The notes below the pieces were generated by a model. That model saw nothing but the letters and a program-made list of their open reading frames with translations, was not told the DNA's origin and searched no databases. A DNA stretch of 64,000 bases from Sphingomonas panacis (GTDB lineage: Bacteria > Pseudomonadota > Alphaproteobacteria > Sphingomonadales > Sphingomonadaceae): contig NZ_CP014168.1 of NCBI RefSeq assembly GCF_001717955.1, forward strand, positions 2,885,501 through 2,949,500. The letters are read 5' to 3'. Below are positions 1 through 64,000 of this stretch, piece after piece. The position numbers and the translations under genes are program-made. How positions within the stretch are numbered: the first letter of the stretch is position 1; every line of letters starts with the position of its first letter.

Positions 1-987
1 ATGGCCGACAAGCTGATCGGTCTCGCCGCCGAGGATGAAGCGCGCGGACGTGGCTTTTCCGCTGCCGCCAAGCTCGACCGCGCGGCCTTGTACCTGATCA
101 CCGCCGAGCGGATGCAGGGCCATGGCCATCCCGGCCGCAAGGAGACGTACGCCAAGGCGCTGGCGACGTTCGACAAGGCGACGACGCTCGGCAAGGCCAA
201 TCGCGAACGCGTCGAGATCCCGCTCGAAACCGGCACGATGCCGGCGCTGTGGACGCGCGCGCCCGGCGACGGGCCGCATCCGGCGGTGGTCTATTGCAAC
301 GGGCTCGATAGCTGCAAGGAACTGCTGTTCTGGTCGTGGTTGCCCGATGCGCTCGCGCGGCGTGGCATTTCGACATTGTGCGTCGATCAGCCCGGCAGCG
401 GCGAGGCGCTCCGGCTCCAGAACCTGCCGGTCGATCCGCACAGCGAGCATTGGGCATCCAAGGCGGTCGATTGGCTTGAGACGCAGCCCGATGTCGATGC
501 CAAGCGGATCGGCATGACGGGCATTTCGCTCGGTGGCCATTTTGCGCCGCGCGCGGTCGCGTTCGAACCGCGCTTCGCCAGCGGCGCGGTGTGGGGGGCC
601 AACCACAATTGGGCCGAAGTCCAGCAGAAGCGCTTGCGGCGCGAGGGCGAGAACCCGGTGCCGCATTATTGGGCGCATGTGATGTGGGCGTTCGGCGCGA
701 CCGACATGGACGACTTCCACGCCAAATCGGCGGCGATGACGCTTAACGGTGTGATGGAGCGGATCACCGTGCCGTTCCTCGTCACCCACGGCGAAAAGGA
801 CCGCCAGATCGCGCTCGATTACGCGAATCAGGCCTATGACCAACTCAGCAACAGCCCACGGCGCGAGTTGAAGATCTTCACTCCGCGCGAGGGCGGCGTC
901 GAGCATGTCGGCGCCGATAACATGGCGTACGGGCGCGACTATATCGCCGACTGGTTCGCCGACACGTTGGGAGGGCACACCGCATGA
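1..987 (+). CDS. Alpha/beta hydrolase, C-C hydrolase-like (possibly 5'-truncated)
   Basis: Serine hydrolase resembling the dipeptidyl-peptidase/2,6-dihydroxypseudooxynicotine hydrolase group of alpha/beta hydrolases, some of which cut C-C bonds next to a ketone. The nucleophile elbow GISLGG lies at residues 174-179 (Ser176). A GEKDRQ segment offers the acid Asp and VEHVGAD near the C-terminus the His. About 70 helical N-terminal residues precede the core, fewer than I recall for the family. Because the reading frame is open from the first base, the true start may lie upstream of the window. No signal peptide is seen, so it is probably cytoplasmic. It overlaps the cyclase-family gene by ATGA, so the two are translationally coupled. 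Family is fairly certain; substrate unknown. Confidence 0.8.
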   Translation: MADKLIGLAAEDEARGRGFSAAAKLDRAALYLITAERMQGHGHPGRKETYAKALATFDKATTLGKANRERVEIPLETGTMPALWTRAPGDGPHPAVVYCNGLDSCKELLFWSWLPDALARRGISTLCVDQPGSGEALRLQNLPVDPHSEHWASKAVDWLETQPDVDAKRIGMTGISLGGHFAPRAVAFEPRFASGAVWGANHNWAEVQQKRLRREGENPVPHYWAHVMWAFGATDMDDFHAKSAAMTLNGVMERITVPFLVTHGEKDRQIALDYANQAYDQLSNSPRRELKIFTPREGGVEHVGADNMAYGRDYIADWFADTLGGHTA

Positions 988-1763
988 GCCGCCGGTTCGT
1001 CGATCTGTCGATCACGCTCGACAACGACGTCATCACCGATCCGCCGTTCATGCGGCCCAAGATCACCTATCAGACGCATGGCGAGACCGTCACCGAGCTT
1101 CAGCACTTCTTTCCCGGCGTCACGGCGGAACAGACGCCCGACGGCGCCGGCTTCGCGGCGGCGGAGATGGTGACGATGTCCACGCACAACGGCACGCATC
1201 TCGATGCGCCTTATCACTTCCATCCGACGATGGACGGTGGTGAACGTGCGATCACGATCGACGAAGTCCCGCTCGACTGGTGTTTCCGCCCGGGTGTGAA
1301 GCTCGACTTTCGCCATTTCGACGATGGTCATGTCGTCACGGCGGAGGAGGTCGCGGCCGAACTGGCGCGGATCGACTATGATCTTCAGCCGCTCGACATC
1401 GTATTGGTCAACACCCGCGCGGGCGGGGCGCTGGGCGATCCCAATTTCGTCAACATCGGCTGCGGCATGGGGTATGATGCGACGATGTACCTCACGGAGC
1501 GCGGCGTGCGCGTAACCGGCACCGATGCGTGGAGCTGGGACGCGCCGTTCAGCTACACCGCGAAGAAAGTTGCCGAGACCGGCGACACGTCGCTGATCTG
1601 GGAGGGGCACAAGGCCGGGCGCGACATCGGCTATTGCCACCTCGAAAAGCTGCACAATCTCGAGGCGCTGCCGGCGCACGGCTTCACCGTCTCGTGCTTC
1701 CCGCACAAAGTTAAGGGCGGCTCGGCCGGCTGGACGCGCGCCGTGGCGATCTTCGAGTCGTGA
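984..1763 (+). CDS. Cyclase family protein (kynurenine formamidase-like metal hydrolase)
   Basis: Member of the cyclase/kynurenine-formamidase fold (PF04199), metal-dependent hydrolases that open or close amide, lactone or cyclic bonds. The diagnostic motif HNGTHLDAPYHF is near residue 68-79; its His and Asp residues bind the divalent metal in characterised members. The length of 259 residues is typical and no export signal is present. The start ATG overlaps the stop of the preceding hydrolase (ATGA), and its own stop overlaps the GTG start of the next gene (GTGA), so this is the middle gene of a tight three-gene operon. The combination suggests successive hydrolysis of a ring-derived intermediate. 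Exact substrate cannot be read from sequence. Confidence 0.85.
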   Translation: MSRRFVDLSITLDNDVITDPPFMRPKITYQTHGETVTELQHFFPGVTAEQTPDGAGFAAAEMVTMSTHNGTHLDAPYHFHPTMDGGERAITIDEVPLDWCFRPGVKLDFRHFDDGHVVTAEEVAAELARIDYDLQPLDIVLVNTRAGGALGDPNFVNIGCGMGYDATMYLTERGVRVTGTDAWSWDAPFSYTAKKVAETGDTSLIWEGHKAGRDIGYCHLEKLHNLEALPAHGFTVSCFPHKVKGGSAGWTRAVAIFES

Positions 1764-2737
1764 GGCTCGCCACCCGCCGTGATGGCTCGCCCGATGGCGC
1801 GCTGATCGTCGTGTCTGCGGATGGTGCGCGCTGCCGCTCCGCCGGACCGGATTTCCCCAACCTGCTCGCCGCGATCGAGCGCTGGGACGTGGCCGAGCCG
1901 GCGCTGCGTGCGCTCGCCGAAGCGCTCGATGTGGGAGAGGGCGAGCCGCTCGATCCTGCGGCACTCGCCGCGCCGCTGCCGCGTTCGTGGCAATGGCTCG
2001 ACGGCTCCGCCTTCGTGACGCATGGCGAACTGATGCAGATCGCGTTCGGGCTCGATCCGGTGCCGACCGATCGCCCGTTGATGTATCAGGGCCTGTCCGA
2101 TCGCTTCTACGGCCCGCGCGACGAGGTGCCGTTTCCCGATCCCGCGCTCGGCATCGACTTCGAGGGCGAGTTCGGCGTGATCGTCGATTCCGTGCCGATG
2201 GGCGTCTCGCCCGAACAGGCGGCGTCGCACATCAAGCTGATCGTCCAGATCAACGACTGGTCGCTGCGCGCGGTCGCGCCGATCGAGATGAAGACCGGCT
2301 TCGGCTGGGTGCAGGCCAAGCCGCCGTGCAGCGTCGCGCCGTTCGCGGTGACGCCAGACGCGCTCGGCGCCGACTGGCGCGACGGGCGGGTAGCGATGGA
2401 TTTGCTGGTCGACTGGAACGGCGCGCGTTTCGGTGCGGCCAACGGCGCGGAGATGCTGTTCGGCTTCCCCGAACTGGTCGCCCACGCCGCGCGGACTCGC
2501 GATCTTGTCGCGGGGACGATCATCGGCTCGGGCACCGTCTCGAACGCGAACTATGCCGAGGTCGGATCGTCCTGCATCTCCGAACGCCGCGCGATCGAGA
2601 TCATCGCGACCGGCGCGCCGGCCACGCGCTTCATGACCGATGGCGACACGATCCGAATGGAAGCGCGCGGCGGCAATGGCGACGCGCCGTTCGGGGTGAT
2701 CGAACAACGCGTCGTGGTGCGCCCGCAGACGATCTAA
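1760..2737 (+). CDS. Fumarylacetoacetate hydrolase family protein
   Basis: FAH-superfamily enzyme of 325 residues. The group hydrolyses or decarboxylates beta-diketo acids, or hydrates/isomerises 2-oxo acids, in aromatic catabolism. The C-terminal FAH domain carries the metal-binding stretch DFEGEFGVIVD (E-x-E) near residue 133-143 and a typical INDWSLR segment. The start is GTG at 1760 and overlaps the cyclase stop (GTGA), arguing for coupled translation. It ends ten bases before the convergent acs gene. With the two upstream genes it forms a C-C/C-N bond-cleaving set, probably acting late in degradation of an aromatic or heterocyclic substrate; that role is inferred from the neighbours. Confidence 0.85.
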   Translation: MRLATRRDGSPDGALIVVSADGARCRSAGPDFPNLLAAIERWDVAEPALRALAEALDVGEGEPLDPAALAAPLPRSWQWLDGSAFVTHGELMQIAFGLDPVPTDRPLMYQGLSDRFYGPRDEVPFPDPALGIDFEGEFGVIVDSVPMGVSPEQAASHIKLIVQINDWSLRAVAPIEMKTGFGWVQAKPPCSVAPFAVTPDALGADWRDGRVAMDLLVDWNGARFGAANGAEMLFGFPELVAHAARTRDLVAGTIIGSGTVSNANYAEVGSSCISERRAIEIIATGAPATRFMTDGDTIRMEARGGNGDAPFGVIEQRVVVRPQTI

Positions 2738-2747
2738 CGCGTCGCCG

Positions 2748-4688
2748 TTATTCGACCCGGTTCGCCACCAGATCGTCGACCACCGCCGGATCGGCGAGCG
2801 TCGACGTGTCACCGAGAGCGGAGACGTCGCCTTCGGCGATCTTGCGCAGGATGCGGCGCATGATCTTGCCGCTGCGGGTCTTGGGCAGGCCGGGCGCGAA
2901 TTGCAGCTTGTCGGGGGTGGCGATCGGGCCGATCTCGGTGCGGACCCATTTGACCAGATCGCGGCGCAGATCGTCGGACGGAGTCTCGCCGGCGTTGAGC
3001 GTCACATAAGCGTAGATGCCCTGGCCCTTGATGTCGTGCGGCATGCCGACCACCGCCGCTTCAGCGACCTGCGGGTGCAGCACCAGCGCGCTCTCGACCT
3101 CTGCCGTGCCCATGCGATGCCCGGACACGTTGATGACGTCGTCGACGCGGCCGGTGATCCAGTAATAGCCATCCTCGTCGCGGCGGCAGCCATCGCCGGT
3201 GAAATATTTACCGCGATAGGTGGTGAAATAGGTCTGGAAGAAGCGGTCGTGATCGCCCCACACGGTGCGCATCTGGCCGGGCCAGCTTCGCGCGATGACG
3301 AGATTGCCTTCGGTCGCGCCAGCCAGCACCTGGCCTTCGGTATCGACGATCTGGAGATCGACGCCCGGCATCGGCTTGGTCGCCGAGCCCGGTTTGAGCC
3401 CGGTCGCGCCGGGCAGGGGGGCGATCATCGCGCCGCCGGTTTCGGTCTGCCACCACGTATCGATGATCGGGCAGCGGCCCTCGCCGACGACATCGTGATA
3501 CCAACGCCATGCCTCGGGGTTGATCGGCTCGCCGACGGTGCCGAGCAGCTTGAGGGACGTGCGGCTGGTCTTCGCAACGAAGTCGTCGCCGTCCTTCATC
3601 AGCGCACGCAAGGCGGTGGGGGCGGTGTAGACCGTGTGGACCTGATGTCGGTCGCACACCTGCCAGATCCGGCTCGCGTCTGGCCAGTTGGGCAGCCCCT
3701 CGTACATCAAGGTCGTCGCGCCATTGGCGAGCGGGCCATACAGAACATAGCTGTGCCCGGTCACCCAGCCGATATCGGCGGCGCACCACCAGACGTCCCC
3801 GGCGCGATAGTCGAACGCGAGTTCGTGCGTCAGGCTCGCCCACAGCAGATAGCCGCCCGAGGTGTGCAGCACGCCCTTGGGCTGGCCGGTCGATCCTGAG
3901 GTGTAGAGCAGGAACAGCGGGTCTTCGGCGCCCATCGGCTCGGGCGGGCAGACGGTGGAGACGTTCTCCGCCGCCTCGTGATACCACACGTCGCGGCCGG
4001 GCTGCATCGTCACCGCGCCGCCGGTCGCGCGCACCACGATCACCTGTTTGAGTGCCGGCGCGTGCGCGGCGCAGGCATCGACGTTGGCCTTGAGCGGTAC
4101 GGTCTTGCCGCCGCGCCGCCCTTCGTCGGCGGTGATGACGATATTGCTGTCGCAATCGCTGATTCGCCCCGCCAGCGCCTCGGGCGAGAAGCCGCCGAAC
4201 ACCACCGAATGGATCGCGCCGATCCGCGCGCAGGCGAGCAGCGCGAACGCCGCTTCGGGGATCATCGGCATATAGACCGTGACGCGGTCGCCCTTGGCGA
4301 CGCCCTGCGCCTTGAGCACGTTGGCGAAGCGGCAGACTTCGGCGTGCAGTTCGGCATAGGTGAAGCGGCGCGGCTCGGCCTTGGGATCGTCGGGTTCCCA
4401 GATCAGCGCGATTTGGTCTGCGCGCTTGGCGAGATGGCGGTCGAGGCAATTGGCGGCGACGTTGAGCTTGCCGTCGGCGAACCATTGGATGTGGAAATCC
4501 GCTTCGTCGAACGACCAGTCGCCGGCGATTTCGGGCCGCTTGATCCAGTCCAGCCGGCGCGCCTGTTCGAGCCAGAAGCTGCCGGGATCGGCAAGCGACC
4601 GTCCGTAGAGCTTGTCATACCCTGCCGCATCGACGCGCGCTTGCTTCGCCCACTCTGCGGGCACGGGGTAAAGGCTCTGTTCTGGCAT
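2748..4688 (-). CDS. acs: Acetyl-CoA synthetase (acetate--CoA ligase)
   Basis: AMP-forming acetyl-CoA synthetase of 646 residues, the usual length. It activates acetate through acetyl-AMP. Visible family motifs are the phosphate-binding [11 protein letters not shown] loop, the [10 protein letters not shown] adenylation motif and the C-terminal SGKIMRR segment holding the catalytic lysine that is acetylated in regulated homologues. The frame stays open 60 codons further upstream, but ATG 4688 starts the conserved N-terminus ([10 protein letters not shown]) and has an AGGAGAT ribosome-binding site. It is convergent with the FAH gene and divergent from the secreted hypothetical at 4823; the roughly 135 bp between them must hold both promoters. 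Housekeeping gene. Confidence 0.97.
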
Positions 4689-4822
4689 ACCGATCTCCTG
4701 CCCATTCCTTTGCCGATGAGGGGGCGGCGTTGCAAGCAGCCGCGTGTGCGGCGGTCTTGTTTTGGCGCCGCGCATTTGCCAAGCGTGCGCCACCGCTATC
4801 GCGGGGGACGAAAGGGCGAACC

Positions 4823-5356
4823 ATGATCCTGATGTTGCTGCTCCAGGCTGCGGCCGCAGTGCCGGCACCGGCCGGCTGGACGACCGTCGCGAAGATCGAT
4901 CCGACGACGCATCTCGGCTCGACCTCGGTCTCGACGCACAGCGCGGACGGCAACGCGCGGCTGGTGGTGCGATGCGATCGCAGCGCGCCCGGCACCAACG
5001 CCGTTTCGGTCCAGTTCATCCCCAAGCCGCCCTTCGCCAAGGCATCGCCTCGTCCGGTGACGATCACTGCGGACAATGGCCCGGCGCTTGGCATCAATTG
5101 GGAGTTTCCGGGCGGCGGCGCGTACACCGCGCAGGATGCGGTGGTGACGACGCTGACCGTCGCGATCGCGCATGCCAAGTCGATCAAGGTCCGCGCGATC
5201 GATCCCGCCAACGTGCCCGTCGATGCGGTGTTCGCCGGGCCGGGCAGCGAGGCGCCGATCCGCCAGACGGTCGAGGCATGCGGTTACGTGTTCGGCCAGA
5301 TGCCCGCGCCGCCACCGCCCCCGCCCGCCGCGAAGGCGGACGACGCGGAGAATTGA
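4823..5356 (+). CDS. Secreted hypothetical protein
   Basis: Protein of 177 residues that I do not recognise. It begins with a short hydrophobic signal-like segment ([18 protein letters not shown]), followed by a globular part with alternating polar and hydrophobic residues. It ends in a poly-proline stretch and a charged tail (KADDAEN). A single Cys in LVVRCDR and one in VEACGY could form a disulfide in the periplasm. The start was placed at ATG 4823 because the frame open upstream of it has no signal sequence and would run into the acs promoter region. It lies between acs and the methylmalonyl-CoA epimerase gene, 80 bp from the latter. Confidence 0.6.
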
Positions 5357-5436
5357 TCGCTGGGGCTGTCACGTTCCAACGGATCTGATTTTGCAGGCGA
5401 TCTGCTCGGCTGATCGCTGATACTGGGGAGAGAGAC

Positions 5437-5856
5437 ATGAAGCTCGGACGGCTCAACCATATCGGCGTGGCGACGCCGTCGATCGAAACGTCGATCGCGC
5501 TGTACCGCGACGTGCTTGGCGCGACGACGATCGGCGAACCGTTCGATCTGCCTGCACAGGGCGTGAAAGTGTGCTTCGTCGATACCCCCAATGCGCAGAT
5601 CGAATTGATCGAGCCGCTCGGCGCCGCCTCTCCGATCCACGGTTTCATCGCCAAGAACCCGGCGGGCGGACAGCATCACGTCTGCTACGAGGTGCCGGAT
5701 ATCCACGCCGCGAAAACATGGTTTGAGAGCAAGGGCGCGCGCGTACTCGGCGAGCCGCGCATCGGCGCGCACGGGACGTTGGTGTTCTTCGTCCACCCCA
5801 AGGACATGGGCGGCGTGCTGACCGAAATCATGGAGACACCTGCGGGCGCGCATTGA
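5437..5856 (+). CDS. mce: Methylmalonyl-CoA epimerase
   Basis: VOC-fold enzyme of 139 residues interconverting the (S) and (R) forms of methylmalonyl-CoA in propionyl-CoA breakdown. The N-terminal LNHIGVA places the first metal-ligand His at residue 8; QHHVCYEV and the C-terminal LTEIME supply the other expected ligands. An excellent ribosome-binding site (GGGGAGAGAG) precedes the ATG. Its partner, B12-dependent methylmalonyl-CoA mutase, is not in this window, but the cobalamin cluster at 31-44 kb could supply that cofactor. Apparently a single-gene unit, convergent with the TIM-barrel gene ending at 5915. Confidence 0.92.
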   Translation: MKLGRLNHIGVATPSIETSIALYRDVLGATTIGEPFDLPAQGVKVCFVDTPNAQIELIEPLGAASPIHGFIAKNPAGGQHHVCYEVPDIHAAKTWFESKGARVLGEPRIGAHGTLVFFVHPKDMGGVLTEIMETPAGAH

Positions 5857-5914
5857 TCGGCGCGCCCGTTCCACAATCATAGTCCGGCGGCACGCCGAAC
5901 GCCCTCACCCAGCG

Positions 5915-6970
5915 TCAGCCGATCCCCATGATCCGCGCATTGAGCGCGCGGTCGCTGCCGCCGGCCGCGAAATCGTCGAAGGCGTGGTCGGTCACGCGGA
6001 TGATGTGTTTGGCGATGAACGGCGCCCCCTCGGCCGCACCCTGCTCGGGGTGCTTGAGCGCGCATTCCCATTCGAGCACCGCCCAGCCGGCGAAGTCATA
6101 TTGCGCCATCTTGGAGAAGATTTGCGCGAAATCGACCTGTCCGTCGCCGAGCGAGCGGAACCGCCCGGGCCGATCGACCCAGCGCTGATAGCCGCCGTAC
6201 ACGCCCGAGCGTCCGTTCGGGCGAAACTCGGCGTCCTTGACGTGGAAGCATTTCACGCGATCGTGGTAGATGTCGAGGAAGGCGAGATAATCGAGCTGTT
6301 GCAGCACGAAATGCGACGGATCGTAGAGGATGTTGGCGCGGGGATGGTTGCCGACCCGCTCGAGGAACATCTCGAACGTGACGCCGTCGTGCAGATCCTC
6401 GCCGGGGTGGATCTCATAGGCGACATCGACCCCATTTTCGTCGAACACGTCGAGGATCGGCTTCCAGCGCCGCGCGAGTTCGTCGAACGCATCCTCGACC
6501 AGCCCGGCCGGGCGCTGCGGCCAGGGATAGACATAAGGCCACGCCAGCGCGCCCGAGAAGCTGGCGTGCGTGGTCAGGCCGAGCCGCCGGCTGGCGCGCG
6601 CGGCGAGGTGCATCTGCTCGACCGCCCATTGCTGCCGCGCCGCCGGGTTGCCGCGCACGTGCTCGGCGGCGAAGCCATCGAACTGCGCGTCATAGGCGGG
6701 ATGCACGGCGACGAGCTGGCCTTGCAGATGCGTCGATAGCTCAGTGAGGGTCAGGCCCTTGTCGGCGAGCAGACCGAGCACCTCGTCACAATAGTCCTGA
6801 CTATCGGCCGCACGTGCGAGATCGAACAGCCGCGCGTCCCAGCTCGGGATCTGCACGCCCTTGTAGCCGAGGCCCGCCGCCCAACCGGCAATGCTTTCCA
6901 GCGTGTTGAACGGCGCGGCGTCGCCCGCGAACTGGGCGAGGAAGATCGCCGGTCCCTTGATCGTCTTCAT
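5915..6970 (-). CDS. Sugar phosphate isomerase/epimerase family TIM barrel
   Basis: Xylose-isomerase-like TIM-barrel protein (AP endonuclease 2 family), 351 residues, no signal peptide, so cytoplasmic. Metal-ligand segments typical of the fold are visible: [22 protein letters not shown] and VLEWECAL. Members include sugar epimerases, inosose dehydratases and 3-keto-glycoside-processing enzymes that cleave oxidised sugars. It is transcribed away from sdaA with only about 60 bp between the two starts. A Gfo/Idh/MocA dehydrogenase and a GMC dehydrogenase occur in the next 12 kb, which makes action on an oxidised sugar plausible. The exact reaction is unknown. Confidence 0.82.
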
Positions 6971-7032
6971 GCGGTGGTCCTCGTTTCAGAAAAGGGAAGA
7001 TTGTGGTGCATCAAGCTGATAGGCCGCGCGTC

Positions 7033-8400
<1,368 letters not shown>

Positions 8401-8412
8401 GCCGGGCATTGC

Positions 8413-9528
8413 TCAGACGCTCAACGGCACCCAGCCGGCACGATCACGGCTGGCGGCGACTGCGGTCGCGATGAACGCCATGCCGCGCAAGCCATCCTCG
8501 ATGCCGGGCAGCAACGGCGCCGGCTCGCCGCGCAGCAGTGCGGCGAAATCGCGGTAGAGATTGGCGAACGCTTCCAGATAACCCTCGGGATGCCCGCCCG
8601 GCGTGCGCGTGCGCGCCGCCGCATCGGCGCCGAGCAGCGCGGTGCCGGCGCGCACCATTGAGCAGCCGCCGTCGAGATCGTAGAGCGTCAGGCTGTTGGG
8701 TTCTTCCTGCTTCCACACCAGCCCGCCACGATCACCATAAGCGCGGATGCGCAAACCGTTGAGTTCGCCGATCTCGATCTGCGAGGTGAGCAGCACGCCG
8801 CGCGCGCCGTTCTCGAAGCGCAGCAGCACGGTGCAATCGTCGTCGAGCGCACGGCCCGGCACCACCGCCGCCAGATCGGCGAGCAGTTCGGTGACGCGCA
8901 GGCCCGTAACGAACTCGGCGAGATGGAGCGCATGCACGCCGATGTCGCCGATGCAGCCACCTTCGCCCGCGCGGGCCGGATCGACTCGCCACTCGGCCTG
9001 TTTGCCGCTGGCTTCGCCCGCGAGCCAGCCTTGTGGATATTCGACCACGACCTTGCGGATCGTGCCCAGCGCGCCCGCTGCGATCCGCGCGCGCGCCTCG
9101 CGCACCAGGGGATAGCCCGAATAGGTGTAGGTGAGCGCATAAGGCAGGGCGGCGCCACGCACCACATCGGCGAGTTCCTGCGCCTCGGCCAGCGTCGCGG
9201 TCGCGGGCTTGTCGCTCAGTACCGGGATGCCGGCCGCGAGCGCGGCGCGCGCGGCGGGAAGGTGGTGATGGTTGGGGCTGACGATCGTGACGAAATCGAC
9301 CCCGTCCGCGCGGGCCGTCTCTCCCGCGATCAGCGCGGCGACATCGGCATAGGCGCGACTCGGGTCGATGCGGTATTGCTCGCCCGCCGCACGTGAGCGC
9401 CCGGCGTTGCTGGAGAACGCACCCGCGACCAACTCGATTTCGCGGTCCAGTTCCGCCGCGATGCGATGGACCGGGCCGATGAACGATCCGGGGCCGCCGC
9501 CGATCATCCCCATTCGCAATCGCCGCAT
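8413..9528 (-). CDS. Gfo/Idh/MocA family oxidoreductase
   Basis: NAD(P)-dependent sugar or inositol dehydrogenase family protein, 371 residues, without an export signal. The Rossmann loop GMIGGGPG is at residues 7-14. The family Lys is in LSDKPATAT, where the more usual Glu-Lys-Pro is Asp-Lys-Pro. The catalytic [10 protein letters not shown] segment is intact. ATG 9528 is chosen because GGAGAG lies seven bases before it; GTG 9534 is possible. Family members oxidise or reduce sugar hydroxyls, including C3 in 3-keto-glycoside metabolism (ThuB-like). It diverges from the MFS gene at 9631, and a TTGACG/TAGAAT promoter is proposed upstream. Substrate inferred only. Confidence 0.87.
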
Positions 9529-9560
9529 CGCCACTCTCCAATGTTATATTTGTAATTACT

Positions 9561-9590
9561 ATTCTATTTTGTTAGCGCATGTCTCGTCAA
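9561..9590 (-). promoter_or_regulatory. Putative promoter for the Gfo/Idh/MocA gene
   Basis: Read on the minus strand there is TTGACG (9590-9585), an 18-base spacer, then TAGAAT (9566-9561), in an unusually AT-rich stretch for this genome. The -35 box is preceded by CTGC, exactly as in the TonB-receptor promoter at 22084-22089. A TGTTAGCGC half-site resembling LacI-family operators lies at 9570-9578 between the boxes. Pattern match only. Confidence 0.4.
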
Positions 9591-9630
9591 GCAGCGAGAC
9601 GGCATAACTCCGTCCGATGGGAGGATTCAG

Positions 9631-10839
9631 ATGCGCGCGATACGCTCCTTCTTCACAGGTCTCACGCTCCGCCCGCAAGGGATTACGGTGGTGGCGGCGG
9701 GATTCCTGCCGATCTTCGCGATCGTTTCGATGTTCCCGATCGTCGCGGCGATGATCCAGCATTTCGCCGACGATCCCGACGCCAAGACCAAGGTGCCGCT
9801 GATGGTGACGGCGCCCGGCCTGACCATCGCGATCCTCGCACCGTTCATGGGCTTTTTCGTCGATCGCTTCGGCAGGCGGCCGCTGCTGCTCGGCTGCACC
9901 TTGCTCTACGGCGTGTTCGGTACGCTGCCGTTCTTCCTGCAAAGCCTCGATTCGATCCTCGCGACGCGGCTGATGCTGGGCGTGTGCGAGGCGGGCATCC
10001 TGACGATCGTCAACACGCTGATCGGCGATTATTGGGACGATCGCGGGCGGCGCAACTGGCTGTTCCTGCAAGGCATGGCGGGGCCGTTCCTGGCGTCGGG
10101 CGTGATATTGCTGTCGGGCACGGTCGCTTCGATGCGGTGGAACGGCGGGTTCCTCGTCTATCTGGTCGCCTTCCCGATCTTCTTCGCGATGGTGCGTTAC
10201 CTGTTCGAGCCGAAGCCGCCCGAAGCGAAGGCCGTCACGGGTGAAACGCCACCGGCGAGTGCGTTTCCGGTCGCCTCGGCGGTGGTGGTCGGGGTGGCGA
10301 CGCTGTTCTGCGCGGCGCTCTATTATGTGTTCATCGTCAACGGCAGTATCGTATTCCAGGAAATCGGCATCAACGATCCGGCAGCGGTCGGCCGGATGAC
10401 GGCGATTCCCAGTCTGTTCATCATGCTCGGCGCGGTGATCTTCCGTTTGCTCTCCGGGCGCGGCAACGCCGTGCAGATCGCGACCTTCCTTGCCCTGATG
10501 GGGCTGGGCCTCGCCGGACTCGGGCTGGCGCGGACGGTGCCGGTGCTGTTTGCATCACTCTGCCTCCAGCAGACCGCTGCCGGCATGGCGGTGCCGACGC
10601 TGATCGCCTGGGCGCAGACCAAATTCCCGTTCGCGCATCGCGGGCGCGGCATGGGCATCTGGAGCAGCGCTTTCTTCCTCGGCCAGTTCGTGTCGCCGCT
10701 GATCGTCCACCGGCTCGATCTCGCCGCCGGATCGATGCAGGGCGCGTTCCTGATCGCGGGTATCGCCGCGCTGGCGGTCACCTTGGTCGCGCTGGCCGCG
10801 TCCCTGCGCGGCGGCACGCCCGCGCTGGCGGGGCGCTGA
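9631..10839 (+). CDS. MFS transporter
   Basis: Major facilitator superfamily permease of 402 residues with about 12 hydrophobic segments. The loop between helices 2 and 3 carries the MFS signature GFFVDRFGRRPLL. A strong GGAGG site lies seven bases before ATG 9631. It runs directly into the secreted esterase gene with no intergenic base, so the two are co-transcribed. It is divergent from the Gfo/Idh/MocA gene and shares its AT-rich control region. Position in the glycoside region suggests import of a sugar or an oxidised sugar, but an efflux role cannot be excluded. Confidence 0.85.
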   Translation: MRAIRSFFTGLTLRPQGITVVAAGFLPIFAIVSMFPIVAAMIQHFADDPDAKTKVPLMVTAPGLTIAILAPFMGFFVDRFGRRPLLLGCTLLYGVFGTLPFFLQSLDSILATRLMLGVCEAGILTIVNTLIGDYWDDRGRRNWLFLQGMAGPFLASGVILLSGTVASMRWNGGFLVYLVAFPIFFAMVRYLFEPKPPEAKAVTGETPPASAFPVASAVVVGVATLFCAALYYVFIVNGSIVFQEIGINDPAAVGRMTAIPSLFIMLGAVIFRLLSGRGNAVQIATFLALMGLGLAGLGLARTVPVLFASLCLQQTAAGMAVPTLIAWAQTKFPFAHRGRGMGIWSSAFFLGQFVSPLIVHRLDLAAGSMQGAFLIAGIAALAVTLVALAASLRGGTPALAGR

Positions 10840-11751
10840 GTGGTGCGAGTCGCACTCGCCGCGCTCGCGCTGCTCGCCGCCGTGCCCGCCATCGCCGCCG
10901 ATGCGCCGCCTGCGTTCACGATCGCGCTGGCGCATCGTCCCGAGGTGCCGGCCGAAATCGCGCTCGGCACGCCGAAGAAACCCGCGATGCCACCCGAACA
11001 ATGGCAGTGGATCAACGGCGATCTCGGTGTCCGCAACGTCTCCGAGGCGACGCTGACCCCGGTGCTGCCACCCGCCGGGGCCGAGACCGGTGCGGCGGTG
11101 ATCGTCGCGCCGGGTGGCGGCTTCCTCGGCCTCGCGATCGATACCGAGGGCTATCGGGTCGCGCATTGGCTCGCCGATCATGGCATCGCCGCGTTCGTGC
11201 TCAAATATCGCACGCTCGCGACACCGGCCGATTTCGCCACCTATCGTCGTGAGATGATCGCGGTCCGTACCGGCACCGGCCCTGCGAGCTTCCGCCCTCC
11301 GGCGGGCACGCCCCCGGAAGCGCTTGCCGACGGCATCGCCGCGCTGAAACTGGTTCATGCTCGTGCGGCGGAATGGAAGATCGACCCGGCGCGGATCGGC
11401 ATGATGGGCTTTTCGGCGGGCGCCTTCACGACGCTGAGTGTCGCGCTCGCAGGCGATCCCGCCGCGCGGCCGGCGTTCATCGCGCCGATCTACGGTCCGC
11501 TCGATGCGGTGCAGGCGCCCGCTGGTGCGCCGCCGATGTTCGTGGCGCTGGCGAGCGACGATCCGTTGTTCTGGACGGGCGGCACCGGCCTGATCAAAAG
11601 CTGGTCGAAGGCACATGCGCTGGTCGAGTTCCACCTCTATCAGCGTGGCGGCCACGGCTTCGGGCTGGGCGCGGCCAGAACCACGACGACCGACTGGATC
11701 GAGGGATTCCGGCGCTGGCTGGAAGCCAACGGGATGTTGCGGACACGGTGA
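10840..11751 (+). CDS. Secreted alpha/beta hydrolase (esterase/lipase-like)
   Basis: Alpha/beta hydrolase of 303 residues with an N-terminal signal peptide (ALAALALLAAVPAIAA, cleavage near residue 20), so probably periplasmic. The oxyanion-hole segment PGGGF is at 91-95, the nucleophile elbow GFSAGA at 190-195 (Ser192), a candidate acid Asp in ASDDPLFW and the His in QRGGHGFGLG. This is the arrangement of acetyl-xylan or carbohydrate esterases of the BD-FAE type. The start is GTG at 10840, the base after the stop of the MFS gene. A likely role is removing acyl groups from an incoming glycoside; this is inferred. A bidirectional hairpin terminator overlaps its stop codon. Confidence 0.85.
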   Translation: MVRVALAALALLAAVPAIAADAPPAFTIALAHRPEVPAEIALGTPKKPAMPPEQWQWINGDLGVRNVSEATLTPVLPPAGAETGAAVIVAPGGGFLGLAIDTEGYRVAHWLADHGIAAFVLKYRTLATPADFATYRREMIAVRTGTGPASFRPPAGTPPEALADGIAALKLVHARAAEWKIDPARIGMMGFSAGAFTTLSVALAGDPAARPAFIAPIYGPLDAVQAPAGAPPMFVALASDDPLFWTGGTGLIKSWSKAHALVEFHLYQRGGHGFGLGAARTTTTDWIEGFRRWLEANGMLRTR

Positions 11752-11777
11752 AATCCTCCGCTCATGCGGAGGATTTT
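11751..11777. terminator. Bidirectional intrinsic terminator
   Basis: A perfect ten-base stem (AAATCCTCCG at 11751-11760, CGGAGGATTT at 11767-11776) with a six-base loop and a run of T on each exit side. It lies between the convergent esterase and GH3 genes, using the last base of the esterase stop codon, and could stop transcription both ways. Confidence 0.8.
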
Positions 11778-11779
11778 GC

Positions 11780-14149
11780 TTACCGCGAGAGCGTAACCAC
11801 CAGCCCGGCATCTTCCGCGTCGCGCGCGACACGCAAGGCGATTTCGCCGGTGATTTCGGCCCAACCATCCTCCGCCCATAGCCGCAGCAGGCGCGGTTCG
11901 ACGGCGATCTCGACGCGACGTTGTTCGGCGGGAGCGAGCGACACTTTCGCAAAACCGAGCAGCGCACATTCGGGCGCGTCGCGATACACCTGCACCACCT
12001 CCGCGCCGGCTCGCGCCGAGACGTTGCGCACCAGCACCGACACCGCGCCGTCCTCGATGCGCACGTCCGACCAGTCGAACCGCGCATAGCCGAAGCCACT
12101 GCCGAGTGCGTGGCGCGCCGGCGTGCCGTTGGCGATCAGCCCGCGATAGCCGAAGCGGGTGCCCTCGTCATAGGCGAGCCGCCCGTCGGCATCGGGGGTC
12201 AGCGCATAGCCGCAATATTCCGATTCGGCGCGCGCGATACTGACCGGCATCCGCCCGCCCGGCTCGCGGTCGCCCGACAGCACGCTCGCGAGCGCGGGCG
12301 CGAAACCTTGGCCCGGATACCATGCCACCATCAGCGCGGCGACCTGATCGCCCCATTCGGCATCGAAGGCGTGGCCGACGTTGACGATCGCGGCGGTGCG
12401 CGGGTTCGCGGCGGCGACCGCCTCGATCAGCGCGAGTTGCTCGGGCGCGAGCCTGGTGTCGGGCCGGTCCTTGCTTTCGACGCTCGAATCGGAGGTTTCG
12501 CCGACGATCAGGAACACCGCATCGGCATCGCGCGCTGCCGCGACCGCGCGGGCGAGCATCGCCGCCGGGCTGTCGGGGGCGCGGAGGCCGTACCACAGGC
12601 CATGAACGCGCGCCGGCGTATAGCCGAACTCGACGGTGACGCGCACCTCCTGTCCGGCCGAAAGCATGACCTCGACACTATCGGCATCGCCGCTTTTCAG
12701 CGCGCCCATCACATCCTTGGCGGGCAGTTCGCGGCCGCCGCGCAGCACTTCGCGCCCATCGATGAGCAGCCGGGCGAGGCCGGTCGCGCCGAGATAGAAG
12801 CGATGCGCGCCATCGGTTTCCGCACGGAATAGCCCGCTGGCGCGCACCGAGCCGGGCTGGTCGAACCGGCCCTGATCGTGGACGCCGACGAACCATACCA
12901 ACGAGTTGGTCGCGCGCGTCTCGCTGAAGCGCGGTGTGCCCGAGCAATCCGTGCTGTCGAAATAGTCGAGCGTCATGCCGCTCACGCAGCCGTCGCCGAT
13001 GTCGCGACCAGGTGCTACCGGCATTGCGGGCAGGCGCGGTTGCGGATCGACGCCGGGTTCGAACACGATCTCGCAGTCGGCGCCATAGCGCGCGCGGATC
13101 GCGGCGACCGGCGTCGGCGTGTCGGGCGATACCGAGATTTTGGCGAAGGTGCCGCCCTGATAGCAGGGCGCGGCGGCGTTCGGGCCGATCACCGCGATCC
13201 GCTTCACTACGCCGGGCGCGAGCGGCAGCAGATCGCCTTGGTTGCGCAGCAGCACGAAGCCTTCGGCGGCGGCCTGTTCGAGAATATCGGCGGCCTCTTC
13301 GGGTGCGGGCGGGGTCTTCGGTCCGGTCACGCGCCGCGCGGTCGCGGCGACGCGCGCTGCGGCATCGCGCACGCGGGCGGGATCTACCCGGCCGGCCGTC
13401 ACCGCCTCGGCGATTTTCGGCCCCATGAAGCGCGCCGGGCCGGGCATCTCCAGATCGAGTCCGCTGGTGATCGTGCCCTCGGTCGAATGCGTGCCGAACC
13501 AGTCGCTCATCACCAGATAGGGGAAGCGCCATTCGTCCTTGACGATGCGGGTGATGACGTGCGCCTGTTCCGAGCACCAATCGCCGTTGACGCGATTATA
13601 CGCGGCCAGCATCCCCACGCAGCCGGCGGCGGCGGCGAGCTCGAACGGCAGCAAATACACTTCGCGCAGTGTGCGTTCATCGACCCGGACATCGACGAAG
13701 TCGCGCCCGGTCTCGCTGTCGTTGCAGACGAGGTGTTTGGCGACCGATCCGGTGCCGGTCGATTGCAGTCCAGTGATCCACGCCGCACCGAGCACGCCCG
13801 CCAGCAGCGGATCTTCCGAGAAATATTCGAAGGCGCGGCCAGCGAGCGGGCTTCGCGCGAGGTTGACGTTGGGCGCGAGCACCGCATCGACGTCGCGCGC
13901 GACCGCGTCGCCGCCGATCATCCGACCGACCTCGGCGACCAGCGCGACGTTCCAGCTCGCGCCGAGCGCGGTGGGGCAGGGGCTGAGCAGCGAGACTTCG
14001 CGCTCGTCGATCCGGCCGCTGGCGATTCCCATCGGTCCGTCGGCCATGCTGAACGACGGGATATCCGCGTCCGCAATCGCAACGCTCGTCCACATCGTCG
14101 CGCCCGCCGTCAGCGTGGCGGCTTCGGTCAGGGTCAATGCGCGGGTCAT
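11780..14149 (-). CDS. Glycoside hydrolase family 3 beta-glucosidase with PA14-like insert
   Basis: GH3 glycosidase of 789 residues with the usual layout. The TIM-barrel domain has KHLVCNDSE near 139 and the nucleophile motif VMSDWFG with Asp216. The alpha/beta sandwich follows, with a PA14-like insertion around 410-540 that shapes the substrate pocket in known members, and a fibronectin-III-like C-terminus. No signal peptide is visible, so the enzyme should act in the cytoplasm. The frame is open 200 codons further upstream, but ATG 14149 fits the family and overlaps the stop of the flavin reductase gene (ATGA). Last gene of the monooxygenase-reductase-glycosidase operon. Probably releases terminal sugars from beta-glycosides. 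Confidence 0.92.
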   Translation of the reverse strand: MTRALTLTEAATLTAGATMWTSVAIADADIPSFSMADGPMGIASGRIDEREVSLLSPCPTALGASWNVALVAEVGRMIGGDAVARDVDAVLAPNVNLARSPLAGRAFEYFSEDPLLAGVLGAAWITGLQSTGTGSVAKHLVCNDSETGRDFVDVRVDERTLREVYLLPFELAAAAGCVGMLAAYNRVNGDWCSEQAHVITRIVKDEWRFPYLVMSDWFGTHSTEGTITSGLDLEMPGPARFMGPKIAEAVTAGRVDPARVRDAAARVAATARRVTGPKTPPAPEEAADILEQAAAEGFVLLRNQGDLLPLAPGVVKRIAVIGPNAAAPCYQGGTFAKISVSPDTPTPVAAIRARYGADCEIVFEPGVDPQPRLPAMPVAPGRDIGDGCVSGMTLDYFDSTDCSGTPRFSETRATNSLVWFVGVHDQGRFDQPGSVRASGLFRAETDGAHRFYLGATGLARLLIDGREVLRGGRELPAKDVMGALKSGDADSVEVMLSAGQEVRVTVEFGYTPARVHGLWYGLRAPDSPAAMLARAVAAARDADAVFLIVGETSDSSVESKDRPDTRLAPEQLALIEAVAAANPRTAAIVNVGHAFDAEWGDQVAALMVAWYPGQGFAPALASVLSGDREPGGRMPVSIARAESEYCGYALTPDADGRLAYDEGTRFGYRGLIANGTPARHALGSGFGYARFDWSDVRIEDGAVSVLVRNVSARAGAEVVQVYRDAPECALLGFAKVSLAPAEQRRVEIAVEPRLLRLWAEDGWAEITGEIALRVARDAEDAGLVVTLSR

Positions 14150-14712
14150 GCCGCCTCCGATACTCCGAACGTCATGATCTGGCGCGCCTGCAACGCCACC
14201 TGCGCGGCGATACCGGCATCGATGAGCGTGCCGTCGGCACCGAACGGCTTCTGTTCGATCGAGTTGATCGCGATGCCGACCGGGGTCGGCCAGCCGCGCA
14301 TCGCGTGGACGATGCCGCGCAACGCGGCGAGCGTCACGCCGCCCGCCTGCCATCCCGCCGCCGAGACGATCAGCCCGATCGGCATCCCGTCGAAATAGAC
14401 GCGCGCGTCGCCGCGGGTGTCTTCGAGCAGGTCGATCGCGTTCTTGACGAGGCCGGAGACGCCGCCGTGATAGCCGGGGCTGGCGATCACCAGCGCATCG
14501 GCCGCGCGTACCGCTGCGACCAGCGCCTGCTCGGCGGCGTTGCGGGTCGGCGCCTCTGGGTTGAAGTGCGGCAGCTCGCTGAGTGCGATGCCGTCGAACA
14601 TCACCGCCTCCGCACCCAGCGCCGCACATTCCGCCAGCACCGCGCGCGCGAGCATTTCGCTCGACGACCGCGGCCTGAGCGTGCCGCCGATCCCGACGAC
14701 CCGGCGCGCCAT
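14146..14712 (-). CDS. NAD(P)H-dependent FMN reductase
   Basis: Flavodoxin-fold reductase of 188 residues. The phosphate-binding loop GGTLRPRSSS is at 9-18 and the flavin-contacting SPGYHGGVSG at about 78-87, as in SsuE/MsuE-type reductases that hand reduced FMN to a partner monooxygenase. Its ATG shares one base with the stop of the luciferase-like gene (TGATG), and its stop overlaps the GH3 start (ATGA). This is strong evidence that it serves the adjacent monooxygenase as the reductase half of a two-component system. Cytoplasmic. Confidence 0.88.
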   Translation of the reverse strand: MARRVVGIGGTLRPRSSSEMLARAVLAECAALGAEAVMFDGIALSELPHFNPEAPTRNAAEQALVAAVRAADALVIASPGYHGGVSGLVKNAIDLLEDTRGDARVYFDGMPIGLIVSAAGWQAGGVTLAALRGIVHAMRGWPTPVGIAINSIEQKPFGADGTLIDAGIAAQVALQARQIMTFGVSEAA

Positions 14713-15809
14713 CAGGCGAACGCGGGCATGACCTTGCTCGAAAGCAGGTCAAGTGTCTGGTTGGCGAAGCCGAGCCGCTGCTCGGTGAGCGGGCCGGTGG
14801 TGGTGCCGCACAGCACGTTGCCGATGCCGAGTTCCTGGTACGGCTTGAGGTGTTCGATCACCGTTTCGGGCGAGCCGTACAGGCACCACGTCCCGATCCA
14901 GCCATCGTCGAGCGCGTTGACGTTGACGTCTTGCTTCTTGTTGGCGTCGTCCGCCTCGGCACGGCGGTTGAACGCGTTCTCGCGATCGACCGCGTCCTGA
15001 TAGCCCTTGAGGATGATCTCAAGTTCCTCGCGCGCCTGTTCGTCGGTCTCGGCGATGTGGACACACTGATAGGTGTGCGTCGTCCAGTCGAGCGCCGCCG
15101 CGATCGCGGCTTGGTCGTGGCCAGCCTCATCGAGCAGGCGGCGATAGTTGCCGAAATGCTTGGTGACGTGCGCGAGTGGCTCGGTGCCGTAGATCTGCGG
15201 CGGGGTGAAGGCCGGGATGAAGGCGGGCCAGGCGTTCTCGGCGGCGCGGCGCGCGCTCGATTCGCGGAAGGCGACCGGCATCAGCCGGGCGTGGTGCTCG
15301 CCATAGGGTGTCGGCGTGATGCGCTGGAGCACGCGCCCCTGATACGGCCCGTTGTCGATCACCACGGCGGGATCGTCCATCCGCTTCGCCCAGAGTTCTT
15401 CGGCGGTCGCGAGGTTCTTCTCGGCGAGCGCGCTGGCTTCCTTGTAGTTGACCGCGAAGCCGATCATCTCCTCGGGCGTGGTGCCCGAGCCGATGCCGAC
15501 GAGCAGCTTGCCCTTGGTGAGATGGTCGAGCACGTTGATCCGTTCGGCGAAGCGCACGGGATGGTGCAGCGGCACCGACACCACCGAGAAGCCGAAATAC
15601 ATCTCGGGCATCCGCGCGGCGAGATAAGCGGCGAGCAGGAAGCTATCGCTCGCGACCGGCATGTACCCGTTGAAATGGTGATCTGGCATGAAGATCGCCG
15701 AGAAACCGAGATCGCCGGCGCGCTCGGCATGGTCGATCAGATCGGTGATGAGGCGACCGTCTTCTTCTGGCTTTGTCGAACGAGCGTTGAGGAACACCGA
15801 AAACCGCAT
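14712..15809 (-). CDS. LLM-class flavin-dependent monooxygenase (luciferase-like)
   Basis: Bacterial-luciferase-fold protein of 365 residues. The N-terminus (FSVFLNAR, then IFMPDHHFNGYMP) and the LLVGIGSGTTPEEM stretch are typical of FMNH2-dependent monooxygenases. A very strong purine-rich ribosome-binding site (GGAGGAGGGG) precedes the ATG. The flavin reductase follows with a one-base overlap and a GH3 glycosidase follows that, so one transcript encodes oxygenase, reductase and sugar remover. This suggests oxygenative attack on the aglycone of a glycoside. First gene of the operon, with a TTGACA/TACTAT promoter candidate upstream. Substrate unknown. Confidence 0.87.
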   Translation of the reverse strand: MRFSVFLNARSTKPEEDGRLITDLIDHAERAGDLGFSAIFMPDHHFNGYMPVASDSFLLAAYLAARMPEMYFGFSVVSVPLHHPVRFAERINVLDHLTKGKLLVGIGSGTTPEEMIGFAVNYKEASALAEKNLATAEELWAKRMDDPAVVIDNGPYQGRVLQRITPTPYGEHHARLMPVAFRESSARRAAENAWPAFIPAFTPPQIYGTEPLAHVTKHFGNYRRLLDEAGHDQAAIAAALDWTTHTYQCVHIAETDEQAREELEIILKGYQDAVDRENAFNRRAEADDANKKQDVNVNALDDGWIGTWCLYGSPETVIEHLKPYQELGIGNVLCGTTTGPLTEQRLGFANQTLDLLSSKVMPAFA

Positions 15810-15849
15810 TTTTCCCCTCCTCCATTTTAGAATTAGCGTTCGTATTTCG

Positions 15850-15876
15850 ATAGTATTCGGAAGACGTTGTTGTCAA
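15850..15876 (-). promoter_or_regulatory. Putative promoter of the monooxygenase operon
   Basis: On the minus strand a perfect TTGACA (15876-15871) is followed after 15 bases by TACTAT (15855-15850), within the 148 bp between the monooxygenase start and the end of the MFS gene. The near-direct repeat GTATTTCG/GTATTCG overlaps the -10 box and could be an operator. Same 15-base spacing as the TonB-receptor promoter. Pattern match only. Confidence 0.45.
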
Positions 15877-15957
15877 GCGCCGGCCACAGGATGTTTGCGC
15901 TTGCTCATCGTTTTTCCCGAGGGTGATGAGAACGCAATTCCAATATCGAAGGTGCGA

Positions 15958-17361
15958 TCAGGCAGGTTCGAAGATCGCGCGCGGCAGGGTCGCCGCGCAC
16001 AGCGCGCAGGCCAGCAACAGCACTTCGATCACCACAATCGAGCCGACCAGACTTCGCTCGCCACCGATCGCGAAGAACGCGCCGCCGACCAGGGCCACGC
16101 CGAACGCGCCGCCGATCTGCTGCACCGTCTTGAGGATGCCGCTCGCCGCGCCGGCATGGCCACGCTCGACTCGCGACACAGCGATCGGCGCGATCGGTGC
16201 CGACACCATGCCCATGCCGACGCCCGCGACGAGCACCAGCGGCAACAGCGTCCAGAGGCCGTGCGTAGCGCTTGCGATCCAGCCGAGCGTGCCGCCGTAG
16301 AACAGCGCAAGCAGGCCCGCGCCGCCGACGATCAGCCACTTGCCCGCGCGTCGTGCGTAGGTGCGCCCGAGCACCGCCATACCGAACATCACGCCCGCGC
16401 TGAACGGCACGTGGATCAATCCGGCCTGAAGCGGCGTGAACCCCGACAGTTTCTGGAGCGTATAGGCGAACAGGAACAGAAAGCCGGTGTTGGCGGCGGA
16501 AAAGGCCAATGCGATGCCGAGGCCCCCTCGAAACACCGCGTTCGACAGCAGCGCCGGATCGAACACCACCGGCGCGCCGCGCGCCGCGCGCCGCTTGAGC
16601 AGCCGCCACATGAAGACGAGCAGAGCCAAGCCGCCGAGCAGCAGCAGCGCGCTCCTCGCGCCGAAGGCGGCGTGTTCGCTTTGGACGAGCGGAAAGAACA
16701 AAGCCGCCAGCGCCACGCCGAACAGCGCCGTGCCGATCAGGTCGATTCGCACGCGATGCTCCGCACGGTGGCGCGGCAGCAGCCACCAGCCGGCGACAAG
16801 CGCGAGCACGCCGACCGGCCCGTTGATGAGGAACACGGTGCGCCAGCCCAGTCCGCCGATGTTCGCCGCGATCAATACCCCGCCAAGGATCGGCCCCGAG
16901 ATCGCGGCGAGCCCGCCGATCACCCCGAACCATGCGAGCCGCGAAATCCGCTCGACCGGCGTGTACAGCAGCTGGATCATCGTCAGCACCTGCGGCGCCA
17001 TGATCGCGCCCGCCGCCCCCTGCGCCACCCGCGCGGCGATCAGCGCGTCCGCGCTTCCCGCCGCGCCGCACGCGAGCGAGGCGAGGGTGAAGCCGGCGAC
17101 GCCGAGCAGGAACATCGCCCGCCCGCCGAACAGGTCACCCAAGCGCCCGCCGAGGATCAGCAGCACCGAGAAAGCGAGCGCATAGCCCGCCACGATCCAT
17201 TGCGCCGCCGCGCCATCGCCGCCGAAATCGCGCTGAATCGCGGGGAGCGCGGTGTTGACGATCGTCAGATCGACGATTTCGAGCACCAACCCGATCACGA
17301 GCGTGAAGAACGCGAGGCTCTTCTGCCGCGGCGTCATCGCCGCGGGGTCGATCGCGCTCAA
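15958..17361 (-). CDS. MFS transporter, DHA2 (EmrB/QacA-like) type
   Basis: Drug:H+ antiporter-2-like permease of about 467 residues. The helix-1 motif LEIVDLTIVNTALP and the loop GGRLGDLFGGR are typical of EmrB/QacA relatives. A TTG start at 17361 overlaps the stop of the GMC gene (TTGA) and has AAGGAAAG at correct spacing. The alternative ATG 17337 lacks a ribosome-binding site. Fourth gene of the TonB receptor, small subunit, GMC, MFS operon. It could export a toxic product or move the oxidised glycoside; homology alone favours export. Confidence 0.85.
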   Translation of the reverse strand: MSAIDPAAMTPRQKSLAFFTLVIGLVLEIVDLTIVNTALPAIQRDFGGDGAAAQWIVAGYALAFSVLLILGGRLGDLFGGRAMFLLGVAGFTLASLACGAAGSADALIAARVAQGAAGAIMAPQVLTMIQLLYTPVERISRLAWFGVIGGLAAISGPILGGVLIAANIGGLGWRTVFLINGPVGVLALVAGWWLLPRHRAEHRVRIDLIGTALFGVALAALFFPLVQSEHAAFGARSALLLLGGLALLVFMWRLLKRRAARGAPVVFDPALLSNAVFRGGLGIALAFSAANTGFLFLFAYTLQKLSGFTPLQAGLIHVPFSAGVMFGMAVLGRTYARRAGKWLIVGGAGLLALFYGGTLGWIASATHGLWTLLPLVLVAGVGMGMVSAPIAPIAVSRVERGHAGAASGILKTVQQIGGAFGVALVGGAFFAIGGERSLVGSIVVIEVLLLACALCAATLPRAIFEPA

Positions 17362-19061
17362 ATCTTTCCTTCTTTCAGCATCGTCACCGCCGCATCGGCC
17401 GCGCGCGCGGTGAGCGCCATATAGGTGAGCGACGGGTTCTGACACGCCGAGCTGCTCATCTGCGCGCCATCGGTGACGAACAGGTTGGCGATCTGATGCG
17501 CCTGACTCCAGCGGTTGAGCACCGAGGTCGCCGGGTCCCAACCCATCCGCGCGCCGCCCATCTCGTGAATCGCGGTGCCGCCAGGGCCGGGGCGGTCGAA
17601 GCCCATCAGCACCTGACCGCCCGCGGCGGTGAGCATCTCGGACGCTTCGGCCTTGGCCTGCGCCAGCGCCGCGAGTTCTTCCTTGCCGAACGCGAAGGCG
17701 ACGTTGAGCTGCGGGATGCCGTGCGCGTCGGTCTTGACGCGATCGAGAGTCAGCCGGTTGGTCGCGCGCGGCACGCAATCGGCGAAGCCGACCAGCACCA
17801 TCCGCCACGGCCCGACGTCGCGCATCCGAGCTTTATAGTCTTCGCCGATGCCGGCTTCGCGCTTGGCGCGAGTCCACGTGCTTTGCAGCGCGCCCCCCTG
17901 GAACGAGAAGCCGCGCGTGTGGCCAATGCCGTCCATCACATCCATGTTGCGGTAGCGCGGTACGATCACACCGGTCGGGCGGTTTCCGAAGCTGGTGTGG
18001 CCTTCGAACCCCGGCATCAGCGCCGCCGCCGATAATGTGTTGGCATGGTCCATGATGTGCGTGCCGAGCACGCCGCTGCCATTGGCGAGTCCGTGCGGCA
18101 TCGCCTCGCTGGTCGAGTTGAGCAGCAGATGGTTCGAGTTGAACGATCCTGCGTTGAGGAACACGATTCGCGCGGTCGCTTGCTTGCGCGTGTTGTCGAT
18201 GGTGTCGAACCAGCGCACGCCGGTGACGCGCTGGGTTGCCGGATCGTATTCGATCTTCTCGACGATCGCGTCGGTGATGAGCGTGAGCCGCCCGGTTTTC
18301 TTCGCGGCGGGCAGGGTGCTCGATTGCGTCGAGAAATACGCGCCATAGGAGCACCCGCGCGCGCAGATGCTGCGCGAATGGCAGGCGCCGCGCCCCTGAT
18401 CGGGCTTGGCCTCGGTCAGATTGGCGGTGCGGCCGATCGTCAGCACGCGGCCCGGATAGCGTTCGGCCAGCACGCCGCGCACATGCTGCTCGACCGCATT
18501 GAGCGCCATCGGCGGCTGGAACTTGCCGTCGGGTAATTGTTTCAGCCCCTCGGCCGCGCCCGATACGCCGATGAACTCCTCGACCTTGTCGTACCACGGT
18601 GCCAGATCGGCGTAGCGGATCGGCCAGTCGGTGCCGTGGCCGTCGCGCTTGTTCGCGCCGAAATCATAGTCCGACCAACGGTACGATTGCCGCCCCCATG
18701 TGAGTGAGCGTCCGCCGAGCTGATAGCTGCGGAACCAGGTGAAATCGCTGCCCGGCGCGGTGGAATAGGGGTTCTCGCCATCATTTACGAAATGCCCCTG
18801 CGTGAATTCGGTGAAATGCCGGTTGAGCGCCTGCACCGGATATTCCTCGCGGTAGAGTTCCGCGTCGCCGAGGCCCCGGAACGGCATGTCCCACGGCGCC
18901 TTGGTCTCGGTTTCATAATCGACCTGATGCTCGATCTTGCGCCCGCGCTCGATCATCAGCACGCGTAGGCCCGCCTCGGTCAGTTCCTTGGCCGCCCAGC
19001 CGCCGGTGATGCCGGAGCCGACCACGATCGCGTCGAATTCAGGAGTGTTCATCTGGGTCAT
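17358..19061 (-). CDS. GMC family oxidoreductase, putative glucoside 3-dehydrogenase large subunit
   Basis: FAD-dependent GMC oxidoreductase of 567 residues. The FAD Rossmann loop GSGITG is at 15-20; HEMGGARMG and SACQNPSLTYMAL near the C-terminus hold the catalytic His and Asn. A C-x5-C-x3-C motif (Cys227, Cys233, Cys237) matches the spacing of the [3Fe-4S] ligands I recall in bacterial FAD-glucose and fructose dehydrogenases, so it should pass electrons to a cytochrome rather than to oxygen. It overlaps the Tat-signal small-subunit gene (ATGA); lacking its own signal, it is probably exported as a complex. This family includes glucoside 3-dehydrogenases. Sugar specificity is inferred. No cytochrome c gene is nearby. 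Confidence 0.88.
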   Translation of the reverse strand: MTQMNTPEFDAIVVGSGITGGWAAKELTEAGLRVLMIERGRKIEHQVDYETETKAPWDMPFRGLGDAELYREEYPVQALNRHFTEFTQGHFVNDGENPYSTAPGSDFTWFRSYQLGGRSLTWGRQSYRWSDYDFGANKRDGHGTDWPIRYADLAPWYDKVEEFIGVSGAAEGLKQLPDGKFQPPMALNAVEQHVRGVLAERYPGRVLTIGRTANLTEAKPDQGRGACHSRSICARGCSYGAYFSTQSSTLPAAKKTGRLTLITDAIVEKIEYDPATQRVTGVRWFDTIDNTRKQATARIVFLNAGSFNSNHLLLNSTSEAMPHGLANGSGVLGTHIMDHANTLSAAALMPGFEGHTSFGNRPTGVIVPRYRNMDVMDGIGHTRGFSFQGGALQSTWTRAKREAGIGEDYKARMRDVGPWRMVLVGFADCVPRATNRLTLDRVKTDAHGIPQLNVAFAFGKEELAALAQAKAEASEMLTAAGGQVLMGFDRPGPGGTAIHEMGGARMGWDPATSVLNRWSQAHQIANLFVTDGAQMSSSACQNPSLTYMALTARAADAAVTMLKEGKI

Positions 19062-19690
19062 CCGAAATCGACCGCGCTCCAGTCGCTGGAAAAGGCGGGG
19101 GTATGCGGGGCAAGCGGTAGGTCGGGATCGAAGCGGCCGGGATCGAGCACGTAGCGTAGCTCCCGCGACCCACCCGCTTGCGATGTGTAATAGCCAGTGA
19201 GGATCAGCGCCTTGAGCGCGCGCCACGGGTGTTTGTCGGCGCCTTGCGCGAACGCCTCGGCATCGAGCCGGGCGAGCGCGGCGCTTTGTTCGGCGGGTTT
19301 GCGCGCCAGCCAGTCGCTGCGTCCGCGCGCGTCGAGCGCATCCTCTAGCCAGTCAAGGAAGCGGAGCGATCCGTCCGGGCGCTGGAAGCGTGCGAGCTGT
19401 GGCATGCCCGCCGCTCCGCTCGGCGCGCGGGTGCCGTCCAGGCCGTGCGCCAGCGCGAGGATCACGAAATCGCCGACCCCCACGTCGCCCGCGCCCGGCG
19501 TCGCGGTGCGCGGGATGACGTGCTGGCTGGCGGCGGTGATGATCGCGCGCTGCCGGTCGGTCGGTGCGTCGTCTGCCGATAAGGCCGAGAGCGACACCAC
19601 TGCCGCCGGCACGCCGATCGCCGCCGCGAGCAAGGCAATGCCGCCGATCAGCTCACGCCGGTTCCACTGCTTTGCCTCACTCACGGTCAT
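19058..19690 (-). CDS. Gluconate 2-dehydrogenase subunit 3 family protein (Tat-exported)
   Basis: Small subunit of a membrane-associated flavin dehydrogenase, 210 residues. The N-terminus has a twin-arginine-like signal (NRRELIGG, Arg11-Arg12, then a hydrophobic stretch to about residue 38), consistent with Tat export of the folded complex. The remainder matches the helical gluconate_2-dh3 family. ATG 19690 has AGGAG just upstream and the gene begins 13 bp after the TonB receptor stop. Its stop overlaps the start of the GMC gene. In known systems this subunit acts as chaperone and export partner of the large subunit and is needed for activity. Confidence 0.88.
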   Translation of the reverse strand: MTVSEAKQWNRRELIGGIALLAAAIGVPAAVVSLSALSADDAPTDRQRAIITAASQHVIPRTATPGAGDVGVGDFVILALAHGLDGTRAPSGAAGMPQLARFQRPDGSLRFLDWLEDALDARGRSDWLARKPAEQSAALARLDAEAFAQGADKHPWRALKALILTGYYTSQAGGSRELRYVLDPGRFDPDLPLAPHTPAFSSDWSAVDFG

Positions 19691-19703
19691 GTCTCCTGAT
19701 CGA

Positions 19704-22004
19704 TCAGAAGTCGATCGACACCCGCGCGCCGTAGGTGCGCGGCGCACTGAACTGCCAGTTGATGATATCGTCGGTCCCGGCCGCAACGTAGGAGGCATAC
19801 ACCAGCGGCCGGATGTTCTCGAGGTTGCGGGCAAACACCTGCACCCCGAATTTCCCGTTCTCCGGCCTGTACTCCAGGCTCAGGTCGGTCTGGGTATAGG
19901 CCTTCTGCTGCGAGTCGCGGTAATTGTAGAAGTCGAGATAGTAATCGCTCTTGAACCGCGAGTAGGCGCGCGCCGTGAGCTTGCCCGACGAACCGAGATC
20001 GAAGACGTGATCGTAACCGACACCGATCACAAACGTCGGTGCTTGCGGCAGCCGGTTGCCCTTCAGGTTGGGGTTCTCGGCCGTCGAGAGAGAGGTCAGG
20101 TTCGGGTTCGCCGAGTCGAGCACGACGTAAGACGCGATGAAGTTGTCGTAGCGCGCGTGCAGATAGTTGAACGACGCAGTGAAGGTATCGCGCGGCGACA
20201 GCCGGATCGTCGATTCGGCCTCGACGCCGTATATCGTCGCGGCGCCCGAATTGAGCGTCTGCGCACCCGTAACATTGTTGAGCAGGACGTCGTTCTGCAA
20301 GTCCTTATAATCGTAGTAGAAGCCTGAAATGTTGAAGATGTTGTGATGCCCAGGCCCGTAATTGAGCTTTAGGCCACCTTCATACGCGGTGTTGTTCTCG
20401 GGCCGGAAGTTCGCCCCGGTGGCGTCGAAGCCGCCCGCCTTGTAGCCGGTCGAAACTTTGGCGTAGATCAGCGTATCGTTGTTGGGCTTGTAGTTCAGCC
20501 CGCCGAGCCAGGTGATCTTGTCGCCCGAATAATAGAGCGGGACTGGCGTCGGCACCGCCGAGGTTTTGGTCAGATCGACATAGCCCGAATTGAACGAGAA
20601 GCCGTAGTTGGAGAAGTTCGCGCTGCGCCGGTCCTTGGTATAGCGCAAACCGCCAACCGCGGTGATTTGGTCGGTGAGGCCATATTCCGCCTGCCCGAAT
20701 GCCGACCAGCTCTGGGTGTCGGTAGGATGGACCGGATAGGTGATGTACGAACCCTTTGGGCCGATGAACGGGCTGTACAAGCCGCCGTTGGTGTCCAGCA
20801 ATTCCTTGAAGAAGAACCCGCCGAACTGCCATTTGAAGCGGCCTTCCTCGCCGTTCAGCCGCAGTTCGTGGCTTTGCGTCTTCACCGATGCGCCGAAATT
20901 GGAAAAGGCATACGCGGGGGAGAGCGAGTTGAACCCGGTGTTCGAGGTTTCGCGATAGCCGCCGGTATAGGTCAGCGTCGCCGGGCCGAAATTATAGGCG
21001 ATGCGGCCGCGTACCGCAGTCGAGATCTGGTCGAACTTGCCGACGCCGGTCAGCGGCATATTGTAATTGCCGCGATCGACCTTGCTGAGGAAGTTGGTGT
21101 TCTGCGGAATGCACTGCACGCCCGGCGTGATTGGCCCGACCTCGACGAAGCCGCTCGCCGAGCAGCCGCCAGCGGCGTTGAGATCCTGATACGCCTGCAC
21201 CGCCGGGATGATGTGCATCTCGTCGTGTTCGACCGAGGCGTTAATCTCGAGACCCGCAAGCGGTTCGAGCCGCAGCGAGCCGCGCACGCCCCAGGTGTTG
21301 TCATTGCCGCTGCGATGCCCGCCGTCGTCCGCTTTGAACTGCGGAAGCGAGATTGGCGTGTTCGGGCTGTAAACATAGCCGTCGTGGTAGGAATAGGTGC
21401 CCGCCACGCGGAACGCACCGACGTCGCCGAGCGGAACGTCGACGCCGCCCTCGGCGATCACCGCATTATAATTGCCATAGCTGACCGATCCGTTGACGCG
21501 GAATTCGTCGCCAGGCTTGCGCGTGATGAAATTGACCGCGCCGGCGGTCGAGTTGCGGCCATACAATGTGCCCTGCGGGCCGCGCAGCACCTCGACGCGT
21601 TCGAGATCGAAGATCGCCGCGTTCAGGATGGTCGGGCGGTTGATATACTCGCCATCGATATTGACCGCGACCGACTGGTCCTGCGCCTCGTTGTTGCTGA
21701 GCGTACCGATGCCGCGCACGCTGACGCGCGTGTTGGTGGTGTCGCTCGTCACCTGAAGCGCAGGCGAGACTTTGGCGACCGAGGTGAAATCGGTCACGCC
21801 CTGCGCCTTCAGCGTGTCGCCGCTGATCACCGAGATCGCGATCGGCACGTCCTGCACACTCTCGGCGCGGTTCTGCGCGGTGACGATGATGTCCGGGATC
21901 GTGTCGTCGCCCGGCGCGGTGGCCGGTGCTTGCTGGGCCATCGCGGCGCTGCTCGCCAGCAGGCTTGCTCCAGCCATCAGAACCCGAATCGAGTTGTAGC
22001 GCAT
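19704..22004 (-). CDS. TonB-dependent receptor
   Basis: Outer-membrane receptor of 766 residues for active uptake of a substrate too large or scarce for porins. Signal peptide MRYNSIRVLMAGASLLASSA, a TonB-box-like DIIVTAQNR, a plug domain (LRGPQGTLYGRNSTAGAVN) and a barrel ending in the terminal Phe of VSIDF are all visible. ATG 22004 is preferred over in-frame ATGs at 22013 and 22040 because it alone starts a clean signal peptide and has GGGGAGG nine bases upstream. First gene of the operon with the GMC dehydrogenase. By context it imports the glycoside that is then oxidised; the ligand is unproven. Confidence 0.93.
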   Translation of the reverse strand: MRYNSIRVLMAGASLLASSAAMAQQAPATAPGDDTIPDIIVTAQNRAESVQDVPIAISVISGDTLKAQGVTDFTSVAKVSPALQVTSDTTNTRVSVRGIGTLSNNEAQDQSVAVNIDGEYINRPTILNAAIFDLERVEVLRGPQGTLYGRNSTAGAVNFITRKPGDEFRVNGSVSYGNYNAVIAEGGVDVPLGDVGAFRVAGTYSYHDGYVYSPNTPISLPQFKADDGGHRSGNDNTWGVRGSLRLEPLAGLEINASVEHDEMHIIPAVQAYQDLNAAGGCSASGFVEVGPITPGVQCIPQNTNFLSKVDRGNYNMPLTGVGKFDQISTAVRGRIAYNFGPATLTYTGGYRETSNTGFNSLSPAYAFSNFGASVKTQSHELRLNGEEGRFKWQFGGFFFKELLDTNGGLYSPFIGPKGSYITYPVHPTDTQSWSAFGQAEYGLTDQITAVGGLRYTKDRRSANFSNYGFSFNSGYVDLTKTSAVPTPVPLYYSGDKITWLGGLNYKPNNDTLIYAKVSTGYKAGGFDATGANFRPENNTAYEGGLKLNYGPGHHNIFNISGFYYDYKDLQNDVLLNNVTGAQTLNSGAATIYGVEAESTIRLSPRDTFTASFNYLHARYDNFIASYVVLDSANPNLTSLSTAENPNLKGNRLPQAPTFVIGVGYDHVFDLGSSGKLTARAYSRFKSDYYLDFYNYRDSQQKAYTQTDLSLEYRPENGKFGVQVFARNLENIRPLVYASYVAAGTDDIINWQFSAPRTYGARVSIDF

Positions 22005-22062
22005 GTGAACCATCCTCCCCACAACGATGACTGTCGTCATTCGAAATAAAATAATGGTTCCA

Positions 22063-22089
22063 ATAATATCTGATTCGCGATGGTGTCAA
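22063..22089 (-). promoter_or_regulatory. Putative promoter of the TonB receptor-GMC operon
   Basis: On the minus strand a perfect TTGACA (22089-22084), a 15-base spacer and TATTAT (22068-22063). A TGGTTCCA palindrome overlaps the region just downstream (22055-22062) and is a candidate operator. The intergenic stretch 22005-22302 also serves the divergent TIM-barrel gene; its AT-rich part at 22180-22215 may hold that promoter. Pattern match only. Confidence 0.5.
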
Positions 22090-22302
22090 GCAGGGGCGCA
22101 ATGACCTGGATCAAAAACGCGCAGATGCGCCGATACTGCTGCGGCGCAACAATCTTGTGCGTATGCGAACGTATTTTACGCTCGACATAAAGAATTGAAG
22201 TTCTAATTATAAATGAAAGCACGGCGTGGGCGGATCGAACGAGATCGGCCAGGCGCGGACACACAAGCGTGTTCAGCGCCAAAGCGCCAATGGAGAGGTT
22301 GA

Positions 22303-23088
22303 ATGAACATGCAGGTTTCCCCGAAATTGTCACCGTGTGTCGAGTGGATTTTCGCGGAAGAACATCCGGCCATGCCCGATCGTATCCGCGCGGCGCGCGC
22401 GGCGGGCTATGACACGGTCGAATTCCATCTGTGGCGCGACAAGGATGTCGACGCGATCGCCGAATCGCTGGCCGAAACCGGCGTGAAGCTGACCGGCATC
22501 GTCGTCGAACCCCGCCGCAGCATCGTCGATCCCGCCCAGCACGGCGAATTCCTGCAAGCGGTGCGCGAGAGCCTCGTCACCGCCAAGACGCTCGGCTCGC
22601 CGCCGCTCGTCGTCGCCTCGGGCTTCACGCGGGAGGGCGTGAGCCAGCAGGAGCATGTCGCCGCCGCGATCGACGCGCTCAAGCAAGCCGCCGCACTTGC
22701 CGAAGAGGCCGGCATCCTGCTCGTGCTCGAGCCGCTCAACGATCGCGTCGAGCATCCCGGCATGTTCCTCGTCAGCACAAAGCTCGCGCTCGATATCATC
22801 GAAGCGGTCGACAGCCCTAATCTGCGGCTGCTCTACGACGTGTACCATTCGGTGGTGATGGGCGAGGACATGGCCGATGTGTTGAACGGCCGCGTGCATC
22901 TCGTCGCGCACGTCCAACTCGCCGACACGCCCGGCCGCCACGAGCCCGGCACGGGTACGATCGATTGGCCCGCGACGCTCAAGGCGCTCGACGAGCTTGG
23001 CTATACCGGCGCCTACGGGCTCGAATACAAACCGACCGCGCCTGCGCTCGAATCGCTCGAACGGACGCGCGCGACGCTGGAGGGCTGA
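22303..23088 (+). CDS. Hydroxypyruvate isomerase family TIM barrel
   Basis: Xylose-isomerase-like TIM barrel of 261 residues, the length of hydroxypyruvate isomerases. Key segments are VEFHLW, the metal-binding EPLND, YDVYHSVVMGED, and LADTPGRHEPGTG, which closely resembles the conserved tail of the Hyi family. No signal peptide, so cytoplasmic. GGAGAGG precedes the ATG. A GPH-type transporter follows after four bases and a ThuA protein after that. Despite the Hyi likeness, the setting (GMC dehydrogenase, Gfo/Idh/MocA, ThuA) makes isomerisation or elimination on an oxidised sugar as likely as action on hydroxypyruvate. Confidence 0.83.
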   Translation: MNMQVSPKLSPCVEWIFAEEHPAMPDRIRAARAAGYDTVEFHLWRDKDVDAIAESLAETGVKLTGIVVEPRRSIVDPAQHGEFLQAVRESLVTAKTLGSPPLVVASGFTREGVSQQEHVAAAIDALKQAAALAEEAGILLVLEPLNDRVEHPGMFLVSTKLALDIIEAVDSPNLRLLYDVYHSVVMGEDMADVLNGRVHLVAHVQLADTPGRHEPGTGTIDWPATLKALDELGYTGAYGLEYKPTAPALESLERTRATLEG

Positions 23089-23092
23089 CGCG

Positions 23093-24436
23093 ATGCGGGC
23101 GGCGGTGAGGGGGGCGCCGAAGCTGGGCTTCGTCGAGAAGCTCAGCTACGGGTTCGGCGACTTCGGGTACAGCCTGGCCTATAATATGGTCAGTGCGTTT
23201 CTGCTGTATTATTACACCGTCGTGCTCAAGCTACCGGCCGCGGCGGTGGGGACGTTGTTCCTCACCGCGCGGCTGCTCGATGCGGTCATCGACATTGGCG
23301 TCGGCATCCTGGTCGATCGCACGCGCACGCGCTGGGGGCGGACACGCCCGTACTTCCTGTTCACCGCATTGCCCTACTGCGGGATCTTCCTCGCGATCTT
23401 CCTGGTGCCGGACTGGGGTGTCGATGCGCAGCTCGTCTGGGCGTTCGTCACCTTCAACCTGCTCGGCGTGCTGATGTCGTTCGGCTCGATCCCCTATACC
23501 GCGCTGATGCCGATGATGACCGAGGCGACTGACGAACGTCTGAAGCTCGGCAGTATGCGATCGATCGGCACGTCGGTGTCGGTGATTCTCGGCACGGCGG
23601 CGACGATGCCGCTGGTCGGGCTGTTCGGCGGCGGCGACGAACGGCGCGGGTTCCTGCTCGTCGCGGTGCTGTTCGCCGCGCTGTCGCTGGTCGCGCTCAC
23701 CGCGTTGTTCCGCAATTGCCGCGAGCGTTTCCACGATGCCGCGCCGGTCGGCATGCCGGTTTTCACCGGCATCGGCGAGATGCTGCGCAACCGGGCGTGG
23801 TGGGTCTGCTTCCTGTTCGCCTTGCTCTATTTCGTGCGCTTCGGCGCGATGATCTCGGTGACGGCGTTCTTCGCGATCCATGTGCTCGGGCGGCCGTGGA
23901 TGATCTCGGTGATGCTGCCGGCGATCTCGGGGCTGCTGCTGCTCTCGGCGTTCCTCGCGCCGCCGATCCTGTCGCGGACGGGCATCCGCACGGGCTGTTT
24001 CGGCGCGCTGGTGCTGTCGATCGCGCTGTTCGCGGCGCTGCCCTTCACCGAGGCGAACCCGGTGGCGTTCCTGTCGCTCTATTTCGCCGCGTCGATCGCG
24101 ACCTCGATGACGATCACCGGCATCTTCGCGATGGCGGCGGAGGCGGTCGATTACCACGAGGCGCGCTTTGGAGTGCGCAATGAAGGGCTGCTGTCCTCCG
24201 GCATCAGCCTCGCCACCAAGATCGGCATGGCGATGGGCACCGCCGCGATCGCCTATGCGCTCGCCTTCGCCGCCTTCACGCCCGACCATGTCAGCGATGG
24301 TGCGCGCGCGACGATTCGCTGGTCCTATTACGGCTGGCCGATCGTGCTGCTCATGCTTCAGGCGGTGGTGATCCTGTTCTGGCCGATGAACGCGGCCACC
24401 GCGAAAGACCGCGAGCGCGCACCGCTTACCGCCTGA
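23093..24436 (+). CDS. MFS transporter, GPH (melibiose permease-like) family
   Basis: Glycoside-pentoside-hexuronide type symporter of 447 residues. The signature of the family is clear: SYGFGDFGYSLAYN at the start and DRTRTRWGRTRPY in the first cytoplasmic loop. GPH members usually import sugars or glycosides with Na+ or H+. ATG 23093 lies four bases after the TIM-barrel stop, so the two are co-transcribed. This is the most convincing sugar importer of the three MFS proteins here and probably brings a sugar or oxidised glycoside across the inner membrane. Confidence 0.88.
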   Translation: MRAAVRGAPKLGFVEKLSYGFGDFGYSLAYNMVSAFLLYYYTVVLKLPAAAVGTLFLTARLLDAVIDIGVGILVDRTRTRWGRTRPYFLFTALPYCGIFLAIFLVPDWGVDAQLVWAFVTFNLLGVLMSFGSIPYTALMPMMTEATDERLKLGSMRSIGTSVSVILGTAATMPLVGLFGGGDERRGFLLVAVLFAALSLVALTALFRNCRERFHDAAPVGMPVFTGIGEMLRNRAWWVCFLFALLYFVRFGAMISVTAFFAIHVLGRPWMISVMLPAISGLLLLSAFLAPPILSRTGIRTGCFGALVLSIALFAALPFTEANPVAFLSLYFAASIATSMTITGIFAMAAEAVDYHEARFGVRNEGLLSSGISLATKIGMAMGTAAIAYALAFAAFTPDHVSDGARATIRWSYYGWPIVLLMLQAVVILFWPMNAATAKDRERAPLTA

Positions 24437-24468
24437 GTGTTGAACCGATATAAAACGGGAGAGACGGC

Positions 24469-25419
24469 ATGAAGTACCGAATGATGACGGCTGCCTTGCT
24501 GGCTTTTGGTGTCGTGCCCGCTGGCGCGCAGGTGATCGTCCACCCCAGTTACCGCCCGCCCGAGACCGTTCAGCGCGTCGCCATCCCGGCCGACCCGACC
24601 GAAAAGCGCATTCGTGTCCTCATCATCAGCGGCCAGAACAGCTACGAGCATGACTGGACCGGCATCGACAACATGCTGCGCACGATGATGCAGGACACCG
24701 GCCGCTTCGACGTCCGCGTCACCGAGGATTTCGACCAGGGCAATCTCGCGATGCTGAAAGGCTATGACGTGGTGCTGCTCAACTATTCGAGCCGCTGGGT
24801 GTATGATGACCAGAAGGAACACCGCTGGTCGCCTGAAGCCGAAAAGGCGCTGTTCGATTATGTGAAGCAGGGCGGCGGGTTGGTCGCCTACCATTCGTCG
24901 TTCACCTGGGGGTATAACTGGCCCGAGTATAAGGCGCTGGTCGGCGGGGTGATGGACCCGATCCACGGCAGCCGCCGTTCGCCGCCGGGTGCGTTCCCGA
25001 TCCATATCGTCGATCGCGACAACCCGATCACGGCGGGGATGCGCGAGTATATCTGGACGTACAACGACGACATGTACACCAACATGAGCTTCGCGCCCGG
25101 CGCCAAGCTCCACGTCCTCGCCACCGCGCGCGACAGCTCGGCGAGCTATGATCCCAAGCTGACCGGGCCGAAATATCCGATTGCCGCCTATACGCCCGAG
25201 AAGCTCAAGGCGATGAAGGGGATGGACGCCGATCACCCGCAGGTGTGGACTCAGGATTACGGCAAGGGCCGCGTCTTCTCGATCACGCTGGGGCATGACG
25301 AGGTCTCACTCCACTTCCAGCCGCTCCAGACGTTGCTGCTGCGCGGCACCGAATGGGCGGCGACCGGCGAGGTGACTCTGCCGGTGCTCGAAGAGGCGAA
25401 GGAGTATCCGACCAAGTGA
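24469..25419 (+). CDS. Secreted ThuA-domain protein
   Basis: ThuA-like (trehalose-utilisation type) protein of 316 residues with a glutamine-amidotransferase-like fold. Signal peptide MKYRMMTAALLAFGVVPAGA, so periplasmic. Family segments include VLIISGQNSYEHDW, VLLNYSSRW and GGGLVAYHSSF. It lies 32 bp after the GPH transporter with a good ribosome-binding site (ACGGGAGAG). ThuA proteins occur in sugar-utilisation operons, including trehalose catabolism through 3-keto intermediates, and their catalytic role remains poorly understood. Last gene of the TIM barrel-transporter-ThuA operon. It strengthens the case that the region handles oxidised glycosides. Confidence 0.87.
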   Translation: MKYRMMTAALLAFGVVPAGAQVIVHPSYRPPETVQRVAIPADPTEKRIRVLIISGQNSYEHDWTGIDNMLRTMMQDTGRFDVRVTEDFDQGNLAMLKGYDVVLLNYSSRWVYDDQKEHRWSPEAEKALFDYVKQGGGLVAYHSSFTWGYNWPEYKALVGGVMDPIHGSRRSPPGAFPIHIVDRDNPITAGMREYIWTYNDDMYTNMSFAPGAKLHVLATARDSSASYDPKLTGPKYPIAAYTPEKLKAMKGMDADHPQVWTQDYGKGRVFSITLGHDEVSLHFQPLQTLLLRGTEWAATGEVTLPVLEEAKEYPTK

Positions 25420-25478
25420 GGTGACACGGAGGACACCAAAGCTTCGACAACGCACATCGCCATGCCTACATAGCCGCC

Positions 25479-27128
25479 ATGTCCGACTCCTTCGATCTTG
25501 GTGAACCTCCGCAGCCCAAAGCCGAGGCGTACCGCGTTCTCGCGCGGAAATACCGGCCGCAGACCTTTGCCGAGCTGATCGGCCAGGATGCGATGGTGCA
25601 GACGCTCGGCAATGCGATCAAACGCGATCGGCTCGCGCATGCGTTTCTGATGACCGGCGTGCGCGGGGTCGGCAAGACCTCGACCGCGCGGCTGATCGCC
25701 AAGGCGCTCAACTGCATCGGCCCGGACGGGCAGGGCGGCCCGACCATCGACCCGTGCGGTGTATGCGAACCGTGCCGCGCAATCGCCGAGGGGCGCCATA
25801 TCGACGTGATCGAAATGGACGCCGCCAGCCACACCGGCGTCGACGACGTCCGCGAGATCATCGATGCGGCGCGCTATGCGGCGGTGTCGGCGCGGTTCAA
25901 GATCTACATCGTCGACGAAGTCCATATGCTCTCGAAGAACGCCTTCAACGCGCTGTTGAAGACGCTCGAGGAGCCGCCGGCGCATGTGAAGTTCCTGTTC
26001 GCGACCACCGAGGTCAACAAGGTGCCGGTGACGGTGCTGTCGCGCTGCCAGCGGTTCGATCTGCGCCGAATCCCCGCCGAGAAGCTCGCCGAGCACTTCG
26101 CTTTTGTGTCGCGGGCCGAAGGTGTCGAGGCCGAACCCGAAGCGCTTGGGCTGATCGCGCGTGCGGCCGAAGGATCGGCCCGCGACGGACTTTCGATTCT
26201 CGATCAGGCGATCGCGCATGCGGGGCAAGAAGGCGGCGGCGTGCGGGCGGACGCTGTGCGCGACATGCTCGGCCTGTCCGATCGTGGCGCGACGCGTGAT
26301 CTGTTCGCGCTGCTGCTCGCTGGTGATGGGGCAGGGGCACTGGCATCGCTACGGCGGCAATATGATTTCGGCGTCGATCCGCTGAGCGTGTTGCGCGGGC
26401 TGCTGGAGACGGTTCACGGCGCGACTCTCGTCAAGCTCGGTGCCGGCATCGACGCCGGTCAATCGGTCGAGGAGCGCGACGCGCTCGCCGGCTGGGCGAG
26501 CGGGCTGTCGTTCGCGGCGCTGCACCGGCTCTGGCAATTGCTGCTCAAGGCGCATGAGGAAGTCGGCCGCGCCGCGCTGCCGATCGAGGCGTGCGAGATG
26601 GCGCTGCTGCGGCTCGTCCACGCATCGACGCTGCCCGATCCGGGCGAGCTCGCGAAGATGCTGGCGGAGGGCCGCGTCTCGATGGCGGCACCGGCCGCGC
26701 CCGCCGCCGCACCGACGCTCGCCCCGGCCGCCGAGGCCGCGTTGCCGGACACGATCGCCGCGCTGAGGACGTATCTCGACGACAATGGCGAGCAGGCGCT
26801 CGCCTCGAAAGTCTATTTCAGCGCCAGTGTCGTCCATTTCGCCGCGCCCGAGGTTGTGCTCAGCTCGGCGCGGCCCATTTCCGCCGATCTGGTGCGTGAT
26901 CTGAACGTCGAGTTGAAGCGGTTGACCGGCAAGGTCTGGAAGGTGACGACCGCCGACGTGCCGGGCGCGCCGACGCTGCGCGAGCAGGACGATGCCGACA
27001 AGGAGAAGCGCCGTCTCGAAATTCTGGCGATGCCAGTGGTCAAAGCCGCGTTCGAAGCGTTTCCCGGTGCGGAACTCCTGCCCGACGAACTCGATCGCAT
27101 CATAGCCCTGCAACGGAGTGAAGCATGA
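25479..27128 (+). CDS. dnaX: DNA polymerase III subunit gamma/tau
   Basis: Clamp-loader ATPase of 549 residues. Walker A GVRGVGKT is at 60-67, zinc-binding cysteines at 79, 93, 96 and 99, and a DEVHML Walker B follows. The C-terminal half has an Ala/Pro-rich linker and a tau-specific domain. I find no slippery A-rich heptamer of the Escherichia coli type, so a frameshifted gamma product is not predicted from the sequence. It overlaps ybaB (ATGA), the conserved dnaX-ybaB arrangement. Confidence 0.97.
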   Translation: MSDSFDLGEPPQPKAEAYRVLARKYRPQTFAELIGQDAMVQTLGNAIKRDRLAHAFLMTGVRGVGKTSTARLIAKALNCIGPDGQGGPTIDPCGVCEPCRAIAEGRHIDVIEMDAASHTGVDDVREIIDAARYAAVSARFKIYIVDEVHMLSKNAFNALLKTLEEPPAHVKFLFATTEVNKVPVTVLSRCQRFDLRRIPAEKLAEHFAFVSRAEGVEAEPEALGLIARAAEGSARDGLSILDQAIAHAGQEGGGVRADAVRDMLGLSDRGATRDLFALLLAGDGAGALASLRRQYDFGVDPLSVLRGLLETVHGATLVKLGAGIDAGQSVEERDALAGWASGLSFAALHRLWQLLLKAHEEVGRAALPIEACEMALLRLVHASTLPDPGELAKMLAEGRVSMAAPAAPAAAPTLAPAAEAALPDTIAALRTYLDDNGEQALASKVYFSASVVHFAAPEVVLSSARPISADLVRDLNVELKRLTGKVWKVTTADVPGAPTLREQDDADKEKRRLEILAMPVVKAAFEAFPGAELLPDELDRIIALQRSEA

Positions 27129-27448
27129 ACAATCTCGAAGACATCATGGCCATGGCGCAGAACGTCCAGGCCGAACTCGAAAAGGCGCAGGCCGGCCTCG
27201 ACACGATCGAAGTGCAGGGCGCGGCCGGCGGAGGGCTCGTCACGGTCACGGCTTCGGCGAAGGGGCGGATCATCGGGCTGAATATCGATGAATCGCTGCT
27301 CGCCGTGAGCGAGAAGCAGATGCTCGAAGATCTCGTCATCGCCGCGTTCAACGATGCGCGCGCCAAGGCCGATGCCGCGTCGGGCGCCGCGATGGCGAAG
27401 ATGACGAGCGGTATCCCGCTGCCGCCGGGTTTCAAGCTGCCGTTCTGA
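27125..27448 (+). CDS. ybaB: YbaB/EbfC family nucleoid-associated protein
   Basis: Small DNA-binding protein of 107 residues forming dimers that coat DNA. The N-terminal helix (MNNLEDIMAMAQNVQ) and the central strand segment (GGGLVTVTASAKG) are typical. Translationally coupled to dnaX by ATGA. The C-terminus ends in a Pro/Phe-rich tail (PLPPGFKLPF) common in the family. Confidence 0.95.
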   Translation: MNNLEDIMAMAQNVQAELEKAQAGLDTIEVQGAAGGGLVTVTASAKGRIIGLNIDESLLAVSEKQMLEDLVIAAFNDARAKADAASGAAMAKMTSGIPLPPGFKLPF

Positions 27449-27521
27449 TCGACAGGGCCTGTTCGGGAACAATCGCGCGTGCCTCCTCGTTTTGTAAACA
27501 CATAGGACGAGGAGCCGAGTG

Positions 27522-27773
27522 ATGAGCGATGACCGTGTGACCGACACCCCGCATACCACGATCGTCGAGCGACGCGGCAGCGGTGCGACATGGCTGATCG
27601 CGATCGTCCTGGCGTTCGCGCTGGTGATCGGCTCGATGTTCCTGATGAACAAGAGCAAGAACGACACGATTCGCACCGATGCCGTGTCCGGCGCGGCCAA
27701 GGATATCGGCGACAGCGCTAAAAAGGTCGGCGATTCGGCGGCCAAGACTGCCGACGGCGCCACCCAGCCGTAA
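27522..27773 (+). CDS. Small single-pass membrane protein, hypothetical
   Basis: Protein of 83 residues that I cannot assign. A polar N-terminus is followed by one transmembrane helix (TWLIAIVLAFALVIGSMFL) and a short Ala/Lys/Asp-rich soluble tail with repeated GDSAKK-like units. ATG 27522 is chosen because GGAG sits seven bases upstream; a GTG one codon earlier also exists. Lies between ybaB and tRNA-Pro and ends just before a hairpin. Confidence 0.65.
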   Translation: MSDDRVTDTPHTTIVERRGSGATWLIAIVLAFALVIGSMFLMNKSKNDTIRTDAVSGAAKDIGDSAKKVGDSAAKTADGATQP

Positions 27774-27783
27774 ACAGTCTGCG

Positions 27784-27819
27784 GCGGTTCGCGATGAGCG
27801 CTTGCTCTTCGCGAACCGC
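27784..27819 (+). terminator. Hairpin, likely transcription terminator
   Basis: Perfect 11-base stem (GCGGTTCGCGA at 27784-27794, TCGCGAACCGC at 27809-27819) with a 14-base loop, ten bases after the small membrane-protein stop and 26 bases before tRNA-Pro. There is no clean T-run after it, so it may be a weak or RNA-protecting hairpin. Confidence 0.5.
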
Positions 27820-27845
27820 TTCGCCTAAAGGGGCGCCTCCCGCGT

Positions 27846-27925
<80 letters not shown>

Positions 27926-27997
27926 TTCCGATACAACGTCTGGACGGTACGTGGACCGGCTTGCCAAGCTTACGAGCGGGCGGCAGGGTCGATCGCG

Positions 27998-29212
27998 ATG
28001 AACCGCCCGCATCCTCTCCCCTCCGCGATCGTTCTCGGGGTGGATACCGCGATCGGGCTGACCGTCGTGCGGGAGTTGGGACGGTTTGGGGTGCCGGTCA
28101 TCGGAATCGGGCGGTCCGCCTATTCGGTGGGCGGCGCATCGCGCTATTGCACGCGGTTCGTGCTGCGGCCCAAGCATCATGCGTTGGCCGAATGGCTGCC
28201 CGATCTGATCGCAGAAACCGCCGCCGCTGCGCTGATCTCGATCAGCGAGGGCGATTTGCTAGACTTGGCCGCGTTGCCCGACACGATCGGCGCATGCCGG
28301 GTGCTGACGCCGCGCAGGGCGAAGCTCGACATCGTGCTCGACAAGCTCAAGACGCTGGAGGCGGCGCGATCGGTTGGCATCCGCACGCCCGAGAGCTGGC
28401 AACCGCGCATCGGTGAGCCGCTCGCCGAGCGTGCCACGACGCTCGCCTATCCGGTTGTGCTCAAATGGAGCGACCCGCCGGCGATGTTCGCCCGGCTCGA
28501 TGCTGCGGGGCTTGCGTTCGAGAAAGCGGAATACGCTGGCACGCCGGACGACCTCCTGCGCCGGCTCTCGCGCTACGAAGCGCTGGGCGCGTATCCGCTC
28601 GTGCAGAGCTGGGTCGGCGGCTATGGCTTCGGCCAGATGCTGATGATGGCGGACGGTGCCGCACGATTGCGCTTCCAGCATCGCCGCGTGCGCGAATATC
28701 CGGCGAGCGGCGGCGTCTCGACGTTGTGCGCCACCGTGTCGGCCGATCTGCACCGCGAGCAAATGGCGAAGTCCGAGGCGTTGCTCGCCGCGATCGGCTG
28801 GGAAGGGCCGGCGATGGTCGAATATCGCCACGAAGCCGCGACCGGGCGCTATTGGCTGATGGAGATCAACGGCCGCTTCTGGGGGAGCCTGCCGCTCGCC
28901 AGCCAGGCGGGCGCGTGCTTCGCGTGGGAGCAATATCGCCACGCCGTGCTGGGTGAACCCGCGGACGCGACGATCGCCTATCGCCCGCGCCGCGCGCGCT
29001 ATGCCATCCCCGACACCAAGCGGCTCGTTCAGATCCTGCGCGATCCCGATATCGCCGGCGCGGGGCGTCCGCCGTTCAGCCGATGGCGCGAGGCGGCGGC
29101 GTACCTCGCCGAGTTCCTCAACCCGCGTACCGGCTATTACATATGGTCCTGGGCTGATCCCAAGCCGCTGCTGCGCGACGTGACCGGCATCCTCGCCAAG
29201 CTCAAGCGTTAG
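27998..29212 (+). CDS. ATP-grasp domain carboxylate-amine ligase-like protein
   Basis: ATP-grasp protein of 404 residues, related to biotin carboxylase and carbamoyl-phosphate synthase folds. It joins a carboxylate to an amine through an acyl phosphate. The N-terminal pre-ATP-grasp domain (AIVLGVDTAIGLTVVRELG) resembles a nucleotide-binding fold. The ATP-binding lysine lies in PVVLKWSD and the Mg-binding segment is MEINGRFWGS. The frame opens inside the tRNA, so ATG 27998 is used. It overlaps the convergent phosphatase gene by four bases and a polysaccharide deacetylase follows, so modification of a surface glycan is a reasonable guess. Substrate unknown. Confidence 0.8.
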   Translation: MNRPHPLPSAIVLGVDTAIGLTVVRELGRFGVPVIGIGRSAYSVGGASRYCTRFVLRPKHHALAEWLPDLIAETAAAALISISEGDLLDLAALPDTIGACRVLTPRRAKLDIVLDKLKTLEAARSVGIRTPESWQPRIGEPLAERATTLAYPVVLKWSDPPAMFARLDAAGLAFEKAEYAGTPDDLLRRLSRYEALGAYPLVQSWVGGYGFGQMLMMADGAARLRFQHRRVREYPASGGVSTLCATVSADLHREQMAKSEALLAAIGWEGPAMVEYRHEAATGRYWLMEINGRFWGSLPLASQAGACFAWEQYRHAVLGEPADATIAYRPRRARYAIPDTKRLVQILRDPDIAGAGRPPFSRWREAAAYLAEFLNPRTGYYIWSWADPKPLLRDVTGILAKLKR

Positions 29213-29889
29213 GCGGTCTCGGACCCTGTCTGATCCGTTCGTGCTGAGCCTGTCGAAGCACGTGCCTCAGGCGCCTTGCTCCGGGCCCGTCCTTCGACTT
29301 CGCTCAGGACGAACGGAGATGGGGGCGAGAATGCCGCTGACACCGCACCCGGAAAAGCGGCGGCAAGAACGGGAATCGCGGTGGCGATCCGCTTCAGGCA
29401 GGCGCGTGTATAGGCGTCACTGAGTTCATAGGGATCGTGCAGGTGCGGTGTCGCCGGCCGCGTGTAGAGGCCGAGCAACGTGCGCGGTATCGCCGCCAGC
29501 GCCGGGTCGCCGGCGAGCTTGCGCAGATGGCGGGTCTCCATCGCGAGCAGCAGATCGCCCTCGGCGGGGGTGTAATCCTGCACGCGCAGCGAGCGGTGTG
29601 CGCCGAGATCATGCCCCATCGCCGCCGCCGCCGCCGTGACCGGGGGATGCGCGGGCTTGTCGTTGGCGGTCGACAGGCCGAACGAGGCGGTGTTGAGGCC
29701 GTGTTTGCGCGCCAGCACGTCGGCGAAAGCGCTCCGGCAGATGTTGCCGTGGCAGACGAACACCAGCCGGCGGATCGCGGTCGGATCGGGCAAGGACACG
29801 CCCCCGTCGCCAAGGGCGAGTTCGGCCCGCGTCAGCGCGAGCCGGACCAGCCCGCGAAACGTGCCGTAGCGCGTGTCGATCATCTCCAT
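29209..29889 (-). CDS. Low-molecular-weight protein-tyrosine phosphatase, C-terminus extended by a repeat
   Basis: LMW-PTP/arsenate-reductase fold protein of 226 residues. The P-loop CHGNICR (Cys46 to Arg52, C-x5-R) and the DP-Y acid loop (HDPYELSD) are intact. Wzb-like members control exopolysaccharide export kinases, which fits the neighbouring glycan genes. Its last 35 or so residues do not look like the family: residues 192-219 are translated from a REP-like inverted repeat (29235-29316) that is read through without a stop. The gene then ends inside the convergent ATP-grasp gene. The original C-terminus was probably near residue 185. No clear ribosome-binding site; ATG 29883 is an alternative start. 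Confidence 0.83.
   Translation of the reverse strand: MEMIDTRYGTFRGLVRLALTRAELALGDGGVSLPDPTAIRRLVFVCHGNICRSAFADVLARKHGLNTASFGLSTANDKPAHPPVTAAAAAMGHDLGAHRSLRVQDYTPAEGDLLLAMETRHLRKLAGDPALAAIPRTLLGLYTRPATPHLHDPYELSDAYTRACLKRIATAIPVLAAAFPGAVSAAFSPPSPFVLSEVEGRARSKAPEARASTGSARTDQTGSETA
29235..29316. repeat. REP-like palindromic doublet inside the phosphatase gene
   Basis: Two inverted arms, 29235-29262 and 29288-29316, that match each other as CCGTTCGT-s-CTGAGC over about 28 bases with few mismatches. Each arm is also a small palindrome (CGTGCT...AGCACG and CGTCCT...AGGACG). I recognise the type: the CTTCGACAGGCTCAGCACGA-like element scattered through sphingomonad genomes. Here it forms part of an open reading frame. 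Confidence 0.8.
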
Positions 29890-29976
29890 ACAAGGCAGGC
29901 GGATAGCGCCGAGGCGTTAAGGAGCGGATAAACGCACACGCGATGTTAACGCCGAGTTGGCATCGCTGGCGAGCAT

Positions 29977-30939
29977 ATGGCCGAAGTCCTCGTCACGATC
30001 GACACGGAATTGTCCTCGCGCCTGCATCGGCACGGCGCGAGCCTCGCCGACAATCTCGACCGGTCGATCGCGGGGCGAGTCGGCGATGCGGCGTATGGCG
30101 TCGGCTGGCAGATGGACGAACTGGAACGCGCCGGGCTGAAGGGCGTGTTCTTCGTCGATCCGATGCCGGCGCTCGCGCATGGCCCGGATTTCCTCGCGCC
30201 AATGATCGCGCCGATGCTTTCGCGCGGGCATGAGGTGCAATTGCATATCCATACCGAGTGGCTCGAATGGGCAGCGCACGCGCCGGTCGGTGGACTAAGG
30301 CGGAACATCGGCGATTTCGAACTGGCCGAGCAGATCACGCTGCTGACGCTCGCCCGCGACCTGCTCACCGCCGCCGGCGCCCCGCGCCCGACCGCGTTTC
30401 GCGCGGGCAATTACGGCGCGGACGATCGCACCCTCGCCGCGCTGGCGACGCTCGGCATGACGTGGGACAGCAGCGTCAACATCGGCTGCCCCGACGATAG
30501 CTGCCGCATCAGCCGCAAGACGCATGCGCCGGTCGATGTGGGTGGTGTGGCCGAACTGCCGGTATCGGGGCTGCTCGATCGGCCGGGACATTTTCGTCCC
30601 GCGCAGATTTGCGCGCTCTCGGCCTGGGAGATGCGCGCGGCGCTGCGCCATGCCGCGACGGGCGACGACCCGTTCGTGATCGTGACGCACAGTTTCGAGA
30701 TGCTCTCGCGCGACCGGAGGCGGCCCAACCGGATGGTGATGCGCCGTTTCCGAGCGATGTGCGAGGCGATCGCGGCACATCCCGGCCTGCGCAGCGCTGG
30801 GTTTCGCGATCTCGATCCGGTCGCGGTACTGGCGAAGGCGAAAGCGGCGAAGCCCTTGTTGGCGGCCAACCGGGTTCGAACAGCGGGCCGGATGGTGGAA
30901 CAGGCGATCGCCACCGCATTGTACGAGCGTGCCGCCTGA
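29977..30939 (+). CDS. Polysaccharide deacetylase family protein (WalW-like)
   Basis: NodB-homology-like deacetylase of 320 residues. The metal and catalytic region is represented by VTIDTELSS near the start, the HIHTEW pair of histidines and FRAGNYGAD. No signal peptide, so any glycan substrate is reached in the cytoplasm or before export, as with lipid-linked precursors. Together with the ATP-grasp ligase and the tyrosine phosphatase it suggests a small module for a capsule or exopolysaccharide. Divergent from the phosphatase with an 87 bp gap. Confidence 0.8.
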   Translation: MAEVLVTIDTELSSRLHRHGASLADNLDRSIAGRVGDAAYGVGWQMDELERAGLKGVFFVDPMPALAHGPDFLAPMIAPMLSRGHEVQLHIHTEWLEWAAHAPVGGLRRNIGDFELAEQITLLTLARDLLTAAGAPRPTAFRAGNYGADDRTLAALATLGMTWDSSVNIGCPDDSCRISRKTHAPVDVGGVAELPVSGLLDRPGHFRPAQICALSAWEMRAALRHAATGDDPFVIVTHSFEMLSRDRRRPNRMVMRRFRAMCEAIAAHPGLRSAGFRDLDPVAVLAKAKAAKPLLAANRVRTAGRMVEQAIATALYERAA

Positions 30940-30940
30940 C

Positions 30941-31147
30941 CTAATCGCGCTTGAGCGCTTCGGGCTTGTGCGCGGCCTGCTTGCCTTCCTCGGTTTCGAC
31001 GATGAACTGGGGCGCTTCCTTGCTGGCGGCGACCTTGTGGCCCTTGATCGCGGTTTCGGAGGTCTGCGTCTTCACCACCGTGCCGTGCGCGGTGCCGCCG
31101 TGGCTCTTCCACGAGACCTTGTCGCCCTTCTTCAGATGAATCGCCAT
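30941..31147 (-). CDS. DUF2945 / HVA1-type TUDOR domain protein
   Basis: Small protein of 68 residues, almost all of it one SH3-like barrel (KKGDKVSWKSHGGTAHGTVVK) ending in a Lys/Glu-rich tail. This matches the hypervirulence-associated TUDOR domain family (DUF2945), whose function in bacteria is unknown. AAGGAG lies seven bases before ATG 31147, which is why the much longer open frame upstream is rejected. Single-gene unit between the deacetylase and the first B12 riboswitch. Confidence 0.85.
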   Translation of the reverse strand: MAIHLKKGDKVSWKSHGGTAHGTVVKTQTSETAIKGHKVAASKEAPQFIVETEEGKQAAHKPEALKRD

Positions 31148-31282
31148 CGCGCCGCTCCTTGCTGTCGGTAAGACGGGGCAGGGGCCGCTTCGGTTCCGCG
31201 CGATCGATTCGGGTTGGCGGCATGGGCGATCTGTCCTAAGCGCCCGATCGAGCGGGTCGGTGACGATCCGCTCATGATCGCG

Positions 31283-31482
31283 TCGGTGCCCCGAGAGGGG
31301 CTGAAAACGGGAATATGGTGCGGGCCGCCCGGCCCAAATCCATAGCTGTCCCTGCAACTGTAAGCGGCGAGCGCGATGCACTGGCCCGGATCCGTCCGGG
31401 CGGCCACTGGCGGATGCCAACATCCGCTGGGAAGGCGTGCATCAAGCCCTGACCCGTGAGCCAGGAGACCTGCCGGCGTCGT
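31283..31482 (+). ncRNA. Cobalamin riboswitch 1 (btuB leader)
   Basis: Adenosylcobalamin-sensing aptamer upstream of btuB. The conserved core CTGCAACTGTAAGCGG is followed by the B12 box AGCCAGGAGACCTGCC (31459-31474). The 5' end begins around the CGGTGCCCCGAGAGGGG stem at 31283. It should lower btuB-cobO expression when B12 is plentiful. Boundaries are approximate. Confidence 0.93.
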
Positions 31483-31543
31483 GGTCGCTCTTGCCAAGGT
31501 CCAGGAACAGGCCGTGGCACGGTCCTCCGTCTGAGCGACGAAC

Positions 31544-31602
31544 GGGTTCCGGCGAAGCATTGCTTTGCCGAACCCGGACCCTGCGGCCGGGGCCGCAAGG
31601 GT
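31544..31602 (+). promoter_or_regulatory. Tandem hairpins in the btuB leader (expression platform)
   Basis: Two strong stems follow the aptamer. 31544-31575 pairs GGGTTCCGGCGAAGC with GCTTTGCCGAACCC (one bulge). 31578-31602 pairs ACCCTGCGGC with GCCGCAAGGGT (one bulged A). Neither has a T-run, so they are not simple intrinsic terminators; they may form alternative structures with the aptamer. Confidence 0.5.
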
Positions 31603-31676
31603 CGCGTGGTGTCAGGCGCCGATCGGCGTCCGCCTGGCGCACATGCGATCGGTCGTTCGCGCGCGCGGACGGCTCG

Positions 31677-31707
31677 CCCCAGCCGTGCCTTCGCTCGACG
31701 CCTGGGG
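31677..31707 (+). promoter_or_regulatory. Possible Shine-Dalgarno-sequestering stem of btuB
   Basis: CCCCAG at 31677-31682 can pair with CTGGGG at 31702-31707, and the second arm contains most of the btuB ribosome-binding site (GGGGGTAAG before ATG 31716). This is a candidate on/off element for translation control by the upstream riboswitch. Predicted by eye only. Confidence 0.4.
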
Positions 31708-31715
31708 GTAAGACT

Positions 31716-33623
31716 ATGAAGAACACCGTGATTTCGTTGCTGGCGCTGACGATCGCCACGCCGGCGCTGGCGCAGAGCGTGCCCGACGATACCACCACCG
31801 ACAGCGTGACCGACACGGTCGTCGTCACCGCAGCCCGCGCCAGCGGCGGCATCTCGACCGCGACGCTCGGGTCTTCGGCGACGGTGCTGTCGGCGCAGGA
31901 TCTCGCCGACCGCCAGACGGTGATCGTGTCGGACGTGTTGCGCGACGTGCCCGGCGTCTCGGTCAACCGCACCGGCGCGGTCGGCGGGATGACGCAGGTG
32001 CGGATTCGCGGCGCCGAGAGCAACCATACGCTCGTGCTGATCGACGGCATCGAGGCGGCCGATCCCTATTACGGCGAATATGATTTCGCCTCGCTGCTCG
32101 CCGATCCCGGCGCGCGCGTGGAAGTGCTGCGCGGTGAGCAGAGCGCGCTCTACGGATCGGACGCGATCGGCGGCGTCATCAACTATATCACCGCGACCGG
32201 ACGCGAGATGCCGGGCTTCGCCGGCAATATCGAGGCGGGATCGTTCAACACCGTCAACGGTGCGGCGCGCGGGGCCGGCACGGTCGGCGATTTCGATTAT
32301 GCGGTCGGCGGGTCGTATTCGGGGATCGGCGGCTATGTCGTCGCGCCGGAGGGCGATCGGCGGATCGGGTCGAAGATCGGCGCCGTCAACGGCAAGTTCG
32401 GCTATCGCTCGGGCGGCTTCGCGCTGCGGGGCGTGGTGCGTTACACCCACATCGACGCCGATCTCAACGATCAGGATTATGTCGCCACCGGCAATGCGAT
32501 CGACTCGGGCGGGATGTATCTGAATGACGCCGTCTATGCGCTGGTCGGCGCGCACTACGACACCGCAGACGGACGCTGGAGCAACGATCTAAGCGCGCAA
32601 TTGCAGGATTCGCAGCGCCACTATTTCGATGACAGTGGCGCCGAAACCACCGGCGACACCGGGCGCCGCAAGAAGGTCTCGTTCGTCTCCGCGCTCAAGC
32701 TCGGCGACGATATGGTCAGCCACGTCATCACCGGCGCGGTCGATTATGAGCATGAGGAATATCGCGGCACCTCGGCGTTTATCACCGGCAGTAACCCGTT
32801 CAACAGCACGGACAATTGGGGGCTGGTCGGCCAGTATCAATTGACCGTCGGCGGGCGCCTCGGCCTCGGCGCGGCAGTACGTCACGATATCAACGAGCGG
32901 TTCCGCGACACAACGACGTGGCACCTTCAGGCCAGCTACCGCCTCGACAGCGGCACGCGCCTCCACGCGGCGGGCGGGACGGGCGTCAAGGCGCCGGTCT
33001 TCTCCGAACTGTTCGGCTATTCGCCCACCAGCGGCTTCGTCGGCAACCCCAACCTGAAGCCCGAGGAATCGACCGGCTGGGAGGCGGGCATCGAGCAGTC
33101 CTTCCTTGCCGGGCATGGTCGCATCGATGTGACCTACTTCAACGCGGTGCTGCGCCACAAGATCGTCAGCACGTTCGCGCCCGTCTACACTGTCATCAAC
33201 GCGACCGGATCGTCGCCGCATCAGGGTGTCGAGGTATCGGCCAATTTCGATCTGCCGGCGGGGTTCCGGTTCGACGGCAGCTACACCTATCTCGACGCGC
33301 ATGACGAAGCCGATGTCGTGCTGACCCGCCGCCCGTCGCACATCGGCAGCGCCAACCTCGCGTGGCGTGCGAAGAGCGACCGTTTCGGCGCGAACCTGAC
33401 GATGCGCTACAATGGCGACTCGCGCGACAGCAATTTCGCGACCTTCGCGACCGAGACATTGAAGGCCTACACGCTCGTCAACTTCGGCGCCGACGTGACG
33501 CTCGCGCGCGGGCTGTCGCTGTTCGGGCGAGTCGAGAATCTGCTCGATACCGATTACCGCGAGAATGTCGGGGTCCGCAGCCCGGGCCGGGCCGGCTACG
33601 GCGGCATCAAGGCGCGGATCTGA
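31716..33623 (+). CDS. btuB: TonB-dependent vitamin B12 receptor
   Basis: Outer-membrane cobalamin receptor of 635 residues. Signal peptide MKNTVISLLALTIATPALA, TonB box DTVVVTA, plug with VRIRGAESNHTLVLIDGIE, then the beta barrel. It transports cobalamin or corrinoids into the periplasm using the TonB system. ATG 31716 is preferred (GGGGGTAAG upstream, clean signal peptide), although the frame is open back into the riboswitch. Controlled by the B12 riboswitch at 31283-31482. Its stop overlaps the cobO start by one base (TGATG). Confidence 0.93.
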   Translation: MKNTVISLLALTIATPALAQSVPDDTTTDSVTDTVVVTAARASGGISTATLGSSATVLSAQDLADRQTVIVSDVLRDVPGVSVNRTGAVGGMTQVRIRGAESNHTLVLIDGIEAADPYYGEYDFASLLADPGARVEVLRGEQSALYGSDAIGGVINYITATGREMPGFAGNIEAGSFNTVNGAARGAGTVGDFDYAVGGSYSGIGGYVVAPEGDRRIGSKIGAVNGKFGYRSGGFALRGVVRYTHIDADLNDQDYVATGNAIDSGGMYLNDAVYALVGAHYDTADGRWSNDLSAQLQDSQRHYFDDSGAETTGDTGRRKKVSFVSALKLGDDMVSHVITGAVDYEHEEYRGTSAFITGSNPFNSTDNWGLVGQYQLTVGGRLGLGAAVRHDINERFRDTTTWHLQASYRLDSGTRLHAAGGTGVKAPVFSELFGYSPTSGFVGNPNLKPEESTGWEAGIEQSFLAGHGRIDVTYFNAVLRHKIVSTFAPVYTVINATGSSPHQGVEVSANFDLPAGFRFDGSYTYLDAHDEADVVLTRRPSHIGSANLAWRAKSDRFGANLTMRYNGDSRDSNFATFATETLKAYTLVNFGADVTLARGLSLFGRVENLLDTDYRENVGVRSPGRAGYGGIKARI

Positions 33624-34231
33624 TGCGCGACCGTACAGAGGCGGAGCACGCCGACAAGATGCGCAAGCGCCAGGCCGCGCACGACCGGATCGTCGCGGCC
33701 AAGACGGTCGAGAAGGGGCTCGTCATCGTCTATACCGGCACGGGCAAGGGCAAGACCACCGCCGCGCTCGGCATGGTGGTGCGCGCGATCGGGCACGGGC
33801 AGAAGGTCGGCGTCGTCCAGTTCGTCAAAGGCGCGATGGCGACGGGGGAGAAAGCCGTGTTCGACCGCTTTCCCGAGCTTGTCGAATTCAAGCCGATGGG
33901 CGAAGGCTTCACCTGGGACACACAGGATCGCGCCCGCGACATCGCTGTCGCGCGCACCGCCTGGGACGAGGTGAAGCGGATGATCGCCGATCCGAGCTAT
34001 GCGATGGTGGTGGCGGACGAACTCAACATCGTCTTGCGCTACGACTATCTGCCGCTCGCCGAGGTGCTGGCGGCGCTCGCCGCCAAGCCGGCGATGACTC
34101 ACGTCGTCATCACCGGGCGCAACGCGCCGCAACCTTTGGTCGACGTGGCCGATCTCGTTACCGAGATGACGTTGGTCAAGCATCCGTTCCGCGAGCAAGG
34201 CGTGAAGGCGCAGGCGGGGGTGGAGTTTTGA
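33623..34231 (+). CDS. cobO: Cob(I)yrinic acid a,c-diamide adenosyltransferase
   Basis: CobA/CobO/BtuR-type corrinoid adenosyltransferase of 202 residues. It transfers the 5'-deoxyadenosyl group of ATP to reduced corrinoid. Walker A GTGKGKTT is at 39-46, with VQFVKGA and GEGFTWDTQD segments typical of the family. Coupled to btuB by a one-base overlap, so receptor and adenosylation enzyme are made together under riboswitch 1. Converts imported corrinoid into the adenosyl form needed by the genes at 37-44 kb. Confidence 0.95.
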   Translation: MRDRTEAEHADKMRKRQAAHDRIVAAKTVEKGLVIVYTGTGKGKTTAALGMVVRAIGHGQKVGVVQFVKGAMATGEKAVFDRFPELVEFKPMGEGFTWDTQDRARDIAVARTAWDEVKRMIADPSYAMVVADELNIVLRYDYLPLAEVLAALAAKPAMTHVVITGRNAPQPLVDVADLVTEMTLVKHPFREQGVKAQAGVEF

Positions 34232-34245
34232 CTCTCCACGGGGGG

Positions 34246-35061
34246 TTAGCGCGTGCGGGCTGCCGCGATCTGCCGCGCGAGACTTTGCGCCGCCTGCACA
34301 TAGGCCGGGCCGCCGCACACCGTCCACGCTTGCGGGAGGCGCAAACGCGGGATGTGATCGAGGATCGGGTGGTGGAGCATCTCGGTGCCCTGATCGACGA
34401 CATGATCGGACCCGGTTTCAACGATCAGATAGTCCGGTTTCGCGGCGATCATCTCCTCCAGAGACACCTGCGACAGCGCGGGTTTGCCGAGCTTGGCGGC
34501 AAGGTTGGTCAGTCCGACCCGATTCATCATGTCGTCGACCAGCGTGCCGGTGCCGGTCATGTACCCGCGCCGCTGGTAATAGGCGCCGACCGGGTGGCCG
34601 GGCGCTCGGGGCAGCGCGGCGAGATCGCGGTTCATCCGCGCAATCAGCGCTTCGCCGCGCTCCGGATGGCCGACCGCGCGCGCAACCTGACGGATTTGCG
34701 CAACGATATCGGCGTAGCTGCTCGCCCATGCGAGATCGACGACGGGATAGTGGTGCGGCGCAAGCACCGCCATCATCCCGCCCTGAAAGGGCGGCGTTCC
34801 GACGATCAGATCGGGGTCGATCGCGAGGATCTCCTCGGCGGACTGGCCGAGGATATGCAGCCCGCGCACGCGCGCCGCGACGGCGGACATCTCCGCGTCG
34901 GTCGCGTTGCGGGTCAGCCCGGCGATCTGGTCGCGATCGGCCAGATCGACCAGCAATTGATCGGCGCACAGGTTGAGCGAGACGATGCGGCGCGGCGCGT
35001 GCGACGGCGCGGCAGCCGTCGCACCGAGCGCGAGCAGTATCGGCAGAAGGCGGCGTATCAT
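34246..35061 (-). CDS. btuF: ABC transporter substrate-binding protein (BtuF-like)
   Basis: Periplasmic corrinoid-binding protein of 271 residues with signal peptide (MIRRLLPILLALGATAAAPSHA). The helical-backbone fold of the BtuF/FhuD group is suggested by RIVSLNLCADQLLVDLADRD and by ILGQSAEEILAIDPDLIVGT. It should deliver B12 from BtuB to the inner-membrane transporter. It is encoded opposite to btuCD, 65 bp from the btuC start, an arrangement that still allows co-regulation. ATG 35073 is an alternative start four codons upstream. The B12 role rests on the neighbourhood, since iron-siderophore binding proteins look alike. Confidence 0.85.
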   Translation of the reverse strand: MIRRLLPILLALGATAAAPSHAPRRIVSLNLCADQLLVDLADRDQIAGLTRNATDAEMSAVAARVRGLHILGQSAEEILAIDPDLIVGTPPFQGGMMAVLAPHHYPVVDLAWASSYADIVAQIRQVARAVGHPERGEALIARMNRDLAALPRAPGHPVGAYYQRRGYMTGTGTLVDDMMNRVGLTNLAAKLGKPALSQVSLEEMIAAKPDYLIVETGSDHVVDQGTEMLHHPILDHIPRLRLPQAWTVCGGPAYVQAAQSLARQIAAARTR

Positions 35062-35126
35062 TGCGACGCCCATAAGCGAACGCTTCAGCGAGACAAGCAA
35101 GGCGATCACCCACCACGGAGCTTCCG

Positions 35127-36134
35127 GTGAGAACCGGCATCCCGCGCGGTGGGCGCGCCGCACTGATCGGCGGCCTGATCGCGCTGATGATCGCCGCGGG
35201 CGTCGCCTCGCTCGCGCTGGGATCGGTGTCGCTCGCGCCGACCCGCGTCCTCGCGGCGCTGGTCGGGCGGGGCGATCCGGTCGCGACCGCGATCGTGATC
35301 GAGCTGCGTCTTCCCCGCACGATCCTGGGCCTCGCGGTCGGGGCGATGCTCGGGCTGGCCGGAGCGGCGTTGCAGGGATATTTGCGCAATCCGCTCGCCG
35401 AGCCCTCCGTGCTGGGCGCTTCGAACGCGGCAGCGCTCGGCGCGGTCGGCGCAATCTATTTCGGACTGGCCGAACTGAACCCGATCGTGCTGCCGGTACT
35501 GGCGATCGCGGCGGCGCTCGTGTCGCTGGCGCTGCTGTTCACGCTGGCAGGTCGGTCGGAAAGCCCGCTCACGCTGATTCTCGCCGGGATCGCGGTGTCG
35601 ACGCTGGCGGGGGCGGCGATCAGTCTCGCGCTCAATCTGTCGCCCAATCCGTTCGCGGCGATGGAGATCATGACGTGGCTGCTCGGCAGTCTGGAAAACC
35701 GGTCGTTCCAGCATGTCTGGATCGCGCTGCCCTGCATCGCGGTGGGCGCGGCGTTGCTGCTGTTCGACGGCCACGCACTCGACGCGCTGACGCTCGGCGA
35801 GGATGGCGCACGCGCGCTCGGCACCGATCTGCGCGCGACCCGGTTGCGGCTGTTGCTCGGCGTGGCGATCGGCGTGGGTGGCGCGGTGGCGGTGTCGGGG
35901 TCGATCGGGTTCGTCGGGCTGATCGTACCGCATCTGGTGCGCCCGCTGACCGACCGAAGCCCCTCGGCGATCCTGCTGCCCTCGGCGCTGGCCGGCGCGG
36001 TGCTGCTGACCTTCGCGGACATCGGCGTGCGGCTGATCCCCTCGACCAACGAACTCAAGCTCGGCGTGGTGACCGCGTTCCTCGGCGTGCCGGTGTTCCT
36101 CGCCTATCTGATGCGCGAGCGACGGCTATGGTGA
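35127..36134 (+). CDS. btuC: FecCD-family ABC transporter permease (BtuC-like)
   Basis: Inner-membrane permease of 335 residues with about nine to ten transmembrane helices. Recognisable family parts are LRLPRTILGLAVGAMLGLAGAA and GFVGLIVPHLVR, the loop that contacts the ATPase. The start is GTG 35127 with GGAG upstream. It overlaps the ATPase gene by seven bases. Together with BtuF and the ATPase it forms a BtuCDF-type corrinoid importer; a siderophore system would look the same, but the position between two B12 riboswitch units favours cobalamin. Confidence 0.88.
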   Translation: MRTGIPRGGRAALIGGLIALMIAAGVASLALGSVSLAPTRVLAALVGRGDPVATAIVIELRLPRTILGLAVGAMLGLAGAALQGYLRNPLAEPSVLGASNAAALGAVGAIYFGLAELNPIVLPVLAIAAALVSLALLFTLAGRSESPLTLILAGIAVSTLAGAAISLALNLSPNPFAAMEIMTWLLGSLENRSFQHVWIALPCIAVGAALLLFDGHALDALTLGEDGARALGTDLRATRLRLLLGVAIGVGGAVAVSGSIGFVGLIVPHLVRPLTDRSPSAILLPSALAGAVLLTFADIGVRLIPSTNELKLGVVTAFLGVPVFLAYLMRERRLW

Positions 36135-36901
36135 CGATCGCGCTGAGCGATGTCGGGGTGTCGCTCGGGCGGCGACCGGTGGTGCATGACGTAAACGCGG
36201 TGCTGGCGCCCGGCGCTGTGGTCGGGATCGTTGGCCCCAATGGCGCGGGCAAATCGACGTTGCTGAGGGCAACGCTCGGGCTGGTCGCATCGACGGGCAG
36301 CATATGCGTGGACGATGTGCCGCTCGCGCGCATGGCGCGAGGCGTGGCCGCGCGGACGCTCGCCTATCTGCCGCAGGGGCAGACGTTGCACTGGCCGCTC
36401 ACGGTCGAACGACTCGTCACGCTAGGTCGCCTGCCGCACCTCGCGCCGATGTCACGCCTTTCCGATGCCGATGCCGCCGCAGTTGAACGGGCGCTGGAAC
36501 GGGCTGGTGTCGCGGATTTACGCGAGCGGATCGCCACAGACCTTTCGGGCGGCGAACGCGCGCGTGTCCTGCTCGCCCGCGCGCTCGCGGTCGAGGCGCC
36601 GGGGCTGCTCGCCGACGAGCCGCTTGCATCGCTCGATCCCGGGCACCAGATCGACGTGATGGACCTGCTCCGCGCCGAGGCACGGGGCGGGGCGCTGGTC
36701 GTGACGGTGCTGCACGATCTGACGATGGCGGCGCGCTATTGCGACCGCGTGTTGTTGATGGATGCCGGCACGATCGTCGCCGATGGCGTGCCCCTCGACG
36801 TGCTCACGCCCGAGCGGCTGCGCGCGGTCTACGGCATCACCGCGACGATCGAGCGATTTGGCGAAACCGTGACGATCGTACCTACCGGGCGCGCGTATTG
36901 A
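36128..36901 (+). CDS. btuD: ABC transporter ATP-binding protein (BtuD-like)
   Basis: ATPase subunit of 257 residues. Walker A GPNGAGKST is at 36-44, the Q-loop is in YLPQGQTLH, the signature motif LSGGERARV and Walker B GLLADEP follow, then the H-loop His in TVLHDLTM. Overlaps the permease gene by seven bases. Drives corrinoid import with BtuC and BtuF. It ends about 30 bp before the second B12 riboswitch, which therefore controls the genes after it, not this one. Confidence 0.9.
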   Translation: MVTIALSDVGVSLGRRPVVHDVNAVLAPGAVVGIVGPNGAGKSTLLRATLGLVASTGSICVDDVPLARMARGVAARTLAYLPQGQTLHWPLTVERLVTLGRLPHLAPMSRLSDADAAAVERALERAGVADLRERIATDLSGGERARVLLARALAVEAPGLLADEPLASLDPGHQIDVMDLLRAEARGGALVVTVLHDLTMAARYCDRVLLMDAGTIVADGVPLDVLTPERLRAVYGITATIERFGETVTIVPTGRAY

Positions 36902-36929
36902 CGGGCCGTACCACCGCAGCTACCGCGCC

Positions 36930-37103
36930 GGGTGCGACAGGTTCCCCGGCGACGGGGATGAAAAGGGAACGGGAGAACCCCGGCTGCCCCTGCAACTGTA
37001 AGCGGCGAGCCATCGCGCCACAGGCCATTGGGATCGCAAGATCCCGAGAAGGCGGCGCGAACCGGCACTGACCCGCGAGCCAGGAGACCTGCCCGTCGCG
37101 GTC
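36930..37103 (+). ncRNA. Cobalamin riboswitch 2 (leader of the cob operon)
   Basis: Second adenosylcobalamin aptamer. Conserved CCTGCAACTGTAAGCGGC (36989-37006 approx.) and the B12 box AGCCAGGAGACCTGCC (37078-37093) are intact, and the 5' stem starts near GGTGCGACAGGTTCCCC at about 36930. It precedes the DUF1636-cobT-cobU operon. The 184 bp between it and the first gene must contain the expression platform. Confidence 0.93.
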
Positions 37104-37287
37104 GTCCTTCGTGCGGACAGGGTGTGCCGGGCGAACGGGGGTGAACCCGAGAGGCGACATGGTTGGACCGCGTTTCGCGGTGTGCCGTGTCGTGGACATG
37201 GCGCATCGCGCGCGGCCCATGTCGTGGGTGCCGTTCGATGTCTCAGTGTCTCTCGCGTCTTATGCTTCCGCGCGCGGTGTCCGTATA

Positions 37288-37695
37288 ATGCTCAGGCGAG
37301 TCGAGGATGGTCCGGCGGTTGTCGCGTGCAACACCTGCCGCCATACACCCGACGCGCGCGAGGATGCGGCGGGTCTGCGTGGCGGCGCGCACCTCGTCGC
37401 GGCGTTGCGCGCGGTGAAGGCGTCGGACTCGCGGTACGCGGGCATCGCGGTGCAGGAAATGCCGTGTCTGTTCGCTTGCGCGGACTTCTGCACGGTGCAT
37501 CTGCGCGCGCCGAACAAGGTCGGCTACGTGCTCGGCCGCTTCGCGCCCGACGCGGAGGCGGCGAGGGCGATCCTCGATTACGCGGTCGAATACGCCGGGA
37601 GCGAACATGGTCGCGTGCCTTTCGCGCGATGGCCGCAGGGTGTGAAGGGCCACTTCATCACACGCACCCCGCCGCCGGGCTTCGTCGCCGAATGA
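37288..37695 (+). CDS. DUF1636 putative metal/iron-sulfur binding protein
   Basis: Protein of 135 residues from the DUF1636 family. Five cysteines, Cys14-x2-Cys17 and Cys60-x3-Cys64-x3-Cys68, look like ligands of a [2Fe-2S] ferredoxin with a thioredoxin-like fold or of a metal such as cobalt. First gene after riboswitch 2 and ATGA-coupled to cobT, so a job in corrinoid metabolism is likely. ATG 37288 lacks a clear ribosome-binding site. ATG 37159 has GAGAGG upstream and would add 43 residues that do not look conserved, so the start is unsure. Biochemical function unknown. Confidence 0.8.
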   Translation: MLRRVEDGPAVVACNTCRHTPDAREDAAGLRGGAHLVAALRAVKASDSRYAGIAVQEMPCLFACADFCTVHLRAPNKVGYVLGRFAPDAEAARAILDYAVEYAGSEHGRVPFARWPQGVKGHFITRTPPPGFVAE

Positions 37696-38705
37696 CCTTC
37701 GCGACGATAGCCGATGTCGAGGCCGCGCTGGCGGCCTCGATCGCGCCCGATGCGGAGGCCATCGCGCAGGCGCGGGCACGACAGGCGCAGTTGACCAAAC
37801 CCCCCGGCTCGCTCGGCCGGCTGGAGGAGATCGCGGTTTTCTTCGCCGGCTGGCAAGGGCGCGCACGACCACGGATCGGGCGCGGGCGCGTGGCGGTGTT
37901 CGCGGGCAACCACGGGATAGTCGCGCATAATGTGAGCGCTTTTCCGGCGGCGGTAACGGCGCAGATGGTCGCCACCTTCGAGCATGGCGGCGCCGCGATC
38001 AACGCGCTCGCCCGTGCAGCCGGGCTGGACCTCAAGGTCGTGGCGCTCGATCTCGACCGTCCGACCGCCGATTTCACCACGGCGCCGGCGATGACAGAGG
38101 CGGAATGCCTCGCCGCGCTCTCCGCCGGCGCGGCAACCGTCGAGGCCGGGCTGGACCTGCTCGTGCTGGGCGAAATGGGGATCGGCAATACCACCGCCGC
38201 CGCGGCGTTGTGCGCGCGGAGTCTGGGTGGCGACGGGTCGACCTGGGTCGGGCCGGGCACGGGAATCGACGACGCCGGCATCGCGCGCAAAGTCGCGGTG
38301 GTGGACCGCGCCATTGCGCACCACGCCGACGCACCGATGACGGCGTTCGAGACGCTGCGCCGGGTCGGCGGGCGTGAGATCGCGGCGATTGCGGGTGCGG
38401 TACTGCGGGCGCGGGAATTGCGCGTGCCGGTGCTGCTCGATGGGTTTATCTGCTGTTCGGCGGTCGCGCCGCTCGCTGCGGCGGCACCAGCTTCGATCGC
38501 GCATTGTCTCGCCGGCCATTGTTCGGCCGAGCCGGGGCACGCGCGCCTGCTGGCCGCGCTCGGGCTGGAGCCGATCCTCCAGCTCGACATGCGGCTCGGC
38601 GAGGCGAGCGGCGCGGCGGTCGCGGCCGGGGTCGTCCGCGCGGCGCTGGCCGCGCATGACGGCATGGCGACCTTCACCGAAGCCGGCGTGTCGGGCGCGG
38701 GATGA
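37692..38705 (+). CDS. cobT: Nicotinate-nucleotide--dimethylbenzimidazole phosphoribosyltransferase
   Basis: CobT of 337 residues, normal length. It makes alpha-ribazole phosphate, the lower-ligand nucleotide of B12. Typical segments are TKPPGSLGRLE near the start, FAGNHGI, GEMGIGNTTAAAAL and the C-terminal LGEASGAAVA with the catalytic Glu region. Overlaps the DUF1636 gene (ATGA) and the cobC gene (ATGA). A DMB synthase (bluB) gene is not in the window, so DMB may be made elsewhere or taken up. Confidence 0.95.
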   Translation: MTFATIADVEAALAASIAPDAEAIAQARARQAQLTKPPGSLGRLEEIAVFFAGWQGRARPRIGRGRVAVFAGNHGIVAHNVSAFPAAVTAQMVATFEHGGAAINALARAAGLDLKVVALDLDRPTADFTTAPAMTEAECLAALSAGAATVEAGLDLLVLGEMGIGNTTAAAALCARSLGGDGSTWVGPGTGIDDAGIARKVAVVDRAIAHHADAPMTAFETLRRVGGREIAAIAGAVLRARELRVPVLLDGFICCSAVAPLAAAAPASIAHCLAGHCSAEPGHARLLAALGLEPILQLDMRLGEASGAAVAAGVVRAALAAHDGMATFTEAGVSGAG

Positions 38706-39271
38706 CGCCGTTCGTTTTGCACCTGCTACGCCACGGTGCCCCCGAGATCCCCGGGCGGCTGATCGGCCGCACCGATGTCGCGCCGACTGACGAGGGTATC
38801 CGCGCCTGCCGCGATCAGGCCCGCGATCTGGATATCGAGGCTGTGGTAAGCTCCGACCTCGCCCGTGCCCGGCTCGCTGCGCAGGCGATCGGCGGCGATC
38901 TCGGCGTGCCGGTCGCGATCGACGCGCGCTGGCGTGAACTCGATTTCGGGGCGTGGGATGGGCTTGCGACCAGTCAGATCGATCCGGTCGCGCTCGGCCG
39001 TTTCTGGGACGATCCCGATGCCGCGCCACCGCCCGACGGCGAGCGCTGGTCGGCGTTGGCGGCGCGCGTGGCGGCGGCGATCGCCGCCTTGCCGCCACGC
39101 ACGACGTTGATCGTCACCCACGGCGGGGCGATGCGCGCGGCGCTTGCCGTGTCGTGCGGGTTCGAACAGCGCCAGCTCTGGGCGTTCGACCTGCCCTATG
39201 CGGCGATGCTCAGCCTCAAGATATGGCCGGGAAGCCCGCGCACCGCGCAGATCATGGCGCTGTGGCCGTGA
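38702..39271 (+). CDS. cobC: Histidine phosphatase family protein, alpha-ribazole phosphatase
   Basis: Phosphoglycerate-mutase-like phosphatase of 189 residues. The RHG motif (LLRHGAPEIPG) is near the N-terminus, with the second His in IVTHGGAMRA. In the cobalamin operon it most likely removes phosphate from alpha-ribazole phosphate or adenosylcobalamin phosphate. Coupled on both sides: ATGA with cobT and GTGA with cobS. Confidence 0.88.
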   Translation: MTPFVLHLLRHGAPEIPGRLIGRTDVAPTDEGIRACRDQARDLDIEAVVSSDLARARLAAQAIGGDLGVPVAIDARWRELDFGAWDGLATSQIDPVALGRFWDDPDAAPPPDGERWSALAARVAAAIAALPPRTTLIVTHGGAMRAALAVSCGFEQRQLWAFDLPYAAMLSLKIWPGSPRTAQIMALWP

Positions 39272-39969
39272 GGGGGCTGCTGCTCGCCATCCAGTTCCTG
39301 ACACGGTTGCCGACGCCGCGCGGAACCGCGAGCGATGCGGATTTCGCCGCGTCGATCCGCTGGTTCCCGTTGGTCGGGCTGCTGATCGGCGCGCTGGTCG
39401 CGGGCGCTGGCTGGCTGGCGCGAGGCGATGCCTGGATCGGCGCGCTGGCGGCGCTGGCGGTGTGGATCGGCGTGACCGGCGCACTGCACCTCGACGGTCT
39501 CGCCGACCTGACCGACGCGCGCGGCGCGGCGCATGGCGACCGCGCGCGGCTGCTCGCGGTCCTCGCCGATCCGCATGTGGGCAGCTTCGGCGTGGTCGCG
39601 CTCGTCTTGCAGATCGTCGCCAAGCTGGTGCTGCTGCATGCGCTGGTGACGGCGGGGCTGTGGGCGCCGCTCGTGCTGATCCCGTTCGCGGCGCGGATCG
39701 GGCCGCTGGTGTGGACTCGCTGGCTGCCGCCGCTGCACGCGGGGCTCGCCTCGAGGTTTCGGGCGGCGGTGCGGCGCGTGGATATCGCGGTCTGGATGGT
39801 GGTGCTGGTGAGCGTGGCGTTCGTATGGCCGGCGATCCTCGTCACCCCGCTACTGCTGGCGGGATGGGCGCTATACCTGCGCCGCGCGATCGGCGGCATT
39901 TCGGGCGATGGCCACGGCGCGGGGATCGAACTGGTCGAGACCGCCTTGCTGGTGGCGGCGTTGCTGTGA
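39268..39969 (+). CDS. cobS: Adenosylcobinamide-GDP ribazoletransferase
   Basis: Integral membrane CobS of 233 residues that joins adenosylcobinamide-GDP to alpha-ribazole, the last assembly step. AIQFLTRLPTP at the start and HLDGLADLTDARG are family hallmarks, with several hydrophobic helices. GTG start at 39268 overlaps the cobC stop, and the stop overlaps the GTG start of the aminotransferase-like gene. Confidence 0.94.
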   Translation: MRGLLLAIQFLTRLPTPRGTASDADFAASIRWFPLVGLLIGALVAGAGWLARGDAWIGALAALAVWIGVTGALHLDGLADLTDARGAAHGDRARLLAVLADPHVGSFGVVALVLQIVAKLVLLHALVTAGLWAPLVLIPFAARIGPLVWTRWLPPLHAGLASRFRAAVRRVDIAVWMVVLVSVAFVWPAILVTPLLLAGWALYLRRAIGGISGDGHGAGIELVETALLVAALL

Positions 39970-40949
39970 GCTGGACGCATCATGGCGGCCGGCTGGCCGA
40001 AGCGCGGGCAGCGTTCGGCGATACCGGCGCAACGTGGCTCGACCTGTCGACGGGCATCAATCCCCACGCGTGGCCTGGGGCCGGCGAGGTGGCGATCGAC
40101 TGGGCGCGCCTGCCCGATGAGAGCGAACTGCGCGCGTTGGAGGCTGCGGCGGCGGCGTATTTCGGCGTCGATCAAGATTATGTCGCTGCGCTGCCGGGTA
40201 CCGAGATCGGCCTGAGGCTGATCGGGACATTGCTGTCGGGTCCGGCGCGACACCTCGCACCGACCTACCGCACGCATGCCGAGATGGTCGCGGACAGTGT
40301 GCCGATCGATTCGCTTTCGGCGGCTTCGGACGGAATCGTCATCGTCGCCAATCCCAACAATCCCGATGGGCGCGTCCTGCCTGCGCAGGCTCTGCTGGCA
40401 GCGCATGATCGCCTGCGCGCGCGCGGCGGCTGGCTGGTGGTGGACGAAGCCTTCGCCGATGCCTGTGTGACCGACGCACCGATCAGCGTCGCCCCGCACG
40501 TCGCCGACGGCACCCGGCTGATCGTGTTCCGCTCGTTCGGCAAGTTCTTCGGTTTGGCAGGAATGCGGCTCGGCTTCGTGATCGCGCCGCGCGCAATGAT
40601 CGCGAAGGTGCGCGCGCTGCTCGGCGCGTGGCCGGTGTCCGCCGCTGCCATCGCGATCGGCTCTGCCGCATACCGCGATGCGGACTGGATCGTGACGATG
40701 CGCGAACGGCTGGCGCAGGACGCTGCCGATCTCGACGGCATGCTGCTCGGGCGCGGCCTTGTGGCGATCGGCGCGTGCCCGCTGTTTCGGCTCGTCGATG
40801 TGGCGGATGCCAGTGCGACCTTCGCGCGGCTTGCCCGCCACGCGATCCTGACGCGACCGTTCGACTATGATCCGCGCTGGCTCCGTCTCGGTCTGCCGGG
40901 GAGCGCCGCCGCGTTGGACCGCCTCGAACGGGCGCTGGCGGATGGCTGA
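39966..40949 (+). CDS. cobD: Threonine-phosphate decarboxylase (PLP-dependent)
   Basis: PLP enzyme of the class I/II aminotransferase fold, 327 residues. It produces (R)-1-amino-2-propanol phosphate for the aminopropanol arm of cobinamide. LDLSTGINPHAWP is the typical N-terminal motif, VVDEAFAD binds the cofactor and FRSFGKFFGLAGMRLG holds the PLP lysine. GTG start overlaps the cobS stop. Nomenclature differs between species; this corresponds to Salmonella CobD and Pseudomonas CobC. Confidence 0.92.
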   Translation: MSWTHHGGRLAEARAAFGDTGATWLDLSTGINPHAWPGAGEVAIDWARLPDESELRALEAAAAAYFGVDQDYVAALPGTEIGLRLIGTLLSGPARHLAPTYRTHAEMVADSVPIDSLSAASDGIVIVANPNNPDGRVLPAQALLAAHDRLRARGGWLVVDEAFADACVTDAPISVAPHVADGTRLIVFRSFGKFFGLAGMRLGFVIAPRAMIAKVRALLGAWPVSAAAIAIGSAAYRDADWIVTMRERLAQDAADLDGMLLGRGLVAIGACPLFRLVDVADASATFARLARHAILTRPFDYDPRWLRLGLPGSAAALDRLERALADG

Positions 40950-41877
40950 GCCGGTCGCGCTGGTCGCGCTTGCAGTGGAGGCGGCGGTCGGCTGGCCGGC
41001 GGGACTGTATGCCCGCATCGGCCATCCCGTCGGCGCGTTCGCGGCAATCATCTCGGGCTGCGAGACGCGGTTGAACCGGCCATCACGGCCCTTCGCGGCA
41101 CGGCGGATGGCGGGCGTCGGTGTCGTCCTGGTGCTGACCGTGCTCGTCGGCGGCACGGCGTTCGGGCTTCAACGCGGGTCCGCGATGTTGGGCGAATGGG
41201 GCTGGGTCGCCTGCGCGTTGCTCGCGGTGCCCGGGCTGGCGCAGCGCAGCCTGTTCGATCATGTCCGCGCGGTGCAGATCGCCCTGCTGAACGGCGATCT
41301 CAAACGGGCGCGCGGCGCCGTCGCCATGATCGTTGGCCGCGATACGCGAACGCTCGACACCGCCGGCGTGGCGCGCGCCGCGATCGAGAGCCTCGCCGAG
41401 AGCTTTTGCGACGGCGTCGCCGCGCCGTTATTCTGGCTGCTCGTCGGGGGATTGCCGGGTTTGTGGGTCTACAAGGCGATCAACACCGCCGACAGCCTGA
41501 TCGGCCACCGCGAGCCGCGCTGGCGTGCCTTCGGCTGGGCGGCGGCGCGCACCGACGATGCGCTCAACCTGATCCCGGCGCGGCTCGCTGGTGTGCTGTT
41601 GTGCCTCGTCGGCGCGGGCGGCTGGCGGACGCTGTGGCGCGACGCGGGCAAGCACGCTTCGCCCAATGCCGGCTGGACCGAGGCGGCGATGGCTGGCGCG
41701 CTTGGCCTCAGCCTCGCCGGCCCGATCGCCTATGACAATGTCGTCGCAGCGAAACCGTGGATCGGCGACGGCCGCCGCGATGCCGATGCGGGTGACATCG
41801 GCCATGCGCTCGCGCTGTATGTCCGCGCTTGTCTCGCGCTGTGGCTGGTAGCAGGAGTCGTCGCATGGGCGCTGTGA
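40942..41877 (+). CDS. cbiB: Adenosylcobinamide-phosphate synthase
   Basis: CbiB (Pseudomonas CobD) of 311 residues, a multi-pass membrane enzyme that links aminopropanol phosphate to adenosylcobyric acid. The segments [20 protein letters not shown] and [14 protein letters not shown] are strongly diagnostic. Start ATG 40942 lies within the last eight bases of cobD and its end overlaps cobQ by 13 bases, continuing the chain of coupled genes. Confidence 0.94.
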
Positions 41878-43322
41878 TGTTTCAGGGCACCGGCTCCGAT
41901 GTCGGCAAGTCGGTGCTGGTCGCGGGCGTGTGCCGGGCGCTGGCCAACCGTGGCCTCCGCGTGCTCCCCTTCAAGCCGCAGAACATGTCGAACAACGCCG
42001 CCGTCACCGTCGACGGCGGCGAAATCGGCCGCGCGCAGGCGCTTCAGGCGCTCGCATGTCGTGTCGAACCGCACACCGACATGAACCCGGTGCTGCTCAA
42101 GCCGCAGGCCGACCGCACCTCGCAACTGATCGTCCACGGTCGCGTGCGCGGCACGATCGGCGGCGGGAATTTCCGCGAGGCGCGCGGGAGCCTGCTCGGC
42201 GAGGTGATGGCGAGCTACCGCCGCCTGCAAAGCGCGTGCGACGTTGTCGTGGTGGAGGGCGCCGGCTCGCCCGCCGAGATCAACCTGCGCGCCGGCGACA
42301 TCGCCAACATGGGGTTCGCGCGCGAGGCGGGCGTGCCGGTCGTGCTGATCGGCGATATCGATCGCGGCGGGGTGATCGCCGCGATCGTCGGCACGCGCGC
42401 GGTGATCGACCCGGCCGACGCGGCGATGATCCGGGGGTTCGTCATCAACAAGTTCCGTGGCGATCCGGCGCTGTTCGAGGATGGCTATCGCCAGATCGAG
42501 GCCTTGGCGGGCTGGCCCGGGTTCGGCGTGGTGCCGTGGCTCGCCGCCACCGCGCGGTTGCCGAGCGAGGATGCCGTCGTGCTCGAACGCTCCAGTGGGT
42601 CGCCCTCGGGCGCGTTGGTGGTCGCGTGTCCGATCCTACCGCGCATCTCGAACTTCGACGATCTCGATCCGTTGAAGCTGGAGCCGGCCGTGGACCTGCG
42701 GATGGTGCCGCTCGGTACGGCGATCCCGGCGGAAGCTGCGCTCGTCATCCTGCCTGGATCGAAGGCGACGATCGCCGATCTCGCCGCGCTTCGCCGCGAA
42801 GGCTGGGACATCGACATCCTCGCGCATCACCGGCGGGGTGGCGCGGTGCTGGGTCTGTGCGGCGGCTATCAGATGCTCGGCCGCCGCGTTGTCGATCCGC
42901 ACGGCATCGAAGGCCCGGCGGGCGAGGCGGCGGGGCTGGGTCTGCTCGACGTCGAGACGGTGCTGACCGCCGGCAAGGCGCTGCGCCCGGTGACGGGCCG
43001 CGCGCACGGCGCGCCGTTCCACGGCTATGAGATGCACATGGGCGAGACGCATGGCCCGGATGCCGAACGCGCGTTCGCGACGTTCGACAATGGTGGCGTC
43101 GATGGCGCGATCAGCGCGAACGGCCGGGTGATGGGCAGCTATGTCCACGGCCTGCTCGCCGATCCGCAGCAGCGCGCGGCTATGCTCGCGCGGCTCGGCC
43201 CGGAGGCGAGCGGACGCGATTACCATGCCAGCGTCGATGCCGCGCTCGACGAGATCGCCGCCGAACTGGAGCGCCACCTCGATATCGACGCGATCCTCGC
43301 GCTCGCGCGCGACGCGGCATGA
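41865..43322 (+). CDS. cobQ: Cobyric acid synthase
   Basis: Glutamine-dependent amidotransferase of 485 residues adding amide groups to adenosylcobyrinate a,c-diamide. The N-terminal ATPase-like domain has GTGSDVGKS at 8-16 and [10 protein letters not shown]. The C-terminal triad-type glutaminase domain has the nucleophile Cys in [11 protein letters not shown] (around residue 330) and the His in [13 protein letters not shown] lies eight bases before ATG 41865. Its presence implies that the cell can start from a less amidated corrinoid than cobinamide, although no ring-building genes are seen here. Confidence 0.95.
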
Positions 43323-43825
43323 CGTCGCTGTTCGTGCTCGGCGGTGCGCGATCGGGCAAGAGCCGCTATGCGCAGGCGCGCGCCGAGGCGATGCCGGGCG
43401 AACTGATCTTCATCGCCACCGCGCAGGCGTTCGACACCGAGATGACCGACCGCATCGCCCGCCACCGCGCCGACCGCGACGTGCGCTGGCGGACGGTCGA
43501 AGCGCCGCTCGCGCTGCCGGAGGCGATCGTCGAATATAGCGCGCCCGGACGGGTGCTGCTGGTCGATTGCCTGACCCTGTGGACCTCCAACCTTCTGCTC
43601 GGCGAACACGATATCGACGCCGCGAGTGCCGCGCTGGACCGGGCCGTAATCGCCGCGCCCGGCGCGGTGATCCTCGTCGCCAACGAGGTCGGGCTGGGGA
43701 TCGTCCCCGACAACGCGCTCGCGCGGCGGTTCCGCGATCATGCCGGGCTGCTCAACCAGCGGATCGCCGCCGCCGCCGATACGGTCGTTCTCGTCACCGC
43801 AGGGTTGCCGTTATCGCTCAAATAG
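43319..43825 (+). CDS. cobU: Adenosylcobinamide kinase / adenosylcobinamide-phosphate guanylyltransferase
   Basis: Bifunctional CobU/CobP of 168 residues. Walker A GGARSGKS is at 8-15; RIARHRADR contains the His expected to be guanylylated and WRTVEAP follows as in the family; [11 protein letters not shown] is the second diagnostic motif. Overlaps cobQ (ATGA). Last gene of the riboswitch-2 operon, completing nucleotide-loop assembly together with CobS, CobT and CobC. Confidence 0.95.
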
Positions 43826-43885
43826 CGGGGTTGCGCCGGCACGCGCGAGGGGCGACCTGAAGCGCAACACGCAAGGACATTCGCC

Positions 43886-44902
43886 ATGAAGAGCATCGGA
43901 TTTCTCTCGTTCGGCCATTGGTCGCCCTCCGCGCAATCGGCGACGCACTCGGCCTCGGACGTGCTGCTGCAATCGATCGACCTCGCTGTCGCAGCCGAGG
44001 AACTCGGTGCCGACGGCGCGTACTTCCGCGTCCACCATTTTGCGCAGCAGCTCGCTTCGCCGTTTCCGCTGCTCGCGGCGGTTGGCGCGAAGACCAGCCG
44101 GATCGAGATCGGCACCGGCGTGATCGACATGCGGTACGAGAACCCGTTCTACATGGTCGAGGATGCCGGCTCGGCAGACCTGATCTCGCGCGGGCGGCTC
44201 CAGCTCGGCATCAGCCGTGGATCACCCGAACAGGTGATCGAGGGCTGGCGGCATTTCGGCTATGCGCCCGCCGAGGGTGAGAGCGATGCCGACATGGGCC
44301 GTCGCCATGCCGAGGTGTTTCTCGATCTCCTCGACGGCAAGGGCTTCGCGCAGCCAGCGCCGCGCCCGATGTTCCCCAATCCGCCCGGCCTGCTCCGGCT
44401 GGAACCGCATGCGCCGGGGCTTCGGCGGCGGATCTGGTGGGGGTCTGGTGCCAACGCCACCGCGCTTTGGGCTGCACAGCACGGCATGAACCTGCAAAGC
44501 TCGACGCTCAAGGCCGACGAAAGCGGTGAGCCGTTCCACGTCCAGCAGGCCAGGCAGATCCGCCTCTACCGCGAGGCGTGGAAGGCCGCCGGGCACGATT
44601 GGGAGCCACGCGTTTCGGTGTCACGTTCGATCTTCGCGCTGATGAACGATCGTGACCGCGCCTATTTCGGACGCGGCGACAGCAGCGATCAAATCGGCAT
44701 CATCGATAATATGCGCGCGGTGTTCGGCCGTTCGTATGCGGCCGAGCCCGACGCCCTCGTCAAGCAACTCCGCGAGGACGAGGCGATCGCCGAAGCCGAT
44801 ACGCTGCTGCTGACGGTGCCCAACCAGCTCGGCGTCGATTACAACGCGCACGTCCTCGACGCCATCCTGACTCACGTCGCGCCGGCACTCGGCTGGCGCT
44901 AA
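43886..44902 (+). CDS. LLM-class flavin-dependent oxidoreductase
   Basis: Luciferase-like flavin oxidoreductase of 338 residues. AAEELGADGAYFRVHHFA and the barrel strand LQLGISRGSPEQVIEGW are typical of the fold. It differs markedly from the monooxygenase at 14712 and has no flavin reductase beside it, so it may bind FMN or F420-like cofactor differently or use a general reductase. It starts 60 bp after cobU, apparently as a separate unit. Substrate unknown; no sign of a link to B12 metabolism. Confidence 0.85.
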   Translation: MKSIGFLSFGHWSPSAQSATHSASDVLLQSIDLAVAAEELGADGAYFRVHHFAQQLASPFPLLAAVGAKTSRIEIGTGVIDMRYENPFYMVEDAGSADLISRGRLQLGISRGSPEQVIEGWRHFGYAPAEGESDADMGRRHAEVFLDLLDGKGFAQPAPRPMFPNPPGLLRLEPHAPGLRRRIWWGSGANATALWAAQHGMNLQSSTLKADESGEPFHVQQARQIRLYREAWKAAGHDWEPRVSVSRSIFALMNDRDRAYFGRGDSSDQIGIIDNMRAVFGRSYAAEPDALVKQLREDEAIAEADTLLLTVPNQLGVDYNAHVLDAILTHVAPALGWR

Positions 44903-44930
44903 GCTACCCGCTGGCGTCGAGGGCGGCGCC

Positions 44931-46667
44931 TCAAAACACCGCCTTGCCGTCGCCGCCGAGCATCGCCTTGCGCACGAGCGGGATCGGTGGCCCGCCGAAG
45001 CTGAGGAAGGTGTCGTGGAACGCCTTCCAGCCGGCGCGGCCGCCGTGCTTGGCGGTCCAGTCGGCGCGCAGGCGGCGGATCATCAGCTTGCCCATCGTGT
45101 AGTTGAGATACGCCGGATCATAGGTGCCGCGCGCCGATTGCTGGCGGGCGTTGCCTTCGTCCTGATAGCATTGCTCGACGAACATCTTGCGGGACTGTTC
45201 CTGAGTCATGCCGCGCGCGTGCATCCCGATCGCCGAAAGGTAGCGGCAGTCGCGCAGCAAAGCGTTGGAAAGCTGGCCGATGTGAGTCTCGGCATCGCCT
45301 TTGTGGAGGCCGGCTTCCCACATCATCTCCTCGGCATAATGCGCCCAACCCTCGGCGAAAGCATAGCCGACGAACAGCCGCCCGAACAAAGACGGCGAAT
45401 GGTTGGCGTGGCGGAACTGAAGGAAGTGGCCGGGCATCACCTCATGGACGGTGGTGAACAGCAGGTCGTTCTTGCCGGGGATGAAATCGAGCTGAACCTG
45501 CTTGCTCCACGCCGGATCGGGCGGGGAGATGTAATAGACCGAGGGGATGCCTTTCTCGAACGGCCCCGGCGGATCGATATAGGCGGAGTTCTGCCGGTTG
45601 TAGGGCGGGCTTTCCTCAACCAGCGCCTGCTCGGTATCGGGGATCGAGACGATATCGTTCGCCAGCACGAACGCGCGCAGTTCGGGAATCTGCTTGCGCG
45701 CTTCTGCGACGGGATCGTTGTTGGCGGGCTTGTCGGCATTCGCCTTGGTCATGCAGGCCGGCACGGTCGCACCCGGCGCATACTCCGCGCACGCCGCGAC
45801 CAGCGCCTTGCGGTTGCGTTCGAGATCGGCCTTGCCCGCCGCTTCGAGCGTGTCGAGCGGCACGTCGACGCCTTCGGTCATGCTCAGCATTCGCGAGAAG
45901 CGGTCTGCGCCGAGCGCGAAGCCTTGCGTCGCGGTCGGGCGCTGGCTCTCCAGCCAGGCGGCGAGATCGTTCATCGCCTTGCTCGCGGCGGCCGCCGTCT
46001 TGGTATATTCGTCCTGCAACGCCGGGCTGTTCACGCCGGCGAACGCCTTCTTCGCGTCGTTGCTGTAGTAATCGGCAAAGCCCTTGAACGCCGCCGTGCC
46101 GAAATCGATGTAGCTCGCCGGCATCGGCGTCTTGAGGTTGGCGCGGATGTTGGCGGCGGCCTGCGGAATCTTGTGAAGGAAAGTGATCATCGCGCGCATC
46201 CGCGTCGCGGGATCGGCATAGTTGCGCGCGATGTACACGTTGGGATCGAGACCGCTGTTCACATACCACGCCGGATTGTGGTGCGGCTGATCGGCATCTT
46301 CGAGCCAGAACAGTTTGCCCTGCGCGACCGTGATCAGATACTCGCGTTCGAACGCGGCCTGCTTGTCGAGCTTCGCGGGATCGAACGCTTTCGCCTTGGC
46401 GACCGCGTCGCGCAGGAAATCGCCCTGCCGCTTGAGGCCGGCGGCGCTCCAGTCGCCCAGGCCACCGTCGAAATCGTGACGGCCCTGATAGACCGCGTCC
46501 GCCGGCGAGACCTTGAACCAATCCTCGATGAACGCGTCGCGGAACGCGGTCCAGTTTCCGGTCGGCAGCGGCGCGAGCGTTACGGCGGTGGCGGATGGGG
46601 TGGGGGACTTGGCGGTGCAGCCCGCAAGAGCAAGGGCGGCGGCGCTGGCCAGCCAGATGGTACGCAT
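44931..46667 (-). CDS. DUF885 family lipoprotein, putative metallopeptidase
   Basis: Lipoprotein of 578 residues with a lipobox (ALAGC, Cys17) and a low-complexity linker after it. The motif HEVMPGHF with a downstream EGWAHYAEE resembles the zinc-binding region of DUF885 and M32-like peptidases, so a periplasmic peptidase is plausible. ATG 46667 has GGAG six bases upstream; GTG 46673 is the longer alternative. Transcribed divergently from the alpha/beta hydrolase at 46784. Substrate unknown. Confidence 0.88.
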   Translation of the reverse strand: MRTIWLASAAALALAGCTAKSPTPSATAVTLAPLPTGNWTAFRDAFIEDWFKVSPADAVYQGRHDFDGGLGDWSAAGLKRQGDFLRDAVAKAKAFDPAKLDKQAAFEREYLITVAQGKLFWLEDADQPHHNPAWYVNSGLDPNVYIARNYADPATRMRAMITFLHKIPQAAANIRANLKTPMPASYIDFGTAAFKGFADYYSNDAKKAFAGVNSPALQDEYTKTAAAASKAMNDLAAWLESQRPTATQGFALGADRFSRMLSMTEGVDVPLDTLEAAGKADLERNRKALVAACAEYAPGATVPACMTKANADKPANNDPVAEARKQIPELRAFVLANDIVSIPDTEQALVEESPPYNRQNSAYIDPPGPFEKGIPSVYYISPPDPAWSKQVQLDFIPGKNDLLFTTVHEVMPGHFLQFRHANHSPSLFGRLFVGYAFAEGWAHYAEEMMWEAGLHKGDAETHIGQLSNALLRDCRYLSAIGMHARGMTQEQSRKMFVEQCYQDEGNARQQSARGTYDPAYLNYTMGKLMIRRLRADWTAKHGGRAGWKAFHDTFLSFGGPPIPLVRKAMLGGDGKAVF

Positions 46668-46783
46668 GGACACTCCGATTCGGGTTGCGTGCCGATGCTG
46701 GCAGCTTGCAGCGGCACGCGCCAGCCCCCGGGGAACGGGGTTCCGGCCGGATCGTTCTGGCTTCGATCCGATGGAGATGACCG

Positions 46784-47692
46784 ATGCCGTATATCAAGAC
46801 ACGCGACGGAACCGACCTCTATGTGAAGGACTGGGGCGAGGGCCGTCCGGTTGTGCTGATCCACGGCTGGCCCCTGTCGTCGGACAGTTGGGACGCGCAG
46901 GCGCTGGCGCTCGCCGACGCGGGCTTCCGCGCCATCGCCTATGACCGGCGCGGGTTCGGGCGATCGGGCCAGCCGTTTTCGGGATACGACTATAATACGT
47001 TGAGCGATGATTTGGCTGACGTGCTGGACGCCACGGGCGCGCAGGATGCCACGCTGATCGGCTTCTCGATGGGCGGTGGCGAGGTTGCGCGGTACATGAG
47101 CCGCCATGACGGGCGGGGCGTGATCGGCGCCGGACTGATCTCGTCGGTCGTGCCGTATATGCCGCAGGCCGAGGATAATCCGCACGGCGCGCCCGTCGAG
47201 CAACTGACCGAGATCGTCGAGAGCATCAAACAGGATCGTTACGGGTTCTTCGCGACGTTCTTCAAGCAGTTCTTCGGGATGGGGTTCATCTCCTCGCCGG
47301 TCAGCAACGAAGTGCTCGCCTGGGCGCAGCAGACCGCCAACATGGCTGGACTGAAGCCGATCCTCGCCTGCGCGGAATCGTTCAGTTTCACCGATTTCCG
47401 CCCTGATCTGGGGGCGTTCCGTGTGCCGACGCTGATCGTCCACGGCACCGCCGACAAGACGGTGCCGATCGACGCGACCGCACGGGTTGCCGCCAAGGCG
47501 ATTCGCCAGTCGCAGCTCGTCGAATATGACGGCGCGCCGCACGCGCTGACGATCACCGAGCGCGACCGCTTCACGCGCGATCTGCTGACCTTCCTCGGCC
47601 ACAAGCCGACGATCGAAGAAGCGAACACGTTCGAGGAAGAAATCCAGCGCGAGCAGTTGCTCAACCCGCAACTCGCGCCGATCATTCCGTGA
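46784..47692 (+). CDS. Alpha/beta hydrolase, chloroperoxidase-like
   Basis: Alpha/beta hydrolase of 302 residues without a signal peptide. LIHGWPLSS gives the oxyanion region, GFSMGGGE holds the nucleophile Ser95, HGTADKTVP the acid Asp and the His follows in GAPHALT. The sequence resembles the cofactor-free haloperoxidase/esterase group. The C-terminus has an unusual 30-residue acidic and Glu-rich extension (EEANTFEEEIQREQL). Single gene whose end faces ftsB across a long inverted repeat. Confidence 0.87.
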   Translation: MPYIKTRDGTDLYVKDWGEGRPVVLIHGWPLSSDSWDAQALALADAGFRAIAYDRRGFGRSGQPFSGYDYNTLSDDLADVLDATGAQDATLIGFSMGGGEVARYMSRHDGRGVIGAGLISSVVPYMPQAEDNPHGAPVEQLTEIVESIKQDRYGFFATFFKQFFGMGFISSPVSNEVLAWAQQTANMAGLKPILACAESFSFTDFRPDLGAFRVPTLIVHGTADKTVPIDATARVAAKAIRQSQLVEYDGAPHALTITERDRFTRDLLTFLGHKPTIEEANTFEEEIQREQLLNPQLAPIIP

Positions 47693-47713
47693 AGTAGAGC
47701 GCGAAACCATGAT

Positions 47714-47801
47714 CGTCGCCCCGGCGCAGGCCGGGGCCGCGGTGTACTCTGGCGGGCGAACCGCGTAAAACGCAGCGGCCCCGGCCTGCGCCGGGGCGAC
47801 G
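47714..47801. repeat. 27-bp perfect inverted repeat between convergent genes (REP-like)
   Basis: Arm 1 at 47714-47740 and arm 2 at 47775-47801 are exact reverse complements over 27 bases, separated by 34 bases. Each arm is itself a palindrome (CCCCGGC...GCCGGGG). The pair sits between the hydrolase stop and the ftsB stop and could act as a bidirectional transcription stop or as a REP doublet. The motif type is common in sphingomonads as far as I recall. Confidence 0.85.
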
Positions 47802-47810
47802 GTATTTTGG

Positions 47811-48155
47811 TTATTTCAGCGGGACGATCACTTCGTCAGGGTGTGCGACGTTCAGATCCTTGCGGACCAGTTCGTCGACCATGTCGGGATCGGCGTTCTT
47901 CGGGTCGAGCAGCGCGACACGGTTCTTGAGCACCTCGCGCTGTTTGGTGAGCGCAGCAAGCTCGGTGCGCTTGCGCTCGAGATGCTTCTCGATGTCGCCA
48001 TAGGCCAGCGCGCCGTTCGGGCCGATGATCGCGTAGGCGCCGAAGAAGGCGCCCACGGTCAGCAGGGCCGCAGGCGGCCCCGCTTTTCGCAGGACCGTCC
48101 GGAACGACGTCCGTTTCGGGGTTGTACGCTTTACCATGTCGCGATTCTCGCGCAT
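47811..48155 (-). CDS. ftsB: FtsB/DivIC-type septum formation initiator
   Basis: Small bitopic cell-division protein of 114 residues: a basic N-terminus, one transmembrane helix (AALLTVGAFFGAYAIIG) and a coiled coil (about 56-85) rich in Leu, Lys and Glu, then a short C-terminal part (VRKDLNVAHPDEVIV). Its place directly after eno is the conserved arrangement in proteobacteria. ATG 48137 is an alternative start; neither has a convincing ribosome-binding site. Confidence 0.87.
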   Translation of the reverse strand: MRENRDMVKRTTPKRTSFRTVLRKAGPPAALLTVGAFFGAYAIIGPNGALAYGDIEKHLERKRTELAALTKQREVLKNRVALLDPKNADPDMVDELVRKDLNVAHPDEVIVPLK

Positions 48156-48207
48156 CGCGACTCGCGGATCAACCCCGAATTAACGACTTTCTTTACGATA
48201 CGGCGAA

Positions 48208-49497
<1,290 letters not shown>

Positions 49498-49627
49498 CTA
49501 TCGTTGGCGTCAGGCGTGCTTGGCGGGGCCTGTATCTGCAATCGCCACGGGCGGCAATTCGTTGCCGTAATGGAACCGCGCCTTGCCCCGCCGGTTGAGG
49601 CCGTAATGGATTTGGAAAGGGCATCTC

Positions 49628-50122
49628 ATGGCCGATGAAACCGTAAACGAACCGACCCCCGGCGTGCTGAACGATGCGCCGATCGATACGCCAGAAAGCA
49701 CTGAGCCGTCCGCGAAGACCAGCGCCGAGGCGGAGGCGCCGAATGTGACTCAGACGCTCAAGGATGGCGCGGCGAAGCTCGCCAAGGAAGCGACCGACCG
49801 GGCGCGCACCTTCGCCGAGGACGGCAAGGCGCGTGCGGGTGGTGCGCTCGACGAGCTGACCAAGATGATCTCCGACGCGGCGGATACCGTCGATGAGAAG
49901 GTCGGTCCGCAATATGGCCAATATGCGCGGACGGCGGCCGAGACGATCGGCAACTTCTCCGAGCAGCTCAAGGCGAAGGATCTCGAGGATCTGATCGAGG
50001 ACGCACGCGGTTTCGTCCAGAAGAGTCCGGCGATCGCGATCGGCACGGCGGCGGCGATCGGCTTTGTTGTGGCGCGCCTTGTCGCCTCGGGGCTTACCCC
50101 CGATACCGTCGATCAAGCCTGA
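49628..50122 (+). CDS. DUF883/ElaB-like membrane-anchored protein
   Basis: Protein of 164 residues: an acidic disordered N-terminus (to about residue 40), a long Ala/Lys-rich amphipathic helix, and a C-terminal hydrophobic segment (PAIAIGTAAAIGFVVARLVA) that should insert in the inner membrane. The layout resembles ElaB/YqjD/DUF883 proteins, which anchor ribosomes or respond to envelope stress. First of four small genes in a row. Family assignment is by architecture only. Confidence 0.65.
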   Translation: MADETVNEPTPGVLNDAPIDTPESTEPSAKTSAEAEAPNVTQTLKDGAAKLAKEATDRARTFAEDGKARAGGALDELTKMISDAADTVDEKVGPQYGQYARTAAETIGNFSEQLKAKDLEDLIEDARGFVQKSPAIAIGTAAAIGFVVARLVASGLTPDTVDQA

Positions 50123-50148
50123 TCGACCACCACGGTTTCGGGGGAAGC

Positions 50149-50484
50149 ATGGCGGAAAACACCACTGACGACGGCATCGGCACGCTGATCTCGCGGCTCG
50201 TCGAAGACGCCAAGGCGTTCGCGTTCGCCGAGATCGCGGTGTACCGCGCGCGCCTGATGAAAGCCGTGGCGGATTATCGCGCCGCGGCGATCCTCGGTGT
50301 GGCCGCGCTGATCCTGGCACACGCAGCGGTCATCGCGCTTCTGGTCGGCATCATCCTGAGCGTCGCGCAGGCGCTCGGGCCGATCTGGGCGACGGTGATC
50401 ACGGTCGGCGGGGCGCTGCTGGTCGCGGGGGTACTCGTGTGGATCGCGGTGTCGATCGTCAGCGCGAAAGGGAAGGCACGATGA
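50149..50484 (+). CDS. Phage-holin-family (YqjE-like) membrane protein
   Basis: Small protein of 111 residues with two transmembrane helices (AAILGVAALILAHAAVIALL and ATVITVGGALLVAGVLVW) after an amphipathic N-terminus. Matches the YqjE/Actino-superholin group. There is no phage gene nearby, so the holin label reflects topology rather than lysis. Second gene of the four-gene operon, overlapping the next by ATGA. Confidence 0.75.
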   Translation: MAENTTDDGIGTLISRLVEDAKAFAFAEIAVYRARLMKAVADYRAAAILGVAALILAHAAVIALLVGIILSVAQALGPIWATVITVGGALLVAGVLVWIAVSIVSAKGKAR

Positions 50485-50819
50485 GCGACGCTGTCGATCC
50501 GGTCGTGGTCGCGCAGGAGCGGGCACGCATGGCGCGCGCGCGGCTGGAGACTTCGGTCGCCGCGTTGCGCGAGCGAGTCGACCCGCGCACGATCGCGAGG
50601 AACGCCACCGAGGGCCTGCGCGAGCAGGGCGAGGCGGCGGCGGCTGCGGCGCGGCGCAACCCGGGCATCGTTGCCGGTGCGCTCGCGGTCGCGGGGCTGC
50701 TGATCGCGCGCCGGCCGGTGCTGGCGCTGTTTCGCCGACGCCGCAAGGATACGAAGGTGGCGCCCAAGCATTCAATCACTCACACTGCCCGCGAGGGCGC
50801 GAAAGGAAAGCCGCAATGA
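50481..50819 (+). CDS. DUF3618 family protein
   Basis: Protein of 112 residues. A coiled, Arg/Ala-rich N-terminus with DPRTIARNATEG is followed by a hydrophobic stretch (NPGIVAGALAVAGLLIARRP) and a very basic tail. This resembles DUF3618 proteins found beside YqjE homologues. Start ATG 50481 overlaps the upstream stop, and its stop overlaps the next start (both ATGA). Function unknown. Confidence 0.75.
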   Translation: MSDAVDPVVVAQERARMARARLETSVAALRERVDPRTIARNATEGLREQGEAAAAAARRNPGIVAGALAVAGLLIARRPVLALFRRRRKDTKVAPKHSITHTAREGAKGKPQ

Positions 50820-51289
50820 CCCAGACCGATGACGCCCTGACCGCGGAAGTGTCGGACGCCACGCCGGCGAAAGCGACCATTCGCGATACGATCGAGACCA
50901 CGCTGGATACCGCCAAGGAATCCGCGAACAAGGCGCTGGTAACGGCCAGCGAAGCCGCGCGTGAGACCGCGCGGAAGACGGCGGAAGGGATCGAGGCGAA
51001 TCCGCTCTCGGTGCTGGTCGGCGGCGTCGCGCTCGGTGTGTTGGCTGGTGCGCTGATCCCCCGTGGTGACAGCGAGACCAGGCTGCTCAAGCCGGTCGGC
51101 CGCAAAATCACCGATACCGCGCGTGGCGCGGTCGAGGCGGCGAAAGATGCCGGCAAGGCTGAGCTCGCCGGGATCGGCCTCAGCCGGGCGGCGGCGAGCG
51201 ACACGGCGGGCAAGTTGGTCCTGACCGTGCTCACGGCTCTCGCGACGGCCGGTGTCTCGGCCGCGAAGAGTGCCGCCACCAAGCAATAG
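50816..51289 (+). CDS. Hypothetical membrane-associated Ala-rich protein
   Basis: Protein of 157 residues I cannot name. An acidic start, a helical Thr/Ala/Lys-rich region, a hydrophobic hairpin-like segment (PLSVLVGGVALGVLAGALIP) and a second weak hydrophobic segment at the C-terminus (LVLTVLTALATAGVSAAKSA). Fourth gene of the operon with ATGA overlap. It shares its general pattern with the first gene (49628), hinting at a common architecture rather than clear duplication. Confidence 0.7.
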   Translation: MTQTDDALTAEVSDATPAKATIRDTIETTLDTAKESANKALVTASEAARETARKTAEGIEANPLSVLVGGVALGVLAGALIPRGDSETRLLKPVGRKITDTARGAVEAAKDAGKAELAGIGLSRAAASDTAGKLVLTVLTALATAGVSAAKSAATKQ

Positions 51290-51397
51290 GACTACCGCGC
51301 CGCGGCAATAGACGAATATTGCTGCGGCGCATGCCAATGCGTTTTCCCGGGAAACCAAATCCCGCTTCGCGCGTTGGCAATTGACTGGGGTGGAACC

Positions 51398-51436
51398 ATG
51401 AGGGTCTGCTTCCACGCAGGGGGCAGAACCGTTTGA
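51398..51436 (+). CDS. Possible 12-residue leader peptide before tamA
   Basis: A short frame MRVCFHAGGRTV begins at ATG 51398 with GGGGTGG six bases upstream and ends at a TGA that overlaps the TTG start of tamA (TTGA). It could be a coupling or regulatory leader, or chance. No conservation can be judged from one genome. Confidence 0.2.
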   Translation: MRVCFHAGGRTV

Positions 51437-53562
51437 TCGCGCCGGGTTTTTCGACAAGTTGGTTGGCGATTGCGGTGATGGGCGCCGCGCCGCAGCAGGT
51501 TTCATCCGCGCAGCAGGTGCCGGCTCCGCCGCAATCCGCGCAATCCGATGATCGCGCGGCCGAACAGCCGATCGTGCCCGAAGCCGAGTTCGACAAGGCG
51601 CTGCCGCCGCTGAGCAGCGACATCAACGCACCGCTTGAACAGATAACGCTTGAGCCGGTCGGTACGCCGCCGCCCGTGGCCGCCACACCGCCGGCTACGA
51701 ACGGCACCGCGACGGTTCAGCCTACGCCCGCTACCGTTGTTCCGGCGCCGGTGGACCTCGATCAGCCGCTACCGCCGCTCGCGAGCTTCGATTCGGTTCC
51801 CCTCGTCACCGTCGCGGACAAGGCCGAGAAGAACCCGGAGATCCGCTACGAAACCGTCGTCGCCGGGCTCGACAAGGTTGGCCTCGAAGACGAATTCAAG
51901 GCGCATTCGGTCCTCAAGGGCAAAGGCAAGGCCGCCAATGCGGCGGTCGTATCGGCGCGCGCGCATGAGGATGAGGAACTGGCCGGACGGGTGATGCGCG
52001 CGGCTGGCTATTATGACGGCACCGCCGTCGGCACGATCGAGACGATCCCCAACGAACCCGGTCGCGTGCGCGCGCGCATCAACGCGACGCCTGGCAAGCT
52101 CTATCATCTCGGCGCGGTCAAGGTCGATGCACAGCCGACCGTACCATCGGACCTGATCGCCAACGCGCTCGCCCTCAAGACGGGTGATCCGATCGAGGCT
52201 GGGCGCGTGCAGGGCGCGGAGGCCAATATCGCGACGGTGCTGCCGCAGAACGGCTATCCGTTCGCCAAGGTCGGCCAGCGCGACATCCTGCTCGACGAAC
52301 TGACCACCACCGGCGACTATACGCTGCCGATCGATACCGGGCCGCGCGCGACGTTCGGCGGGTATACGACCACCGGCAAGCTGGCGTTCGACGCGCATCA
52401 TGTCGGCGTGCTGGCGCGGTTCAAGCCGGGGCAGATCTATGACAGCCGCAAGGTCGATGATCTGCGCCAGGCGCTGATCGCGACGGGGCTGTTCTCGACC
52501 GCGTCGGTGGAGCCGGTCAAGACCGGCAAGCCAGGGCCGGAGGGCACCGAGCAGGTTGATCTGCTCGTGCGGCAGGTCGCCGGTCCGAAGCGTTCGCTGT
52601 CGGTGAGCGGCGGCTATTCGACCGGCGAGGGTTTCAAGCTCGAAGGCAGCTTCACCAACCGCAACCTGTTCCCGCCCGAAGGCGCGCTGATCCTCAACGT
52701 GGTCGGCGGCTCGCAGGAGCAGGGCGCCGGCGCGACCTTCAAGCGATCGAACGCGGGCAAGCGCGACCGCACTTTCAGCGCGGGCGTGACCGCCGATCAT
52801 TCGAACTACGATGCGTACAACGCCTTCACCGGCACGGTGTTCGCGCGGATGTCGTATGATTCCACGCCGATCTGGCAGAAGAAGTTCACCTGGGCGCTGG
52901 GCGTCGAACTGACTGGCACCAACGAAAGCGTGTATGATTTCGGCCGCGCGCGCGACGTGCGGCGAACCTATTTCATCGCCGCTTTGCCCGGGCAGGCGCA
53001 ATGGGACACGACCGATAGCCTGCTCAATCCGACCAAAGGATATCGCGTCAAACTGAGCCTCAGCCCCGAGACATCGGTGCAGGGCAATATCAGCCCCTAT
53101 GTTCGTTCGCTTGCCGAGGTGAGCGGCTATTATCCGATCAGCGACAGCATAGTGCTGGCCGGGCGGGTGCGCGCCGCCTCGATCGCGGGCGTATCTCGCG
53201 ACGATCTCGCGCCGTCGCGGCGCTATTATGGCGGCGGCGGCGGATCGGTTCGCGGCTATGGTTATCAGCGGCTCGGACCGTTCGACCCCAAGGGCGATCC
53301 GGTCGGCGGGCGCTCGCTCAACGAATTCTCGATCGAGGCGCGCTACCGCTTCGGCAATTTCGGCATCGTGCCGTTCTTCGATGGCGGCAACAGTTATGAG
53401 AGCGTGCTGCCCAAGGGGCAGGATCTGCGCTTCGGCGCGGGTATCGGCGGGCGGTTCTACACCAATTTCGGCCCGCTGCGCCTCGACGTCGCGACGCCGC
53501 TCAACAAACGCAAGGGCGACGGTTTGATAGCCCTCTATATCTCGATCGGGCAGGCATTCTGA
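51433..53562 (+). CDS. tamA: Omp85-family translocation assembly protein
   Basis: Outer-membrane assembly factor of 709 residues. Signal-like start (ending near residue 28), a long Pro/Gln/Ala-rich linker (to about residue 125), POTRA-type domains, then the Omp85 barrel with the VRGYGY motif of the surface loop and a C-terminal Phe. Followed with one-base overlap by tamB, the classical TAM pair. Start is TTG 51433 with AGGGGG upstream; the first in-frame ATG (51478) would cut the signal peptide. Works with TamB in inserting outer-membrane proteins or moving lipids. Confidence 0.9.
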   Translation: MIAPGFSTSWLAIAVMGAAPQQVSSAQQVPAPPQSAQSDDRAAEQPIVPEAEFDKALPPLSSDINAPLEQITLEPVGTPPPVAATPPATNGTATVQPTPATVVPAPVDLDQPLPPLASFDSVPLVTVADKAEKNPEIRYETVVAGLDKVGLEDEFKAHSVLKGKGKAANAAVVSARAHEDEELAGRVMRAAGYYDGTAVGTIETIPNEPGRVRARINATPGKLYHLGAVKVDAQPTVPSDLIANALALKTGDPIEAGRVQGAEANIATVLPQNGYPFAKVGQRDILLDELTTTGDYTLPIDTGPRATFGGYTTTGKLAFDAHHVGVLARFKPGQIYDSRKVDDLRQALIATGLFSTASVEPVKTGKPGPEGTEQVDLLVRQVAGPKRSLSVSGGYSTGEGFKLEGSFTNRNLFPPEGALILNVVGGSQEQGAGATFKRSNAGKRDRTFSAGVTADHSNYDAYNAFTGTVFARMSYDSTPIWQKKFTWALGVELTGTNESVYDFGRARDVRRTYFIAALPGQAQWDTTDSLLNPTKGYRVKLSLSPETSVQGNISPYVRSLAEVSGYYPISDSIVLAGRVRAASIAGVSRDDLAPSRRYYGGGGGSVRGYGYQRLGPFDPKGDPVGGRSLNEFSIEARYRFGNFGIVPFFDGGNSYESVLPKGQDLRFGAGIGGRFYTNFGPLRLDVATPLNKRKGDGLIALYISIGQAF

Positions 53563-56500
53563 TGGCCAGCGAAGCCCCCGATCAGATCGTCATCGCGCGC
53601 GCGCCGCTGTGGCAGCGTATCGCCAAGTGGGTTGGCCTCGCGCTCGCCGTGCTGGCGTTGCTGGTCGTCGCACTTGTGTTTGGTATCAACACCCAGCCGG
53701 GGCGGCGCTTCCTCGCCAACACGATCGGCGGCTATACGCTCGCCTCTGGCCTGAACGTGACGGTCGGGCGGATCGACGGCTCGATCTACGGCGCGATGGT
53801 GCTGCGTGACGTTCGCGTGCGCGATCAGCAGGGGGTGTTCCTGACCTCGCCGGCGATCGCGGTCGACTGGCGACCGTTCGCGTTCGTCAACAATCACGCC
53901 GACGTGAAGAGCGCGACCGCGCAGCTCATCACCATGACGCGCATGCCGGTGATGAAGCCGACGCCGACCGATCCCAACGCGCCGACCTTGCCGAGCATGG
54001 ACATCGATGTCGGCCGGCTGAAGATCGACCGGTTCGTGATGCAGAAGCCGGTTACGGGGCAGGCGCATATCATCGCGATCGACGGCCTCGCGCACATCGC
54101 GGACCGGCGCGCGCAGGTGACGGCGAACGTCGCGGCGCTCGCCGGACAGGGAATCGCCGGCGGTGACCGGCTCGCGGTGAAGCTCGATGCCGTGCCCGAC
54201 GACAACAAACTCGACATCGACGCCAAGCTCGCCGCGCCGGCGGGCGGCGTCGTCGCGACGATCGGCAAGTTGACCGCACCGCTCGACCTGACGATCGGCG
54301 GCACCGGAAGCTGGAAGGCGTGGAACGGCAGAATCGCCGGCACGCTCGGCGGCGCCTCGCTCGCCGACCTGACGCTCACCGCCAATGACGGCACGTTCAA
54401 GCTGCGCGGCAACGCCCACCCCGGCCTCTATCCGAGTGGCGCGCCCAAGGACGCGGCAACTCCGGTCAACCCGGTCGCGCGGCTGACCGCGCCGCAGCTC
54501 GACATCGCGCTCGACGCGGTGATGAACAAGCGTGTCGTCGATACCAAGCTGACGTTGCGTTCTGCTGCGCTCGCGCTGGCCGGGCAGGGGCGGCTTGATC
54601 TCGCCGCGAGCAGGTTCGGCCAGCTCAAGGTCGATGCCAAATTGCTGACGCCCGGGGCGATCGCGCCCAACCTCAACGGCCGCGACGTAGTGGCGAGCGT
54701 GGTGCTCGACGGTCCGTTCGCGACGCCGACCGTGAATTATGTCGTGCAGGGCGCGTCGATCGGCTTCGGCGCGATCCGGGTCGACAATGTCTATGCCTCG
54801 GGGCTGGCGACGGTCGATGCCAAGCATATCCTGATCCCGGTCAACGCGCGCGCGTCTCGGGTGGTCGGGCTGAACGCGGCGGCGGGTGGCCTGCTCCAGA
54901 ACGTCGCGATCAACGGCAGTTTCGCGATCTCGGGCGACAAGGTGCTGTCGGACAATCTGCGCATCCGCTCCTCTAAGATCGACGCAACCGCGCTGGTCGT
55001 CGCGGATCTGTCGAGCGGCACGTATCGCGGTGCGCTCAACGGCAAGGTCAACAATTACCGGATCGAAGGCTTCGGCATCGTCAGCCTTGCCACGGATGCC
55101 AAGCTGGTGACCGCGCCCAAGGGCGGGTTCGGCATCACCGGCCACGTCGTCGCGCGGACGTCGCAGATCTTCAACGAAGGCGCGCGCAACTTCCTCGGCG
55201 GCAACGCAATCGTGAAGGCGGATGTCGGTTACGATCCCACCGGAATCATCACCTTCCGCAACCTCAAGCTCGCCGCGCCCGATTTCTCGGTGACCCGCGG
55301 CGAGGGGCGTTACGATCCGGCCGGACCGCTGTTGGTCAATGCCGATGCCTATTCGAAGCAATATGGCCCGTTGACGGCACGGGTGACCGGCACGGTCGCC
55401 AAGCCGGTGGTGCTGCTGCGCGCGCCGCGGCCGGGCGTTGGCGTGGGTCTCGTCAATCTCGAGGCGCAGGTGCGTGGGACCGGCTCGGCCTATGCGATCG
55501 TTGCCAAGGGCGGCACCAATTACGGGCCGTTCACCGCCGACGTGGTCGCGGCAACCGCGCCGACGCTGACCGTCGATATCCGCCGCGTGCAGTTCGCCGG
55601 TGTCGTCGCCAGCGGCAAGGTTCAGCAACTCAAGGCCGGTCCGTTCTCGGGCCGGGTTCAGTTCGCCGGAGCGGGCATCGCCGGCGCGGCGGTGCTGGGG
55701 GCGCAAGGGTCCGTGCAGCGCGCCGACATCGCCGCGACTGCGACTAACGCGAAGATTCCGGGTGCGACCGCGTTCACCATCGGCCGCGCGATCATCAAGG
55801 CGCAGGCGATCCTGTATCCCAAGGCGCCGCAGATCATCGCGGACGCGCAGATCGGCAACCTTCGTTATGGTGAGGCGGTGATCACGGCTGCGCGCGCCAA
55901 GGTGAATTACGCCGGTGGCGCCGGTACGGCCCAATTCCTCGCCAACGGGTCGAGCGGCGTGCCGTTCCGACTGGCTGCGAACGCCAAGCTCAGCCCCAAG
56001 CTGTGGCTCGCGGCGCTGCAGGGCCAGGCCAACGGCATCGACTTCAAGACCGTCAATCCGGCGCGGATCGCGATCGACGGCAGCAACTACGCACTCCAGC
56101 CGACCCGGATCGATTTCGGCGGCGCGGGCGGCGGCTCGGCGCGGATCGCGGGCAGCTACGGCAAGGGCATGACCGTACAGGCGCGACTCGACCGGATGGA
56201 CCTGTCGATGGTCAACGCGCTGGTGCCCAACCTCGGGCTTGGCGGCACGGCGACCGGCGGCCTGGACTTCAGCCAGCCTACCGGGACGAGCTTCCCGCAG
56301 GCGACCGCCCGCCTGAACATCGCCAACTTCACCCGGTCGAGCCTTGCCACCGTATCCGAGCCGGTCGGCATCGTCTTCGTCGGCAAGCTGCTGCCTGATG
56401 GCGGCGACGCGCGCGCGATCATCACGCGCGGCGGCACCACCGTTGGCCGGATGGTCGCGACGCTGCGTCCGCTCGGGTCGAGTTCGGGAAGCTGGACGAC

Positions 56501-57818
56501 GCGGCTGATGTCGGCGCCGCTGGCGGGCGGTATCCGCTACAATGGCCCGTCGGCGGTGCTATTCTCGCTGGCGGGTCTCGCCGACCAGCAGTTGAGCGGG
56601 CCGGTCGCGGTGGCGGCGGATTTCTCCGGCCGCGTCTCAGCGCCGCAGCTCAACGGCCTGATCCGCGCCGACAACCTGACCTATGACAACGACACCTACG
56701 GCACGCGCCTGACCAATATGAAGATCGCCGGCCGCTTCACCAACGACCGGCTCGAGATCACGCAGATGAGCGCCAAGGCTGGCGACGGTACGGTGCAGGC
56801 GCAAGGGTCGGTTGGCTTCGCGGCGGATTCGGGCTTCCCGATCAACATCCAGGCGACGCTCGACAAAGCGCAACTTGCCAAGAGCGATGCGCTCGGCGCG
56901 ACCGCAAGCGGCACGATCAAGATCACCAACAGCAAGGCGGCCGGCGGCAAAATCACCGGCGACATCCGCATCCCCAATGCGCGCTATGAGATCGTCACAC
57001 AGGGGCAGGCCGAAGTGCTCGAACTGACTGGCGTGCGCCGCAAGAGCGATCTGGTGAAGGCCGGCGCGGCGGGACAGGCACCGCCCGCCGCCGCGCCGGT
57101 CGGGCTGTTCCAGCTCGACATTCGCGTGCGCGCGGCCGATCAGTTGTTCGTCAGCGGCATGGGGCTGGAGTCCGAATGGTCGACCGACATGCGTGTCACC
57201 GGCAGCTCGGCGAACCCCAAGATCGTCGGCAATGCGACGATCGTGCGTGGCACCTACACCTTCTCGGGCAAGCGGTTCGATATCGATCGCGGCATCGTTC
57301 GCTTCAACGGTGGCGCGCTGTCCGATCCGCAGCTCGACATCAGCGCGACGACGACGGTCGATACCGTATCGGCGATCATCGCGATCGGCGGCACCGGCCA
57401 GCATCCGCAGATCACCTTCACCTCGACGCCGACGCTGCCGCAGGACGAAGTGCTCAGCCGGCTGCTGTTCGGCACCTCCGTCACCGATCTGTCCGCGACC
57501 GAGGCGATCCAGTTGGCGGCGGCGCTCAACTCGCTGCGCGGTGGTGGCGGCGGTCTCAACCCACTCGGCAAGCTGCGCTCGGCGACCGGGTTCGATCGGC
57601 TGCGCATCGTCGGCGGCGACAAGGCGACCGGGCAGGGCACCTCGCTCGCGGCAGGCAAGTACATCACCAAGAACATCTATGTGGAGATCATCACTGACGC
57701 GCGCGGCTTCACCGCCACGCAGTTGGAGATCGCGCTGACCAAGGGGCTGAGCGCGCTGTCGCAGGCGGGCACGTTCGGCGGATCGAACGTGAGCGTGCGC
57801 TACAAGAGGGATTTCTGA
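53562..57818 (+). CDS. tamB: Translocation and assembly module subunit TamB
   Basis: Very long AsmA-like protein of 1418 residues, anchored in the inner membrane by one N-terminal helix (VGLALAVLALLVVALVFGI) and spanning the periplasm as a beta-rich hydrophobic groove. The C-terminal DUF490/TamB domain ends with GGSNVSVRYKRDF, which contacts TamA. Its ATG shares a base with the tamA stop. Known role: assembly of outer-membrane proteins and probably phospholipid transfer. Confidence 0.94.
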   Translation: MASEAPDQIVIARAPLWQRIAKWVGLALAVLALLVVALVFGINTQPGRRFLANTIGGYTLASGLNVTVGRIDGSIYGAMVLRDVRVRDQQGVFLTSPAIAVDWRPFAFVNNHADVKSATAQLITMTRMPVMKPTPTDPNAPTLPSMDIDVGRLKIDRFVMQKPVTGQAHIIAIDGLAHIADRRAQVTANVAALAGQGIAGGDRLAVKLDAVPDDNKLDIDAKLAAPAGGVVATIGKLTAPLDLTIGGTGSWKAWNGRIAGTLGGASLADLTLTANDGTFKLRGNAHPGLYPSGAPKDAATPVNPVARLTAPQLDIALDAVMNKRVVDTKLTLRSAALALAGQGRLDLAASRFGQLKVDAKLLTPGAIAPNLNGRDVVASVVLDGPFATPTVNYVVQGASIGFGAIRVDNVYASGLATVDAKHILIPVNARASRVVGLNAAAGGLLQNVAINGSFAISGDKVLSDNLRIRSSKIDATALVVADLSSGTYRGALNGKVNNYRIEGFGIVSLATDAKLVTAPKGGFGITGHVVARTSQIFNEGARNFLGGNAIVKADVGYDPTGIITFRNLKLAAPDFSVTRGEGRYDPAGPLLVNADAYSKQYGPLTARVTGTVAKPVVLLRAPRPGVGVGLVNLEAQVRGTGSAYAIVAKGGTNYGPFTADVVAATAPTLTVDIRRVQFAGVVASGKVQQLKAGPFSGRVQFAGAGIAGAAVLGAQGSVQRADIAATATNAKIPGATAFTIGRAIIKAQAILYPKAPQIIADAQIGNLRYGEAVITAARAKVNYAGGAGTAQFLANGSSGVPFRLAANAKLSPKLWLAALQGQANGIDFKTVNPARIAIDGSNYALQPTRIDFGGAGGGSARIAGSYGKGMTVQARLDRMDLSMVNALVPNLGLGGTATGGLDFSQPTGTSFPQATARLNIANFTRSSLATVSEPVGIVFVGKLLPDGGDARAIITRGGTTVGRMVATLRPLGSSSGSWTTRLMSAPLAGGIRYNGPSAVLFSLAGLADQQLSGPVAVAADFSGRVSAPQLNGLIRADNLTYDNDTYGTRLTNMKIAGRFTNDRLEITQMSAKAGDGTVQAQGSVGFAADSGFPINIQATLDKAQLAKSDALGATASGTIKITNSKAAGGKITGDIRIPNARYEIVTQGQAEVLELTGVRRKSDLVKAGAAGQAPPAAAPVGLFQLDIRVRAADQLFVSGMGLESEWSTDMRVTGSSANPKIVGNATIVRGTYTFSGKRFDIDRGIVRFNGGALSDPQLDISATTTVDTVSAIIAIGGTGQHPQITFTSTPTLPQDEVLSRLLFGTSVTDLSATEAIQLAAALNSLRGGGGGLNPLGKLRSATGFDRLRIVGGDKATGQGTSLAAGKYITKNIYVEIITDARGFTATQLEIALTKGLSALSQAGTFGGSNVSVRYKRDF

Positions 57819-57859
57819 TCCGCGCGCGATGACCTATCGCCGCGCCCGTGGAGGCGGGT

Positions 57860-59323
57860 GTGGCGACAGAACATTTCGACGTGGTGGTGATGGGCGCTGG
57901 GCTGTCCGGGATCGGCGCGGGCTATCATCTGCAGACCGAATGCCCGGATCGCTCGTACGTGATCCTCGAAGCGCGGGATGCGATCGGGGGCACGTGGGAT
58001 CTGTTCCGCTATCCCGGCATCCGCTCGGATTCGGATATGTTCACGCTCGGCTACGGCTTTCGGCCCTGGACCGGTACTAAGGCGATCGCCGACGGCGCCT
58101 CGATCCGGGAGTATATCCGCGAGACGGCGCGCACGTTCGGGATCGATCGCCACATCCGCTACGGCCACCGTATCCGCAGCGCCGCGTGGTCGAGCGCGGA
58201 CGCGTTGTGGACCGTCGAGGTCGACACGCCGCAGGGCGCACGTACGTTTACCTGCGCGTTTTTCGTCGGATGCAGCGGCTATTATGATTATGCGCGCGGC
58301 CACGCGCCGCACTTTGCCGGTGCGGAGTCGTTCGCGGGGCGGATCGTCCATCCGCAATTCTGGCCCGACGATCTCGAATTTGCCGGCAAGCGCGTGGTGG
58401 TGATCGGCAGCGGCGCGACGGCGGTGACGCTGGTGCCCGCGCTGGCGGCGAAGGGCGCACACGTGACGATGCTCCAGCGATCCGCGAGCTATGTGGTGGC
58501 GCTGCCTGCCGAGGATGCGTTCGCGCGGCGCATCCGGGCGTGGCTGCCGGCTGGACTCGCGCATCGCGTCATCCGCGCGCGCAGTATTGTGGTGCAGATG
58601 GCGTTCTACCGGCTGGCACGCTGGCGCCCCGCAGCCATGCGAACCAAGCTCGCCGCGATGGCGCAAGCGCGGCTTGGGCCTGATTATGACGTCGCCACCC
58701 ATTTCACGCCGAGCTACGATCCGTGGGACCAGCGCATGTGCCTCGCCCCCGACGGCGATCTGTTCGACGCGATCAACGCGGGCAAGGCAGCGGTGGCGAC
58801 CGACCGGGTGGCGCGCTTCACCCGCTACGGGGTGGCGCTCGAATCGGGTGTGGAATTGCCCGCCGACATCATCGTCACCGCGACCGGGCTCGAAATCCTG
58901 CTGCTCGGCGGCATCGCGCTGTCGGTGGATGGTGACGCCGTCGATCTTGCCAACCGCTACAGCTACAAGGGGGTGATGTTCAGCGACGTGCCGAACCTCG
59001 CGCTCGTGTTCGGCTATACCAATGCGTCGTGGACGTTGCGTGCTGATCTCGCCAGCAGCTATGTTTGCCGCCTGCTCAACACGATGCGTCGGCGCGGCGC
59101 GCGACAGGTCACGCCGCGGCTCGGCGGTAGGCCGGTGTCGGCGCTACCGTTCGTCGATTTCACATCGGGGTATATCGCGCGGGCCGCTGGCAAGCTGCCC
59201 AAGCAGGGTGACCGGCGACCCTGGCGTATGCGTCAGAATTACGTGGCGGATTTGCTCGGGTTGCGGTTCAGCCGGGTCGATCGGGACTTGGAATTTTCCA
59301 ACCCGAAAACGACGGTATCATGA
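57860..59323 (+). CDS. Baeyer-Villiger-type flavin monooxygenase
   Basis: FAD/NADPH monooxygenase of 487 residues. Two Rossmann loops (GAGLSG at 12-17 and GSGATA at 183-188) flank the type I Baeyer-Villiger fingerprint FAGRIVHPQFWPD at 158-170, matching F-x-G-x3-H-x3-W-P/D. The enzyme should insert oxygen next to a ketone, or oxidise N or S atoms. GTG 57860 is chosen because GGAGG lies five bases upstream; GTG 57848 is possible. It follows tamB after about 40 bp but is unrelated to it. Natural substrate unknown. Confidence 0.88.
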   Translation: MATEHFDVVVMGAGLSGIGAGYHLQTECPDRSYVILEARDAIGGTWDLFRYPGIRSDSDMFTLGYGFRPWTGTKAIADGASIREYIRETARTFGIDRHIRYGHRIRSAAWSSADALWTVEVDTPQGARTFTCAFFVGCSGYYDYARGHAPHFAGAESFAGRIVHPQFWPDDLEFAGKRVVVIGSGATAVTLVPALAAKGAHVTMLQRSASYVVALPAEDAFARRIRAWLPAGLAHRVIRARSIVVQMAFYRLARWRPAAMRTKLAAMAQARLGPDYDVATHFTPSYDPWDQRMCLAPDGDLFDAINAGKAAVATDRVARFTRYGVALESGVELPADIIVTATGLEILLLGGIALSVDGDAVDLANRYSYKGVMFSDVPNLALVFGYTNASWTLRADLASSYVCRLLNTMRRRGARQVTPRLGGRPVSALPFVDFTSGYIARAAGKLPKQGDRRPWRMRQNYVADLLGLRFSRVDRDLEFSNPKTTVS

Positions 59324-59666
59324 TTTGAACGAGCGAAGACCACGGGTACGCGAGGACGCTCACAAGCTACCGCACTGCACAAAAAGCGTTGCCGCGCTCG
59401 TGTGATTGATTAGGGCTGGGACGCTATGGCTCAAGGCGATTTTCAGGCGCAGCGATTCGTGCGTGCGACGGGCAAGGTCTCGCCGGCGTTGGTGCGCATG
59501 GCATACCGGGCGCGGCGGGCTTAAAGATGCCATCGCCAATCCATCATGATGGCGGCAGAGAAGGTCTGGATCGCGCACCCGCCTTCGCCGTATTTCACGC
59601 ACACCAAGTCGTCCTCGAAACGGACGCGACGTTCGACCGGCCGCGCGCCGAATGTCAGGAGACCGC
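59324..59666. other. Gene-poor stretch with decayed-looking coding remnants
   Basis: 343 bp between the monooxygenase and the efflux operon with no convincing gene. Plus strand: a 32-residue frame at 59426-59524 (MAQGDFQAQRF...). Minus strand: a frame ending at TAA 59522-59524 reads ...VRFEDDLVCVKYGEGG...MMDWRWHL with high GC at third positions, like the end of a real gene, but it has no proper start and collides with the efflux gene. Possibly the relic of a lost gene. The efflux promoter must also lie here. Confidence 0.4.
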
Positions 59667-60812
59667 ATGACCGAAGATCAGGCCCAGCACTCCGGCACCG
59701 GACCCGATGACCGAGGGGAGGATCAGCGCGCGGATCAGACGCCGTCTGGCGAGGTCACGCCGCAGAAGCCATCGCTGCTCAAGCGTCCTTTGTTCTGGTT
59801 CGGCGTCATCGGCGTGGTCGCGGTGTTCGCGATCGTCGGCACCTTCTACTTCCTCGACGCGCGGCAATATGAATCGACCGACGACGCCTTCGTCGATGCG
59901 CATATCGTGCGGATCGCGCCCAACGTCGCCGGCACGCTGATCCAGGTCGCCGACCTCGACAACCGCCACGTCACGCCGGGGCGGCTGCTCGCGGTGATCC
60001 AGCCAAACGGACCCGAGGCGTCGCTGGCGGAGGCGCAAGCCAATGTCAGTCAGGCGCAGGCGCAGGTCGAGCAATCGCGTGCGCAGGTCGTCGCCGCCCA
60101 AGCCGCCGCCGCCAAGGCGGAGGATCAGGCGCGGGGACCGCTTGCCGATGCGCAGAAGGCGGCGCAGGATCTCGCCCGGTACGAAGCGTTGCAGCGGATC
60201 GACGCGCAGGCTGTCGCCGGGCAACAGCTCGATGCGGCGCGTGCCGCCGCCCGCTCCGCCGCCGCCGCCGCTGATGCGGCGCGGCGCGAGATCACCAGCG
60301 CACAAGCGCAGGTCGAGGTCGCAAGGCGGCAGGTTGCCGCCTCGGAGGCGGTGATCGGTGCGCGTCAGGCGCAGGTGAAGCAGGCCAACGTCACGCTCGG
60401 CTATCTGCGCCTCACCGCGCCGGTGGCGGGGCAGGTGGTCAACCGGCAGGTCAATGTCGGCTCTTATGTCGGGCCGGGCACGCAGTTGATGGCGATCGTG
60501 CCCGATCACGTCTGGATCACCGCGAACTTCAAGGAAACGCAGCTCCGCGATATGAAGATCGGCCAGCCGGTCGAGATCAAGGTCGATGCCTATCCCGACA
60601 TCAAGTTCCACGGCCATATCGATTCGGTCCAGCGCGGGGCGGGGCAGGCATTCGCGCTGTTGCCGCCCCAGAACGCGACGGGCAATTACGTCAAAGTGGT
60701 GCAGCGCGTGCCGGTGCGGATCGAGTTCGACCGCGACAAGGATTCGCCCGATCCGCGCAAATACCCGATCGGCCCGGGTATGTCGGTCGTCCCCACCGTC
60801 AAGGTGCGCTGA
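59667..60812 (+). CDS. emrA: HlyD-family periplasmic adaptor (EmrA-like)
   Basis: Membrane-fusion protein of 381 residues. Cytoplasmic N-terminus, one transmembrane helix (LFWFGVIGVVAVFAIVGTFYF, about 42-62), a lipoyl-like half (STDDAFVDAHIVRIAPNVAG), a long Ala/Gln-rich coiled coil and the second half with YLRLTAPVAGQVVN. ATG 59667 is favoured over 59652 by AGGAG at the right distance. Bridges the inner-membrane pump EmrB and the outer-membrane channel. Start of a three-gene tripartite efflux operon. Confidence 0.92.
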   Translation: MTEDQAQHSGTGPDDRGEDQRADQTPSGEVTPQKPSLLKRPLFWFGVIGVVAVFAIVGTFYFLDARQYESTDDAFVDAHIVRIAPNVAGTLIQVADLDNRHVTPGRLLAVIQPNGPEASLAEAQANVSQAQAQVEQSRAQVVAAQAAAAKAEDQARGPLADAQKAAQDLARYEALQRIDAQAVAGQQLDAARAAARSAAAAADAARREITSAQAQVEVARRQVAASEAVIGARQAQVKQANVTLGYLRLTAPVAGQVVNRQVNVGSYVGPGTQLMAIVPDHVWITANFKETQLRDMKIGQPVEIKVDAYPDIKFHGHIDSVQRGAGQAFALLPPQNATGNYVKVVQRVPVRIEFDRDKDSPDPRKYPIGPGMSVVPTVKVR

Positions 60813-60814
60813 GC

Positions 60815-62416
60815 GTGGCGAGCGCCGCCCCGCGCAAGGACGGCTGGGACCCGACGCGGTCCGCGGCGGGGCCGTACAGCCCGTGGCTGATCGTGGCGCT
60901 CATCAGCATCCCGACCTTCATGGAGGTGCTCGACACCTCGATCGCCAACGTCTCGCTCGATCATATCGCCGGTGGCCTCTCGATTTCGAGCGATCAGGCG
61001 ACATGGGTGCTGACCAGCTACCTCGTCGCCAACGCGATCGTCATCCCGATCAGCGGCTGGCTGTCCGACGTGATCGGGCGGAAACGCTATTTCATGATCT
61101 CGATCGCGCTGTTCACGATCTCATCGCTGATGTGCGGCCTCGCGCCGAACCTCAGCACGCTGGTGATCGCGCGCATTTTTCAGGGAATCGGCGGGGGCGG
61201 GCTGGCGCCGGTCGAACAGTCGATGCTCGCCGACACCTTCCCGCCGGCGCAGCGCGGCATGGCGTTTGCCGCCTTCGCGATCGTGGTGGTGGTCGGGCCG
61301 GTGCTCGGGCCGACGATCGGCGGCTACATCACCGAGACATGGTCGTGGCATTGGGTGTTTCTCATCAACGTGCCGATCGGCATCGTGTCGCTGATCGCGG
61401 TCAACATCTTCGTCGATGAGCCGGATACGATCAAAAACGACCGCGCCGCGCTCATCAAACGCGGCATCCGCATCGATTATATCGGCGTGCTGCTGGTCGC
61501 GCTCGGCCTCGGGTTTCTCGAACTGACGCTCGATCGCGGTGAGCGCGAAGACTGGTTCTCCAGCGGGTTCATCGTCGCCACCGCCGCGATTTCGGCGGTC
61601 GCGCTGATCGGGCTGATCCTGTGGGAAAGCCAGCATGACGATCCGGTCGTGGACGTGAAGCTGCTCCGCAACCGCAATTTCGCGGCGACGCTGTTGGTGA
61701 TGGGGCTGACCGGTATGATCCTGTTCAGCACGACCCAGTTGATCCCGCAGATGCTCCAGCAGGTGGTCGGCTATACCTCGTTCGATGCCGGGCTGGCGCT
61801 GACCGCTGGCGGGTTCATGACGTTGGTGATGGTGCCATTCGCAGGTCGGTTGAGTGGCCTCGTCGATGTCCGTTTCCTGCTGTTTCCGGCGATTATCGGA
61901 CAAGCCTTCGCACTCTGGAACATGTCGCATCTGACCGCGGACCTCAGCTTTTTCGATGCGGCGATGGCGCGGCTGTATCAGTCGATGTTCCTGCCGTTCC
62001 TGTTCGTGCCGCTGAGCGCAGTGGCCTATGCCGGCCTGCCGCAGAACAAGACGGCGCAGGCATCGAGCCTGCTTAACGTCGCGCGCAACCTTGGCGGCAC
62101 AATCGGTATCGCGAGTTCGCAATCGATGCTGTCCAACGCGATGCAGCGCCACCAGACCGAATTGGTGCAGGGGCTTAATCCGCTCAACTTCAACTATACC
62201 GAATGGCTCACCAAGGCGCAGGGCGCGGTCGGCAGCGTGGGCGACACGACCACGCCGCTCGCGCTCCTGTACAGTCAGGTGCAGCGGCAGGCGGCGATGC
62301 TCGGGTTCCTCGACGTTTTCCGATCGCTGATGATTATCGTGCTGGTGGTATCGCCAGCGGTGTTCTTGATGCGCCCCAGCAAGACGGGTGGCGGCGGCGG
62401 AGGAATGGCGCATTGA
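60815..62416 (+). CDS. emrB: DHA2-family MFS efflux pump (EmrB-like)
   Basis: Drug:H+ antiporter of 533 residues with about 14 transmembrane helices. FMEVLDTSIANVSLDHIAG and GWLSDVIGRKRYF are the EmrB/QacA signatures. GTG start two bases after the adaptor stop; the outer-membrane gene overlaps its end. Expels hydrophobic or aromatic toxic compounds, with substrates unknown here. Confidence 0.93.
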   Translation: MASAAPRKDGWDPTRSAAGPYSPWLIVALISIPTFMEVLDTSIANVSLDHIAGGLSISSDQATWVLTSYLVANAIVIPISGWLSDVIGRKRYFMISIALFTISSLMCGLAPNLSTLVIARIFQGIGGGGLAPVEQSMLADTFPPAQRGMAFAAFAIVVVVGPVLGPTIGGYITETWSWHWVFLINVPIGIVSLIAVNIFVDEPDTIKNDRAALIKRGIRIDYIGVLLVALGLGFLELTLDRGEREDWFSSGFIVATAAISAVALIGLILWESQHDDPVVDVKLLRNRNFAATLLVMGLTGMILFSTTQLIPQMLQQVVGYTSFDAGLALTAGGFMTLVMVPFAGRLSGLVDVRFLLFPAIIGQAFALWNMSHLTADLSFFDAAMARLYQSMFLPFLFVPLSAVAYAGLPQNKTAQASSLLNVARNLGGTIGIASSQSMLSNAMQRHQTELVQGLNPLNFNYTEWLTKAQGAVGSVGDTTTPLALLYSQVQRQAAMLGFLDVFRSLMIIVLVVSPAVFLMRPSKTGGGGGGMAH

Positions 62417-63894
62417 TCCGGAAATCCACGCTGGCCGCGTTGACCGCGGTGCTGCTCGCGGGCGCCTGCACGGTCGGCCCGAACTACCACGCTCCCGATA
62501 TGCCTGTACCGGCGAGCTTCGGCGAGGCGCAGGCCAGGCTACCTGGTGCGGGGGTGGACCCGGCGCGCTGGTGGAGCGCGTTTGGTGACCCGCAGCTCGA
62601 TGGGCTCGTTGAGCGCGCGCTGAAGGGCAACCCCGACATCGCGGTCGCCGCATCGCGCGTGCAGCAGGCGCGACTGTCCGAGGTGGCCGCGCGCGGCGTG
62701 GGACGCCCGACGGTCGATGCGACCGCCAACGCCACGCATATCGAGCTGAGCAAGAACAGTGGCATCTCGCAGATCGCACAGTTGTTCTCGGGTGGTTCGT
62801 CGGGCGGAAGCGGGTCTGGCGGCGGTATCGCGCTGCCAGGCACGGGCATCACGACCTATGCGGCTGGCTTCGACGCGAGCTGGGAGATCGATCTGTTCGG
62901 CGGCGGCAGGCGGCAGGTCGAGGGTGCGGTCGCGCGGACCGAGCAGGCGGTGTGGAACCAGCGCGACGCAGCGGTGACGCTCGCCGCCGAGGTCGCGCAG
63001 GCCTATTTCTCGCTCCGGCTCGACCAGACCCAGATCGCGATCGTCACCGACGAAATCGCGCGCGAGAAGCGCGCGCTGGCGATCGCCGGCCATGTCGCGC
63101 GCGCGGGGCTGGTTCCGCAGAGCGACGTGACCCGGCAGCGCGGTTCGCTGACCACCCTGGAAGCGCGGCTGGAGCCGCTCAAGGCGGATGTCCGCACGCG
63201 CATCCACGCGCTCGGTATCCTGCTCGGCGAGGCGCCCGAGACGCTCGACGCGGAACTGAGCGCCGCGCCCGGCGCGACGCTCGGCCTGCCCGACGTTCCG
63301 GCCGGACTGCCATCCGACCTGTTGCGTCGGCGGCCCGACATTCGCGCCGCCGAACGAAACCTCGCCGCCGCGACCGCCGATATCGGCGTAGCGGTCGCTG
63401 ACCTGTATCCGAAGTTCCAGTTAACCGGCCTTGGCGAACTGCTCTCCACCTCGCTCGGCAATCTGTTCAGCAGCGACAGCTTGCAGGCGAGCGTGGCCGG
63501 CGGCGTGAACTTCCCGCTACTCGACTGGGGCCGGCGCAAGGCCACCGTGGCGATCCGCAAAGCGCAGGCCGAAGAGGCGTATGCGCGGTACAAGGCGACC
63601 GTGCTCGGCGCGCTGCGTGACGTCGAAGATCCGCTCGCCCGGATCGACGCCGAGCGGCGCCGTAACGCGGCGCTGAAGCGCGCAGTCAAGGACGAGGAGC
63701 GCAGCGCGCGATCGGTCGAAGCGCGCTATCGCACCGGCTTCGTCGCGCAAGACGAGGTGCTCAACGCGCAGATCCGCGTCGCCTCGGCGCGCGAACAGGT
63801 CGCCGCCAGCGACATGCAGCTGCGTGAGGACACCGCATCGCTGTTCAAGGCGATCGGTGGCGGCTGGGAGGAGAACGCGCCCCCGGCGCCGTAG
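62413..63894 (+). CDS. Outer-membrane efflux channel lipoprotein (NodT/OprM family)
   Basis: TolC-like channel subunit of 493 residues. Hydrophobic start with a lipobox-like LLAGACTVGPNY (Cys19), then two OEP repeats with RRRPDIRAAERNLAAA in the second half, the typical NodT signature. TTG start at 62413 overlaps the emrB stop (TTGA); GGAGG lies nine bases upstream. Third component of the efflux pump. Confidence 0.92.
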   Translation: MIRKSTLAALTAVLLAGACTVGPNYHAPDMPVPASFGEAQARLPGAGVDPARWWSAFGDPQLDGLVERALKGNPDIAVAASRVQQARLSEVAARGVGRPTVDATANATHIELSKNSGISQIAQLFSGGSSGGSGSGGGIALPGTGITTYAAGFDASWEIDLFGGGRRQVEGAVARTEQAVWNQRDAAVTLAAEVAQAYFSLRLDQTQIAIVTDEIAREKRALAIAGHVARAGLVPQSDVTRQRGSLTTLEARLEPLKADVRTRIHALGILLGEAPETLDAELSAAPGATLGLPDVPAGLPSDLLRRRPDIRAAERNLAAATADIGVAVADLYPKFQLTGLGELLSTSLGNLFSSDSLQASVAGGVNFPLLDWGRRKATVAIRKAQAEEAYARYKATVLGALRDVEDPLARIDAERRRNAALKRAVKDEERSARSVEARYRTGFVAQDEVLNAQIRVASAREQVAASDMQLREDTASLFKAIGGGWEENAPPAP

Positions 63895-63942
63895 CGCCGG
63901 GAGGTGTTTTGACCTGCCTCGAACACCCGGTAAGGTGCCGTG

Positions 63943-64000
63943 ATGGACACCTCGCACATCGCCGCCGCCGCGCTGACGCATCTCGAACGGCTGATCGCGT
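63943..64000 (+). CDS. Start of a gene cut by the window end, possibly M20 peptidase/ArgE-like
   Basis: Only 19 residues are visible (MDTSHIAAAALTHLERLIA). AAGGTG is seven bases before the ATG. The pattern of a short start followed by LERLIA resembles the beginning of acetylornithine deacetylase and other M20 peptidases, but this is too short to be sure. Confidence 0.3.
   Translation, partial: MDTSHIAAAALTHLERLIA

What the first reader, a model, noticed from the sequence alone, without database searches (positions are those of the whole stretch)
8413..25419. Candidate oxidative glycoside-degradation island (3-keto-type)
In 17 kb I see a TonB receptor, a Tat-exported small subunit plus GMC dehydrogenase with a 3Fe-4S-type cysteine motif, a GPH sugar importer, a Gfo/Idh/MocA dehydrogenase, a hydroxypyruvate-isomerase-like TIM barrel, a secreted ThuA protein, a secreted esterase and a GH3 glycosidase. 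GMC/gluconate_2-dh3 pairs, Gfo/Idh/MocA, xylose-isomerase-like TIM barrels and ThuA are exactly the families found in glucoside 3-dehydrogenase and 3-keto-trehalose/3-keto-glycoside pathways. Inference: the cell imports a glycoside, oxidises a sugar hydroxyl in the periplasm and splits it inside. The extra flavin monooxygenase pair and the further TIM barrel at 5915 make this combination unusual.
Basis: partly seen in the sequence, partly recalled or inferred. Interest (0 to 1): 0.78.

Follow-up and report, generated by a model that had tools for sequence, protein, structure and literature searches.

The report
Sphingomonad aryl C-/O-glycoside degradation island
This stretch of a Sphingomonas-type chromosome most likely lets the cell strip glucose from plant aryl glycosides, probably including hard-to-cut carbon-linked flavonoid glycosides, by oxidising the sugar first, and then feed on both halves; the chemistry is known elsewhere, but this gene set is a new version of it.

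Summary
The core reading (3-keto-type oxidative deglycosylation) is well supported and can be sharpened. The 'extra' TIM barrel at 5915 is an orthologue-level match (605 bits) to a solved 2-hydroxy-3-keto-glucal hydratase. With the Gfo/Idh/MocA gene and the Tat-subunit/GMC pair it gives candidates for three of the four steps of the oxidation-elimination-hydration-reduction pathway. The cleaving enzyme is not in the window: the genome's one C-glycoside deglycosidase (alpha/beta, active-site residues kept) lies 0.79 Mb away. In 121 genomes of the genus, all 15 with this GMC type carry the deglycosidase beta-subunit gene, against 2 of 106 others; in 14 of the 15 it sits within about 8 kb of the GMC. 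The luciferase-type monooxygenase and the hydroxypyruvate-isomerase-like barrel follow the same distribution. The island also reaches past its stated start: an aromatic ring-cleavage cassette runs from about 2.6 kb upstream of the window to 2737, so the aglycone is probably phenolic, perhaps flavonoid-type. Serine dehydratase and three other interspersed genes do not belong. Substrates and activities are inferred, not shown. Verdict: real; a new variant of a known pathway.

The parts
1..987 (+). alpha/beta hydrolase (385 aa; starts about 170 bases before the window); candidate hydrolase of the aglycone pathway
   Evidence: family recurs in 17 of 80 GMC loci
984..1763 (+). PF04199 cyclase-type protein, aglycone cassette
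   Evidence: 9 of 80 loci
1760..2737 (+). fumarylacetoacetate-hydrolase family protein, aglycone cassette
   Evidence: 15 of 80 loci
5915..6970 (-). 2-hydroxy-3-keto-glucal hydratase orthologue (HYD)
   Evidence: 605 bits to PDB 8ro4 over its whole length; 31 of 80 loci
8413..9534 (-). Gfo/Idh/MocA oxidoreductase (GFO), candidate 3-keto-glucose reductase
   Evidence: 29 of 80 loci, adjacent to HYD in 26 of 80
9631..10839 (+). MFS transporter (MFS-U)
   Evidence: 41 of 80 loci
10840..11751 (+). alpha/beta hydrolase (esterase-like) with signal-like start
   Evidence: 12 of 80 loci
11780..14149 (-). GH3 glycosidase, beta-glucosidase type with PA14
   Evidence: 31 of 80 loci
14146..14712 (-). NADPH-dependent FMN reductase family protein
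   Evidence: 13 of 80 loci, next to LLM in 12
14712..15809 (-). luciferase-like FMN monooxygenase (LLM), candidate aglycone monooxygenase
   Evidence: in 15 of 121 genomes, all 15 with CGDB
15958..17361 (-). DHA2-like MFS transporter (MFS-E)
   Evidence: 49 of 80 loci
17358..19061 (-). GMC flavoprotein (type A), candidate aryl-glycoside 3-dehydrogenase
19058..19690 (-). Gluconate_2-dh3 small subunit with twin-arginine start (DH3)
   Evidence: adjacent to GMC in 57 of 80 loci
19704..22004 (-). TonB-dependent receptor
   Evidence: 24 of 80 loci
22303..23088 (+). hydroxypyruvate-isomerase-like TIM barrel (HPI), candidate keto-sugar isomerase/epimerase
   Evidence: in 14 of 121 genomes, all 14 with CGDB
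23093..24436 (+). GPH-family sugar symporter
   Evidence: 25 of 80 loci
24469..25419 (+). ThuA-domain protein with signal-like start
   Evidence: 10 of 80 loci

Best explanation
A catabolic island for aryl glucosides, including aryl C-glucosides. Inferred route: the TonB receptor brings the glycoside into the periplasm; the Tat-exported DH3 subunit carries the GMC flavoprotein out, and this pair oxidises the sugar 3-OH, passing electrons to the respiratory chain; GPH/MFS carriers import the 3-keto-glycoside; the C-glycoside deglycosidase alpha/beta (encoded 0.79 Mb away) beta-eliminates the aglycone, leaving 2-hydroxy-3-keto-glucal; HYD (5915) adds water to give 3-keto-glucose; GFO (8413) reduces it to glucose. 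GH3 would handle ordinary O-glucosides. The aglycone, probably a phenol of flavonoid type, is hydroxylated (LLM/FMN reductase is the local candidate) and ring-cleaved by the VOC dioxygenase and hydrolases of the upstream cassette. Shown: gene content, orthology-level similarity of HYD, conserved active-site residues, linkage and co-distribution. Inferred: substrate, direction of GFO, the roles of LLM, HPI and ThuA, compartments.
For: HYD: 605 bits to 8ro4. The A. tumefaciens operon GlycDH-OGE-HYD-Gfo is proposed to do oxidation, elimination, hydration and reduction; GlycDH of Rhizobium, expressed with a Tat-signal protein, oxidises flavonoid C- and O-glucosides (PMC10628242, passages). Croceicoccus marinus has TBDR-HPI-GPH-ThuA, CGD alpha/beta, GH3-GFO-HYD-DH3-GMC in one stretch. 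Type-A GMC versus CGDB over 121 genomes: 15 both, 0 GMC-A only, 2 CGDB only, 104 neither (Fisher p 2.5e-17); LLM 15/0/2/104; HPI 14/0/3/104; controls: type-B GMC 12/60/5/44 (p 0.43), HYD 16/61/1/43 (p 0.005) (tests). CGD alpha and beta both in 33 of 80 GMC loci. Own CGD alpha: 357 bits to 8qvc and 138 to 7bvr (same sequence as 7exz, the PuCGE entry), with Mn-ligand and catalytic positions kept by motif and spacing, and 86.6% identical to the one near S. pokkalii's GMC. Aglycone genes recur in the same loci.
Against: In this genome CGD is not linked to the island; where S. pokkalii has GPH-CGD the window has GPH-ThuA. 45 of 80 GMC loci show no CGD within about 10 kb (five of these had no usable gene calls, several are cut by contig ends). 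No orthologue of the island-type FAD monooxygenase in the genome (only a 40% match), and no match to the cupin used as query (an empty answer without a positive control). S. populi, the nearest relative found, lacks most of HPI. One CGDB genome (G040) has LLM, HPI, VOC and HYD but no type-A GMC, so another oxidase may serve. The genomes are related, so the p-values overstate independence; the type-A cut-off was set after seeing the gap between 72% and 51%. In the ifc cluster, disrupting the alpha/beta hydrolase did not affect daidzein degradation (PMC11069340). No activity data.
Confidence: 0.68

Rival explanations
1. An O-glucoside-only 3-keto pathway: GMC/DH3, HYD and GFO process ordinary plant O-glucosides (with an unidentified eliminase or ThuA), and the distant CGD is an unrelated remnant.
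For: CGD is unlinked here; GH3 and the esterase-like hydrolase are O-glycoside/ester enzymes. Type-B-like loci of Erythrobacteraceae (L083, L089; GMC 52% and 49%) hold GFO-HYD-MFS-DH3-GMC plus a TIM barrel with a signal-like start and no CGD in the stretch.
Against: In 121 genomes type-A GMC is never found without CGDB, whereas type-B GMC shows no association. PF06439 3-keto-disaccharide hydrolase was not found in the genome. PuCGE also cuts a 3-keto-O-glucoside (PMC10628242), so the two readings overlap.
Confidence: 0.2
2. Several independent catabolic modules (GH3/LLM, HPI-GPH-ThuA, GMC-DH3, HYD, GFO, ring cleavage) lie side by side without forming one pathway.
For: Order is strongly shuffled between genomes, HYD and GFO are separated by serine dehydratase here, and VOC occurs without CGDB in 11 of its 27 genomes.
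Against: The same genes recur together in different orders and genera, while four interspersed window genes recur in 0, 0, 0 and 1 of 80 loci; LLM and HPI have CGDB in 15 of 15 and 14 of 14 genomes.
Confidence: 0.08
3. GMC/DH3 oxidises a non-sugar alcohol or a non-phenolic (for example steroid or terpenoid) glycoside.
For: The only full-length solved relatives of the GMC listed are fructose and glucose dehydrogenases, at modest scores (144 and 124 bits); no substrate data.
Against: The attached cassette has an extradiol-dioxygenase-family protein with an invariant His-His-Glu set; a similar cassette in Sphingomonas sp. R1 lies near pobA and ligA; the CGDs described in the passages read act on C-glycosylated phenolics (PMC8563793).
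Confidence: 0.04

Closest known systems
Agrobacterium tumefaciens GlycDH-OGE-HYD-Gfo operon (PMC10628242, passages read)
   Same: Four-step logic; HYD-type hydratase; flavin dehydrogenase with a Tat-signal partner; Gfo reductase
   Different: The best Rhizobium GMC in the plasmid listing is 33% identical to the window's (GlycDH itself was not compared); OGE structure 8BVK was not among the matches of either window TIM barrel at E 1e-5; TonB/GPH genes, where ABC-transporter genes stand beside HYD in one A. tumefaciens plasmid; an aromatic cassette is attached
C-glycoside deglycosidases PuCGE/DgpBC, CarBC, AgCGD (PMC8563793, passages) and PurBC (PMC12724307, abstract)
   Same: The genome's CGD alpha/beta has the same two-subunit build and metal/catalytic residues
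   Different: Known systems pair CGD with Gfo-type DgpA (gut; PMC11239390, search listing) or an FAD oxidase (soil; PMC12724307); here the co-distributed partner is a GMC/DH3 pair
fde (naringenin) and ifc (isoflavone) A-ring pathways (PMC11069340, PMC11303751, passages)
   Same: Same family set in relatives: FAD monooxygenase, glyoxalase-type dioxygenase, alpha/beta hydrolase, cupin
   Different: This genome has no orthologue of the island-type FAD monooxygenase and has LLM/FMN reductase; no direct comparison with FdeC/IfcB was possible
Caulobacter lacABC/DUF1080 lactose pathway (PMC9007349, passages)
   Same: Periplasmic sugar 3-dehydrogenation
   Different: No DUF1080 (PF06439) match in this genome

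Membership tests
Oxidation-elimination-hydration-reduction glycoside pathway | 2-hydroxy-3-keto-glucal hydratase | tested here: met
   605 bits, full length, to 8ro4; by sequence only
Oxidation-elimination-hydration-reduction glycoside pathway | flavin dehydrogenase with Tat-exported partner | tested here: met
   GMC plus PF13618 subunit with RR start; RR within the first 45 residues in 53 of 55 homologues; 3-oxidation itself untested
Oxidation-elimination-hydration-reduction glycoside pathway | 3-keto-glycoside eliminase in the gene cluster | tested here: not met
   no CGD and no recognisable OGE in the window; CGD alpha/beta at 3.694 Mb of the same contig, 0.79 Mb away
Oxidation-elimination-hydration-reduction glycoside pathway | Gfo/Idh/MocA reductase | tested here: met
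   GFO-HYD adjacent in 26 of 80 loci; activity untested
Oxidation-elimination-hydration-reduction glycoside pathway | enzyme activities on a glycoside | not testable with these tools
   needs bench assays
C-glycoside deglycosidase (own genome, L011) | alpha TIM barrel plus CGDB beta subunit | tested here: met
   PF19906 at 145 bits next to the alpha subunit
C-glycoside deglycosidase (own genome, L011) | Mn ligands E, D, H, K, E and catalytic H, E | tested here: met
   E143, D175, H259, K261, E295, H145, E297, assigned by motif and spacing against the numbering in PMC8563793 and the 7bvr alignment
Glycoside 3-oxidase / C-glycoside oxidase (PsG3Ox, PurA) | close sequence relationship to these O2-using GMC oxidases | tested here: not met
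   best match fructose dehydrogenase large subunit, full length; 7qf8 and the pyranose oxidases listed match only the C-terminal part; PurA itself was not compared
fde/ifc flavonoid pathway | FAD monooxygenase of the FdeE/IfcA type | tested here: not met
   only a 40% match in own genome to the FAD monooxygenase of the TomTYG65 cluster; FdeE/IfcA themselves were not compared
fde/ifc flavonoid pathway | glyoxalase-type extradiol dioxygenase | tested here: inconclusive
   extradiol family with invariant H142, H196, E247 (reading them as the metal triad is recalled); not compared with FdeC/IfcB
3-keto-disaccharide hydrolase pathway (lac/trehalose type) | PF06439 hydrolase | tested here: not met
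   0 matches in the genome; 4 of 14 control genomes rang, 3 over the cut-off

The most novel reading that the evidence does not exclude
The luciferase-like monooxygenase/FMN reductase pair is an undescribed dedicated enzyme of aryl-C-glycoside catabolism in sphingomonads: a two-component flavin monooxygenase that readies the freed aglycone for ring cleavage and can take the place of the FdeE/IfcA-type hydroxylase. All 15 genomes of 121 with it carry CGDB, and 6 of the 7 genomes that have the ring-cleavage dioxygenase but no FAD-monooxygenase orthologue have it. Together with the DH3/GMC dehydrogenase this would be a third natural way to start C-glycoside breakdown, beside the Gfo-type DgpA and the O2-using oxidases.
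Probability: 0.35. Interest if true: 0.75.

Novelty: new variant of a known kind. Interest (0 to 1): 0.62.

Why it matters
Carbon-linked plant glycosides resist ordinary glycosidases, and the papers seen here place their characterised bacterial breakdown in gut bacteria and soil Actinobacteria. A sphingomonad system would extend the trait to bacteria common on leaves, roots and in water (recalled ecology). It would use a dehydrogenase where soil Actinobacteria use an oxidase, couple deglycosylation to aglycone catabolism, and give three testable genes of unknown role (LLM, HPI, ThuA).

Tried and rejected
HPI-like barrel as the eliminase: rejected as first choice, because its conserved set E143, D179, Q205, E241 and its nearest folds (3ngf, 1k77, then 3-keto-glucoside 4-epimerase 6wn6) point to an isomerase/epimerase. 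Recalled, not from a call: that E-D-Q-E is the hydroxypyruvate-isomerase metal site.

3-keto-disaccharide hydrolase route: rejected, no PF06439 match.

LLM simply as a replacement of the FAD monooxygenase: not adopted in that plain form, since 9 of 15 LLM genomes also have the FAD monooxygenase at 63% identity or more; LLM follows CGD instead. The LLM model (mean pLDDT 79.8) matched general luciferase-type monooxygenases and no single clear function.

Serine dehydratase (7033), acetyl-CoA synthetase-like gene (2748), 4823 and 5437 as members: rejected.

Sequence link of VOC to non-sphingomonad flavonoid clusters: in the plasmid listing (50 of 456 records shown) the best matches are sphingomonads and other alphaproteobacteria at 49% or more, then Actinobacteria at about 43%. 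A Rhodococcus neighbourhood opened from it shows a ring-hydroxylating dioxygenase pathway, not a flavonoid one, so the flavonoid reading does not rest on it.

Literature: ten searches listed no paper on a sphingomonad CGD/GMC island. They cover open-licence PMC only, and the longer result lists were capped (for example 15 of 46 shown, 12 of 124, 15 of 526,782). Recalled and not seen: the Angewandte 2024 paper on the non-hydrolytic glucoside pathway (a DOI I gave from memory was not held), the Deinococcus aerius C-glucosyl cluster paper (thought to be the source of 8qvc), and the 2024 Nature paper on 3-keto glycan breakdown.


Full report
WHAT IS THERE. The finding is confirmed gene by gene. 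On the minus strand a run reads TonB receptor (22004) - DH3 - GMC - DHA2-like MFS, then LLM - FMN reductase - GH3 (down to 11780). DH3/GMC, GMC/MFS, LLM/FMN reductase and FMN reductase/GH3 overlap by 1 to 4 bases (coordinates), as in operons. Divergent from it runs HPI-like TIM barrel - GPH symporter - ThuA (22303-25419). Further left lie an MFS and an esterase-like gene (+), GFO (-) and HYD (-). The genome is 5.32 Mb in 2 contigs and the window is C1:2885501-2949500. The nearest relative among the loci found is Sphingomonas populi (GMC 97%).

THE KEY IDENTIFICATION. The TIM barrel at 5915-6970, an aside in the finding, matches PDB 8ro4, named '2-hydroxy-3-keto-glucal hydratase', at 605 bits from residue 1 to 350; the next solved relative scores 153 bits. 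In Agrobacterium the proposed four-enzyme route is C3 oxidation by the flavoenzyme GlycDH, beta-elimination to 2-hydroxy-3-keto-glucal, hydration (preliminary evidence in that paper) and reduction by a Gfo enzyme; the Rhizobium GlycDH was expressed together with a Tat-signal protein (PMC10628242, passages). The window has candidates for steps 1, 3 and 4. The GFO protein is close to solved oxidoreductases that carry no functional name (3v5n at 334 bits).

THE MISSING STEP. In other sphingomonads the same genes stand with C-glycoside deglycosidase (CGD) alpha and beta; Croceicoccus marinus has the whole set in one stretch. The window has no CGD, but the genome has one beta subunit (PF19906), beside an alpha subunit and a TetR gene in an otherwise unrelated neighbourhood, 0.79 Mb from the GMC. 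The alpha subunit scores 357 bits to 8qvc and 138 bits to 7bvr (same-sequence entries 7drd and 7exz; 7EXZ is PuCGE in PMC10628242). It keeps the Mn ligands and catalytic His/Glu by motif and spacing, and is 86.6% identical to the alpha subunit 5.5 kb from the GMC of S. pokkalii.

CO-OCCURRENCE, NEIGHBOURHOODS. My gene caller found no GMC-cluster gene in 5 of the 80 (L070, L071, L073, L082, L090); these count as misses. Recurrence in the 80: DH3 57, MFS-E 49, MFS-U 41, CGD beta 34, CGD alpha 34 (both 33, either 35), HYD 31, GH3 31, GFO 29, GPH 25, TonB 24, TetR 22, VOC 17, alpha/beta hydrolase 17, HPI 17, LLM 16, FAH 15, FAD monooxygenase 13, FMN reductase 13, esterase-like 12, Rieske 12, ThuA 10, SnoaL 10, PF04199 cyclase 9, cupin 9, LysR 6; interspersed window genes 0, 0, 0 and 1. 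Of the 17 VOC loci, 12 have the FAD monooxygenase, 5 have LLM only and none has neither; the window is of the LLM-only kind, while C. marinus, outside the 80, shows neither in its stretch. One search gives the counts over 87 loci (the 80 plus L002, L003, L005, L006, L007, L011 and the window). A GMC tree of 81 rows forces at least 14 changes of the label 'CGD in the locus', so linkage was made or broken many times (quick tree, several long branches).

CO-OCCURRENCE, WHOLE GENOMES. CGDB is in 17 genomes: all 15 with type A, and 2 of the other 106. In 14 of the 15 a CGDB lies 0.1-8.0 kb from the type-A GMC (in G110 the nearer one is a partial profile match and a full one lies 23 kb away); the exception is the window's own genome. 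LLM: 15 genomes, all with CGDB. HPI: 14, all with CGDB. VOC: 27, of which 16 with CGDB. HYD: 77, of which 16 with CGDB. Type-B GMC: no association (CGDB in 12 of 72 with it and 5 of 49 without it). Sources; sets entered by hand and Fisher tests. The cut between types was chosen after seeing the gap, and the genomes share ancestry, so the p-values are indicative only. G039 has CGDB without a GMC match; G040 has CGDB, LLM, HPI, VOC and HYD on one contig without a type-A GMC.

THE AGLYCONE SIDE. The island reaches left of the window: LysR (-2572..-1667), a two-domain VOC dioxygenase (-1534..-632), a SnoaL-like protein (-632..-237), an alpha/beta hydrolase (-170..987), PF04199 cyclase (984-1763) and FAA hydrolase (1760-2737). 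The VOC protein belongs to the extradiol dioxygenases and has H142, H196 and E247 in at least 97% of 20 sequences (reading them as the metal triad is recalled). In Sphingobium TomTYG65 FAD monooxygenase-VOC-hydrolase-cyclase-FAH runs directly into GFO-HYD. In Sphingomonas sp. R1 a cassette annotated TonB-FAD oxidoreductase-VOC-hydrolase-MFS-cupin-epimerase/dehydratase-FAH starts about 4 kb from pobA and 8 kb from ligA. The isoflavone (ifc) pathway uses the same families, with similarity to the naringenin (fde) genes (PMC11069340, passages; PMC11303751, passages); there, disruption of the alpha/beta hydrolase had no effect on daidzein degradation. A flavonoid-type aglycone is therefore the best guess but is not shown, and no direct comparison with FdeC/IfcB could be made. 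This genome lacks an orthologue of the FAD monooxygenase (best 40%).

ROLES STILL OPEN. LLM/FMN reductase: solved relatives are general luciferase-type monooxygenases. LLM is well conserved (mean 80% identity over 11 loci, against 75% for the GMC in the same loci; alpha/beta hydrolase 84% and cyclase 84% over 8 and 4 loci). HPI: predicted fold (pLDDT 94) closest to the hydroxypyruvate-isomerase family, then to 3-keto-glucoside 4-epimerase and tagatose epimerases. S. populi keeps only about the first 88 bases of it, so it is not always needed. ThuA has no assigned role here.

MECHANISM. Shown: content, orthology-level similarity of HYD, active-site residues of CGD, a twin-arginine start in DH3, linkage and co-distribution. 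Inferred: that GMC/DH3 oxidises C3 of an aryl glucoside in the periplasm, that import follows oxidation, that the distant CGD does the cleavage, and that GFO works as a reductase.

NOVELTY. The chemistry is known. The parts read on C-glycoside enzymes describe gut and soil systems. Words beginning 'Sphingo' do not occur in the main text of PMC8563793 and PMC10646112, nor 'Sphingomonas' or 'Novosphingobium' in PMC12724307, although PMC10628242 says that such enzymes are broadly distributed in soil and marine bacteria. I file it as a new variant: GMC/DH3 dehydrogenase partner, TonB/GPH uptake, attached aglycone pathway, LLM companion.

Noticed in passing
L083:5746-12528, L089:5792-12558: Erythrobacteraceae loci with a 52% and 49% identical GMC hold GFO-HYD-MFS-DH3-GMC followed by a TIM-barrel protein with a signal-like start; it could be a periplasmic O-glycoside eliminase.
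   Followed up: partly
L063:6645-7051: S. populi lacks most of the HPI gene between GPH and the TonB receptor; its sequence aligns with the window to about 88 bases into the gene and then stops.
   Followed up: partly
L011:9177-11388: A lone CGD alpha/beta plus TetR group in an unrelated neighbourhood; the TetR resembles those in other islands (72% to L037).
   Followed up: partly
window:33659-43825: A run of genes that look like cobalamin (B12) assembly and uptake by their N-termini and order; not checked with profiles.
   Followed up: no
window:43886-44902: A second luciferase-like monooxygenase (PF00296), outside the island.
   Followed up: no
L094:1-20704: Sphingomonas sp. R1 plasmid from tomato rhizosphere carries a FAD oxidoreductase/VOC/cupin/FAH cassette near pobA and ligA, with no GMC or CGD annotated in the stretch shown.
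   Followed up: no
   Followed up: no
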